Origin: Lineus longissimus
Taxonomy: Eukaryota > Nemertea > Pilidiophora > Heteronemertea > Lineidae
Direction of reading: 5' to 3'
NCBI RefSeq assembly: GCF_910592395.1
Contig: NC_088309.1
Location: 6,946,501-7,010,500, forward strand
DNA: 64,000 nucleotides
The notes below the pieces were generated by a model, which did not search any database, had not been told where the DNA came from, and saw only the letters and a program-made list of their open reading frames with translations. A program made the translations under genes and the position numbers. Numbering within the stretch: the first letter of the stretch is position 1; every line of letters starts with the position of its first letter. This document shows positions 1 through 64,000 of the stretch, piece by piece.

Positions 1-862
1 TGTACACTGCAACATGAATGAATATATATGGAGCACTAACCTTCCTCACCAAATTATTTGATATGAAATAAAGTGTATCGAATTTTATAAATATTCTTTA
101 ATTTTCAAACAAAATTTTACACACAAAACAACATGCCAGTACATGCACATACACCTCCAATTTCCACAAGAATTTATACTAGCTCCATAAAACATAATGC
201 AATTTTGCATACTCTTGATCTGTAACCCCCCCCCCCCCCCACCCTAGCCCTTTATATGGACTAGCTCTCTGTCTCTCAGAAAAGGGCATACTTCACCGAG
301 GACCTCCTCCACCAACCAATCTTATGTACTATGTACAGCCAAGCCCCAGTATTAACCATGTAATTCAAGAGGAAGTCCTTTATGGACGGACTGAGAAAGC
401 TCCTTCAATAATCAATTATTGTTCCTTCTACGGAACTGCTACATCAATACATAGCACCAAAGACTTAGTCACAACTAATGCTTTTAAGTCTGACAGACAC
501 ACCATTGTCAAATGATGAGAAAATTCAGAACATTGACTGAATAGAAATATGCAATCCAACAAACAGGTTCTATTCTTTTCACAAAATGGCCTTAGATCAT
601 AGAACCATATGACAGACAGTAAAATGCACCAATTAACCTCATTTGCTAAAGTACCTGCAAAAAGTGAATCATGTGAATCCTGAACCAGAAAAATTTCAAA
701 ATTGAGTAGTTTGAAATTATCTTTCACAATGTTTTGAATGAATGTTTTGACAGTATATCATCTTATTCTGTTCATGCAGTCCAACTGTCTAGTTCTAATA
801 TTGACAGGTTTTATACAAATCTTCCGCAAATTCTGAATTAAGTGTTCTGCAGCCACCTCCCA
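1..862. other. 3' flank of CIAO2A, no gene seen
   Basis: This stretch lies downstream of the minus-strand CIAO2A stop codon and should include its 3' UTR. Only short AT-rich open frames occur and none looks like a protein. I see no clear minus-strand AATAAA close to the stop; an ATTAAA-like site (minus) lies near position 100. Confidence 0.5.
226..240. repeat. poly(C) homopolymer, about 15 bp
   Basis: An uninterrupted run of about fifteen C residues follows TGTAA. It is a simple low-complexity tract whose exact length may be unreliable in an assembly. Confidence 0.9.
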
Positions 863-2628
863 TCAGCCATCATCCGCAATGCATGTGTTCACCATGTCCC
901 GCAAGTTGGGATTCTCCATGGCAGCAGCAATTCTTTCCTTGTCGTTAATTTGCTTGTTAACTGAAAAAATACAAATTTTTAAAAAGACTTTATACCATTA
1001 ACGGGTATGTTAAGGTCAGGCTGGTCGGCAATGGTAGATTAAGAACTTTTTCTCACATAAGTGAAAATTATGAAACTTCAATTTTCTGATAAAAATACTT
1101 GAAGGAGGGCACCTAGTTCACTATCCATTGGTTCTGGGCTTGGATAAGGGCCTGGTATTAGTTTCAAGTTTCAATGCTGTCTCATTCATGTCCTAGGCTG
1201 ACTCGCACAGAACTGTCCAGGGCTGCAATGCTTCCGATTAATGTTGTGTATGTAATTTAGATTTTTTTCAACTGAATAAAGAATACTTAAACTAACAGAG
1301 ACACTGACTGCTGCGTGGTAGACTTGTATGTAGACTTATAGAATAATGCGATACTCACTATCATCCTCAGTGCTGTGGGTCCCTTTAGTGATATAAATGT
1401 CCAACTAAAAAAGAAGAAGAGCAGCTTTAATGAACACAATCAAAACATGCTAAGATACACTCACCTGATTTGTTTTTGAACCAATAGAGCTATAGAAAAT
1501 CAGATGATTTCTTGACTGCTTGTAGATTATTATTTGCAATCTTGAGTGGTATTTCTAGAAAGTCAATTCTATTGGCTCATGGATGTGTGTAATGAGATGC
1601 CTTATGGATACAGTCAGTAAAAAATTGCATTTTGCCCTAAGTGACTTGCCTAAGGTTAGGACAGTTCACACAATTTTACCACGATTGATAACCAATATTT
1701 ACCTTGTGCTTATGAGGAAGATCTCGTTCAAGTTTCACCCTCATGCATAAACCTAAAATGTGGAAAGGATATGGACAGGACTGGTAAGGTTAACACCCAC
1801 TGGATATGAGCACCCCTTTTAACCCTTGAAGCTTCCAGATGTGTTCCAGGCATTCTGGAAAAGTGATATTCTGCCATTTTGAGGTAACGTCATCATGTAC
1901 CAGATATTAAGACAGGATTCAGGAACTGCTGATAAGAGAAGTTGTACCAAACTAGTCCCGATGTATTGAACTAAAAACCAAGGCTTGCTAAACTTACCAA
2001 TTAGAGTTGCTAGGGAACAATGGGGAACAGTTGGAGTGAATCTCACTGTTATTAAGAGAGTATCTTCCAGGAATTGTTCAACTTTAACCATCTCTTCACT
2101 AACCACCTCTAGTTCTTCTAAATTCTCTGGCTTCTCAGGATCCTTGATGCACCGAATAATGTCTGAAAAGCATAAATGTATTGATACAATGAGAATAATA
2201 TTGTTTGAAAAGGCAACAATGAAGCCAGTGATCTATTTTAGGCCATTCGACCCTCAAAATTCATGATGATGATGATTACAGGATCAATAAGCCAAAGGTA
2301 AGATACCCCTAAGCCTGGTAGCACGTATAGCCATAGATTATCAGTAGACCCAGTATACGACACTTCCGTCCCAATGACGATGATACAGGTTGCGCGCAAC
2401 TGACATGATCTTTAACCCCCTCCTTTAAAAAAAATTCTGGTTCTCCAATTGCGAACCAGATTATGCACGATTTGCAGTGGAACACAATGCAGACTTTTCT
2501 TGAAGGAGAAATACGTTAAAGGTCATGTCAGTTATGCGCGAATTGTCATATCCGCAACCGAAGTTCCGAAGTGTCGTATTGACTGACCATTTTTTCCTAC
2601 CATAAATATCGCCAGCGATTTCATCCAT
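863..2628 (-). CDS. CIAO2A: CIAO2A / FAM96A, cytosolic iron-sulfur assembly component 2A
   Basis: Complete five-exon gene; coding parts are complement 2601-2628, 1998-2162, 1703-1752, 1359-1404 and 863-960. They sum to 387 nt (128 aa) with consistent phases and GT/AG sites at every junction. The product is a MIP18/DUF59-type protein of the cytosolic Fe-S assembly machinery; the vertebrate orthologue works with CIAO1 and supports IRP1 maturation. Seen in the sequence: the strongly conserved block [16 protein letters not shown] (exon 2), then [14 protein letters not shown] and KGTHSTEDD, then [20 protein letters not shown] near the C-terminus. [16 protein letters not shown] and HKHKLDIYI favour CIAO2A over its paralogue CIAO2B. 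An in-frame TGA lies upstream of the chosen ATG (2626-2628), so the N-terminus is shorter than the roughly 160-residue human protein, which has an extra leader. Introns are 245-438 bp and hold nothing notable. Confidence 0.95.
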
Positions 2629-3053
2629 GATGATGATGTCAATTATTTTGATGACATGTTTGAACACAAGATTTTGTCATAAGCTCTTTGGTCAGCTTGA
2701 TCTGGCATCTAGATTGCAGAAGACACCAAAATAACAGCTCTCTGCACTCCTGCTCTACACCCTGCATGCACTTTGCTCTCTGCATAAAATCCACAATTTT
2801 GCTGCCGTACGCTGCTGCCACCTATTAAATACTGCAAACATAATAAGCACTAATTGAGCAAAATAGGGCGCCTTTCATTACCATATTGCAGCAGCTAATT
2901 TAATACATTACCAAAGCACAATGATACATTTAAAAGGAATACATTAATCACTACAATCTCACAGTATTTGCTATTGAATATAAAACCGAAAACTGGAAAG
3001 ATATTGTAGTTGGAGTACTTCCAATTAAATATTCGGTGCGCAATAATTTTTTA

Positions 3054-3062
3054 TCACGTGAC
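3054..3062. promoter_or_regulatory. Palindromic E-box TCACGTGAC
   Basis: The palindrome TCACGTGAC matches the extended E-box bound by USF/MITF/TFE-type bHLH-ZIP factors. It sits in the CpG-rich part of the divergent promoter. Binding is inferred from the motif only. Confidence 0.5.
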
Positions 3063-3079
3063 CGAGCTCGTCCCGCGTC

Positions 3080-3088
3080 GCCATCTTT
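3080..3088 (-). promoter_or_regulatory. YY1-type site (AAAGATGGC on the minus strand)
   Basis: Reading the minus strand gives AAGATGGCG, the usual YY1 core, oriented toward CIAO2A. Such sites often lie just downstream of start sites of housekeeping genes, which suggests that CIAO2A transcription begins nearby. This is inference from the motif. Confidence 0.45.
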
Positions 3089-4105
3089 TCAACGAATATT
3101 TGTGTCTGCCGATTTATTCCGGTTCTTAAAAACCAAATTGTTCCCATTTTAAACACGATTTCTAGGTATGCTATATTTCAACTATATCTTTATAAACTCA
3201 AGATTCCAAAAATTCATAACATAGATACGGCAAACTTGCCGCAACCCAAGAAAATGCGTGCAGTTTTGGTGACGATGTCCCGGCGGCGAGATTGCCATTA
3301 CGTGTGAAGCCCGTTCCCCGATCGGTGGGTGCGCGGCCGTGCGGTTTCCCGCGCGCCGAGGTTGTGGCTCCGGTAGAACCAGGTCCGTAGATATGGAAGT
3401 AGAAACAATGGTGCTGCAATGCTCTGCTGGTTTCTTATAAATAGATATCCAGTCTATCTCATAAAATGAAGTGTGGCACAGAATTCAAATATTCCAAATC
3501 CAAGACTAAATATTGGTAGTGGGTGGATAATGAATTTCTTTGTTCTAACCTAACCACTACCAGTACCAGTGCCTACCACAGCACTGTGTATGAGTTTCAC
3601 AATTGCCACATTGTGCGATGCAATCCCTAACCTTGGCTTATTGTGACTGGGTGATTGTAATTGTGAAGCTAACTGCTATGCGCTAGTAGGCCTACTCTTG
3701 GCTCTTGCCGTCTTGGAAGTTGGAGTCTGGACCAGATGGACACTCGGGCTGTTTGGAATAATGCCTTTTTAAACTAGCATAGGCCCGAGGGGCCTATTAT
3801 TCATTATATTCGCTTTGGATTGTCCAAACTTCACTTGATCTTGCGTAGGCCTATTTATCAGTTCCATCAAGCCTATTTTGGATCACAAAGCTACTGGAAA
3901 TGGCTTGCAAGCATAGTTTTCCTTCCATTATTCCAACCAGGAGGATGGCGCATGCTCGACGTTTTGGTCCATGGCGGTCATGTCCGCTATGAAAATATTC
4001 TCACACTTGTCACTACACTCTTACTTTCAGTTCTTGAAAATGAGGCCTTAGCCTAGGCCTTTGAAGATAAACAACCTTGCCATCATCAGCGATATCAGCA
4101 AAAAA

Positions 4106-6140
4106 ATGGCTGAGCAACACCAACACATGCAACAGCAGCATCACCAGCAGGTAAGGTGCAAATACTAAATAGGAAGTTTCAGAGGTCACAAATATGGCTA
4201 CTAAATGAACGCATAGAAATAAGGAAAATTGGCTGACTGTTCAGGTCGAAAAGACGTTCTATTGTTGAGCACGAAAATTGTTTGATGAAACTGCAACAAA
4301 TTGCTAAATAAAGATTATTGGACACCTCAGAACTTTGGGGTAATCATTGTCTTTTGATTCTAGGGTCAGCATATCACTGCCCAGATCCTCAATGTCCAGG
4401 GTGGTGTTGCAACATTGGATGACTCTACCCCGATACAGATCATGATGCCCACTGGTGTAGTAAATGTGATGGAGGAGCAGCAGCAGGTTCCTCAACATGT
4501 CCAGGAAATGCAGGAGGTCGTCCAAGAGGCTGTTGAAGGTACACATGGCCCATTGGAAGACCCAAAGCTTGCTAACAAGAAGGAGTTGAGCAAGCAGTGG
4601 AAAAGTCTTTGCAAAAGAGTAAGTGTCAATGATGCTGATTATTGTGGTAATAACTTTGTTATGTACAAATGGGGAGGGCAAGTTTGAACACATGTTATGC
4701 TCCTGCTGCCTACTACCAAAAGTACACAACTTGTAGGTAGATCAATATCAATGGTAAATACATCAGTTTGTACAATGTTTGTTTTACAAGTATTATAGCT
4801 GCGTGATGAGAGCCTCCTTCATGAATTTAGAATGAACCTCCTGCTTGCCTCAGCATCACTGGATCTACCAAAATATATGATTGTCTTCTTTCTGGATCCC
4901 TGTCTTGTCCATGAGGTGTACAAATATGATTGACATGATTTTCCATTTTCAGGCAAAACAGTGGTGCAGCATGCATGATGATAGCGTCCCAAACTTTGTG
5001 ATGATGTATTTGGATGAGAACCGTTTAGTTTGGGAGGGTAAGTATTGCAATTTTGGTAAATGAATTTGTAGGATAGAATTTAGAATATCAAGAAAACATT
5101 CACATCCAAATGTAGTTTTGTTCTTGAGCAGCGTCACCAGGACTGAAGTTGGCATGTGAAACCCATGATGAAATGATTTCTACACCTGATTGGTGATTCA
5201 GTAGCAAGCAGTCAGTGTTGTGTTTATTCAATGTGGTTGATAGCTGATAGATCGGTCATATCTGTTGTTTTAGGCCCTGACCATATGGAATCATTCATCA
5301 GCGATGAAGGTGTGATCAGTGCTTTCCTCAGGACAGCTGCCCTGTCTGAAAGTCTCATTGGCATGGAGAAAAGGGGTGCTGATGAGGTTCAAGGTATTTA
5401 CTGTTTTATGTATTCCGCACTGATCAGCAGAACTCGGGTGTATTTTCTAAGGTGGCTGAATCAGTGCGATGCCTGGCAAATAAATGCTAACATATTGCTA
5501 ATGCATAAGTTGAAATTGATTCAAAATCTTTGTAGTTGTATTGTAAGTAATTTTTGCAATGATTGTTCTCTGGTGCAGACTTGTAAACTTCTTGAAATTT
5601 CCCACAAATTATAAGTAAGTTGAAATAAAACTAAAGAGTACAAGCACTGGCTGTCTCTTAGGAATTCAGGTTATTCTGACTCCCTGTAATATTTTAGTGA
5701 TTTTAGCACAATATATTTTTAGAAGTGTGTATATCGTGCTTCTGTGTCGGTATGTGCCTATGTGACCATTGATTGTGGTCTTTCAGAACCTGCACAGAGA
5801 CCTGCCAAGAAGCAGAAGAAGGCGGCAGAGCCTGCAAGTGCTTCTAAAAAAAGTATGACTGATGAAGAAGTCATAGCCTCGATCCTTGAAAAGCCTGAAG
5901 CAGAAAGTCGAGATTCTACCCAAGATATGGGAGCCGGTGGTGATGAGAATGACTCCGATGGTGGCGCTGGTGGCCAAGCCGTTGAAGGAGACCAGCCAAG
6001 CCAGTCAACATCTGAAGGGCCATCCCAGGGTGGTGAGGGTGATGTGCTCTCACAGGTGATAGAGAGCGTGATCAAAGAGTGGGCGCCAGGTCAAGGACCG
6101 CCCCCTCGTACTTCTCCAGGGGAGGAAGAAGGAGATGGAA
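4106..6140 (+). CDS. Common 5' exons of the multi-terminal-exon zinc-finger locus
   Basis: Six coding exons: 4106-4150, 4364-4618, 4799-4915, 4953-5037, 5274-5393 and 5787-6140. They total 976 nt (325 codons plus one base), with matching phases and GT/AG borders. The start follows AAAAAA and is preceded by an in-frame TAG. The N-terminus is Gln/His-rich (residues 1-15). Next comes a Gln/Val/Glu-rich stretch (about 16-85), then a predicted helical, partly hydrophobic segment (about 86-207). A basic NLS-like RPAKKQKK lies at about 212-219, followed by an acidic, Gly/Ser/Pro-rich linker to residue 325. I do not recognise any domain; it is not BTB/POZ, KRAB, SCAN or ZAD. No zinc finger lies in this part. 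The last exon ends GGA-A before gtaagt, so every downstream exon must supply two bases, and all fourteen finger exons do. Exon 3 (4799-4915) is the least certain: weak acceptor, donor gtgtac, and phase 0 on both sides, so it could be a cassette exon. Confidence 0.8.
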
Positions 6141-8004
6141 GTAAGTTGACTTCTTCTTACTCTGCTAAGGTTTTCTCACTTGGTCCAAGTTATCTGAAGT
6201 CACAATTGGGCACACACTTAAATTGCCTTATGTCAAAAAAGATTTCTTTGTGTTCAAGAAAGTCATTCTGACCTTTTTCACTTATTGTTTGGTATTGGTA
6301 AACCATAAAAGATGATTTCTTGTTAGGTTTGCATTTTCTATAGATTATCAGTACAGTGTGGTAGTACTGCCAGCAGCAGCATATGCTTAGCCTTATCTAC
6401 ATCTAAATTGAAAAAGTGGATGGTATTTTCAAAGAGGATAGAATGAATGACTTCAGGTTGAATGGTCCTTGTGAAAGGACAACAGACAAACAAAAGTGGG
6501 GACCTCATAATGTGTCCTTGTAGAGTGACTGATCAAGACAAGGAGATGATAAGAAGTGTAATGCCAGTTATGAGTTAGTGTTGAATGGTGCTAATTGTAA
6601 TGTTGGAAACCGATCCCTCAAGTTTCAGTCCAGCCTGGAGATATGATATCAATGGCATTGCTCTAAAACCTTGAACAATATGTTTTGAGCAAGAATAGGA
6701 TTGAGTTTCATTTCGTTCGGTGTGGTATATTTTCTCACCTCTGTCCTCAGATGTTCAAATTTTGATGAAGATTTTAGAACCTTGCATTACCACAGGCATT
6801 TCACAAAGTGTTTAGTCTTGAAATGGAGTTGTTTTTCCAGCTCCTAGTCCTACTTCCAGTGTGAAAAGATACTTACTACTACAAGAAAAATATTCATTAT
6901 TGACTTGGGATTTCACCTTCAGATGGAATAAACTAGACCAACAGAAAAGTTCTACATACTGGCATTCCTCTTCTTATTGTTGACTTGTTTGATTTGTCAT
7001 CTATTCAGATACATTTTGTCCATCCAGATCATCATGACAAAAATGAACAAAAACGGCCACAGAATATCTCGTCATATTCGTATTCACTTGGTGTTTTTCA
7101 ATCGACTATTGCGGCATTTTGTCTGTTGTCATTTTGTAGAAATTGCTTGCTTAGTTTTCAGGAAAGGTAAGTATTAGTTGTCAAAGTGAAAAGCCTCTAC
7201 TGCCAGGATCTTCAAGAACAAAGCTGTGCAGATCAGTGATGCCAACTGACACCTGAAAGAAGGAAGATAGATGCTATCACCTTTTCATTCTATCATTACG
7301 ACGACAACACAGTATTGACCTTCTTTTATTGATATTCCTCTTTGTCTTTCTGATAACATGAATGATTGTGTCTGCATGTGGAGAATCGGATTTTATGAAA
7401 TGTAGTAAAGACGTGATAACATTTGCCACTTAAAAGGAATCATGGCCATTTGAATAAAGTGGTCAGTCATTGACCTGCAACTGCTCAATTAGACCTTCTC
7501 ATGATAGTGACAACTTTTTCAGAAAGTTTTTCATCTTGAATTTCTCAATTCTCCATGCAGTGATTTTTGACTGCTGTGTGTGGTGTTTGGGATCACTTTG
7601 TTGGCTGTCCTGATTACAGAACATTTACTGGGGCTCTTTCATTCTATTCTAGTTGGATTGTGATATCTCGTATTGGTTGGGGAAGTCCTGATTGTTGAAA
7701 TACCTATTGTCTTTTTCAAGTCTTCTGTTGCATGCTCATTGAGAGGTCTGGCTGAACTTAACTGAAAAGAAGCCAATCAATTCAGTCAAGTAGGCTTTTT
7801 GTGACGCATGTAAGAGAAATGCAGAGCTTCTTATTGGTAGATCCAACCTTGGGACAGTCGCTTGGTGGGTTTTAGATCCCCTGTACAGTGTATGATGTGC
7901 ATCGAATGCCAGTAGGATAAAATGGTCAACTCGATAAACTGGAGAGATAAGGATATCCATCGTGATACAATTGAACCAACCGTGTCTCACCACCTCCCTT
8001 CCAG
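6141..8004 (+). other. Intron between the common donor and the first finger exon
   Basis: This is the shortest of the fourteen possible introns from the common donor (1.86 kb). Open frames around 6977-7177 have stops in the frame the donor needs and show no finger motif. I see no RNA gene or repeat. Confidence 0.6.
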
Positions 8005-9293
8005 ATGGCGACCAGAGGGCACAAGTGGCATTATCAATACCAGTAGTTGCTGTGGACAGATGTGAAACAAGTCGGAGGTTGCCTTCTCGTTGCTTGAATC
8101 TGCCTGGAAAATCTACGCTCTATAAGATGCCTAAGGCTTCTTATCAGCAGAATTCAAACAAGAGTTTGGGACCTAGCTCGGTCAAGAATTCTGTTGATCG
8201 TAAAATAACTATATGCACGTTGTGCTTGAAAAGAGTTGACGGAACTCATGACTGCAGTGGAAATAACCAAGCAAAGAAGGCCGCCAGCAAATTGACAAAA
8301 AAACTACGTGTTTCGGACTCAGAGAGCTGCATTCATTGTGGGAAAAGTGTCAAAACACAGCATATGAAAGAGCATGTTCGGACACATACGAAAGAACCAA
8401 AGTTTACTTGTGATTTATGTGGGAAAGGTTTTATGAAAAGTTCATTACTCTCTGCTCATTATCACAGGCACACAGACAATAAACCATTTCCTTGTGATGG
8501 ATGTGAAAAGACATTCTTTAATAAAGCTTCGCTGCGGCAGCATAGATTGATGCAGCACAACGTCAGTCCTTGGGATGATGGCGAGAAAGCTGTTCATAAA
8601 TGTCCTCATTGCGATCGAGTGTTTGTGCATAAGAGCAAGCTTGGTTTTCACATTCAAAAACATTCTCAAAATAAACGTTTCATATGTGAATATTGTAGTA
8701 GGGCGTTCTTACGTAATTCAGACTTGAGAAAGCATATCCGGTGTCACACTGGAGAGATGCCGTACAGCTGTTCTCTCTGTGGGAAAAAGTTCAAGCAGAG
8801 CTCAAACTTTCGAAGTCATTTGAGAACTCATAATACCGACAAGCATATGTGTGAAACTTGTGGTAAAAACTACACCTGTGAACGTAGTTTCAAAAGACAT
8901 TTGGAATCTCATAGAAATCCGCAGCCAAAGGAAAAGACTCATTCAAATCATCCACCGGTCCCTGGCAATCCAAATATGATTGTTACAAGTGCAGATATGC
9001 ATGACAACCATGGTCTGATGGTGATACAGGAGGCATTGCAAATGCAAGAGCGCATGTCTCAGCAGCACAGTGTTGCAACCGAATCTAGCCAGGGTTTCAT
9101 GGATAGTCTGTCAGACTATCTACCATGTGAGACGCCACTGAACCGTGACCTCCCTAATGTTCATTGTCTTGGTATTGGTACATCAAGTGACCAAGCATAC
9201 AGTGGTTTGCCTCCTATGCAAATGGTAGCAGCTGACAATTTTAGTGCTGTACCGTCTGATCCCTTTCATACTCTTCATAATCAAATGCAGTGA
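8005..9293 (+). CDS. Alternative terminal exon 1: seven C2H2 zinc fingers
   Basis: The exon begins after CCTTCCAG and adds AT to the pending A, giving Asn-Gly-Asp. It encodes 428 further residues before TGA, for a predicted isoform of about 754 aa. Seven C2H2 fingers occupy about 8328-8913. The first has a short spacing (CIHC...H...H), and a degenerate CTLC...HDC half-finger lies just before. Fingers 5-6 (NSDLRKH, then QSSNFRSH) form the SDL/SNM-type pair shared by most exons of the locus. Linkers are variable, with one TGEMPY. The tail of about 130 residues is Met/Gln/Ser-rich without a recognised domain. An ATTAAA at 9411-9416 can serve as poly(A) signal just before the next acceptor. It is probably a nuclear DNA-binding protein; the target is unknown. 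Confidence 0.88.
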
Positions 9294-9490
9294 TCCCCTC
9301 ATTTTCATTTTCTTCATGTGTAATCGAAGTTGGTGCATTCCTGTTTAAAACTTTGCTAGCTTGTCTCTCTGCTTAAAGTTCATGAACAAGATATTTGAGT
9401 GATTTTCGGCATTAAAAAAATTGTTTTAGTGTGTTTGAACTAAGCAAGAAATCAAAACTGTAACTCATGTGGACCTCCCATCCATTGCAG

Positions 9491-11520
9491 ATGAGGCCCT
9501 TGGTGAAACCAGATGTTCCAATCGTGGGGTTCAGAGTGTTGGCTCAACTGGTCATTCTCGTATTACTCTCGTCCGGAGCTCCACCCTTTCTGAAGCTTTA
9601 ATCAATACTAAACAACCACTACCTACTCCGCGAGCTACTTCTGATGTTACTTCCACTACTGCTCAGCGATCTTCCCGACCAAAGATGAAAGTTATTCATG
9701 TTGCCAAATCTTCCAAGTTGTCTAGGACAAAACTGAAAGTCCACGTCAAGCCAAATGCAACTACTACAAAATGTCAGTGTGAAGTCTGTGATAAGGTTTT
9801 TCCATCCAGGATGAAACTAAATTTTCACATGCAGACTCATTCCTGGGACAAACCTGGTGTGTGCAATCTCTGTGGGAAACGCTTGTCATCTCTGTATAAC
9901 TTGACTCTGCACAAACAGTTAGCTCATCCAGAAGATGAACAGTTCACCTGCTCTTATTGTGAAAAAGAATTCAGCGACAATAAAACAATGAATGAACATA
10001 TCACCGAGAAACATGGGGAAAGTGCTCCACCAAGTGTGTCTGTGGCTTCACATCAGAGTGCCAGGAAAACTTTGTTTGAAAGCGAGAAAAAAACCCTCGA
10101 ATGTCAAACATGCCCTCGTTCCTTTTCAAGTCGATTTGATCTGCTCCGTCATGAAAGCAGCCACACTGGTGAAAAACCTTACACTTGTGAAATCTGTGGG
10201 AAAACATTCACGCTTAAGTCTACTCTGTCCCAGCATCTCAGGAGACACAATGATAAGAAACAATATGCTTGTCCCAAGTGTCAAAAGACCTTTCGTGAAT
10301 TGATCAATATGAAGTGTCATGCCAACAGAGTATGTGGATGTTCGTATGATTTAAGTGCGTGTGCTAAGAATACATGCACGACTTGTTCCCGTGTGTTTAT
10401 GAGCCAGCGAGACCTCATCCAGCATGAGAGGATTCATACTGGTGAAAAACCATTCATCTGTGACCAGTGTGGTCGCAGTTTTGCTCGGAAATCTGATCTG
10501 AACCAACACATTCGTCGCCATATTGATAAACGTTGTTTCCCTTGTCCCAAATGTGGAAAGGTGTTCCGCGACTCTATCAATATGAAGCGTCATGCAAACA
10601 ATAAATGTGGTTTCTCTTTTGATATCGGTGTTTACGCAACACGTAATCATGTGTGTTCGAGTTGTGCTCGTGCGTTCATGAGTCGTTGTGACTTGATACG
10701 TCATGAACGTATTCATACTGGTGAAAGACCATACACCTGTGATCATTGTGGGAAAGCCTTTACGGTCAAATCAAGCCTGAATAAACATATCCGCGTTCAC
10801 TCGAACCAAAAGCCCTTTCCCTGTCCACAGTGTGGTAAAAACTTCAAAAATGAAGCATCTGTCAAAAAACATTGCAAGAGTGTTTGTCGATTTTCTGTAC
10901 TCGGCGATATTGGAAAGGAAAAGATTGTTCTGAGTAAGAGCAGTTTAGGAAGTCACCTGGCTCCTGGTGACAAACCATACCCCTGTTTAAAATGTGGCAA
11001 GAATTTTAAAAGTCTCAAGTCTGTGAAAAATCATGCAAAGAAGGTGTGCAAGTACTCCCTTGATAGTGTTGAAGGGAAACAGGCCTTGATTTTGAGTAGG
11101 AGTTTGGTTGAGCTGCCTGAGCAAATTACTGCTCGTCCGCTCTTGGACCCTGTGCCGGTTGCTCCTGCAGCTGTAGGTGTAGCAGGTCCCTCAAGAAATC
11201 TTGAGACCCACCATCAGCTGGCTATGCAACCTCAGAGGCATTGTCAATATTGTGGGCTGTTCCTTGATGATCAGTCCTACAGGCACCATATCTGTGAACA
11301 GGTACCAATGGGTCATCACCAAGTCTCACATGCTCAGATTAGTGGCAGCAGTGCCCAGTTTGTTGTTCCATCCTATAGTCAGAGTCTATCCATTCCAGTG
11401 TTGGACGTCAATAGTGAACGCATCCATGTTGAAAATCTGTACCATAGTACAAACATGTCCAATTCTGGTCAAGGTTCATCAGTCATACCATCATGTGATA
11501 AAATATTGCGCTTATTGTGA
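9491..11520 (+). CDS. Alternative terminal exon 2: about thirteen zinc fingers, some CCHC
   Basis: The exon begins after CATTGCAG with AT, giving Asn-Glu-Ala. The predicted isoform is about 1001 aa. Fingers span about 9772-11050, with a further partial finger near 11240-11300. Several modules repeat in the order classical finger (DLxxHERIHTGEKP), classical finger, then a C2HC finger in which the last His is Cys (CHANRVC, RHANNKC, KHCKSVC, NHAKKVC). This internal repeat shows that the array grew by duplicating a three-finger block. No canonical AATAAA/ATTAAA lies before the next acceptor at 11814, so its 3' end may lie further downstream. The intron sequence just before its acceptor resembles that of exon 3. 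Confidence 0.9.
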
Positions 11521-11814
11521 TTGAATTGTTGTGTGCTTTTTGTGTTTTTTTGTGAATTCTTGCAAAAAGAAAAATTACATTTTCTCCTCCTATTTCAAAA
11601 AAGTGGAAATCGGCTGATATAATTGAATGATTTTCATTTACCAGAACAATAGGAGTCGGCCAATCTGAAAATAATTCCTCTGTGTTTTCAGTTGAGAAGA
11701 CTTCTTCCTTTTAGTTTAAATGTTTCACTTAAACCTAAATAATTGTATCTTGGTTTTAAAAATCATTGAAAGTCGAGCCGATAGTGATGTGGACCTCCCA
11801 TTCTGACATTGCAG

Positions 11815-13592
11815 ATGTGCCTGATGAAGCCTTTGGAACTGTGAAGAGCGAGATCATCGAGGTTCCTGATCAGAAGCCTTCTGTCAGTCTCATCCGTGGC
11901 TCTGCAATGTCAAAAGTGGGAAAAGCTACTGCATCTGAATTGGCTTCGAAACGTGGCACATCCACCGAAGGTGTTGTTGCGCTGGCGGTTGGTGAGGAGA
12001 ACCTCGACGATACGGGTGTCAAGCCAGAATTTCTTTGCGCATGTGGACTTGTCCTGCCAAGTAAAAAGTTGTTCCGGCAACATTGTCTGACAACTCACAA
12101 AGGTCCAAGAGCATTCCAGTGTCAGATATGTGAGAAGATCTTTGCAACTGGCCAGAGGCTGAAGGGACACATGTTGGTACACACGGATGGTACTCACAAG
12201 GTTGCTGCTATTCCTGCTGGCCCAACACTTTTTAATTGTCCTGAATGTCCAATGAAGTTTAGTCTGAGATTAGCGCTAAAATACCACATGAACAAAAAAC
12301 ATGGCAAACCTTTAAGAGATAAAAGTACCCAGGAAGAACACATGTACAGCAGTCTGAGTGAAAACGTCACTTGTCGAAAATGTTCAACCGCTTTCAAAAC
12401 TAGGGGTGAATTGAAAGATCACATGAAAACCCACAAACCAGAGAAAAAATATGCCTGTGACCACTGTGGGAAAAAGTTTGGCTACAGGTCAACATTGAGA
12501 AAGCATTTGGCTACACACCGCAATACGGGTGCTGGGGATTCTGATGGGGAGAACTTGGGTGGTGGGGACGTGGAAGGTGGTGAAAAAAGTGCTTCAAGGC
12601 GGCCTTGCGTCTGTGAACAGTGTGGCAAAACACTGAGTTCAAGACGGTCACTCAAGATGCACAAGTTGTGGGTGCATCAGGGTGTCAAACCTTTCCCTTG
12701 TCCTCACTGCCCACGGCAATACTGCCAGCGTCGCGATTTAGATCATCACATCAACATCAATCATGGCAGTGCCAAGTTGCTGAAGATTGAAGTGAATCGT
12801 GACGGGCGGCGTGTCGTGTTGGGTCGTGGGAAACATGCGTGTGAAATTTGCCAACGTGAATTCAGTAGCAAGCGGCCGCTTCAGGTCCATATGAGAATTC
12901 ATACGGGAGAAAAACCATTTTCTTGTGAAACTTGTCATCGACCTTTTGCACGCAAGTCTGATTTAGTGAAACATGGTCGTCTTCATACTGGAGAGAAGCC
13001 TTATGAGTGTCCAGTTTGCCACAAACGGTTCAGGGCAATCAGTAACATGAAGCTGCATGCGAGAAAAAATTGTAGATATGAGGCATTTGGTCCTCTGCCT
13101 CCAAGTGCTATATCTCCTGTCAAAACTGTCTATGAAAAGGGCAACTACAGTGTAGTTGATGTGAGTGAAGCTGCAGTGGAAGAGGTGTACACTCAGTTTG
13201 ATCATCAGATTGGTAGTAAGGATGTTGAGCAGATTGAAGTCTGTTACGAGACTGATGGAGGCGTGATAAGTGAAGGTCATGTACTCCAACCCATTGATGG
13301 GGTTCCTGCCGGTAGTTACCAGGTCATCATTCCAACTGATTCGGATTCTGGTGGTCTTACCACAATTGAGTTGCAAGATATCAGTCAGGCTGTAGCATCG
13401 GCTGCAGAATATACTGATCAAGGCAGACAGCTGGTCTACGTTTCCAAAAGCCTTTTGCATGACATTCCATCTACCAGTGCAGTTGGTGCAGTGCCTGAAC
13501 CGTCAACGAGTGAAATCCACATGGCTGCTGATACCATTGCAAAGATTGAGGCTATTCACAATGCCCAGTTAAATCGAGAGTACCAGACGTAA
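11815..13592 (+). CDS. Alternative terminal exon 3: ten zinc fingers
   Basis: It begins after GACATTGCAG with AT, giving Asn-Val-Pro-Asp-Glu-Ala-Phe. The predicted isoform is about 917 aa. Ten fingers lie at about 12034-13073; the last is C2HC (LHARKNC). Fingers 8-10 form the DL/SDL/SNM triplet that it shares with exons 2, 4 and 6. The linker before finger 8 reads VNRDGRRVVLGRGKHAC, which matches the linkers of exons 4 and 6 and points to common descent. The C-terminal tail of about 170 residues is acidic and Val/Ser-rich. An AATAAA lies at 13863-13868. Confidence 0.9.
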
Positions 13593-14094
13593 CTTAGTAC
13601 TTGTGATCGCAAAAAGTTGATGAAAATGGCTAAAAATACATATATAGCCATACGACTTGTTATTTTAGTGTCTTGATGGTCTGGTCGTAAGCACTTTGTC
13701 TGACTTTGAAATTGATTTTGTACATAATGTATATTGCTGTAAGGTCTTGTCCGAGAGAGTTGGATTAGTTCCTCATATTTTCCATTAGCCAATGATGCAG
13801 TGTGTTGGGTAAACAACTGTAGTTCATCATGTTTGTTTGTCATCGATATAATTATTCTTCACAATAAAAAAAAGTTACACTGAAGCAACGTTTTACTTGG
13901 TGTTTTAAAAGATGGATTCTAGTTTAGTTTTACAACGTTGATTATTCATGCACGTAATACCAAAACATTGAAAATGAGGTCCTATTTCTTCATTAGGTTT
14001 CTCTGCGAAAATAAGTAGTACGATACTAGTATTTTAATACCGGAACATTGACACAATAAAAGCTAATTGTCTAAGCTCAGCCCATCCTTTCCAG
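13593..14094 (+). other. 3' UTR of exon 3 and intron before exon 4
   Basis: It holds AATAAA hexamers at 13863-13868 and 14055-14060 and no coding frame of interest. The second lies only 34 bp before the exon 4 acceptor. Confidence 0.6.
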
Positions 14095-15788
14095 GTGAAG
14101 ACAAGGATGGCACCACCGATGTGTACTTGCTGGCCTTGGATGAAGGAAACCGACTACCAAAGGGTCAGCTGGTAAAGACGACACTGGGAAAGTCGGATCT
14201 GAAGTCGAAAAGGGAGGCACAGTCTGATGTCCTCACGATTGTCCGCTCTCAGGACATATATGTTTACAAAACTGTGGAACATAAGGAACCTAGTTTTTCC
14301 TTGAATAAAAAGAAGAGGAAGGGAGTTCCACGGCGTTTGCGTAAATCTTTATTACCAGCAAAGAATAATCGGGCTTACCACTGTAACCTGTGCAGCAAAA
14401 CGTTCAAAACATCGCAGAAATTAACACTCCACTTGCGCCGACATGCTGGTGAAAAACCTTATCAATGTGACCAGTGTGATAAAAAATTCTACATGCGGTA
14501 CATGTTGCGCACCCATGAAAAACTCACTCATGAAGGACAGAGGCCATTTGAATGTGAACACTGTTCAGCTAAGTTTACTCAGAAACGCCACCTGATAATG
14601 CATACTAATATTTACCATAATAATATTGTCAGGGAAATGACTGTAAACCCTGAAGGTCGATTGGTGCTGGCAAAAGAAAGAAACCATATCTGCGAGGCGT
14701 GCAATCGTCCTTTTCTAAGCAATTCTGATCTTGCTCGGCATTTGAGAATCCACACCGGTGAAAAGCCATTCAGTTGTGGAAGCTGTCAAAAAGGTTTTGC
14801 GAGAAAGTCTGACCTGACAAAGCATTTGCGTATTCATACTGGGGAGAAACCATATGCCTGTTCTTATTGTGGTCAAAGATTTCGTGAACTGTCAAACATG
14901 AAGTCCCATGCTCGCACACACACTAAAGAACAATGGACTTGTCAGATCTGTGGAAAAGTTTTCCCAAGTTCCAAGTCCTTGAGAACACACAACTTGACTC
15001 ACGCCCAGGGTGAAGCTGCTGTTGAAACAACCACTGCCCAAGAAGGTGCTCAGGAGCACAATGAACAGCTCATCGTGACCAGCTATGAAGGCCTTCCTCA
15101 AGTTCCTGTTGCTATAGTACCGACAAAGGCCTCCTTTCGAAGCCCAGTTATGCTAATCCCAACTCAACCAAGGGGTATCAAATTGTCAATGACTTCAAAG
15201 CCAGACCAAACTGATCCTATTCCCCATACCGAGTCTTCGAGAAAACGTGTGAAAAAGCTTGAATCAGTGCCACAGCAGCAGCAACTGCAGCAACAACAAC
15301 CCCAGATTGTCCATGTTCAAACACTGACCCCGCAACAGCAGCAGCAGCAGCAGCAACCCCTGCCACAAACGTCTCATCACCAAGAGCACACCACCTTGCC
15401 GCAGCAGACAGTGGCCAGTCATGTGTCCAGACCATATGATGAAGAAGAATTTAACCCGGCTGCTGTACTACAATCTTTACAAATCGGACCCCAGGTGCAC
15501 ATCTCTACAACCCCACAGTCCATGGGTGGACCAGTATCATATGCCCAAGTGTATCCTGCCCCTGGTGTACCAGTGTTCAGAAATATGTACTCTCAGCCTA
15601 TGACTAGTTACATGACATTCCAGAGTTCTCATGACCATGGGCATGTGCAACACCCGGGTCCTCACAGTCAACACACTGTACAGCATTCTGTTCCCCATCC
15701 TGGTCAGGGACTCACTGGCCAAACTGATGAGGAACAACAGCTCATGATGCATCAGCAGCATGATCTGCAAAGTTTGTTGAGAAAGTAA
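14095..15788 (+). CDS. Alternative terminal exon 4: seven zinc fingers and a poly-Gln tail
   Basis: The exon begins after CTTTCCAG with GT, giving Ser-Glu-Asp. The predicted isoform is about 889 aa. Seven C2H2 fingers lie at about 14376-15003. A linker TVNPEGRLVLAKERNHIC precedes finger 4 and is nearly the same as in exon 6. Fingers 4-6 are the conserved NSDLARH / RKSDLTKH / ELSNMKSH triplet with perfect TGEKP linkers. The tail of about 260 residues is rich in Gln and His, with Gln runs encoded by mixed CAG/CAA at about 15273-15300 and 15333-15356, and resembles glutamine-rich activation regions. A possible ATTAAA follows at 16097-16102. Confidence 0.9.
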
Positions 15789-16317
15789 ATTGTGGAACTG
15801 GAATACCTGTTTGAGAAACATTTACATTTTCCCATCAAAAGAACAGCTTATCTTTCGTAAGGCAAAATGAATTGGCCAAAATAGTTCTCCTCTCAGCTTG
15901 TATATTGTATGCCAGGTTTTACCATGTAGTGTATAACTGGTTGCCATAATGCTAGATTCATGATTTTATCTCTAGTGGTTTTAAAAAACCAACTGACTAT
16001 ACAGTAATACAATCATATGTAATGCAAAATTTCATCTTGTGCATGGCCTCCTAGTGTGGTAGGGAGCATTTTGAAGGATTACTGGACAAAGTGTTGATTA
16101 AAAATCAAATTCTTTTTCTATGATGTTTGAGGTGTGATTTATTCCAAGGTTGCATTTGGCTTCCCGTAATAAGTGTACAGTATTCTTTGGTTGAAACGGC
16201 TTGACATTGCTAACACTTGTATGAGTCAGGTAGGATGATGCTGATGGGTGGAATATGTCCACTGGCTGAATACAATACAATCATTCAGAGTCTTAATTGT
16301 CCTCGCCCTGTTTTCAG
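15789..16317 (+). other. 3' UTR of exon 4 and intron before exon 5
   Basis: It contains an ATTAAA at 16097-16102 and no recognisable gene. Confidence 0.55.
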
Positions 16318-17699
16318 GTGATGGCGCTGTCAAACCTGCAACCAAACCACCAGAAAGGGTCTCCATTGTCCGAGGAAGCAAATCTGGGCATTCTAAATTG
16401 AAAGACCGACTAAAAGTTGCTGAGGGTCGAAATGTCTTTTGCCCAGAATGTGGAAAATCTGTTCCGAGGACGCGGATCAATTCTCACATGCGTTTTTTGC
16501 ATAACAAGAGAATACATTACATGTGTCCTGTCTGTGGTGATAGGTTCTTGGAGATGAGAACGCTTCAAATGCATGTCAAAAACCATGGTGATATAGGAAG
16601 GGTTGGAGGGGTTGATGATAAAAAAGTCAGTGCAGTGGATCCCTCGTATTCTGTTGCTATTGATCCGTCTTCATATGCTACTACTACTACTAATACAGAG
16701 GTCGTTACACCTACTGACACACTAGTAACTACTGATGACGTTCAATCTGCCAACGACGAACCAGTAGTTCCTGCTAAACCTAACGTTTTCACGTGCCACA
16801 TTTGCAACAAGGAGTTTTCAAGAAAGTCTGTTTTGAATGTTCATGTGAAGAAAGTTCACTTTAATGTGCAGAGCAAGTCGGAAATAAGACCTAAGTTAAA
16901 GATACATGTGTGTGCCGTCTGTCAAAAAGCATTTGATCGTGCAAATACATTAGATCGACACATGGTTGTTCATACTGGTGAAAAGCCCCATACTTGTCCT
17001 CAATCTGGTTGTGGAAAGAAATTTGCCAGGGTTTGTGATATGCAGCGTCATATTTGGGGCCACACAGGGGAAAAACCGTACGCATGCCCACATTGTCATA
17101 TAAAGTTCCGTATCCCGGGCAACCGTAACCAGCATGTTGAGGCAAAACATAGTAATGTGTTATTTGTCTGCAGAGAGTGTCAAAAAACTTTCCGTGCATT
17201 TTACCTGTACAAAAAGCACATGCGGCATTCACACCAGATGGAGGTTTCTAATTCAAATCGAAACGAAGATGGTGTGGTACAAAAAATTTCACGAGACCAT
17301 GAACAAATAGAAACTTTGCCTGTTTCTGAGAGTGGAATGTTCCCTCAAGGAGCCGAGACCTTGGAAATCATCCAACCAAAATCACCATCAGACAGTGTCC
17401 AGAAAACTGCAGATTCAGTTTCGATCGAATCATCAAACCTTTCAGAACCAATTGAAGATGAAGCTGCTGGACAGCTCCTCTTATTGAGCTCACAAAAAGC
17501 GAACAGAAACGTTTTAGTCAAGCTACCAGCTGGTGAAGATGGTGATTCTAAAATGCTTCTTGTTACAATACCAGATCTTTCTGGAGAAACCTGTTTTCCT
17601 CTGTCAACGGAAAACGGGGATTATATTTTGGAATGTAAAGATGGAGAATTCAAACTTGTCAGCAGAGAGAACCAGATGATAATGTCCACAAAAAAGTAG
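16318..17699 (+). CDS. Alternative terminal exon 5: seven zinc fingers
   Basis: It begins after CTGTTTTCAG with GT, giving Ser-Asp-Gly-Ala. The predicted isoform is about 785 aa. Fingers lie at about 16440-17234. A Thr/Ser-rich spacer of about 60 residues separates fingers 2 and 3. Finger 5 has an unusual extra residue pair in the Cys-Cys turn (CPQSGC). Fingers 4-6 carry TGEKPH and TGEKPY linkers. The C-terminal tail ends with GDYILECKDGEFKLVSRE, a motif that recurs in exon 7. No canonical poly(A) hexamer lies before the next acceptor at 17987. Confidence 0.88.
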
Positions 17700-17987
17700 T
17701 TTGTCTGGGGTTAATAATCTTTTCGATGCAAATGTCGTGCTGGTTTTGGTTTTGAATTTATTCAGTTCTAATATCCTGTGCTCAAGATGTCCTATTGTTA
17801 GTAGGGAAACTTCTCAATATTCAGTCTTCATGGTGAAATGAAAGAAGATTTGTTATGTCAGTACTTTCAGAATTATGTTAAAAATTGCCTCATTGTTCAA
17901 TGGCAAAAATAGGTTTATGTACTTTTTGGCATTGTGTGAAATTAGAGGTGGTCCCTTATTTACAGACGTACCTTCCGTACTTTGCAG

Positions 17988-19123
17988 GTTTCGCCCAGAT
18001 GAAGGTGCTTATATACGATCACTTGACAACAGAGCGTGGCGGAAACCTGAGTAGTACGTGTAGTGTCTGTTATAAGCAGTTTCCATCTCTAAAGTCACTG
18101 GAGGGTCATATGAGGCTCCACCCTCGTAGTGTTACAGTTGGGAATGGTTGGAAAGGAAAGAAGAAATGGAAAATGCATACGTGTGATGTATGCTGGAGGA
18201 GCTTCTACTTGAGGGCAAATTTCCTCGCCCACAAATCTTCTGCAACTCACAGGTTTAATGTCTCCAGAAAAAGGAAAATAAGGAATAAAGGGCGTGTGCC
18301 AAACGCTGCTGGGGGCCCTCACAAATGCAACCAGTGTAACAAAGAATTCAAGCATCTGTACAAGTTACGCAGCCACATGAATAGACATTTGGGAGTGCGA
18401 CCTCATGACTGCAAGTACTGCACGTCTAAGTTCTTAAATCGAGGCGACCTAAATCGGCACGTTAGAATATTTCATTCAGAGAAGAAGCGGGCAATGACTG
18501 TCAACACTGATGGTCGTTTGGTTCTTGCAGAAGAACGGAAGCATGCATGCCAAGTTTGTGATCGGCGTTTCCGTAGCAAAGGTGATCTTGTGCGACATGT
18601 TCGTATCCATACCGGTGAAAAGCCATTTAATTGTCTTCATTGTGAGCGAGCATTTGCCCACAAGTCTGATCTTAATAAACACATGAGGGTCCACACGGGA
18701 GAGAAACCATATGATTGTCCGTACTGTGGGCGCTCGTTCAAGGATCTCGGCAACATGAAGGCCCACTGCCGTACTCATACAAAAGAACAATTCCCTTGCC
18801 AGATCTGTAAAGTTCAGTTCAAGAGTGCTAAAGATTTGAGGGCTCACCATTGGACTCATGCAGGAACTGTGAGCCCTGCTGCTCTTGTTAGACCAAGGGC
18901 ACAGCCGCAAGTACCAACTCAACAATGGACTGTTGTGGAAAATGTTGTGGAAGAGGTACAACATGTACCAGTACCAGATACGTCAGCTGTTCAGGCAGAG
19001 GTGGTGCAGGTGCCTGCCGACTCTGTGATTGAGCCGATACTTGTAACAACATGTAATTTAACCATTGATACGAATGCGTTTCATCAGTTGCTGCAACAAC
19101 AGCAGACACATCCTGGCCAGTAA
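17988..19123 (+). CDS. Alternative terminal exon 6: eight zinc fingers
   Basis: It begins after TACTTTGCAG with GT, giving Ser-Phe-Ala. The predicted isoform is about 703 aa. Fingers lie at about 18056-18860. Finger 2 has a longer His-His spacing (HKSSATH). The linker TVNTDGRLVLAEERKHAC before finger 5 and the GDLVRH / HKSDLNKH / DLGNMKAH triplet match exon 4 closely, so exons 4 and 6 are recent relatives although exon 5 lies between them. The tail is Val/Pro/Gln-rich. An upstream TTTACAG (near 17964) is in the wrong phase. AATAAA hexamers follow at 19366-19371 and 20040-20045. Confidence 0.9.
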
Positions 19124-20296
19124 CTTACTCTTATATGAGGGAGACATGTGCAGTTTGTGAAGTTAGTCTTGGCTTTTGCATAATAAGCTGAGACTCGGGA
19201 CAGTTAAAGCAATGCAATTCTATTTTGAAAACTTGGCAAAATGTCCTCATAGAAATTCATTGACAAGATAACAAAGTTGCTCTGCTTTGACTGCCTGGCA
19301 CAGCTCCCTCATCCAGGCCAAACTGCAGTTCTGGTCTTTTGTGTGTCTACGGATTTCTAAGATGTAATAAATCAGATGGTTAGTCAGAATGAACTCCCTA
19401 TATTCTTTGTAAATACATTGCTAGATGGTCTTTGAAGATCCTACCTTCTATTTTGTGTCAATATAGACAAACTTTCCCCTTGACTGTCATTGTAAATAGT
19501 GTTTCTGGCTTGATTCAATGCAGCATCGGCACCTCAATTGACAGTAGATTTTGGAACAAAGTATCCAGAATTTGTATCTGATTACAAAATTGTGTGCACC
19601 AAGTTTCTATGGTAACGATGCGGGTCTGTGTTCTGAACTGGATTTTGCTCCAACAACAGTATAATACATTTACAGTATTATTGTTTAGTGGCAGACATAA
19701 TTTGGGCCTTCTGGGAATAATTTGCTGTAAAAAGATCTGTAGTTTTCACGGGAATGCAAAAGTATGATATTGGTTGAACTGTCTTGAGAGTATTTTGATT
19801 GTGATTGCGAACCTTCTCGTGAAACCAGTTCTATTGTAAATTTTAAAGTTGGTCTTGTTGTATATTGAGTTATATGACAGCTTCATTGAATGTTCCTTGT
19901 GCACTCCCACAACAGAGACATGTGATAGTATTGTCGGATGATCATTGTGAGATTGGAAGAACTGTTTTCCTCTACTTCATTCATACTGTTTGTTGTTTCA
20001 TGTGTTTTGCTGTTCAAAGGTCAAGTTTTATAAGGAAACAATAAAAAATTGTGCTTTACATGTTCCCTTGTCTTGTTTGGTGTGTTCTTTGCCAGCTATC
20101 AATCATGATAGATAATTGCTTTGAGTTCGGCACAATAGTTCCTTTATGTGGTCAGATTGTGAGCCTGCTATGATTTGAAACATCAGTCCTTCTCGAGAAT
20201 GTGAAACTTCCTACTGTTAAGTGGCTTAATTAGGGCACAATACGCAGATATCGTCCTTTCTAAAAGTTACTTACCATAAACCCCCATTCCTTCCAG
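19124..20296 (+). other. Long 3' UTR of exon 6 and intron before exon 7
   Basis: It contains AATAAA at 19366-19371 and 20040-20045, which suggests two possible 3' UTR lengths. There is no coding frame of note. Confidence 0.55.
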
Positions 20297-22005
20297 ACGG
20301 CCAGGGAAACATGAAGATCACCCTCTGCCAACAATCCAAACCAAATGCCAAGAAGATGCTGACCGTGTCCCAGGCTTTCTCCACAAATGCTCCTACGGCA
20401 CATGCACCCTATTTCCACCCGTCTTCCGTATCGGTGGAAAAGGGGTCACTTAATACAAGGTCAGATCTTCCATTGGCTCTTAAAGATGGCTCGTCCCACG
20501 CAGATTGTTCTGAAGCCGCGCCCTACAAACCACTTGTCTTTGTCAACTGCAGTGTTTGTCAGCGCAACGTACCTGAGGTCTATATGGAACAGCACTTGCA
20601 ATTGCATGCTGAGAAGAAACTGGGAGAACAATCTAGTTATGTTTCCTGCAAAGTGTGCTGCGAGACCATAGAATGGCGTACGCTAGAAAGGCACATGAAC
20701 CAACACAATCAAAATGGAGACACGCAGTATGAAATATGTGATGTTTGTCTCAACCCCGTGAAAAGCAGATATTATCGCAAGCACCTTCTCATCCATGATC
20801 AGAAACAACCGTGGAAAACCCCCACCCACAAATGTGATAAGTGTCCAAAGGCCTTCTGGGATAAGTTTTATTTGGATTCTCACTTGTTGAGCCATTTGCC
20901 TCATGGTCTGAATATTTGTGGTGTTTGTGGGAAATCCTACAAGCAAAAGCTTGATTTAAAACGGCACACAAGAAAAGTCCACCTTAATGATTTACCTTAC
21001 AAATGTTCAGTGTGTGATAAAGCCTTTGTGACGGCATCCAAACTTAAAAGGCATGATATGGGCCACAAAAATATCCGACCGTATAAATGTGATCAATGTG
21101 ATAAAACTTACATCGCTGCGTTTGAATTGAATCGGCATGTGCAAACGGTTCATGAGAAAAAACTATGTCATCCTAAGCTAAAGGAGAAGCGTTTCATTTG
21201 TGAGTTGTGTCAACGAGGATTCGCTAAGTGTGCTCATCTGTCTGAACACATGAAAACTCATACAGGAGAGAAACTACATGTTTGTGATGTTTGCGGTCAG
21301 AGATTTAAGCACAAGAGCAGTATGACAAAGCACATGTTAATCCATACTGGTGAAATGCCTCATTCATGTAAATTCTGCGGCAGGAAGTTCCGTGCCAACT
21401 CGAGCATGCATTTTCATATCCGTAAACACCACAAGGAAGCTGACACTAACAAGAAATTTCGCTGTGCGGTTTGTGCCAAGGTTTTTGTTATTGAAGGCAA
21501 TTTACAGGTGCATTTGAAAACGCATGACCTTGGTGTTAGTGATGTCAAGGGGAAAGTAGAATTGAACCAACCCAAAGTTACTCCGATGACTCAATCCAAA
21601 ACCAGCATTGTCCCAAGCGGTCATGTTTCATTGAGTGTGATAACTGCCCCCATTGCTACATGTATCACTGACGTTGCTGGAACTGATATTGCTTGGAGTG
21701 GGACTGATTCTGTCCATTCAGCTGTATCAAACAGAGTACCAACAGTTGTAAAATCTAAGCAAACAGATTTGCTTGAACACAACACTGTGTCTGGTACAGT
21801 ATCCGGGACTAATATTTTGCCTAAACAAACAGTGTACATAAGATTTCCAGGGAACCCTGATCACACAGTGAAAGTGATACTTCCCACTGGTCCCAATCAT
21901 AAGGCTAGTTCCATCGTATCAGATGGGAATCAAGATTATTTGTTGACTTATAAGGATGGGGAGTTTAGTCTGGAGAAAATAGTTACCAATGATCCGGCCT
22001 CTTAG
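20297..22005 (+). CDS. Alternative terminal exon 7: eleven zinc fingers
   Basis: It begins after CATTCCTTCCAG with AC, giving Asn-Gly-Gln-Gly-Asn. The predicted isoform is about 894 aa. The leader MKITLCQQSKPNAKKML is shared with exons 8 and 9. Eleven fingers lie at about 20545-21525. The first three lack the usual aromatic residue (CSVCQRNVPEVYMEQH, CKVCCETIEWRTLERH), a trait shared by exons 7-9. Fingers 9-10 (HKSSMTKH, ANSSMHFH) correspond to the conserved pair. The tail contains CITDVAGTD (also in exon 8) and ends with DYLLTYKDGEFSLEK, matching exon 5. An AATAAA lies at 22338-22343. Confidence 0.9.
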
Positions 22006-22429
22006 GGGTGGTTCAGTTTCCTTATAATTGGGGAGGGGAAGGGTACTTCATAGTCTTTTATAGGTATCTATTTTCCTTAAGATTCAATTTGGCGCATGGG
22101 GTTAACTGTGTTGTCAATTCTGTCATATTCATAGTACCATACCAACAAATATGTATTGTAACATTGTGCAATTATCCTGACTTAAATTGTGTTCGTGTGA
22201 AGGTTGTTGAAAAAGCTTTGAATCTTGTGAAAGAGGGCAGATTTCATTTTGCCTAAACTGTCGTGTACATCAATATGTATTTAGGAGGAGTGTCTTCTTA
22301 AATTATAAAACTGTATGCCTCGATATTGATTTTTGATAATAAATCCTTCCTTGACAAAGTGCATGATGATGTCCTTGGAAATCTATAGATATCTCCTGAT
22401 TACTTATCGTAGACCCCCGTTCCTTCCAG
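22006..22429 (+). other. 3' UTR of exon 7 and intron before exon 8
   Basis: It has an AATAAA at 22338-22343. The last ~20 bases before the exon 8 acceptor (GACCCCCGTTCCTTCCAG) nearly repeat those before exon 7. Confidence 0.6.
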
Positions 22430-24435
22430 ATGGCCTGGGAAACGTGAAGATCACCCTCTGCCAACAATCCAAACCAAATGCCACGAAGATGCTGAGCGTG
22501 TCCCAGGCTTCCTCCACAAATGCACCTGCACATACACCCCATTTACTCCTGTCTTCCGTATCGTTGGAAAAGGGGTCACTTGAGGCAAGGTCAGATCTTC
22601 CATTGGCTCTCAAAGATGACCCACCCATGACTGGTTGTTCTGTAAACAAGCCATTGAAATTGATGCCAAAGCTTGTGTCAATCAACTGCAATGTTTGTCA
22701 GCGAAAAGTGCCCCAAGTCTACATGGACCAGCACCTGCAGTTGCATGCTGAGAAGAAACTTGGAGAACAGTCTCGTTATATTGCCTGCAAAGTCTGCTGC
22801 GAGACGGTCGAATGGAGTGCGCTAGAAAGTCACATGAACCAGCACAACCAAAATGGAGATGCCCTCTACAAAATGTGTGATGTCTGTCTAAGTGCAGTTC
22901 AAATGCGCTCATATCGCAAACATCTTCGTATCCATGACCAAAAACGATCTGGGAAAGTGGCACCCCATAAATGTGAGAAGTGTCAAAAAGCATTCTGGAA
23001 GAAGACTCATTTGGAATCTCATATGAGTACCCATTTGCCTCATGGTCTGAATACTTGCGATATTTGTGGAAAATCCTACAAGCAAAAACTTGAACTGAAC
23101 CGTCACACGCGAAAAGTCCACCTTGGTGATTTGCCTTACAAATGTTCTCTATGTGACAAAGCCTTCCTGACAAAACATGAGCTGAAAAAGCATGACATGG
23201 GTCACAAAAATATCCGGCCATATCAGTGTGATCGATGTCAGAAAACGTACATCACGACTTTTGAATTGAATCTGCATGTGCGAACTGTACATGAGAAAAA
23301 ACTACGCCATCCTAAGCAAAAGGAGAAGCGATTCATTTGTGAGGTGTGTCAGCGAGGATTTACGACGCGTTTGATTCTTTCTGAGCATATGAAGACTCAT
23401 ACAGGAGAAAAACCATTTGTTTGTGAAGTTTGTGGTCAGAGATTTAAGCACAAGAGCAGTATGACAAAGCACATGCTAATGCATACGGGAGAAATGCCTT
23501 ATTCTTGCAAATTTTGTGGCCAGAAGTTCCGTGCCAACTCCAACATGCATTACCATATCCGTAAACAGCATAAGGCAGCAAACAACAAGTTTTTCTGTCA
23601 GGTTTGTTCGAAGGGTTTTGGGAATGAAGTTGGCTTGCAGACGCATTTGAAAAAGCATGATGTGCATCTTCACATTAGTGACATTCGGGCATTGAGTAAG
23701 GACAACAGAGAATTGAACATGCCAAAAGCAACTCCAGTGACTCGAACGAAAACCAATATTGTCATAAACTGTCGTGATTCACCTAGTATGACTATTGCCT
23801 CCAATCAAATGTGTGTCACTGATGTTGCTGGGACTGATTCGGTCCTTGCTCCTTGCACAAGTTTGTCCACAGGAGCTCCCTTGGCAGATCCTGTCACCCA
23901 GACCCCCTCTCTCTCCAATGTTAACAACTTCAGCTCAAGTAGCATTCAATTGTCTATGCCATTTGGAAACTGGGCAAATTCGGCCATTTCTACCTTGGGT
24001 AGTTCTTCCACATGTAGTTTGAATAGCGCTGCTGGTCTCAATAGTCTTAATCCCTTGGGTGGTGTTCTTGTTGCCAGAGAATCAAGCACTGGTTTTGTCT
24101 CAAACTCGACTGCTAGCATACTGTCGGATCAAACTAGTGCAGCTCCTGCCGGGTCTTCTACCACCATGACCACTTTGACTAATGTGTGTTCCAATAGTTT
24201 CATCTCACTCCTAAACCCTCCTCTCGCACCCTGCCCTATGGTACTCGGTGATCAGCCCCTGCATCTTCCAACTCTCACATCCTGCCCTGTGCCATCGCGG
24301 GCTCCATCGCTGCACCCCCTGAATCTACCACAAACATTCTTAGACCCCGTGTCGACATTACTCTTTCCCCTTCCTGAACCCAGCAATCCGAATCCAATCC
24401 AACGGACCTCGCAACAGAATGATGGTCGTCAATAA
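22430..24435 (+). CDS. Alternative terminal exon 8: eleven zinc fingers, Ser/Thr/Pro tail
   Basis: It begins after CGTTCCTTCCAG with AT, giving Asn-Gly-Leu-Gly-Asn. The predicted isoform is about 993 aa. The leader and most of the eleven fingers (about 22685-23660) align with exon 7. Finger 11 and the following segment (GFGNEVGLQTHLKKHDV, HLHISDIRAL) instead match exon 9. After that CVTDVAGTD again matches exon 7, so the exon looks mosaic. The remaining tail of about 210 residues is rich in Ser, Thr, Pro and Leu and has no counterpart in exons 7 or 9. An ATTAAA lies at 24572-24577. Confidence 0.9.
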
Positions 24436-24785
24436 ACAGTAGATTGCACCGTCGGTTCTAATTTTCATATCCATGGTACTCATTGAATGACATTTCAGTT
24501 GTAAAATCTTATTTTCCTTTTCATTCAACATGTGTTAGCAGTTCAAAGGTCTTGTTAAAATTCAGTTAATGATTAAAATTTTCACAAAGTTCCAGTTTCT
24601 TCGAATGCGACTTATTTACCACATAGACTATTGAGACTTGATTTCTTGCAGTTGTAATGATTGTTGTCTCAAAGAGACAAATGAACAAGTGCTTTAGATA
24701 CCACTTTTCAATTAATATATGATCACCAGAGTACATGTAGTACCATTCACAGACATGACTAAGACAAGACCCATGTTCCTTCCAG
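24436..24785 (+). other. 3' UTR of exon 8 and intron before exon 9
   Basis: It has an ATTAAA at 24572-24577 and the acceptor TGTTCCTTCCAG, similar to those of exons 7 and 8. Confidence 0.55.
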
Positions 24786-26575
24786 GTTGCCCGAGAAATG
24801 TGGTGATAACCCTCTGCCAAAGTTCCAAACCAAACTCCGCAAAAGAAAAGATCCTGACCCAAGCAAGGCTCAGACCCAACGTTGCCTATGACCCCCTTGC
24901 CTCGTCTGTGATACAGCCTTGCAAGAACCAACCTGTTGAAGAACATGCAAATGTCAAGACGTTGTCTGCTCAGAGAGCAAAAGTAAGGAAAGCTAAAAGA
25001 AGCAAAAAAGGACCCAGTTACCCCATACTTTCTCCAATTAGAAAATATGATGCGAATGATCACCCTTCCAGTATTGAGGTTCCCAGGCTTGATAATACGC
25101 CATGTCCTATATGTCAACGGCAAGTTCCATCACCCTACCTGGAGCAGCATGTTTTGCTTCATGAAGAGAAAAAGCTGGGAGAGCAATCTCGGTACATTGC
25201 CTGCAAGGTATGCTGTGAACCCATTGAGTACAGCTCCCTGGAGGACCACATCAAGAACCACAACTCCAACGGCGAAGGAGACTATCAAATCTGTGACATC
25301 TGCTTGACAGTTGTTCAAACGAAGACGTACCGTAAACACCTCTTGATTCATGAACGGAAGCTGGACAAAAAACCTGCACCATTCCAATGCAGCACTTGTC
25401 AGAAAACTTTCTGGCGAAAGTCCCAATTGAAAATTCACCAGTCCACGCATTCAGCCCAGTCCGTGTTCACTTGTGAAATATGTGGTAAATCCTACCGACA
25501 AAAGGCTGAGCTGAATCGCCACCGACGGAAAGTTCATCTCGGAGATTTACCACATGTGTGTTCCCTTTGTGGAAAAGGCTTCCTCACCAAGTATGAGCTG
25601 AGCCGACATGATATGGGCCATAAGAATATCCGCCCTTACAAATGTGAGCGGTGTGATAAATGTTTCGTCACGAAGATCGAGCTGAATATTCATGTTCGAT
25701 CTGTTCATGAGAGGAAACCTCGTTACGATATTGAGAAGATAAAGTTGAGGCGTTATAAGTGCGATGTCTGTTCCAAGTCTTTCACTCAGAATGCCATATT
25801 GATGGAGCACAAGAGAACACATACAGGTGAACTGCCTTATGTTTGTGAAGTTTGCGGCCAATCTTTCAGGCATAAAGGTACGGTGAAGAAACACATGTAT
25901 ATGCATACTGGAGAAATGCCTTACGAATGTAAACATTGCGGACAGAAATTTCGAGCCAATTCCAACATGAATTATCATATCAGGAAGCACCACGATGGTG
26001 GGAAATGCTTTTGTCATATTTGTGGGAAGGGGTTTGGGAATGACATAGGTCTTCAGACTCATTTGAAGAAACACAATGTAAACCTTCATATCAGTGATAT
26101 CAGGGCTATGGATTTGGATAAACCTCAGCCTATCACTGGCGCAAACAAGACTCAATTGCCTACTCCCCCTCTTGTTCCCAAAGAAGGAATGTCTGCTTCA
26201 GCTCCTCAGCAACCCGTACCAATCCAGCCCAAACCGCAAGTTCCTGCACTAGCAAAACCTGATGCTCCCCTTGCAGCCATTGAGGTGCATCAACTGCCAC
26301 CCCGATCACACTTCCAGAATCAGATGCTCCAACATTTATCAGTTCAGCAAGTTCAGGAACAACCCCAGCAGCAGCATGCCAGCCTCTCCCATATTCCCCA
26401 TCATCACCAACCCTTCCCCCAGTCTCAGCATCTCTACCAGCCTGCCCAGCATCAGCCATTCCTTGACTCGCTCCAAGTCCATGAAGTCTTTCTCCCTCTG
26501 ATGGATTCACACAATGTTGTCTCCAGTAATGAAGGTGGTACCAATTTTCAATCAAGGGATACAAATCTTCAGTAA
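24786..26575 (+). CDS. Alternative terminal exon 9: eleven zinc fingers, Gln/Pro/His tail
   Basis: It begins after GTTCCTTCCAG with GT, giving Ser-Cys-Pro-Arg-Asn. The predicted isoform is about 921 aa. The leader has VVITLCQSSKPN as in exons 7 and 8, then a Lys/Arg-rich patch (KVRKAKRSKKG) that could act as an extra NLS. Eleven fingers lie at about 25100-26075 and align one-to-one with those of exons 7 and 8, including the three atypical N-terminal ones. The tail is Pro/Gln/His-rich (about 26160-26500). An AATAAA lies at 27004-27009. Confidence 0.9.
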
Positions 26576-27274
26576 TACATTTTCACCCACTACGTATATG
26601 ATTGAAAGTAGTTCGATGATGACAGGAAACTTTTGGCACCTCTGGAAAAAATGCATTTATTGTTACCGGAGGCAATTCTGTCGGGACTGGGGTATAGTTC
26701 AGATGATTTTGTCATAAGTGGCATCCTGTGGTAACAATATAGGTAGAATCAGGTTGATTGTTATCAGAAGATTTAAGCCTCCGAGATGAATCAAATTCTG
26801 CATTTCTTGCATGTCCTTTTGACATGTTTGTTGACTTTTGTGTAAGTAGCTGCAATGATTGTGTGAAGAATTGATTTCTGGTACACCTTGCCTTCTGCCA
26901 CTGTAATTGTAAAGGCCAGAAAAATGCATTTTTCAGAAAACAAATATAGTACATGTACTTTATAGTAAAATATTTGTATGTATTTTCAAAAATAATTATT
27001 TGCAATAAAATTCATAAAATAATTATTAGCAATCAAATTTTGTGTACTGAAGTTTCTCTAGGACAAGGTGAATGCCAAGATTTAAGCAGCAGCCGCTAGG
27101 TCGAAGATGTTCTGCATAGTTACAAAAACATTCAGACAGTTATTCCGACATCAGCTGCACATGCACAGTGATGGGTGTGATAATACCACTGATGTCCTAC
27201 CAAGGATGACACCTAGAAGAAACACCTACTACGTGTCTCAGCTGGTGTCAACCAATTACTTATATTTTTTCCAG
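26576..27274 (+). other. 3' UTR of exon 9 and intron before exon 10
   Basis: It has an AT-rich end with AATAAA at 27004-27009. No gene or repeat is recognised. Confidence 0.55.
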
Positions 27275-28344
27275 ATGCTCTCCACAAGACTATGTCCATT
27301 GATGGCGGGATGGTAAGAGTTGTCATTCATCGGTCAGGTTCCGGGCCCTCAAAGTCTGAAGTTCCGTCAAACACTGAAGTGCAGGAAGAGGTGATGGAGG
27401 CATCTGAAGTAGTTACTACTGAGAAACAAATCTTATCCAAGTCGGATTTTAGTTCGAGTTCTTCCTTGAAAGTAAAGAAAGGGAGTGTGAATTGTGACGT
27501 TTGTCAGAAAACACTAAAAGCGAAAAACTTGAGTACTCATATGTTGATTCATACGGGTGAAAAACCATTTAAATGTGAAATTTGTCATCGCGAGTTCCGC
27601 CACCCGAGCTCCTTGGCGCATCACGCTAATCGGCATCTTGCGAATAAGCCATTTGCTTGCAAGCACTGCAAAAAAGTGTTGAATTCAGAGCGATCGTTGA
27701 AACTCCATATGAAATTCCATTGCCCCAGGAATGAGGAGAAAGACCAACCAGAGCGTCGACAGTTTTGCGAAATCTGCTCCAAAACGTTTGCGACGAAGAG
27801 TGTTCTCAATCGCCATATCAAAGAATGTCATTACAAAGATCAGCCGTATGTTTGTGACTTCTGTCGTCATGGATTCTCACGGAAAGACGACCTGAAGAAG
27901 CACCTGTGGTTGCATACTGGCGAAATGCCATATACATGCGACATCTGTGATAAGCGCTTCCGTCTTCCATCTAACATGATGCAGCATCGCCGCACACACT
28001 CAAATTCAAGGAAAAAAATCATTTGCGATACTTGTGGAGTAGAACTGCCAAGTCTGGCCAAGTTGAGCAAACACAAGGAGGAACATGCTGCCAAACCTAA
28101 ATTCTCTATTGGTATCGTTCCAACAGATCAGGTCACCTTGCCAACAACTATGGCTGCGGAAACGTTACGACTCCTCTCTGAAAGTGGTCAGCAGGACATC
28201 GAAAATGCAACAGTTACAGTTTCTACTCTGGAAATCAGTCCAGAGGATAGCCTTGCTAACCCACATGAGATTATACTTCAGGCTGAATCTGGGGTGCGCA
28301 TTGTTGAGGCCTACCTTGTGCCTTTTTCTAGGGGTGATCAGTGA
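27275..28344 (+). CDS. Alternative terminal exon 10: seven zinc fingers
   Basis: It begins after ATTTTTTCCAG with AT, giving Asn-Ala-Leu-His. The predicted isoform is about 681 aa, one of the two shortest. The leader MSIDGGMVRVVIHRSG resembles the leaders of exons 11-13 (VxVHR). Seven fingers lie at about 27490-28087. Finger 1 lacks the usual aromatic residue (CDVCQKTLKAKNLSTH). Fingers 5-6 (RKDDLKKH, LPSNMMQH) with TGEMPY form the conserved pair. The tail ends with an acidic/hydrophobic RIVEAYLVPFSRGDQ. An ATTAAA lies at 28608-28613. Confidence 0.9.
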
Positions 28345-29061
28345 ATGAACAACTACAATTGTTGCCAGAAAACCTCTTGTACCTGATCAATGCTACTACA
28401 AAGCATTTGAAGAGAAACCAAGATTTCAATAATGCTTGATATCATGAGCATATATCTGTATGGTATCATAGAGGTTTCTCATTGGATTGACTGCTTTGCA
28501 TGATATTATACGTGCCTTTTAGTCTTCACTGATCTCTTTGTTTGTTTCCTGATGCATTGATTTCTTCCTGGTGTTTTAACTCGGGATTACAGTTATTTTG
28601 CTCTGGGATTAAAGCTTCCTTCATCGTTTCTTAAACAAACCTAAAATTCCCAACTAAGCAGGAAGTATTTGTAGTTTTGTTTATCAGGAAGCAGCAACAA
28701 GCAAGATATTTCAAAATAATAATGAGTGAACTTATTTTATAAAGTTTATGTAGGACGATTTCAAATATTGGTTTTCGTGAAGTCCCATTACCGTACTTCA
28801 TAATCATTGCATTCATTTTTCTTACAGTTGTGGTTGCTGTCTTTTTAAAAAAATTTAATATTTATTGTTATCCTCATCCTCTATATTTCTTGAGTTGAAT
28901 ATGTATTAAATTCAATTCAATATAAAACATTTCACAGTCACTGATTTTTCCCACATGTTTCACTGGAAATTGTCTGATCTTAGAAAAAGTTTACCCTATT
29001 TTTAGTTGGATTTAAAATAGTTGTAACTGAAAGTGAAACCTCGTCTGTATTATTTTTTCAG
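28345..29061 (+). other. 3' UTR of exon 10 and intron before exon 11
   Basis: It contains ATTAAA at 28608-28613. The stretch 29026-29061 before the exon 11 acceptor (ACTGAAAGTGAAACC, then GTCTGTATT) recurs before exon 12. Confidence 0.6.
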
Positions 29062-30974
29062 ATGTTCAATACAGAACTCTGAACGTTAAGGACGAGGAGA
29101 TCTCAGTTGTGGTGCATCGGAGTGCAAAGAACTTTGCTGTCAAGAAAGCCAAACCTAAAACCCCTCAAGTGCGAATGATACAAATTAAGGTCAGAAAACG
29201 GGAAGAAGATACTACAGAAGACCCTGATATTTCTCCTGATCAAAACAGTGATTGGTCGTATGATGACAGTTCAAATGTTAGAATTAAGAGAACAGCAAAG
29301 CGTGTTACTATAAAAGTGCCGAGAGGCTCTTCTAAAGAGAACAGTGTGAAGATAATGAAAGAAAATGTTATAGTCGCCCCTCAAATGGTTCCGTTGAATG
29401 AACGCCCTGGTATGTTTATGAACTCTGCCCGCACAAAACATGATGACATTGATGATGACCAAAAAGCTTACTGTCAGCAGAAAGACGGTACATACTTGTA
29501 CGCACGTTCGTCTACATTTTCGGAAGGACCCACACCTGATGAACGATCCAAACCTCCACATCACGTTGAGCATAACTATGGGAAGAAGCCAGTGAAGAAG
29601 AAGCGAGACTGGCTCAATAGCGCGAGGCGTAATGAGGATGCGACGTGCGAGATCTGTGGCTTTACATTGCGGAAAAGGTCGCTCAGGGGCCACATGAGGA
29701 TTCACACAGGAGAGAAACCGTTCGAATGCGACGTTTGCAAGGAAAAATTTCGTTACAAGGATACACTTCAGAAACACAAGCTTGAGCACACTGCAGACCC
29801 CCGACCATATAAATGCCCCCATTGCCCTTGCGACTACTTTTCTCCAAAATATTTGTCCTGGCATGTGAAGGATAAACATCCTGATCCATCGGTTTCTTCT
29901 GAATGGTATGAGGACCCGAAAAAAACTGTTTTGTGCGAACTGTGTGCAAAAATGTTCACGCCATGGGGCATTCGAAATCACATGAAACGCAGTCATCCAA
30001 ATGGAGAAATTGAAAAGCAAAAGACAACAAGTAAAAGAAAAACTTCTACACCAAGGGCGAAAAAGTCTTCTGGATATTGGTTTCCTTGTCCTTTTTGTGA
30101 CGGTCTTTATTCAAACCAGCACAGCCTCAGCATCCATATATCAAATATACACAAAGAGGAAGATTTCCAGGAAGCTTTCGATGTGCAGCCAAAGTTCATT
30201 CCGGCCAAGAAGACTCATCTGTATAAGTGGGGTTATGGCCTCTTGAAGACGTGCGCTGTCTGTGAGAAGACCGTGTCCAGACTGAGCTATGGGAAGCACC
30301 TGCTGTCTCATAAAGGAGAGAAGTCGCACCAGTGTTCTGTGTGTGATACCACATTCCGTTATGCTGGCTCTCTCAAGTTGCATCAAAGAAGCCACTTGAA
30401 GAAAATATCTGCCTCAACTCGGACCAAGCAGTTGCGCAGAGCCAAGCTTGAGATCCTACCCTATAAGTGCAAAACTTGCAATAAACAATTCGCAGCATCT
30501 GCCATGTTGCGAAAACACGAATTCCGCCATGGTGTACGAGTGCCTTCAAAGTGGAGGCCCAAGTCTTGCATTATATCTCTGCCACCGGACTATAAACCGC
30601 AGAGTGCACAATCTAAGAGAAAGAAGGGTCGTCCACCTGGTCACAACAAGTACTGGTGGGCTAAAGATGGTTTAACTAGGTCTCGGGTACCTAATGAAGA
30701 GGATCCGAATTTGTTGCACACTGAGACTCTCCTGACAGCATCCTCGGCTCCTGTTTTGGATGTGCAATATATTCCTGTGGTGAAAACGGAGCAGTCACCA
30801 GTGTCCTCTGAGGCATCAAAGGCTATAGAGGCCTTGGTTCATAGCCAAAGTGCTGTTCCGTGCCAAATTGTACAAACAATTGATCAGTCAGGTCTTCAAG
30901 AATTTGATTTTACTACTCTGCAGTTGGAAGAGATTGACGCAATTGCAGGAGTAACATTCAAGCTCCCAAAATAA
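29062..30974 (+). CDS. Alternative terminal exon 11: eight zinc fingers and an AT-hook-like motif
   Basis: It begins after TATTTTTTCAG with AT, giving Asn-Val-Gln-Tyr-Arg. The predicted isoform is about 962 aa. The leader QYRTLNVKDEEISVVVHR is shared with exons 12 and 13. Eight fingers lie at about 29643-30531. Finger 4 (CELCAKMFTPWGIRNH) and finger 5 (GYWFPCPFCDGLYSNQH) are almost identical in exon 12. After the fingers, KRKKGRPPGHNK resembles an AT-hook. The acidic end (EFDFTTLQLEEIDAIAG) could be an activation motif. The first ATG in the exon lies far from the acceptor, which fits an internal splice start. No canonical AATAAA/ATTAAA was seen before the next acceptor at 31786. Confidence 0.9.
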
Positions 30975-31786
30975 CATCATTCTGTACTGAACTGATGTGG
31001 CAAAATGGTGTTGTATGTTGGAATCATCAGCGATGTCGTTGTAGATTTCCTGGTTGAACTTGTAAATGTCCGGTTTCTGAGTTTGAACAGGGACTGGGTT
31101 AGCCTGGTTGAATGAAGATATGCAAAATTTACTCCGGAACATTATTTATCGAAGAGGTATTGTTCAGCTAAAACACTCTTAGAATATTAGATTTTGTCGC
31201 AAAAAGTTAAAGATTGAGAAAAAGCTTATCCGATATCTGAAATAGTGAGGGTCTTTGAAAGTCAGAAAATGTAGTGGTTTGAATTTTCAGCTGTGAAGGG
31301 ATTGTCATTTTATGCAATTCATGGTTCAAGATTGAAGCTCTTTTGCTGTAGATGTTCACATGATTCTGTTAGTATTGATGTGACTCTGATCTCTTGTTGC
31401 ACTTTTCTGTAGTGGTAGTAGTGTGTATCTCAAAATTAGGGAATCCAGTGGTTGAATTCTGTCAAGTGTTTTCATAGAAATTATGCAGTGTTCTTGAACT
31501 GTATAGCGATACCTGTGTGGACAGGTGGAATGTTTGGGCCGGAATGTTTTGATATGAGTGCAAGTACTCTTGGGATTGTATTGTTTGTTTAGTCTGGTTG
31601 ATAGCTCTATACTTGGAACTTGTCTCCCCTTGCCTATTCAGAAAAATTAGCTGATCAGATCTAATAACATACTTTCGACTTAGTATTGCAGCATATTGGA
31701 GTAAACATCTATTTTACATGCACAAAATCGTAAAATTATGTGCTCTCTTAAAACTGAAAGTGAAAACTTGTCTGTATTTTTTCCAG
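30975..31786 (+). other. 3' UTR of exon 11 and intron before exon 12
   Basis: No AATAAA or ATTAAA was seen. The 35 bases before the exon 12 acceptor repeat the pre-acceptor sequence of exon 11. Confidence 0.55.
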
Positions 31787-33711
31787 GTGTTGAGCACAGA
31801 ATCCTTAACATTAAAGGTGAGACAGTATCTGTTGTCGTGCACCGAAAGCCCAACAACGAGACTTTTCTGGAAGTTGCTCCTAAAACCCCTCAGGCAAGAA
31901 AAATACTAATTAACTTGAAAAAGCTTGATACTGAGCCCGTGGCGAAGGTGGCAAATGAGGGTTCATCACATCATGGAGATAACTTTCAAAGCTCACCAAT
32001 GGATGGCTTGTGGGATCAGTTCGAACCTGCAGGGAGTGGAGTGCCATCTGATGATGTGTATGGTACTGCTGCGGTTGATGTCCTACTTAGGAACGAGCAA
32101 TTGATAATGAACAATATTGCTGGCAAAGACAGAGATTCTACTGACGATATCTGCCCGAGTGTTGTAACAGTTGACCAAATTCCCATCGGCGATGACATGT
32201 ACATTCCTGACACTACATTGAATAAGGGAAAGCCTGGCAAGAAATTGACCCCAGCGAGAGCTCAGTTCCTCAAAAGTGATCATTCTTATTTTCTGTTTGA
32301 GCCTCGAAAGGATAGTCGTGAAACGCGGAGAGCCTATGCTGATAGTGTCAGGCATATTGAGGCCACATGCGAGCAGTGCGGCCTTGTCATACGCAAAAGG
32401 TCCATGTGGGAGCATTTGAGATTAGTTCATGGGACCGAAGACCCATGGGAATGTAAAGTCTGTCATAAGAAGTTCCGTTATAAAAATACCCGGGATGTAC
32501 ATGAAAATAAACACAGTGCCAATCCAAGACCATTCAAGTGTTCAAAGTGTCCGAAATCTTACCCGTGTGCCAAATACCGGAACCTCCATGAGAAAGCGAA
32601 GCACTCGGGTGGTTCAAACTGGTTTGATCACCCTGAGAAAACAGCCCTGTGTTATCTATGCGCGAAAATGTTCACTCCTTGGGGTCTGAGGAATCATTTG
32701 AAAAAATCACATCCAGGCGGAGTCGTTGAGAAAGAAACCAAGCCAAGAAAGAAATATTTCTATCCAATGCAAAAGAAACCAAAGCAAAAGCTCAGGGAGT
32801 CTGGTTACTGGTTTCCCTGCCCTTTCTGCGACAACCTTTACAGAAACCAGCATTTTCTAGCAAAGCACATCGCACTAAGTCATAAGGGTCATGATCAGAA
32901 TCTGGCCTATGGCGTAGCACAACGATTCGTTTCAAATCGCAAGACTGTTGGTTACAAGTGGGGTTTTGGACTGCGTAGATCTTGTAATGTTTGCCACAAT
33001 AGTGTATCACGCTTAGAGTACAGGCATCACTTATTGTTGCATAGGGGAGTTGGATCACACCAATGTTCGGTTTGTGATGCTACATTTCGTTATGCTGGCT
33101 CTCTCCTGCTGCATGTGAAATCACACGAAAGGGGCAAGTCCTGCAAGCGTGCTGCATCAAAGCATTGCCGGCAACTAATTGCTGAGAATCTGCCCTATAA
33201 GTGTAGAATTTGTCAACAAACATTTCCAACTCGTAGGAAATTTTGGAGGCATCAAAATAGCCATGGTATTCGCATTGAGGCGAAGTGGACACCTAAGTCT
33301 TGTTTGATCACTTCATCTAACTTGGGTCCTGAAAATGTGCAAGGAGAGATGGGGGAATTTGTAAAGAAATCTACAAGTAAAAACAGGGAGGTTTTAGCTT
33401 CTCTGCCAGTTGGTCAAGAGACCCAAGGCTCCAGGTTGTATGTCAAAACTGCCCCTGGAAAGAAAGATGCCCAGAAGAAGAGCAGTTCAGTGTTCCCCAA
33501 ACCAGTAGTTCCAGTTACTGGAGGACCTAAGCCTCATGATGACGAAAGTGACTTTTTGCAAGATGTGCATGTTTTTGTTGAAAGAGCTTCCAGCGAACAA
33601 CCGAGCACAAGTACAGAACTTGGTCGTTCAATTGAAGCTTTACAGTTGGCTGAAGGCTTCGACCTTTCCTCAGTGTCTATCGTTGAAACTGATCCCGTGA
33701 TCAAGTGGTGA
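31787..33711 (+). CDS. Alternative terminal exon 12: eight zinc fingers
   Basis: It begins after TATTTTTTCCAG with GT, giving Ser-Val-Glu-His-Arg. The predicted isoform is about 966 aa. The leader HRILNIKGETVSVVVHRKP aligns with exon 11, and eight fingers at about 32365-33265 align one-to-one with exon 11 (CAKMFTPWGLRNH, GYWFPCPFCDNLYRNQH, CSVCDATFRYAGSLLLH). The acidic segment before the fingers and the C-terminal tail have diverged; the tail ends GFDLSSVSIVETDPVIKW. An ATTAAA at 34054-34059 lies only about 30 bp before the exon 13 acceptor. Confidence 0.9.
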
Positions 33712-34088
33712 AATAGGCTGTGTTTGAGCTCAGTATTTGTCGATTCAAATCTTATAGCGGTCAGTTTGGTTTTTTTCTTCTGGTTTTGATTGTCTCAAGG
33801 AAACCTACTACTTGGTGGCTGAACTGTTCCCTCATTGAATGAGTCTTTGCTTTTATGTTCCTGATCTCTGATTTCAAGGGTTGATTTTTGATGATTTTTA
33901 AACACTTCCCCTTTTGTATTCTGGTTCTTGTCTGAAACAGTTATGTGTCACTTTTAAAATGGCGTATGTACAGCTTTAATTCATCAGAGTAGGCATCTCT
34001 GACCTTGCTGTCAAACTTGCAGATCTTTGGAGTTGCCGTAACTTTTATCTCAAATTAAAGTAAGAAAAATGCCTTGTTTTTTTTACAG
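33712..34088 (+). other. 3' UTR of exon 12 and intron before exon 13
   Basis: The only poly(A)-like signal is ATTAAA at 34054-34059, almost on top of the next acceptor. Cleavage and splicing signals are therefore crowded here. Confidence 0.55.
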
Positions 34089-36271
34089 ATGTTCAGTATA
34101 GGTCTCTGAATGTCAAAGGCGAGGAGATTTCAGTGGAGGTACACCAATGGGCTAAAGACTATGGATATGCTGAATTGGCTTCTAAAATCCCTCAAGTTAG
34201 AAAAAAAACCCTAATTGGCAGAAGTTTCATTGAGGAAGATACTGTGAATGAGGAAGATCTGCCCTGTTGTCCTGATTATGGTAACAAAAGAGGTGACAAT
34301 CCTGATAATGGTGTAAAGATGCCCTCTCGACAAAGAGATCAGAATGATCTGAACTGTATCGTGTCAGAAGAGAGATTGCCCGATGGTGTAGAAAAGGTCT
34401 TGTTCCGAACTGGCAGTGTTCAAAGTCACACCAAGTCTACATGTAAGTCTGTGAAACTTGCTGTTAGATCAAGGAAAGAAGCCTGTACCGAATCAAAAAC
34501 TGCGAAAACAACAAAAAGTCCAGTCATACCTAGGCCACCTGATCATGTGATTGATCATAACTATTCATTGGAATCAAAACCACCGCCAAGAGTTTATAAA
34601 AACCCTGTCCTGGTTAAATGGGAGTTGCGGAGTAAGCCTTGTCCTATTTGTTCAAAGGTTGTGCGACTCAAGTGTATGCGTGAGCATATGATTGTCCATA
34701 AGCCTAAAGACCATAAGCCATGGAAGTGTGATGTATGCGATGCTGGTTTTCGCCATAAGGGTTCGTTGAGAATACACGAACGAAGCCATCTTCCAGAAAG
34801 GCCTTTCAAATGTGACCAGTGTCCTAAAGCATATTTAGCTCAGAAGATGCTAAGGCATCATATGAAGATACACGCGCCTAAAGAGGAACGTGCCGTGGCT
34901 GCTGCTGCAAGAGCTGTTAAAAAGAAGGAAACTGTTCTGTGTGAATACTGCGCTAAAGAGTTCCTCTCAACAAGTTTCAAACGACATTTAGAACGCTGTC
35001 ATCCAAATGGTGAAATTTCGCTTAAACAGACTAGTCTCAAGGGTACAGCTAAGAAGAAACTTCCTGGAAATTGGTTCCAATGCCCCATCTGTCAATGTTT
35101 ATATGCCAAAACGGGAGGTTTGAAAAGGCACATTTCAAAGGCTCACCAAAACGAGAAACCAGCCATAGCTGACACTGTTGAATCTAAGTTTATTGTTCCA
35201 GATGGGGAGAAGAGGAAATACCAGTGTCATGATCGTAGTTCTGATCGGGTCAACTGTGACATTTGTCAGAAGTCACTGATGAGGAAATGTCTGCGTCGTC
35301 ATTTGTCTATCCATAATTCAGAAATGCCTTTTAAATGTACATCTTGTGACCAGGCTTTTCGTACTGCTTCCAATCTCAGACGACACAAAATGATTCTTCA
35401 TGGAAAGCAAGAACCATTCAAGTGTGTATTCTGTGGCACATCATTTCGCAACCGCTTAATTGCAACTAGGCATGCTAAAATCCACTGTTCGTGTAATCCA
35501 GAACGTGAAAAGAATCGGAAAGAGGACATTAAAAAAAGGAAATGTCCATATTGCAATAAGATATTGTGCAGGAGTAACGATTTGAAGAGACACATTAATG
35601 ATGTCCATTTGAAAGTCAATTCATTTCCCTGTGAAATTTGTGGTCATGTCTTCCATCGAAGACGAGACATGGTGAATCATGTGAAAGCCCACTCTAGTTT
35701 AGGTAAAAATCATGTCTGTAATGTTTGTGGGAAGAGGTTCCGTGCACGCTCCAACATGTTGCAGCATCATCGAAGAAAGCATATGCCTGGTTTGCCCTGG
35801 CGGTGTAAAATCTGCGAGGGCGGATTTCCTACTCGTGCTACACTAAAACAGCATGAAGAAGTTCATGAAGGCAACATTCAAATGAGTTCTTCTCAAATGA
35901 AAAAATATGTTACAACAGAACATTTTGCAGCTGGCACTGAGAGCTCTTACACTGCTGATAACTTGCAGTCAGTTCCTGCAAGTGCTGTTTACTCTGATGC
36001 TACGCCGAATAATCAGGCAGGTCATTCTCCTCAGCTTGAACCTGACCCGAGTAGAACTGAAGCTTCTGAAGCCCAGGAAAGACATGTGACAATAACATTG
36101 GAGGATCTTGCGGCTGGGGGTTATCAACAGGTGACTGAAGATGCCTATGCTGCGGCTAACCTGCAGTTGTTGCCTAACAGTACTGTTTACACAACGCAGG
36201 ATGTTGTATTGAGTGAGACCGATGAGATGCAGGTCGTTGAGGCATTATTGATGTCTCCATATATAATTTGA
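34089..36271 (+). CDS. Alternative terminal exon 13: twelve zinc fingers
   Basis: It begins after TTTTTTACAG with AT, giving Asn-Val-Gln-Tyr-Arg. The predicted isoform is about 1052 aa, the longest. The leader QYRSLNVKGEEISVEVHQW aligns with exons 11 and 12. Twelve fingers lie at about 34636-35868. The first five follow the pattern of exons 11/12 (CAKEFLSTSFKRH). The later ones include RRRDMVNH and RARSNMLQH, the conserved pair. The linker between those two is SSLGKNH instead of TGEKPY. The tail is acidic and ends MQVVEALLMSPYII, similar to exon 10. AATAAA hexamers follow at 36560-36565 and 37437-37442. Confidence 0.9.
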
Positions 36272-38105
36272 TATGATAACGTTTGTCAGATTTTCTTAAT
36301 ATGATTTTGTTGCTTTACCGCCTGGCAATCAATATTTGGTCATATTACATGTAGTTCTTGGCTTGTATGAAATTCTTACTATGTGACTAGTTTCCCATCT
36401 TGATATCCAAGGTTTAGAGATTTATTATAGGGAGTAAAAAACACGAGGGTCAGGATGATAAATTCCTTCCATTTGAGAAAGGAATAGACTCCTATAGTAT
36501 TCCATTTATGTTCTTAAGCAGGCCAACTGATGTCTAGCAACACATACTTTTGAGAATGAAATAAAGATTTGTCTTTATCAATTCTTGATACTGTACATAC
36601 CAGTTATATACCAATGCGTTCATCTGTACATAAAATACTTCAAATTATATTTTTTGTAAATCGCATTATATTGGGAGATGGTTCAATACTTTAGCAAGAG
36701 TAGCCAAGACTGTGTTTTAGAACCACTGATGTACTCGCAATAGGCTCTTGGTGAGCTTTAGAAAACATTGTCCATAGGATCTTGCAGAAATCTTGAATCA
36801 TTCTCATTCGTTTTTCCATTGAAAATATTCCATGTTAAATCCCAGATGAGGAGAGAGTCATCTGTTTGTTGTTAGTAACTGACGTTCATGTGTGACTGCC
36901 ATTGCATTGCGTAGGGAGATGAAATGCACCCAGATGTAATATTCAGGTTCCAGAAGCTCTTGCCAGGGAGGAGAACTATATTCCAGTGGTCCCCTGCAGC
37001 ACTTGTGGTGTCACCACTTGGCTTGCTATGTTTGCATGTAGCACACTCTTCAAGGAGGCCTCTGGCAGTCAATTCCTTTTCTCTCTTCCCAGAGTGAAAG
37101 CTTCTGAAATAAGTTTGTACATAGTTGTCAATTAAGTAAAACCATCAAGATGAACCCTTCTTCGCCGATGAGATCCCTGTTGTTTACACAGGCACAAAAG
37201 CTCAGACATTTTGGTCAGAATTGGCTAATGCATTGTTCCTTAAGGACCTGTAATTTCAGGTTAAAAAAGGCCTGTTTCAGGCTATTCAGGCTCTTCTAAT
37301 GTCACTCTTCATGATGGGGGGAGCAAAATCATTTTGTATTTCAGGCAAACGGTTTCACTGGATGGTTTTATTCGTTCTGTTCGTTCAATTCATTGATTTG
37401 TTATAATAGAGTTTGCTAAATATGCACAAGTTTTCTAATAAAATTCAGTTTGATTACATTTTTGGATTCTTTCTTTTTCACACGTTTGATGTGAGGAAAG
37501 CCTTCATCAAGAGATCAACCATTGGACAAAAGCTTCAGGAGGAGAGGGAAGATTCACACAGCATCTGGAGTACGTTTCCTTGAAATCCACTTTCATCAAA
37601 ATGACGAGTGCTCTGGTTATGACAGAGTTTAGTCATGGGGTGGAGTTCATTTTTCAAGGGTCGAGGACTATTACCAATATTCAAACACTAATTACACTCA
37701 TCTTTTTTCAGCTTTCATCATCATAATGTATTATAAGTGTTGTTTTTAAAAAACGATTTTAGGTTTGTTTAAATCTGCTTGCACAGTGCTTCCATAACAA
37801 TTGCTTCCAACTGAAGTTATATCAATAGCCAAACCTCAGGTTGGAATAGCTTCTGTTTACTGACTTCAGATTCTGTCTGAATGCCTTTAATTCAACGGCA
37901 AACTTTCAAACTGACATTGCAGGAATTTCATCAACACTACATTATTTCTCTCTTGGTTTGGAGAGAGCGTTTCACAAAGAGATATGTATCCGGGAGCATG
38001 GGTGTTCTCACTAAGATCTGGATAAGTTACAGTCGTGAACTTGTTATATGGAATGTCTCATACTGAATGATACCTACAGCATCCTCTTTTGTGCTTGTCT
38101 TACAG
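36272..38105 (+). other. 3' UTR of exon 13 and intron before exon 14
   Basis: It holds AATAAA at 36560-36565 and 37437-37442. Open frames here (for example 37881-38066) lack finger motifs, and no extra finger exon is present. Confidence 0.55.
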
Positions 38106-39163
38106 AGAAGAAGTTCCGTCCCAGGATGCGACGTAAAAGGAAACCGCACTACATAGTACACACAAATGCTGGAACGTTTGAGATCGTCCATACCGTGAAG
38201 GCATCTGGTGTCCATAAGAAAGCTGGAGGGGCGGTACGTCTGAGAGTTCGGCGAGCAGGACAAGAGAAACAGATGTTTACTTGTGAGATTTGCGGGAAGA
38301 CCTTATCCAGAAACAACATGGCGGCCCACTTGCGTATCCATCGACACGATTTTAAATTCTTCTGCGACGTCTGCCAGAAAGGTTTCTATACGAAGAAAGA
38401 TATGGGCGTGCATTATAGGATCCATACTGGTGAAAAACCCTATAGTTGTCACATCTGTTCTAAGGCATTCAGGCAGAAGTCCAAGGTCACTGAGCATATG
38501 TTGACCCACTCCCATGAGAAGAAACACATCTGTGAATATTGCAGTCAGAAGTTCGCCCGGCGATCAGATCTCAAGTGTCACATCCGGCTTCATACGGGAG
38601 AAAGGCCTTACGCCTGCGACCAATGTGGGAAGAAGTTTGCTCAGCCGGGAAATTATAGCGCTCATCTCCGCACACATTCGAAGCAGACGTTTGTTTGTGA
38701 GTATTGTGCGAAGTCATATGCCAGTTTGGGCGGCTTGAAGGAGCATTTGAGGGTTCATGGTGAGAAGAAGCACCAGACGCAGATGCATGGCCAGCAGGTG
38801 GTCCAGCAAATACAGGAAGAAGTGCAACCACATCAGATCGTGGAGATGGAGCTGCATAATCCACTCCTGCAGCCGCAGCATCAGCAGTTGGTGACGCAGC
38901 ACCAGGGGGTGCAGTACACGCTGGAACAGCAGCCAGGCAACACGTACACATTCCAACAGCAGCCCCAGGGGAGCCAAGGTATGCTCGTGACCCAGGACGG
39001 ACAGCCGATCATGTCACATGGTCAACCGACGGTCGTCTCTTTCCCACAAGATCAGCTGACGCAAAGTGTTGTAATCGACCAACAAGGCAACCAGCAGACG
39101 GTCCAGGGCCAGGTTGTACTCATAGAACAAGGAAATCAGCAGACGAGAATTGTCATGCAGTAA
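38106..39163 (+). CDS. Alternative terminal exon 14 (most distal): six zinc fingers, Gln-rich tail
   Basis: It begins after TTGTCTTACAG with AG, giving Lys-Lys-Lys-Phe, the only exon whose junction residue is not Asn or Ser. The predicted isoform is about 677 aa. A basic leader (RPRMRRKRKPHYIVHT) precedes six fingers at about 38278-38759. Fingers 4-5 (RRSDLKCH, QPGNYSAH) are the conserved pair with TGERPY. The tail of about 130 residues is Gln-rich. The next clear AATAAA is far downstream (41980-41985). Confidence 0.9.
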
Positions 39164-41592
39164 TGAGATAGTTGTTGGAATTATAACTCTTGAAAATTTA
39201 AGATATTACTACAACTCAATTTATATCATTAGCGATACGATATGCGTCGCTGACAAAACTTTCTCGTCTTTAAATGTATAACAAAGTACGGTAACATCTC
39301 CTTCAAACTTGACCTGTTGTAGAAATAGTAGAGGGCAGTTATATCCTCTCCTGCAGCGAGGCAGAAAGACATTTCAACTTTATATCATTGTAAATTCACC
39401 AGAGAAGAGTTGTTTGTGATGCCATAATCACAAGCTGTGTTCATCAGCTGTCGGAAAAATTTAATTCATTTTGTAAGTTCGGTCTTCAGAAAGAAGATGG
39501 CAGCACTGTGCATGCAGTTTGAGCAGATCTAAAGTTTTGGCTTGTCCATGTCGATGATCATCATTCAGTTTGACATTTTATATCGATACAACAGAAGGTT
39601 TTTTAAAAATTCCTTCCTCTCTTGTGTCCTATGTTCCTGGGTTTCTATGTTCTATGTTCCCACTATGCGATAAATGAACTCATTTGCAGTTTGTGAATAT
39701 GTATTCACTAAAAAATGACGGGTGATGTTGGGCCTTGGTTATACAGAGTAGGGAACTCTATATCAAATTTGGGTAAGGGTCAGGATGAGGGCCAGTCAGT
39801 GTATTAGAAGCAGGAATAATTGATTTGGTCAGGGTTAGGGATAGGGATACTGTTAGGGGTAAGGGTGTCTTCCCCCCCCCCTTTCTTTTGAGCCAGAAAT
39901 TTTGTTGAAAAGGGTTTTTGCAGATTCAGACTGAAATACACCCAGGGGAACATAGAATTCAGGGAATATTGGATCCAAGGAAGATAGAACCCAGGACACA
40001 TAGATATGCACCCCCAGTACAGGGAGGAGTCATGTCATGACCTATCAAATTTAGTGCAGTGTTTTAACTGATAGTATATTTCATTTATCTTTCATTTATC
40101 ATGGTTGAAACAGAGGTGTTTCTACCCAACTTCTTAAAGGAGCTGTAACCCCTCTGTCGATACCGAGCTTTGTAAATATGGCACATTTTTATGATATTTC
40201 ATTCTCACAGTGTCCAAGTGAATGAATGACCTGGTTCCTGGCTACAGTTAAGGAACTGCTGTGGAGTAGTGCCTCGGACTCCTGATGAGTGGTCAAGAAG
40301 TACCTGGCTGACCCCACAGTCAGCATGAGACTTAGGCAGGTCACTTTGTCTAAATTGCCTTCTTCCACCCAGGTGTAAGAATGAGTACCGGTCAGAGATG
40401 CTCATGTTGGAGCGCTGAATGAGCAGCTCATTTGAGTTCTACTGAAAGGTTTCATTGGTTGACACCTCCTACGCAGTTGATATCTGTCTGTTAACACGCA
40501 GCTTAAAAAAACATTTCAAGTGGTCTTGCCCAAACCTTTTCTTGAACAAATTTCATAGGTGTATAATGCACTCCATTTAAACCTGAATTGTATTCCTGAA
40601 CTAAGGTCAGTCATTTGGGCACTGTGATGTTTATCTTTGTAATTGTACGTTTTGATGCATTTAAATTGGTGTTGATTTGCAGGTGTAAGCGACTGGGAGA
40701 ATGCTGAAGAGTTTTTTACTGTTCGACTTTTGAATGTAGACGAATGAATATGCGAGTAGAAAATAATGTTAATGAAGAACGCATAGGGCAATGATTACTG
40801 ATGTGGTCATGTTAATACCAGCATTGAACTCAAAGCAGAGGGTTCAGTTTCAATTCTAAAATGCCTCCTTAGCAGTGAATACCAGTAATATTCATCACAA
40901 CCTCGGAAGATCTTTGTTGAGGTACTGTACCAGGACCCTGTGCCATCAGAACGAGGCCAACAGATTTTCTAGAGGTCAACTGATGTCATCATCCGTTAGT
41001 GAACTAAAAAAGAAGTCCGTTGTGTTTGAAAGACTGATACGAGGTAAATATTTTCTGCTTGTGACAAAAAAACTTGCCCATGTAGATAATGTTTATCATG
41101 CAGCATAGGACAACGAGGGGTTAATTATTTGCTGGGCTGATATTCTGTCGAACGGACAATTAGATTTGGAGCTAGGCCAGAAGTCCAGCAATGGTTATGC
41201 CACTTTTGTGTGATTATTTCTCAAGGTTATCAAGATTGACGTGACTATATGATAAGCAAGCTTGGGCCTATAATTCTGCAAAGCAGAAGACATGAACAAA
41301 ACAATAGTTTTTCTATTTTGTTGAACTTCAATACTGCTCTGTTTCTGTAATTAAAATCACTTATGGTGAGAACGAATTTGTACGCAATAAGAAATGAAAG
41401 GTTATGGCGAGAGAGAATGCTCCGGTTAGGGTGTGCATTTTCATGGAAAGCATTATTGTATTGTGCAAATATTGTATTCACTTCACCGCTGACCCTGATT
41501 TCCTGAGTCCTCACTTCAGAATCGTCAGGGAATTACAGGACAATATCAATGAGTTTTATTTTGCTGCATGACACTGGTACCTTGCAAGACTA

Positions 41593-41684
41593 CAGCAGAA
41601 CCTCTCTATTAAGGACCCCCCCCCCCCCTTAGAGAGGAGTCCTGATTAGAGAGGTCAAATTGAATGGAAACAGCCAATTGGGTT
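41593..41684. mobile_element. Truncated copy of the CAGTAGAACCTC MITE
   Basis: The start CAGCAGAACCTCTCTATTAA, preceded by TA, and the segment AGAGGTCAAATTGAATGGAA match the full element at 51635-51810. A poly(C) run interrupts it and the 3' half is missing. Confidence 0.65.
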
Positions 41685-43388
41685 GGGTTAACACTTTCCT
41701 GTTCTGTTGTACAACAGCCAAATATCGAACAAATTCTGTGTTAATTATGAATATGATGGATATTGGTGTATCACCTGTATGGGGTGACTTTGTAAAAAGA
41801 TACGAGAACTAGAATTAAGTTTCAAATACCCGTGAAGTGTTTGTTTGTTAACTTTCTTGCAAGCAGAGGTTTTTGTGTGAATTTGGCAGAATGGGAAACG
41901 ACCCTTGCTTCACCTGTTTTTATACATATTTCAACATTGCACATCATTAGTAATGAACTGTTGTATTATATAATTAAATAATAAAGATCTTGCCTATATT
42001 TGTGAACATCCTTGTTTCTTGGTCTTCTATCCATCACACAGAGACAAATTTATGGTCTTTGAAACACAGACAAGGATTTAGTCCCTTGACTCCCGTTGCA
42101 GAACTACCCATTCTGGATCTAGTGGTCTCTGCCCTTATTATTACTGGAAGGATGAATGAACAAAACATTATGCAGTCACAGTTGTGGACCATACTCTATT
42201 AAATGATGCATAATGTCAAAATCAATGAAGAGGAGACAACTGTCCATGGAAATGCAAGCCAAATTACAGTGGATCAATGTATAAAAATATGGACGATCTT
42301 GTAGCTGAACTATTTCAGCCAGATGAATTTGAAATAAGGGAGGTTAGTTTTTGTGCACATCTTCAAGGTCCTGGGAGGAGGCACCAAGGAAACTGCAACC
42401 AGGTGTGACAGGAAAACAGTGATCACCACAGCTAATGACTGATGGTCCTGCGAGAGAATATCTAATAATTGAACAAACTGCTGCAACAATCTTTATTCTT
42501 ATTAAAATATATATATTTATTCATCATGTTCACCTCCATGCAATCCAAATATACATACAATTACATTTCATTTATATCAAACATCCCAAATACAATCTCT
42601 CCTCAAATCTTATGATGTTTTTAAATTTAGTTTGTCACGTCATTTCTGAATCAGGTGATCTTATAACCTGAGTTTTTGACAATTACAAGTCAGTAATTAT
42701 CATGTCTGTGCAAGGCCATCTGAATATTATCAAGAATGTATAAGTGAACCTTGATAACTAAGACAGTCCACCAAAACCTTGGCTGATAATGAACAGTGAC
42801 GGTCAGCATACAATAGTATTGTTTTATTGTACTGGTTCTGAGATAGTTTTCAAGTCTAGCAAAACTAGTTCAAAAGTACAAATATTTGATAACCAACCAG
42901 TTTATACTCCAGATGTCTTGACAAAGCACTTTTTGAAATATCTTTAAGTTTAACCAGAGTGAGACCTTGGAAATTTAGTCCTTGTTCTTAAATGTCATTA
43001 CATTACCAAGTATAAAGTGCAAGTACTGGTAGGATAAGAAGATAAATGGTATTCAAATTGATAAAACTCTTTGACCTTTCTGAAAGACTAGCCTGAGGTG
43101 GATTTGGCATTGTGTCAATAGTATGTCTCCCAGTTCCCGAGACACTCTTGTCTAAAACTTTTATAACCAATCATAATACAGCAACATATTTGGTAAATAA
43201 ATAATGATGTGTACCGTTTGATCAATAAAATGGCAAACACAGTTAAGTTATCGAAATTGAGCAAATAATCAACGATGGTTTTTTGATAGGGAGATAACAA
43301 CATTACTCAAGTTTGGTACAAATGTCAACATGGCCCTAGTTTAACATGGTTTGACAGGTAGCACTGCTGTCTTCTCTATACACACCGA

Positions 43389-43474
43389 ACAACACCCAGT
43401 TTATTTCATGGTGACAACAACAATACCCTGTTTAATTCATGGGTACAAGAATACCTAGTCTATTTCATGGGTAC
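43389..43474. repeat. Three imperfect ~28-bp tandem repeats near the DMGDH 3' end
   Basis: Three successive segments carry variants of ACCCAGTTTATTTCATGG, ACCCTGTTTAATTCATGG and ACCTAGTCTATTTCATGG, each followed by a GTGACA/GTACA-type end. The first copy contains the candidate minus-strand poly(A) signal. Confidence 0.55.
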
Positions 43475-44004
43475 ACCTTAGTACTGAAGCGATCAAGCAA
43501 CAATTTTCTGTTTACCGGATACAAAATGAAATGTAACTTATTGACAATAAAATGAACAAAACTGAAGCTTAAAACATTGTCCTAAATATGTGTCATATCA
43601 AACTACATACATCTTTTACCACAACACATAGTATTCAATGTCTGATATCAACACTTGATTAACATATTTGAACAATGCATATCAGCTCAGTCACTTCAGT
43701 TGTAACAGGTACTTTTTGGATAAGATAACCCCTATCTAAACTGGTTCAAACCACTTGACAGGTGACTTTAAGTGGAACCAGAAAAGTTGTAACCATTAGG
43801 TCACGTTGTGTTATGCTTTGTATTAAATATCAAAAGTTCAACCCAGAGTCAAGGGTACACTAGAAAATGTTGTCTTTATCACTGAACAATTTTATCGAAA
43901 TTGATATTATCACAGACGCCTCTGAAGTTAAACAAATGTCGTGAAACTGTTTTTAAAAGACAAGCTTCGGCTTTGTTTCAGCCAGTTGAAAGTCTATGTC
44001 CGCA

Positions 44005-47000
44005 TTATTTGGCTTGTTTATTTCGGGCAGATTCAATTTGAACTGGTGCATCAGGCAGGACGGTAGCAAGTCTCTTGTTTCCTAGAAGTTCCACGTAAAC
44101 CTGGCACCCAGCCTGGGCAAGCTCGAGAGGAACATATGCCATGGCCAGACTTTCCTTGACTTGGTATCCATAGCCTCCTGAAGTGGTCATTCCCACAACC
44201 TGAAATTAGAACATAGTTCAACAATAATGTCAATTGTCATTGCTCTGAAATCAGAGAAATAAGTGAAAGAGACAAGCAATGCAATGCTATTTTAAAGCAG
44301 CCGTTCAACACCTGAAGCTCTACTCCAATGATCAGAAGGGAGTGCAGATGCAAAAAAAGAACTGAAGAAGTCTTAAGAGTTTGAACACTCCTAGTAAAGC
44401 AGTACCAACCTTATCTTGATACCAAACTGTTTCGTTTCCTTCAGGATCAACATCAGATATATCCACTTTCATCATCACTAACTTCTTCTCTAAACCTGTC
44501 GCCTTTATCTTCTGCAGAGCTTCTTTCCCGATGAAATTGGTTGGCTGCATAAAATAGAAAATTCTTAATATTCCTGCAGCAAGTGCTGCACAAACCACAT
44601 TACTGGTTTGATTTTAACTTTTTAGATGACCACGTGTTTACATGTGTCCTTGAGCAAGTCACCTAATCCTCCTTGTCAAGGAAACAGAAACGAAATGCAC
44701 TTACTTATTTTTCCCTCTGATACCTGTTTATTCAACAAATTCATCATAATGTATTGAGAAGAGGAGGCAATTCATTCAAGACCAACAACTTCATAAATAA
44801 TACCGACTTGATTGAACATACGAACCTCCCCAAAGTAAAAAGGAGGAGGCAGTCATAAGATTGATTAGAATACTAGCATTGCTCACCTTTTTCATTTTGA
44901 TGAAGAAATCCAAGCCAGCTTCAAATGGATTAAGATCTACTGTCATCTGAAACCCAAAGGGGCACAAATTAGGTCATATTTCATGACTCATGACCCTAAA
45001 GCTTCAGGCAGAAAATGCCAAAGATGGGCTAAATTTATCTTGATAAAGACCCAGAGGGTTAAGCGTTGTCATTTTATTTTCCTTCTCTGTGTTGAATGAG
45101 AGTTCCTCGCAGAGTGATGTCTGGTTCATGCACCTACAATGGCATTCATGTACGATGAGGTTTAGGGAATGGATACCAAACTGGAGGTATTGGTTGTCTC
45201 ACTAAACACACTCACAGGTGGAGCTAAATCGAGGCCAAAATCAAGCCGGCAACCAAGGTTTTCCGGCTCCACCCAAACAGTGTTAACCCCGATGAGGTGT
45301 TTTTCCTTAAGTTCAGATCATCAACTATGTGAGCATTTTTCACTTCTGCTCACCTCCGCTCCCCAGCCTCTGAAGCCCTTCTCTATCCTCATTGAATTCA
45401 AGGCATAAGTTCCAAAGTCGCCAATACCAAATTCTTGGCCGGCGTTCTCGAGGGCCTCATAGAGTTTCAACGTGTCGCTTGGTTTATGATACAATTCCCA
45501 ACCAAGTTCGCCTGAAAGTGATCATTATCATCATCATCATCATACGGTTTTAGCCACATGCAAACCTTACTCAAACTTGTGCACACGGTCACAGGAAGTT
45601 GGTGTTCTGAACTTGCTTGAAATTAGCAAAAGAAATCATACTGGTATGTGTTTTTGCAGACTTTAAACAAAACATTATTTTAAAACTAAAGTGGTAATTG
45701 ACGTGATAATACTTTGAAGCTTTAACACCTTTATGTTATTATATCCTGGAACTTGTCAAAGATTGAAAGTTCATAAAAGTCCTGATCATATAATCTTTAT
45801 GATAATTGATTAAATTCTTAATCGCAAAATACCATTATCAGGATTCCTTTTAGTTTTATCAAATGTTACCACAATGTCAAAAAGGTCACATCCTTTCTAC
45901 AAATCGAGGTTTGTGCAAATACATGCATAGACCAGACCAGTTTGGTTTTCTTTCAAGTTACAGTTGATAAGATACAAGACTTTGCTTTATCTTCTTGATA
46001 TGCTGTCCAGGCGGACATTACCTTGATATACCCAACAGATTTATTTGGTCATCATTGCTGCCAACTAGCAACCGCATGGACAAGCACAAATGCCTAGAAT
46101 GTAGAATTTTGACTACACTTACCAGTATATGATATCCTCATGGCATTCACACTAATTCCCGCTAGGTCAATACTTTTGGTGTTGAGAAATTTAAAAGCAC
46201 CGTTGCTCATATCTGCGGTGGTTAATTTTGATAGAATGTCCCTAGATTTTGGTCCAGCAATACCGAGGCAGGCCACATCCTCCGTCACATTGCTTATACT
46301 GACATCACAGTTCCATTCTGCTGCCTTTTCTTCCACCCATCTGAAAACAATTCAGTGAAATCTCCTTGACAGGATGATGGATTGTGCTTGAGTTCATCAC
46401 TTTGGGCAGAGTGTTTTTAGGCAGCTAATAATGATACTATCTAATATCTAATAATGCCAAAAACCACGTAAGGGATCATTGACACTTTACAGTAGAAGGG
46501 AATTAAAGCTCTTATAGCAACTAAATATAGGATTTTAAGATCTTTACAAAGATGCTGGCATTATCTCTCATACGTTGTGGAAATTGATTCCACAGCCTCA
46601 GGGTCAGTTAATGTCACCAAGCAACTCCTGGGTTGCATTTACAGTATACCATCAGAAGAGGAACTGAGACTTTGTTTACATTTTTCTTGACTGATAAATA
46701 CCTTATGTCGTGTTGTTCAGATCCAGAGCCTGTTATACAGAAGAAGTGGTCAGGAGCAATAGTGGTGACTGTCAGCTCTGCATACACTGTACCCCGGGTT
46801 GTCAGCATGTGACTTATATTAGTTTGTCCAACCTGAAGTTTGAAGAATTCATGTCACAAAAATGGCAATTTATTTATTTGTGAGAAATCAGAGACAGGCC
46901 GAGCTCAAATACTGTGGACCACCAAGTTTCCCGGAATGATATTGAATCGTAAAAATTAATAGTTTAATATATAACATGATTAGTTAATCGATCTTCATAT

Positions 47001-50000
47001 TGAAAATGACAATACCTTTGGCAGCTTGTTTGCAAGTAACTGATCCATCAGTTTGGCAGCATCCTTTCCTTTCACCTCAAACTTTCCAAACGGTGACAGA
47101 TCAATCAGACCAGCTCGTTCCAGCACCATATCGACCTCCCGACCAACTGGTTTGAACCAGTTTGTCCGTCTGAAGCTCGGTTTGTAACCACCTTCGTCTC
47201 CTGGTAGGACAAACCAGTTCGGCTGTTCCCATCCTGAAAGCGGTTAAAATTTAGTTGAAGATGGATGCAACCAATCCAAGATAAGATCCACAACAGACTA
47301 TCATCAATGTGTCCTTATACATAATTGAGATTATGCACGACTTCTCTATCAAGCAGTACAGATGTACAAGTTTGGCTGGTTCAGCCAGTGTCCTTGTAAA
47401 TTTCTTCACAACGACTGCACTTTGATATGAAAGAGAAGTCAAATGGAAGACTTACCAGTATGAAATCCCATCTCCGCGCCCTTTTCGAGGAGACGCTTGT
47501 ACACGCCACTGATTCGACTGGTCGGTCGGCCAGCCTCACGTTCCTCCTTTGGATACCCAAGTAAAGTATTCAGACCGTATGATTCACGGCATTTGGCAAA
47601 CACAAATTTCCTGCAAATTTATAGTGGAAATTTGTTCATTCATGTAACAATACCGGAGACACAAAAACTTAATCTCGGTCAAGTCTCTGTGACCATCTGG
47701 CATATTGAGTGGACAATAAGCATGTACATACTAGATGAGGGGAGGGCTGAGAAGGAACTATGTTGGAACAGTTACATTAAACCGCAACCTGCCTGTCTCT
47801 TCACCTGACTCTTTCTGATCTACCACAGATATGAAGCTTGTCATCATCCCCATCTTCTCTCTCTGTGGGGCGCTTTGGGATTCATCGGCAATACTGCAGC
47901 TTCTAATTGGTACATCCCAAAATAGGGGGTGGGTGATCATCCACGTAACACAACGATTAAAAGAGTCACTTACTGATCAGTCCATTTGCCGTATCTGTTG
48001 GGATCCAGTTCTACTAACTCATATGGCGGCTCTCCAGAAATTAACCAGTCAGCCATGTACTTCCCTACTCCACCAGCGTGAATTATACCATACCTGAAGC
48101 AACACGAATTTTTATGAAACGAATCCAACAGAATATATTACAATTTGTAATACATAACTAACAGGCTGTCTAGAAATTTGGGGATATTGTTTGAAGATTT
48201 TGGAATTTGATTTAAATTAAAGCCGACCGACAGCTGACTGAAAAGAAAATGAACCCGTAATTGTTCATCCTGTACACATTCCAGCTGATACCCAGGCCAC
48301 CAGCAAATGTCCACATCTACCTGTCTTACACCTTATCACTGCTTGGAGATAGAGACAGATCACTGACACAGGACCTGACTAGGATAGGGCAGGCTGCCCA
48401 GTCGATTAATGATACTGATGATGATGGCAAGGTGTTGTCACAAATCCTTACCCGAATCCAATCATGTTAAAATAATTCCTCGGTCCACGACAAGGGCCAA
48501 CCATCGGCAGGAGATCAGGAGTGTATGTGATAGGTCCAGAGACAACACTAGTTATCTCGGCTTTCTGAAGTAACGGCACCCTGTTCATGGCCATTTCTAG
48601 GTTATCGTTGATTCTGTCAAGATCTGGTTGGAAGAGCTCCATACCAAAACCTGGAAAAGACCAAAGTAGTGTTGCTCTGAAACAGTTCATTCCAAAATGC
48701 ATGCACATTCAAATCGAAATTTAAGTCTCAAGGGCTTCGAGCTCTGGTAGGGTACCAGTGATAACATTTTGATGTCCAACTGGACAAACCTGTTTGTCGA
48801 TGCCGATCATTTTACCAATTTCTCTTGCCCAGAAATTCAAAGTCCTAGTCTTCTTCCCTGTGATATCGATAAACATACCTTTTGGTGGGCCATTGATATA
48901 CCAATCTTCAACAAGTCTCATCTTATGGGCAGCTTCATAAGGGCCAAACAGAAGCCCCTTCTTTTCCATTCTGCAGTAGTAAGAGCCAGTCAGATCTCTA
49001 ATGACAGGGACTTCATTCTCAAGGGCCTCAACTTCTGGGAGCGAATTAGTGATGGCAAACTGATGGTCAACTGGGCAAAGAGGATGGTCGAGACCGATCA
49101 TTTTGCCGACTTCTCTTCCCCAGAAACCTGAAAAAATGATGGCAGTTCCTTGATTACCAAACTAAAGGTGGAGCTGAAGAAAGCAAAAGCAATTAAATTA
49201 GATTGAAGATGAGGACAGATTGCTTCATCAATTTCAAAATTTATCTTCAGGATACTTGGGCCAGGCTATTCAAAACAAATAAGGTCGCTCTTAACACTGG
49301 TGACTGGTGTTGAAAATGGCCATCCAGGAATGACACGATAATTATAATGATAGTGATGATGATTACAAAGACGATGTCATTTGATGATGAAGATGATGAT
49401 GATGAGATGATGGTACCTACCAGCGGCATTGACCAATTTCTTTGCCTTGAGTGTCCCTTGTGGTATGTCCACTTCCCATGTCCCGTTTTCTTGAGGACGC
49501 ATGCCAGTGACTGGGGCCTGCTGGTAAATTTCTGCCCCGTACATCCGTGCTCCAATGGCCAGTGCCATGGTCATTGAGTAGGGATCGATGTGACCGTCAC
49601 CAGGATTGAAGAGTCCACCCTCGATCTGAATAATGGAAGAAACTATCACAATAACTCACTTCCCTTCTTCATGCCATCCAAGGCCGACGAGCGACATCAT
49701 CCAAGATTTGTTTTTCGGGGTGTTTTTTTCCTAGACAGTTTCCGACCAAGGCTAGGGAGGCCAGTCTGCCTAGGATTTGAGAGATAATTTGGGTCCCAGA
49801 CCTTAAATCAAATGCGACAACAAATCTTTCAAAGAAAAAAAGCTTAAATCTTGATGAAAGAGGAGGAGTAATTCCTTACCCCATCCATATTGAGCAATGG
49901 GTGCATCTTTTCAATCTCTTCTGGTGTAACGATATACTGTGGAGCTTTATTCCAACCCTGCCTGGACATCTGATAGCGTAATTCATCCATCCGTTCGTTG

Positions 50001-52148
50001 GAATCTGCAAGTCGAAGACTACCAGGTGTGTGTAATCCAACGGCCTAGAATGAAGATATACAGGATATTGTCCCATATAGGGCCTAAACAGTCATTGAAT
50101 TGAATTTGTGTGGCACAAGAACAGCGTTTCTTGTCTCTTCAAACAAAAAAATCCATACAACCTCTGTAGTTAATAAAAATCCATACAGTCTCTGTTTAAA
50201 TCAAACACTGACCAGTCATTGAGAATTCAGGCAAGGCACTTAGCCTGTAAAATTGCGATTTTAGTGTGGAATGTTTAGCAAGAATCTTGGTAACATTTGA
50301 GAGGAAATGTTATAACCCCCAGGAACATACCTGTCCTGTTTCCTCCTCTAGCTTTTTATACAGTTCGAGACTGTAGTAATGGAGGTTCTTCACCCGTATT
50401 CCAGGATGGAAATAAGTTGTCAAACCAGCCTGGAAATAAATCATCATAATTATAATGGTGGGAATTAGTGGACACAGAGCTTCACTGTATAGGACAGAGA
50501 TAGAGGACCATACAGTGATAGTGATACAGAAGACAAAAATAGCTTAGGAGTATTTTCAAACATAAATTTTCTTTATCTTGTAAATGCAAAGATGAAGAAG
50601 AAGACTGTCTTACATGACTTTTTGTATCATTGACTCATCAAAAGGGAGACCATCGGCAGAAGTCAAGCCACGCATGTCGGATTAAGTTACATGAAGTTGC
50701 CAATAGGAGTCTCCCTTCACAGAGCATTGAAACTATTCCCGCTTATACGAGGAATAAGTATTGCGGAATCAAAGACAATCCATGCCCCAACTGACTGCGC
50801 ATAATGGTATATACTAGTCACCTCAAGACAACCAAATGTGACTCCACAACTGCTGCCTATAATCCCCCTTTAAAGCTTTCTCCATTAATGTACAAGTAGA
50901 TCACTCACTGCATGCCATGTTGATCCTGCAGTCAGCTCGGATTTCTCCACAAGGACAACATCTTTCATTCCCTGTTTGGCAAGGTGGTACGCCAAACTGA
51001 CGCCCACAGCGCCACCACCAACTATCACAACTTCGGCAGTTTCATGGAGACGTTTGTCCAGTTTACTACAAAGAAAGTAAATTAGTTAACTGCATTATTT
51101 CTTATGACGAATCATCGAACGTTATCAAATCAAATATCAAAAGTATATCATTTTTTGTGCCTGCACCTGATAACTATCCAGTAAAACTGAACGGTTCATT
51201 TCTGAAAGCAGAAGACGTCAATACATAAATGTGCCTTTCAAAGGCAGTACTCCCTCCCCTCTATAAGACAAAATACATATAAAGAGTATTCTTGCTAAAA
51301 TGTTCACAAGATATCTAGAATAAATATTAGTCTTTATCTATTCATGATAATATCAATGCCAATACATTGATAGAAGTAATGGTATAAGCCACATCTACCA
51401 AAATGAAGTCAATGTTGTTTTGAGGCTGTGAACCTGTCCATATGGTGACCAAACTTTAACATAGATTCCATATGGTGGCCAATATCAAACGTTTAACATA
51501 GTATAGATTCCATATGGTCATAATTGTGGCCAAATATCAAACTTTTAACCTAGTAGATTCTATATGGTGGCCAAATATCAAACTTTAACATAGATTCCAT
51601 ATGGTGGCCAAATATCAAACTTAATTGTAACATACAGTAGAACCTCTCTATTAAGGACACCCTCGGGACTGACAAGTGCTGTCCTTAATAGAGGTGTCCT
51701 GATTAGAGAGGTCAAATTGAATGGAAACAACCAATTTGGGACCAAACCTAGTGTCCTTAATAGAGAGGTTGTCCTTAATAGAGAGGTGTCCGCTAAGGGA
51801 GGTTCCACTGTAGATTCATTGCTTTCAATACTCTCAAATTCAGTTGGAATGCAGTATCTTACAGTGACACAACTGTGCCAAACTAACTGGGACTTTAGTT
51901 AATACCTTTTGATAATTTGATCTTTTCGAAAGGTTAAATTGGTTTGATACGTAAACGTCGCACGTCGATTTTCTGAACGTCTCTAGTGATAATTATTAGG
52001 AAAGACAGACTGTTTCTGTTACAATTACATACCTGATGGCTTTGTCCTCATTTCGCTGATCGCTGTATGCAGCTACAGGATTGAGTCTTTTATGCACTAA
52101 CTGTCTTTGAAGGACACCACGAGCCAAATATCGGCAAGACCGCAACAT
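44005..52148 (-). CDS. DMGDH: Dimethylglycine dehydrogenase, mitochondrial
   Basis: Complete 16-exon gene. Coding parts (complement): 52033-52148, 50909-51065, 50331-50429, 49880-50044, 49421-49625, 48879-49127, 48452-48650, 47974-48093, 47456-47610, 47016-47233, 46702-46832, 46123-46340, 45354-45511, 44887-44946, 44410-44544, 44005-44199. They sum to 2580 nt (859 aa; human about 866) with consistent phases throughout. The enzyme oxidatively demethylates dimethylglycine to sarcosine in the mitochondrial matrix, with FAD and tetrahydrofolate. The Arg-rich N-terminus fits a targeting peptide. GGGAVG (about 55-60) is the FAD dinucleotide motif. [15 protein letters not shown] contains the His (about 90) that carries FAD covalently in this family. 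[15 protein letters not shown] follows in exon 7. The C-terminal half is the folate-binding GCV_T domain (about 490 onward). The last residues ([17 protein letters not shown]) match DMGDH rather than SARDH or PDPR. A decayed copy of part of exon 6 lies in intron 6. Confidence 0.96.
45525..45542. repeat. ATC/CAT trinucleotide microsatellite
   Basis: A short run of (ATC)n lies in a DMGDH intron just upstream (in gene sense) of exon 13. Confidence 0.6.
48721..48845 (-). pseudogene. Decayed partial duplicate of DMGDH exon 6
   Basis: Inside the intron between DMGDH exons 6 and 7, the minus strand encodes [18 protein letters not shown], then [16 protein letters not shown] and a stop. This aligns with the start of functional exon 6 ([34 protein letters not shown]). 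The acceptor AG is lost (TTTGAATTTCTGG against TTCAGGTTTCTGG in exon 6), the frame stops at TAA, and the second half of the exon is absent. It is therefore not a usable mutually exclusive exon. Confidence 0.85.
49331..49410. repeat. Impure GAT/GATGAT microsatellite
   Basis: A GAT-rich simple repeat lies immediately next to the donor of DMGDH exon 5. It explains the runs of Ser or Asp in chance open frames here. Confidence 0.7.
51437..51625. repeat. Tandem minisatellite (unit about 35-65 bp)
   Basis: Five or so irregular copies of TAGATTCCATATGGTGGCCA followed by AATATCAAACTTTAACA occur in the first intron of DMGDH. Unit length varies through internal insertions. Confidence 0.8.
51635..51810. 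mobile_element. 176-bp MITE with TA target site duplication, pogo/Tigger-like ends
   Basis: The element starts CAGTAGAACCTCTCTATTAA and ends GGAGGTTCCACTG, inverted ends that match as CAGT(A/G)GAACCTC. It is flanked on both sides by TA. Inside, TGTCCTTAATAGAG recurs several times. It is too short to encode a transposase. The ends resemble pogo/Tigger-type terminal repeats; the family assignment is from memory of such ends. A truncated relative lies at 41593-41684. Confidence 0.7.
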
Positions 52149-52725
52149 CTTCGGTGGCGGAGACTAGGCGCTCTGAAGATATCTACAACTTTTCCTATCC
52201 TAATCTAATTAGACGGTTCCACCTTGAAAATTGCACCCCTTGTAGATCACGCTTTATCCCTGTATAACTTCTCCATGAGTCTGTCAGATATTGGATTACA
52301 AACTGCAGTAAGTTAGACAACCAAATTGTGATTTGTTTTAATAGTTCTTACAAATTGATGTTGTCTCTGATAAACCATCCCAAAAGGAATTATCCGTTGC
52401 CTTGGGAGTAGAATCAAATGATCCAATGGCAATAATCAAAATCCTAGAAATTATCTCGTCCAAGGTAAGGTCCATTTTACTTCGTTCGTAGGGGATAGAG
52501 CTATACGGAGTATCCAAAAAGCATTAAGATTATCTCATCATCGAGATCAAAATTATCCCATCACAATGATATTATGTACTTAAATTATAGGGCAGTTTTG
52601 TCTAGCGAAAATTAATGAAGATACATCAGTACATCAGCTGTATCATGAGTTGGCTTTAAAAGCAACAACCCTCCTCCGAGACTCCAGCTTTGGACTGATC
52701 CTGTCAAGAGGTCGTCTCGCGAGCG

Positions 52726-52731
52726 CACGTG
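52726..52731. promoter_or_regulatory. E-box CACGTG
   Basis: A palindromic CACGTG lies about ten bases before the BHMT TATA box, within GCGAGCGCACGTGTTGG. Factor binding is not shown by sequence alone. Confidence 0.45.
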
Positions 52732-52735
52732 TTGG

Positions 52736-52743
52736 TATAAATA
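52736..52743 (+). promoter_or_regulatory. TATA box (TATAAATA) of BHMT
   Basis: TATAAATA lies 94 bp before the BHMT ATG. The expected start site is about 30 bp downstream, which leaves a 5' UTR of about 70 bp. Confidence 0.6.
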
Positions 52744-52836
52744 TCGTCTCCCGAGCTACTTGTCATTTATCTGCCGGTTCGTTTCCGCTTTGTCCACTCT
52801 GTGTGTGTTTCCTCTGAGATATAAATTGCCGACATC

Positions 52837-55800
52837 ATGAGCTCAAAGGTGAGTAGACCTATTTTTTGTTCATTTTCGTTTCCAACATAACACAAGCTAG
52901 CGCAATCAAGAGTCAATTCCGACGGTGAAAAACCACGCCCTTCATCCGCGCTTTTTGCTTTACTTCTAATACTTGACGGGACGACGACCGCGGCGGCCGG
53001 GGTCCACGGTTGCCGGGTTGGCGTAGCCGTTCTTCTTGTGAAGTTGCGTTTCTTCTCTTCCATTGTGTAAGGGTTTCTCAGCATGCTTAGTGCTGCATGA
53101 TTTGGCCTTCATCTCATGGCCCGAAGTAAAACTGACGGGGTTTAACGGTCGGGGGCCTGGCGTGGCAAATGCCCCCGATAAACAAGAGCCACGCAGGGCG
53201 TGCCAAATGCCCGCGACCGTCTGTAGTCAGTGTGTGCAAATATTATTTTTTTCACCACTAAGTTGGACGAGTGAGTATACTATCATTTAAATAAACTGCT
53301 GAAAGTCACAATGGTACTATGAAGAGTTTCATACCACCCGAAGATACTGGTATAGTGGTCTGCTCTGGAAACAAATAATGATGCTATTTGACCTCTCAGT
53401 CCTCTGTGACCTTGAAAAATAGGTCAGATGGAAAAAAATGTGGTTTTATGTGATGTGGGCCTAGTCTTAACCCTGAACTTGTCTTGGAACGAGTTTAGAA
53501 TCCCCCATCACACCCAAAAAAAATGTCATCGGTTGACTAACCAAGCACCACTGTTCAATGGATTTATAGTTGAATGCGATCAAACTACGTCATTTCCGAT
53601 CGGGGATTCTAAAGTTTAGCCCTTGTCTTTTCTTTGTGATGTGTCCACAGGTGCACAGTAAGAATTTCAACGGATACGTAGGCCCCTATCCAAGTGTTGG
53701 AAAATTGAAATAATGATTTTCTGACAGATTAGAAATTGCTTCAAACATCCCACACATCCCTAAAAAAACCTTCTTTTTCATACAGAGAGGTCTTCTGGAG
53801 CGTCTCAATGCTGGTGAGATTGTTGTTGGTGATGGTGGTTTTGTGTTTGCCCTGGAAAAGAGGGGCTATGTCAAGGCTGGACCATGGACTCCAGAGGCCA
53901 CTGTTGAAAACCCAGAGGCCGGTAAGTAGAACTTCCCCTCTTGACCCTAAGACTAGGACATTGCGGAAAGCATCTCTGGTGTAAAACCATGGGAAACTTT
54001 TTAAAAGATGAGCAGTCATCTATTGTTTTGTGCTCAGTTGCATAAAAAACTAAAAGGACATGAATGAAAGATGTAAAATTTGATAGTCATACTTGATGAA
54101 TCTGATTGTGGTACTTCATGGACGTCTGCACCATACCAAACAATCTACTCTTAACATTTCTTGGAAGAAAAGTGGTAAGAAAGTCTCTGTAGCATCATAT
54201 GGGTAACCTGTTTTCCATAACATTTTGAATTGTACCATTTCTAAACTTTCCCCATATTCCTCAATCTTTCAGTGCGCCAACTCCATCGTGAGTTCCTGCG
54301 TGCGGGTGCTGATGTAATGCAAGCATTCTCCTTCTATGCCAGTGATGACAAGCTTGCAAACCGAGGCAACCAGGCACAGTCAAAATACACTGTATGTATA
54401 CTTGTTCGAATTTCACCAGTTACTACTAGTCTTGTCTTGGTCCAATTGCAATTTTTCCGTAGCTTCCATCTCCCTTGGCCTCCCCATGAAAGTGTAAAGA
54501 ATCTGCCTGAGCAAGTTGTGTCCTGCCCCTTGCCATGTTTCACCCAAAACGTTAAAAAAATCTGCGGAGGTCAACTACTGAAAGCTGATTGTTTCTGAAG
54601 TACATGTGAAATCCTGTCCTGTATTTAGAGGAAATTTGTGATGAACAAACTTTCCACCTGATCTTTTATGGCCTGGACAAAAAGAGGGCAGTGAGCCAGA
54701 ATAGACCAGATTTGGCTGGTTTGAAGGCAAGAGGGTTGAACTTCAATCCACAGGACTGCTGTATGACAGTTTTGTTATCTTATCATTCATTTGCATTTCC
54801 CTGTCGCCCTGAAATGTCAATTTGTAGATCCTTCATATCAGTTAAAAGTTCTTGTTTGTTTTGTCTGTTGATATTAGTCCAGTTGTTGACCTTTATTTTC
54901 AAATGGATAAAAAAATTCTCGTGCAGACTGCAGAAATCCATATAAAAAATTTGAATAAAAATTTGAAGCAAAATCTAAAAAGTGATGATTTCACAATCAT
55001 AGAACTGCAGAAATAAAGAAGTTTGAAAAGTGTTGCAGTATTTTACCAGCTTCTTGTCATGTCAAGGATGTTCAATCTTGTGTTTTAGGGTGCTGCCATC
55101 AACAAGGCTGCCTGCGAGCTGGCCGATGAAGTAGCGAAGGAAGGAAACGGGATTACCTGTGGTGGTATCTGCCAGACACCAACATATCTGAGCGGACTTG
55201 GAAAGGAAAAAACGCAAGCAATCTTCAAGAAACAAGTTGATGTGTTCGTGGAAAACAAAGTGGACTTTTTATTGGCAGAGGTATGCTTGGAAGATGAGCA
55301 GATTAAGATTTCTCCTAATCAATATTCTATGGTTGATTGTTGTTATACTTGTTTATTAACATAAGGTAAGGATATCTGTCATCCACCTGTATGCTAATGG
55401 CGGCAAGATTTATCTTGACTTGTAACTATCGCGATGTTGACCTTTATTCCGCATTTTTTACCTCTGGATTGGAACATGAAGCTAGCAGGAGGATACAATA
55501 TGAACTTCAGATTCTGGGTGTCAACGTCAATGAGTCGTCGTTGAAAAGTGTAAAACTGCACCACGGTGATCATCAGTCTTGGCCGAGGTCCATTACACGA
55601 TTGCCCTATTGGATTTTGTCAAGACCCTAATCAGCGCCATTGTCTTTGCAGTATTTCGAGCATGTAGAAGAAGCTGTTTGGTGTGTTGAGACTTGTAAAG
55701 CTTCCGGTCTCCCGGTGTGTGCCTCCATGTGTATTGGACCGGAAGGAGATCTCCATGGTGTCCCAACAGGAGAATGTGCTGTCAAATTAGCTGAAGCCGG

Positions 55801-57504
55801 TAAGGATTAGACATAAGTTGATGTCTATTTGACATCTAATAGATATCATGAGTTGATGAAATGAAAAAGAAAGCGGTATAACCAGGTTAGAGTTGATACC
55901 AACTTTGTTTTCAAAAAGACACTAAACCACCAACTTATGCAATAAATATTAGCAGGTCTGTTTCACTCATAAATTGGATAATGAGATACATGACCTATTT
56001 TAGGTGCTTATGTTGTTGGAATCATTTCAGGTGCTGATGTTGTTGGAATCAACTGCCACTTTGACCCCGACACTGTTCTTGCTGGAGTGAAACTCATGAA
56101 GGAAGCATTGGAAGCAGCCGGCCTCAAACGCCATCTTATTTCTCAACCACTTGCATTCCATACTCCTGATGCTAACAAACAAGGATTCATTGACCTGCCA
56201 GAATTTCCATTTGGTAAGATATGCGTTGATGGCAAATCTAACCAATCATAGTTGTGATGGAGGGAGAAGTGTTGGGCTGTTTATTTAGGCTTCTGGCACC
56301 CTTCGTGGAGCACTTTATTGGAAGCCTTCTTGGAGCCTATGATTTGTTCGGCTTGGAATGGTCTTACCTTAAGTCTTGTTTCAGCCTTGTTTTTACAGGG
56401 AAACCTTTTGTTTAAATGTTTTCTTTGAACTGAAGCTTAATCATTTAAAAAGATACCCTTAGCATTTTATAAAAGGTAACTTAACTTTATTAATTTTGTA
56501 TTACTTTCTCAGGTCTTGAGCCCCGTATTCTGACAAGATGGGAGATGCAGAAGTATGCCCGTGATGCCTATGAGCTTGGCGTGCGCTACATTGGAGGCTG
56601 CTGTGGATTCGAACCGTACCACACACGTGCCGTCTGTGAGGAGTTGAGCAAGGAGCGTGGAAAGATGCCCGAAGGATCTGTGAAACATGACCCATGGGGA
56701 GAGGGTCTTCTCATGCACACGAAACCATGGGTTAGGGCTAGGTTAGTTGAGACTGGTATAATTGGTACACGTACCTCTTGATCTTCATAACAATACTAAC
56801 CTTGCCTGTGGCATGGAGTGAGTGTGTCCCAAAGGATTGAGGCATTTTCGTCATTGGAAGATTTCTGTTCTTTCCCTTCCTAAAAAGGGGTTAATTTGAC
56901 AGCAGAAATGGCAAGATATATTGCTGAGCTCTTTGTAGAACACTGTTGTCCAGTATTTTTAAGGTTTGCAGAACTTGTAACTTTATTCTAGCTCAAATGC
57001 TGTTATTGTTCTAATGGATGGTTTATATTTTCAGGGCCAAGCGTTCCTACTGGGAGAATCTGAAGCCAGCATCTGGACGGCCACTCTGTGGTGCCTTTTC
57101 CAAACCAGATGCATGGGGAGTCACTGCTGTAAGTTCTCAGCTTCTCGATCCATTTATACGATCTAATTCCTTTGAATTTGTTATGCCTTTTTGAATATAA
57201 GATTTCCCCTACTCTACTTGTAAATAAGAAAATTGCCCGCTTCTGAGTTTTCTACCGGTGTCTCTCTTGTCTCTGCCTTGGAAACCCTAGACTGGCATGG
57301 TTTAGGGTTAAACTGTGATGCATTCAACTCAACAAAGTGGATTGCATGAAAACTGGACACAAATCCTACTTTACTTTTCTTGTTAGCAGTTTTCTTATTT
57401 GTGATTCGTCTTATTTGTCTAAGCAGTAACATCTGTATCGCTTTTACTTTCAGGGTGATGAAAATCTGAAGCAGCAGGTGGAAGCCACGCAAAAGACTGC
57501 TTAA
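52837..57504 (+). CDS. BHMT: Betaine-homocysteine S-methyltransferase
   Basis: Complete nine-exon gene: 52837-52848, 53786-53921, 54273-54391, 55089-55280, 55652-55799, 56031-56213, 56513-56741, 57035-57128, 57454-57504. The exons sum to 1164 nt (387 aa) with consistent phases. The cytosolic zinc enzyme transfers a methyl group from betaine to homocysteine, giving methionine and dimethylglycine. Visible family signatures are [20 protein letters not shown] at the N-terminus, [26 protein letters not shown], and the zinc ligands GINCHFD (Cys about 211) and [10 protein letters not shown] (Cys about 293 and 294). It is shorter than human BHMT (406 aa) at both ends: exon 1 encodes only MSSK, and the C-terminal tail is about 13 residues shorter. 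The acceptor of exon 6 is duplicated (see 56004-56030). The DMGDH neighbour uses its product. Introns of 350-937 bp hold nothing recognised. Confidence 0.96.
56004..56030 (+). other. Duplicated splice acceptor of BHMT exon 6 (27 bp, in frame)
   Basis: GTGCTTATGTTGTTGGAATC preceded by TTTTAG is followed directly by TTTCAG and the near-identical exon start GTGCTGATGTTGTTGGAATC. Use of the first acceptor would add nine residues (AYVVGIISG-type) without a frame shift, next to the zinc-ligand motif GINCHFD. The downstream acceptor gives the conserved protein. Confidence 0.8.
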
Positions 57505-57941
57505 GGAATGAGTCGTCATGGTCGAGTGGATCAGCAGAAACGGACCGTCAAGTCATCTGGAATCTCCGGTGGAAAATCATGTGCACTTGACTGGGCATTA
57601 CTTTTTGGTGCTGGAGAGATAACTGATAACTTTGTTTCAAACTTCTTCATAGTATTGTGCGTTAACGCTTGCACCTTATGATAAAGTAGGAGTTGTCTAG
57701 AATCGGAATTATTCATACCTCAGTTTATCTCTTTGTAATATTGTGCATAAATTTCATTTTGGACATTTGGTGCTATAAGATCAGCTTCTCCTGTCCTGTC
57801 TCTAGTCCATTGCATCTTTTTTTACTGATTTTCATTTGTAAAGTGGTGCATTGCAGTGCACATTGCTCAATATCCAGTCTTCCAACTTCTATCATTCCAA
57901 ATTAAATGATTGCCTGTGAAGTAATTTTTGAAAATTGCTCT

Positions 57942-57947
57942 AATAAA
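57942..57947 (+). terminator. Poly(A) signal AATAAA of BHMT
   Basis: AATAAA lies about 440 bp after the BHMT stop codon, followed by a TG-rich stretch. A TTAAAT just upstream is weaker. Confidence 0.6.
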
Positions 57948-58436
57948 AGTCTGTGCATTTATATAATTCATCTCTCCTGTGGATTCATTTCATTGCATTT
58001 ACATTCCGTCTCAACAAAGGTGTAGTGACCCTGGCTGTTACTCTGGTCCCCCCCTCAACAATAATATTGTGGCGATTTTCTTGTTCTGTTATCGGCCGCA
58101 CATAAAATGAACATTTGGTCAGCTTTTTGGAGGTTTCCATTGGTAGTTCCAGGGAACATGCTATGGAGACAATGAGAAAAAACTTCACCAGAGAACAGCT
58201 TATAGATATGCAGCCAGAGGCCGAGAAACACTGAGGATTGAAGCTCTTGCTACACTAGCTACATGTTGTGAGAGAGACGGTCAATTTGTGAAAGACTGAC
58301 AAGTCCCCCAGCTTGCTAAGTGTGAAGACAACTCTTTACCCCAGGTGTTTATACGTCCAGAAAGACAGGACTATTAGTTGTTTTCTGCCAACATGTTTTG
58401 AAAGACAGGATAAACCTTCCTGCTACACCAGTCACT

Positions 58437-58554
58437 GGGTGATATGAATAAAGACTAGTAAATGCTTTTATCTAAAACTCCATGTACATTTACACTAGGC
58501 CTTTCTGTACAAAATTGAAGTAAAAGCATTTGCTAGTCTTTATTCATATCATCC
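58437..58554. repeat. Foldback element with ~34-bp inverted repeats
   Basis: GATATGAATAAAGACTAG, then T/C and AAATGCTTTTA, at 58441-58470 is repeated inverted at 58521-58550 with one mismatch; the match extends a few bases outward (TGGGT/TGGAT). The 50-bp loop has no motif. It could be a small MITE or a hairpin-forming sequence. Confidence 0.8.
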
Positions 58555-58762
58555 ATTGGCTGTGAAAGACCAGGGACAAACCTACTTCACAAGCTAACGT
58601 TTGTGAGATACATCTGGACCAAATTGTGTTAGGCTGGGACTATTCCTCCTGCTGCACTAGGCGCCAATTTATATCTCTGTTTCAACAGAGACAGGTTGTG
58701 AGAACCAAGGGCTTCCACCTGAAAGACCGGTGTTTATAAGATGGTTAATGCCGGTGTAGAAG

Positions 58763-58895
58763 TTTAAAATGTCCTAGGATAAAATGTCCGGGAACAAAGG
58801 ATTCTACTATGCGCTTCAATCTCTGAGCTATTGACGGTCAGGGTCTCTATAGAACCATATTGCAAAATACAATAGGGCCGGACACTTTTTCCAGG
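58763..58895. repeat. Dispersed repeat, copy 1
   Basis: AAAATGTCCGGGAACAAAGG, ATTCTAC, ATAGAACCA and AATACAATAGGGCCGGACAC recur in the same order at about 60586-60705 with substitutions. Confidence 0.55.
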
Positions 58896-60585
58896 GGGGA
58901 CACTTTTTACTTTTACACCGGCGGTAAAGTGCAGGCCTTTGCCTGTCTGGTACCAACTTGGTGTCATCTCAAGAGCACTCCGCTTCAAATTGGCCTTTGC
59001 GATGGTAGTGCTGTCTCGCGGCAGAAAATAAAACTGAAATCTTCGCCCAAAACTTTCAGTTCGACCGTTCACCGGTAGACAGCATTACTGTCGCTTGCAT
59101 CTTTATGGTATCGGTGCTGGATTTCGGTTGGTTGGTCGACTTGTTGGTGTGCCCTTATATCAGTGTTCCCTAAAATCTTGCTGTATTTGCAACTCCGTAG
59201 CCAAACAGGGCATGTTTAAGCTAATGATTAGAATTAGAGCATAGACCAGTCACAGGCAGTGACATTGTCACATCGACCTGGCGTGAGACTACTCTATGCT
59301 GGTCTTTGCCCTTATACGTGCCCAACTCCACCCATAGTGTCTTTAAAGGTACAATATAGGCTGCAGATAGGTAGGCAAGATAATATGTAGGTGCCAATAG
59401 GGGTCTCTCTCATCTCAACGTACATCAAAACTATTCACGCTTCAGAGTTAATCGGTCCGTTACCTCCCTCTAACGGAGTCCAGGACGGCGAAGTGGATCG
59501 AAGGCTTGAGGGTCAAGATGCATATACAAGGCGCTCCGGGAGTGCGGATGCGCTCAATAGTCTCCGCTGGGGAGACTGAGCATGATAAGGTACCAATCCA
59601 ATCGGTTAGACCCGGCTGGTATACTCTATGATCTGGACCTCCAGTCAACCTGTCAGCCACGGGCAGACTCAAGTATCTCAACCTACGGTCATAGAGGCGG
59701 CCCACAACTAAGTCAGGGCGATGTTATCAGGACGTCCTATATTTTTCAGTCATTTACCCTATCGATACGTTTCATAATTTTGGGTTTATTGCTCTAATGA
59801 AAAACGGAATAACAGTCGCCTGTTACACATGCCAAAGTCACGACGTTTCCTTACCGATTTTACAGTAATAGAATGAGCATGTGCTGCCAGCTATTATGTC
59901 ATAAAGATTGCTAGTCTTGCTCTAACCACATTTCCCTACAAATCCACAATCAATGCGTTGTGGGTTCGAGCGTTGTCCGAGACTGTCATCACTGAGAATT
60001 ATGACCACGTCTCAATATTCTTCAACTTTCTTGATGGATTATACGCTAAAGATTTCGGGAATTGAGGTAGGAATATGTTGTTTTTAAGTATCACGAGTAT
60101 TTCATTCAGAGGGAATAACCCCCTTGTCGGTTTTCCCCCGTGTTGAAGTGATTTTTTCTACATTTGTAATTCTTGGTGTGGTTATGCCTTGTGTCCGGCG
60201 GAGGCGTGGGGTAAAAAATATATATGAAAATTTCCACTTTTCTCATAATTAAAAAGAATCCCCCAAATTTCAAGAAAAGTAAATGCATTAGAAATATGTA
60301 AGTACTCATTGAAATACAGGATCTTTGAAAAAAACTAATTCTTATCTTGTATTATGAGGTTGTTGATTGATTTCTGATTTGTGGAGTGAAATAGGTCAAC
60401 CCATAAAACTGTTGCAGTTGAGACCCTATTAGTATTGTTTGAACTACCAACTTCTGTTGTAGTCCCGCTGCTAAGCTCCCAAAAAGGCAAGAATTGTGCA
60501 TTTTAATGGGGAAAGCATGAAATTTGGCAGGGTGGTAGAACAACCCCTTGGGGTCATTAATCGATTAAGACCCTAATTTTTTACG

Positions 60586-60705
60586 CCCCAATGTCCGGGG
60601 AGCGAAGGATTCTCTCAGCTTTGGCGGGAATGACCTCCACAAATAGAACCAGATCATAATCTGTCAGAATACAATAGGACTGGGCACGTGTTCCATGAGT
60701 ACGGT
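60586..60705. repeat. Dispersed repeat, copy 2
   Basis: CAATGTCCGGGGAGCGAAGG, ATTCTC, ATAGAACCA and AATACAATAGGACTGGGCAC follow the order seen at 58763-58895. The two copies have the same orientation and are clearly diverged. Confidence 0.55.
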
Positions 60706-61316
60706 TTCCCGTACGGTCTTGGCCGAAATGGTAAAAACACAATGTACGTCATTGTCAGTTCAAGTCAGTGTGTGTGATTTTGACAATATGCAGGTTTCGG
60801 CAGCTATACGACTGACGAAATACGAAGTGCAAGGATAGTCCTAAGCTAATTCATCAATGCGCATCTTTTGTCCTATGTTGTAGGAGGAATAGGCTAAATT
60901 TTTGAAAATCGCCAATGAAATGCATTTACAAACTTTGCCCTTCGCAGCTCTTAAACCTGGCTTGTATATATTTCTATGGCCATATAGCTCCGTTCATGTG
61001 CATGTTATCCACCTTTGACAATACCATCCAATTGGTCTAATGACATAACAATACAAGTTGGCGCTAAGCCGCCGGCCTGTCTTTCGCGGGGTAGAGGAAT
61101 AGTGCCCGGATGGTGTGACGTCAAATGTATTGTCTTTGGTCATGATCGGTCTCGGTTGATTTGAACGCAAGTCAGTTGGTGTGTGAGTGAACTGCGCAGA
61201 ACATCGCTGGAAAACTTTTTCCGATTTCAAAGGTAAAATTCCCTTCAACATTTCGGAAATCAAGTTAAAAGAGCTGCAGCAGAAGGAAGGGCCCAATATC
61301 TATGATTGATAATTGT

Positions 61317-61827
61317 TATGTGCATAACTGGAAGGCTTTTGACCTCCAAACCTTGTCATATGATTTTTCAAAAATGCTTTAAATTTAAACAGTCATTCAC
61401 TTGGCTCCACTATCCCGACTGTGGTGTAGCACCCGACTGTAACTGGCATGAATAGGGAATACGCTGGTTATGGATGTCAGATCGTGGTTCCTTGACAATT
61501 GCAAACAATTTCACTGGATGTTACCCACGCGGCGACACCAAGGACCGCTGGCTGATCTAATGATATGTTCGTAGTAGGGTGTCAAAGTCGGGGAGACGAA
61601 GAGCCACTCGTCTCTTGTAGGGGGTTCATTGAAAGTGTTTGCATTTGTTAGCCTATAAACACAAGATTTTAATCCTTCAGTCCCGTGTTTGGCGGAGAAA
61701 CTAATCTTACAGAAGGCCCAGTCATATTTCGTCATTGACGGTATCTCTGGGAGGCCCTGTGTGCCGTTGATCCAATATTCATCGAGGCTGTTGGAGAGAC
61801 TTGTTACCATTCCGCCCCCTCTAAGGT
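61317..61827. repeat. Complex tandem repeat, diverged first copy
   Basis: About 510 bp from TATGTGCATAACTGGAAGG to CCGCCCCCTCTAAGG. They match 62609-63128 and about 63421-63939 with scattered substitutions. No transposase or RNA gene was recognised. The minus-strand open frame (61511-61810) changes amino acids at four of about six differing bases between copies, so it is probably not coding. Confidence 0.8.
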
Positions 61828-62250
61828 ATACACTGGTATCTTATAAACAACAGATTTTTAATCCCTGTCTCGGGCGTCTTTGAGAGAACTGATCACACAC
61901 AATTCCCAACCTACTCGTCAGCCAACTGACAGATTAGCTGGGTCGAACGTGTTACTGAGATGTTTTCGAAGAGATACTTGTGGCTGTTGGAGAGACTTCT
62001 TGTCTACCATTCCGCCCCCTCTAAGGCATACAATGGTAACTTATAAACACAAGATTTTAATCCCTGTCCCGGGTGTCTTTGAGAGAGCTGATCATACACA
62101 ATTCCCAACCTACTCGTCAGCCAGCTGACAGATTCCCTGCAGGTCGAACGTGTTACTGTGATGTTTTCGAAGAGATACTTGTGGGTGTTGGAGAGACTTC
62201 TTGTCTAAACAGTACCATTCTGCCCTCTCTGAGGCATAAAGTGGTAACTA
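61786..62250. repeat. Nested ~195-bp tandem repeat, about 2.3 copies
   Basis: Copies begin CTGTTGGAGAGACTTCTTGT, continue with TACCATTCCGCCCCCTCTAA and ACTCGTCAGCCAGCTGACAG, and end TTTTCGAAGAGATACTTGTG. The copies start at about 61786, 61983 and 62186; the third is truncated near 62250. Confidence 0.75.
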
Positions 62251-62360
62251 ATTAATCAACTGCGAAATGATCGCAGATTGAATACAGTGAGTTAATCATT
62301 CAAACAATATCAAATGTAACCATGATGATACTTTTTTTACTGGGTGACCCATGCCTGTGG

Positions 62361-64000
62361 GATGTTAGTCCAACATACTTTGAAGCGGTTGGCGATCATT
62401 CTAGTCTATTGTTTGCAAGCATAGCGCCTCTTGTGATTTAAAGGTAAGGAGGCATGACCAAAAGCGACCAGCATTTTACTGCTAGGCAAGTAGATACGGT
62501 AATTCTATTCAAACTTGGATTGTGATTGGTGTTGTATCAAAGGGAAGCTTTCACTGTGGTCAAAGCACTGAGAGTCTCCCTCCAAGGTAAGTTTAGTAAG
62601 GCAGGACTTATGTGCATGACTGGAAGGCTTTTGACTTCCAAACCTTGTCATATGATTTTTCAAAAATGCTTTAAATTTAATCAATCATTCATTTGGCTCC
62701 ACTATCCCGACTGTGGTGTAGCACCCGACTGTAACTGGCATGAATAGGGAATACGCTGGTTATGGATGTCAGATCGTGGTTCCTTGACAATTGCAAACAA
62801 TTTCACTGGACGTTACCCACGCGGCGACACCAAGGACCGCTGGCTGATCTATTGATATGTTCGTAATAGGGTGTCAAAGTCGGAGAGAAGAAGAGCCACT
62901 CGTCTCTTGTAGGGGGTTCACTGAAAGTGTTTGCATTTGTTAGCCTATAAACACAAGATTTTAATCCTTCAGTCCCGTGTTTGGCGGAGAAACTAATCTT
63001 ACAGAAGGCCCAGTCATATTTCGTCATTGACGGTATCTCTGGGAGGCCCTGTGTGCCGTTGATCCAATATTCATTGAGGCTGTTGGAGATACTTCTTGTC
63101 TAAGAAATACCATTCCGCCCCCTCTAAGGCATACAATGGTAACTTATAAACACAAGATTTTAATCCCTGTCTCGATGTTAGTCCAACATACTTTGAAGCG
63201 GTTGGCGATCATTCTAGTCTATTGTTTGCAAGCATAGCGCCTCTTGTGATTTAAAGGTAAGGAGGCATGACCAAAAGCGGCCAGCATTTTACTGCTAGGC
63301 AAGTAGATACGGTAATTCTATTCAAACTTGGATTGTGATTGGTGTTGTATCAAAGGGAAGCTTTCACTGTGGTCAAAGCACTGAGAGTCTCCCTCCAAGG
63401 TAAGTTTAGTAAGGCAGGACTTATGTGCATGACTGGAAGGCTTTTGACTTCCAAACCTTGTCATGATTTTTCAAAAATGCTTTAAATTTAATCAATCATT
63501 CATTTGGCTCCACTATCCCGACTGTGGTGTAGCACCCGACTGTAACTGGCATGAATAGGGAATACGCTGGTTATGGATGTCAGATCGTGGTTCCTTGACA
63601 ATTGCAAACAATTTCACTGGACGTTACCCACGCGGCGACACCAAGGACCGCTGGCTGATCTATTGATATGTTCGTAATAGGGTGTCAAAGTCGGAGAGAA
63701 GAAGAGCCACTCGTCTCTTGTAGGGGGTTCACTGAAAGTGTTTGCATTTGTTAGCCTATAAACACAAGATTTTAATCCTTCAGTCCCGTGTTTGGCGGAG
63801 AAACTAATCTTACAGAAGGCCCAGTCATATTTCGTCATTGACGGTATCTCTGGGAGGCCCTGTGTGCCGTTGATCCAATATTCATTGAGGCTGTTGGAGA
63901 TACTTCTTGTCTAAGAAATACCATTCCGCCCCCTCTAAGGCATACAATGGTAACTTATAAACACAAGATTTTAATCCCTGTCTCGGGTGTCTTTGAGAGA
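62361..64000. repeat. Tandem duplication, unit about 812 bp, running off the window
   Basis: The unit beginning ATGTTAGTCCAACATACTTTG at about 62362 starts again at 63175, a period of 813 bp (811 bp after a 2-bp deletion in the second unit). The two copies are almost identical over their length, which means a very recent duplication or an assembly artefact. The second unit ends at about 63984 and the sequence then continues as in 62070 onward. Confidence 0.85.

Follow-up and report, generated by a model that had tools for sequence, protein, structure and literature searches.

Fourteen zinc-finger (ZF) exons follow one another on the same strand of a stretch of Lineus longissimus chromosome 2 (6946501 to 7010500), 64,000 nucleotides in full and here called the window, which raises the question of whether they are fourteen genes or the alternative ends of one. 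We consider it highly probable, judging from the genomic architecture, that the window holds a single transcription factor gene in which a shared module of 286 residues is followed by fourteen alternative last exons, and we read it as a putative locus of the lola-like alternative-terminal-exon type that lies outside the BTB family. The sequence-only reading had already proposed one 5' module for all fourteen finger exons, and the genomic evidence favors this, as the module was found once and never inside the array.

The 5' module spans positions 4106 to 6140 and consists of five coding exons, not of six common exons as first described, although an additional noncoding first exon upstream of them is possible. 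On the forward strand, coding exon 1 (4106 to 4150) contains the ATG, is rich in Q and H, and has a phase 0 donor, as does exon 2 (4364 to 4618), whose in-frame codon score is positive. Exons 3 (4953 to 5037) and 4 (5274 to 5393) both have phase 1 donors; exon 3 occurs at a single genomic place and its own codon score is not positive. Exon 5 (5787 to 6140) encodes a basic stretch, which we take to be NLS-like, and then an acidic low-complexity region, and it ends in the common donor at 6140 (phase 1). Taken together, the 5' exons scored as coding (0.243 per codon, versus a mean of -0.164 and a maximum of -0.029 for noncoding pieces). The donor at 6140 fits all the finger exons, as had been claimed, but it is not the only compatible one, since the donors at 5037 and 5393 likewise leave phase 1.

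When the module was used as a query against the 391-Mb genome, the sole matches were its own exons 2 to 5, and no second copy was found inside the finger array or elsewhere. The 286 residues matched no Pfam family at an E value of ≤1, in agreement with the original suggestion that this N-terminal module differs from BTB, and by the same search no KRAB, SCAN, or ZAD domain precedes the fingers. We were also not able to identify relatives of the module among viral contigs or among 5.8 billion proteins, where a word-based comparison gave no match for residues 1 to 180 at an E value of ≤1e-3 (222 candidates) or for residues 82 to 169 at an E value of ≤10 (19 candidates). In the PDB, 168 residues of the module gave matches with E values of 0.53 to 0.92 and nothing better.

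Upstream of the module, a CpG-rich stretch at positions 2801 to 3400 contains the two highest CpG observed/expected ratios recorded for any 400-nt window across the 64 kb (1.58 at position 3001 and 1.34 at position 2801; mean, 0.52). This stretch is likely the promoter of the locus and is possibly common to a CIAO2-like gene on the other strand. Windows of 400 nt with ratios of 0.96 to 1.18 also occur within the finger exons.

All fourteen terminal exons (8005 to 39163) lie on the forward strand, and each carries a 3' splice site, a C2H2 array, a C-terminal tail, and a stop codon, followed in most cases by a poly(A) signal. Exon 1 (8005 to 9293) encodes 6 fingers, exon 2 (9491 to 11520) encodes 13, exon 3 (11815 to 13592) encodes 9, exon 4 (14095 to 15788) encodes 7, exon 5 (16318 to 17699) encodes 5 by the strict pattern, and exon 6 (17988 to 19123) encodes 8. 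Exons 7 (20297 to 22005), 8 (22430 to 24435), and 9 (24786 to 26575), with 8 fingers each, form a group of tandem duplicates, and exon 10 (27275 to 28344) has 6 fingers. A further group comprises exons 11 (29062 to 30974), 12 (31787 to 33711), and 13 (34089 to 36271), with 5, 5, and 9 strict fingers, respectively, and exon 14 (38106 to 39163; 5 fingers) is located 1.8 kb downstream of exon 13. The arrays are indeed long (5 to 13 strict fingers per exon), but the earlier estimate of ~126 fingers is too high: we counted 102 C2H2 fingers with the strict pattern, 107 with the loose one, and 113 with an HMM whose profile was built from the strict-pattern fingers. C2H2 families lead in the four finger exons scanned against Pfam, in which no FLYWCH domain was listed. 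The exon at 29062 had 952 matches in the protein database, of which the 120 listed resemble generic finger proteins, the first being 26% identical over 40%.

As the sequence-only reading had it, every terminal exon fuses in frame to the 5' exons with one terminal stop (14/14), an AG precedes each, and each length leaves a remainder of 2 when divided by 3. With an approximate splice-site matrix that is blind to phase, the claimed AG ranked first in 12 exons and second in the other two, out of 16 to 61 AGs per exon; in these two (11815 and 17988), the higher-scoring AG falls outside the required phase. If the cases were independent, the chance that twelve first-ranked acceptors would all be in phase is (1/3)^12, but there are fewer independent cases than counted, because two trios of exons clearly arose by duplication. 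In 10 of the 14 cases, an AATAAA or ATTAAA hexamer lies in the interval from the stop to the following acceptor (for the last exon, the interval taken was 1.5 kb), consistent with the statement that most exons are followed by one; after the stops at 11520, 17699, 30974, and 39163, weaker variants only were found. A comparison of the intron at 6141 to 8004 with the 250 nt before each acceptor, at word lengths of 8 to 11, showed no Dscam-like docking/selector pairing beyond that of 10 shuffled introns.

On this architecture, transcription would start near 2.8 to 3.4 kb and proceed into the finger array, the donor at 6140 would be spliced to one acceptor, and the poly(A) site of the selected exon would terminate the mRNA, so that each mRNA would contain one finger array. 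Every protein would then have the same effector or partner-binding front and a different DNA-binding array.

It is quite unlikely that the exons are instead a tandem cluster of separate ZF genes with their own promoters, noncoding or short 5' exons, and translation starts at internal ATGs. An ATG precedes the first finger in 12 of the 14 exons, as such genes would need, and clusters of this kind seem to be present in the genome: at 11.11 to 11.12 Mb of sequence C20, a Met precedes the first finger in all five ZF frames (20 kb). However, the exons at 24786 and 14095 have no ATG ahead of their first 3 and 2 fingers, respectively, and would lose these fingers (the first Met is at exon residue 276 in the former, after the starts of 3 fingers, and within finger 2 in the latter, after finger 1). 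Moreover, in the exons at 29062, 31787, and 34089, the reading frame is preserved ahead of the first ATG: for the segment that precedes whichever first Met comes later, dN is 0.52 to 0.67 versus a dS of 1.65 to 2.87, and 20, 20, and 21 of 37 ungapped mismatches before the ATG fall at codon position 3 (Fisher P values, 0.005 to 0.012, for pairs that are not independent). The 20297 group showed no such skew (20297/22430, mismatches 1/4/1 and P = 0.92; 20297/24786, P = 0.70; 22430/24786, P = 0.54). At least five exons are thus translated from an upstream exon, because two lack an early ATG and, in three, most of the divergence ahead of the first ATG falls on the third base of the codon. The single phase at all acceptors would be needless for untranslated leaders, and the gaps between a stop and the next acceptor are as short as 197 nt. 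As for promoters, of the 14 intervals that precede a finger exon, 13 contain no 200-nt window with a CpG observed/expected ratio above 0.97, compared with 1.97 on the 5' side of the module; the remaining interval, before the exon at 14095, has an AT-rich 200-nt stretch with a ratio of 1.61 (7 CpG; GC content, 0.295), which suits separate genes. A separate start could also lie in the 1.8-kb gap before exon 14. Each gene of an ordinary tandem ZF cluster has a start codon and a 5' part to itself, which is not what was found in the five exons on which the tests bear, nor did the genome search reveal a further module.

The short gaps and the poly(A) signals before several acceptors would also suit an operon-like array in which the acceptors receive a spliced leader by trans-splicing in place of the common exons. 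We regard this as very improbable, given the uniform acceptor phase and the coding evidence before the ATG, and an ATG-less leader would be unable to serve the exon at 24786 or 14095 whole. Trans-splicing of separate transcripts, of the kind seen in mod(mdg4), could be the main route by which the module reaches the finger exons. That possibility is one form of the shared-module reading, so the odds of the two overlap, and DNA architecture alone does not separate cis from trans. Trans-splicing is reported for mod(mdg4) and lola (PMC4667647 and PMC1947980), but since the fourteen exons are on one strand and within 33 kb of the module, cis-splicing suffices and a predominance of trans-splicing seems unlikely.

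Exon duplication is clear from sequence similarity within the groups 20297/22430/24786 and 29062/31787/34089 (140 to 653 bits, with similarity beginning at exon residues 1 to 5). A two-finger core that most of the exons have in common suggests wider descent from a common source. It consists of adjacent fingers with helix types [RH]x[DST]x and then x[SGI][NS]x and is present in 12 of the 14 window exons, from which the pattern was itself derived, and in 1 of 12 exons on chromosome 18 and 0 of 4 on chromosome 1. In ten window exons, the core is followed by exactly one further finger. Most of the fourteen exons may be descendants of one ancestral terminal exon that was tandemly duplicated together with its acceptor. 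A single-exon origin of all fourteen is not established, since the window exons are no closer to one another (median pairwise similarity, 102 bits) than to those of chromosome 18 (123.5 bits), and the four chromosome 1 finger exons fall among them in a tree. A start motif like [KRS][IV][TSV][LIV]xR in the finger exons was borderline, its score being matched by 1 of 60 shuffles in a test of 11 of the 14 exons (one or two per close group). Counts of TAGGCCTA were uninformative as to taxon.

Similar loci were identified in the same genome on chromosome 18 (12 finger exons and 3 modules) and chromosome 1 (at least 4 finger exons and 1 module), with acceptors chosen partly by motif. Like the window, they have a module with a phase 0 donor, a candidate small exon that changes to phase 1, and several ZF terminal exons readable in phase 1. 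However, neither front part matches the window module (blastp, E value of ≤1), and the two-finger core is absent from most of their finger exons. The chromosome 18 module is present at 11 genomic places, and in 7 of the 12 finger exons there, no Met precedes the first finger. We rejected this array as a single 12-exon gene, as module copies lie inside it; because the module search exposed these copies, such a search can detect internal modules. Across the loci of the genome, the number of finger exons that accompany a module is 1, 2 to 3, 4, 5, 6, or 14, the counts outside chromosomes 2, 18, and 1 being those among the matches listed.

Known genes of comparable layout include broad and tramtrack, in which a shared N-terminal part is joined to alternative finger exons; these two and fruitless have a BTB front and a small number of alternative exons, each with only a few fingers. 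In vertebrates, ZFP64 has isoforms with a common front and different finger exons, with two alternatives compared with fourteen in the window. A shared N-terminal part and alternative finger exons are also reported for fruitless. As in the insect BTB-ZF genes, phase-compatible alternative DNA-binding terminal exons stand behind one 5' part in the window (14/14, by genomic architecture), but no BTB/POZ domain is seen in the common N-terminal part (Pfam, E value of ≤1). Drosophila lola has common 5' exons that include a BTB domain and many alternative 3' exons, mostly zinc-finger ones, giving at least 20 isoforms, most of them with one or more fingers (PMC1947980). The window shares with it the common 5' part and the alternative finger 3' exons, known here from genomic architecture alone, whereas its module has no Pfam match where lola has BTB, and its exons have 5 to 13 strict fingers each. 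For mod(mdg4), the source describes one common 5' part with BTB and many variable 3' parts, mostly FLYWCH, some of which are on the opposite strand and trans-spliced, with at least 31 isoforms in Drosophila (PMC4667647); the window exons, in contrast, are C2H2 arrays on one strand. No comparable locus outside insects was found among the titles and abstract openings listed from open-access literature, which is weak evidence.

Among genes in which a single front serves many DNA-binding ends, the insect BTB genes are the best known. We think it somewhat probable that a non-arthropod animal has repeatedly built multifactor genes with non-BTB fronts by multiplying only the ZF terminal exon behind one promoter and effector module, with most arrays of the fourteen-exon locus keeping a two-finger core, so that transcription factor diversity comes from the choice of last exon and not from whole-gene duplication. 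Since loci with 1 to 14 finger exons per module occur side by side in this nemertean, such growth would be traceable within one species, and the smaller loci render its steps testable. If the reading is correct, a lophotrochozoan locus with an orphan front and fourteen multifinger ends would mean that the architecture arose independently, probably on more than one occasion, and that terminal-exon multiplication under one promoter can enlarge C2H2 repertoires. A single gene could then yield fourteen transcription factors, and zinc-finger gene counts in such genomes would underestimate the number of factors.

The 5' module of the window consists of five common coding exons on the plus strand with GT-AG borders (4106 to 4150, 4364 to 4618, 4953 to 5037, 5274 to 5393, and 5787 to 6140), which together encode 286 residues plus one base. 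The sequence-only reading had joined the common donor at 6140 to fourteen terminal zinc-finger exons, here named by their acceptors (8005, 9491, 11815, 14095, 16318, 17988, 20297, 22430, 24786, 27275, 29062, 31787, 34089, and 38106), and all of these acceptors fit the donor, with 14 of 14 fusions giving one open frame and one terminal stop. The same reading had counted about 126 fingers, which proved too high: the total is 102 with a strict pattern, 107 with a loose pattern, and 113 with an HMM built from the strict-pattern fingers. Retention of the intron from 6141 is computed to yield a finger-less form of 329 residues. Beyond the fourteenth exon, the only plus-strand frame of at least 120 residues is at 48751 to 49131, opposite an exon of a DMGDH-like gene. 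When all AGs from ~60 nt 5' of the open frame up to the first finger were scored in each exon, using an approximate acceptor matrix and ignoring phase, the claimed acceptor ranked first in 12 of the 14 exons; those at 11815 and 17988 ranked second, an AG of a different phase scoring higher in each. No Dscam-like docking sequence was found at the window locus.

The 5' module scores as coding overall, although its short exon 3 alone does not. Pfam gave no match to it at E ≤ 1, and in a PDB comparison with 168 of its residues, the best match had E = 0.53. Protein database searches for relatives yielded 222 candidates, none at 1e-3, and then 19 candidates, none at E ≤ 10; they required shared five-residue words and were limited in length, so a diverged relative would escape, and the window's own genome is perhaps absent from the database. 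In the genome (391,118,348 bases, 30 contigs), the module had four matches, which are its own exons 2 to 5, and local tblastn over the window and the 10 kb upstream of it detected no additional copy.

The first ATG of exon 24786 is at residue 276, where three fingers have already begun, and that of exon 14095 is at residue 133, within the second finger; in the other 12 finger exons, an ATG precedes the first finger. Protein-guided alignments of the stretch before the later first Met gave dN and dS values of 0.61 and 2.47 for 29062/31787, 0.52 and 2.87 for 29062/34089, and 0.67 and 1.65 for 31787/34089. Over the first 37 ungapped codons, these pairs had 13/9/20, 10/10/20, and 14/10/21 mismatches at codon positions 1/2/3, respectively (Fisher P = 0.012, 0.005, and 0.012). 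The codon position test gave no signal for 20297/22430, 20297/24786, and 22430/24786 (P = 0.92, 0.70, and 0.54). Since exons 24786 and 14095 lack an early ATG and the 29062 group is constrained, five finger exons carry evidence pointing to translation of the stretch upstream of the ATG; the tests are silent for nine.

All pairs of window finger exons match each other (blastp, E ≤ 1e-5), as expected of C2H2 arrays, with a median of 102 bits (91 pairs) compared with 123.5 bits between window and chromosome 18 exons (168 pairs). Clear duplicates are 20297/22430/24786 and 29062/31787/34089, in which similarity begins at exon residues 1 to 5, and exons 14095 and 17988 are reciprocal best matches (224 to 228 bits). 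In a tree of 30 exons, four from chromosome 1 fall among the window exons. An adjacent finger pair with helix contacts [RH]x[DST]x and then x[SGI][NS]x (RSDK-like, followed by xSNx-like) is present in 12 of the 14 window arrays, usually with one finger behind it (exactly one in 10 of the 12). Elsewhere, this core occurs in 1 of 12 chromosome 18 exons and 0 of 4 chromosome 1 exons, a contrast somewhat flattered by the derivation of the pattern from the window exons; its frequency in the window counts in favor of a common origin. Judged by similarity, tandem duplication can be taken as shown for the two groups of three and is likely for most window finger exons. The recurrence of the two-finger core suggests that a single DNA half-site may be common to most isoforms.

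The CpG observed/expected ratio averaged 0.52 over the whole window (400-nt windows), and its top two values, 1.58 at 3001 and 1.34 at 2801, lie just 5' of the module; in the 400 nt preceding each finger exon, it was 0.23 to 0.74. With 200-nt windows, the ratio did not exceed 0.97 in 13 of the 14 intervals that precede finger exons, compared with 1.97 at 3001. The interval 5' of exon 14095 has a peak of 1.61 at 13843 (7 CpGs in an AT-rich stretch), and values of 0.96 to 1.18 also occur within finger exons. The signal favors one promoter 5' of the module, though it is not unique because of the high values before exon 14095 and inside finger exons. A minus-strand exon (1822 to 2232) resembles FeS_assembly_P, a family of iron-sulfur assembly proteins, at E = 0.0023, which falls short of the curated cutoff, and is, by our reading, CIAO2-like; the CpG-rich promoter may serve its gene as well as the finger locus.

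Another CpG peak (52.4 to 52.8 kb) lies between a DMGDH/SARDH-like gene with DAO and GCV_T domains (44335 to 50543, minus strand) and the adjoining BHMT gene (53733 to 56778, plus strand). The neighborhood of human DMGDH and BHMT is similar, which hints at an old linkage. The region from 61360 to 63762 contains a 300-nt repeat in three copies (97 to 100% alike), two of which sit in a direct duplication of 811 to 813 nt, and three similar minus-strand frames of ~100 residues each; the one scanned had no Pfam family match.

On chromosome 18, twelve long zinc-finger exons lie on the minus strand (13690613 to 13715715), and a 217-residue front exon, the second module (13718386 to 13717736), ends in a phase 0 donor. 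A search of the next 2 kb for internal exons, with no length constraint modulo 3, gave as its best-scoring candidate a mini-exon of 28 nt, after which the phase is 1. When TGCAG acceptors were required to be in phase 1, all 12 exons could be joined in frame, giving 138 fingers in total; 7 of the 12 have no Met ahead of the first finger. With the phase condition dropped, 11 of 13 frames had a phase 1 acceptor at the top, and 7 of the 12 chosen acceptors ranked highest; the thirteenth frame (13715799 to 13716344), short and with 3 fingers, was excluded from the twelve. A genome search with the second module gave 11 places (12 rows, two being pieces of one). Two copies lie inside the array (13704649 and 13700663), each with a phase 0 donor, and a matching mini-exon (43 nt) was found for one of them. 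By position, the array would represent three neighboring genes with 6, 1, and 5 terminal exons. Two of the three modules have a CpG peak upstream (at 13719000 and 13705400); stronger peaks at 13.681 to 13.687 Mb are tied to no feature. The front exons of these loci (L010 to L012; 13690613 to 13718386) are rich in psi-K-x-E, and two of the three have a second exon of 28 to 43 nt. The second module has seven psi-K-x-[ED] motifs, a motif type linked to SUMO; it had no match in Pfam and none to the window module by blastp at E ≤ 1.

On chromosome 1, a third module at 23476819 has a phase 0 donor and is followed by a candidate small exon and four zinc-finger exons with TTGCAG-type acceptors, all in phase 1. 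No such acceptor was found for a fifth frame at this locus, and by score alone, the top acceptors of 3 of the 5 frames are in phase 1. No third-module copy was found between the zinc-finger exons. A single diverged copy is present in head-to-head orientation on the opposite strand, so that the region (L025 and L026; 23475247 to 23487994) holds two opposed copies, the plus-strand one preceding at least four one-phase terminal exons. In the 20 kb examined on chromosome 19, all five zinc-finger frames have an early Met, as in ordinary genes. Contig C5 has dense zinc-finger matches in several places (5.74 to 5.78, 11.36 to 11.59, and 22.38 to 22.60 Mb), many in short open frames of ~100 to 150 residues, as though this family had been split up into numerous small exons or fragments.

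In genomic architecture, the window locus resembles lola and mod(mdg4), with a common front part and many DNA-binding ends. Unlike in those genes, the front part of the window locus is unrelated and no BTB domain was found, and for these reasons, it is not a lola or mod(mdg4) locus. Alternative last exons best account for its anatomy; through them, one front part would be joined to fourteen DNA-binding ends.
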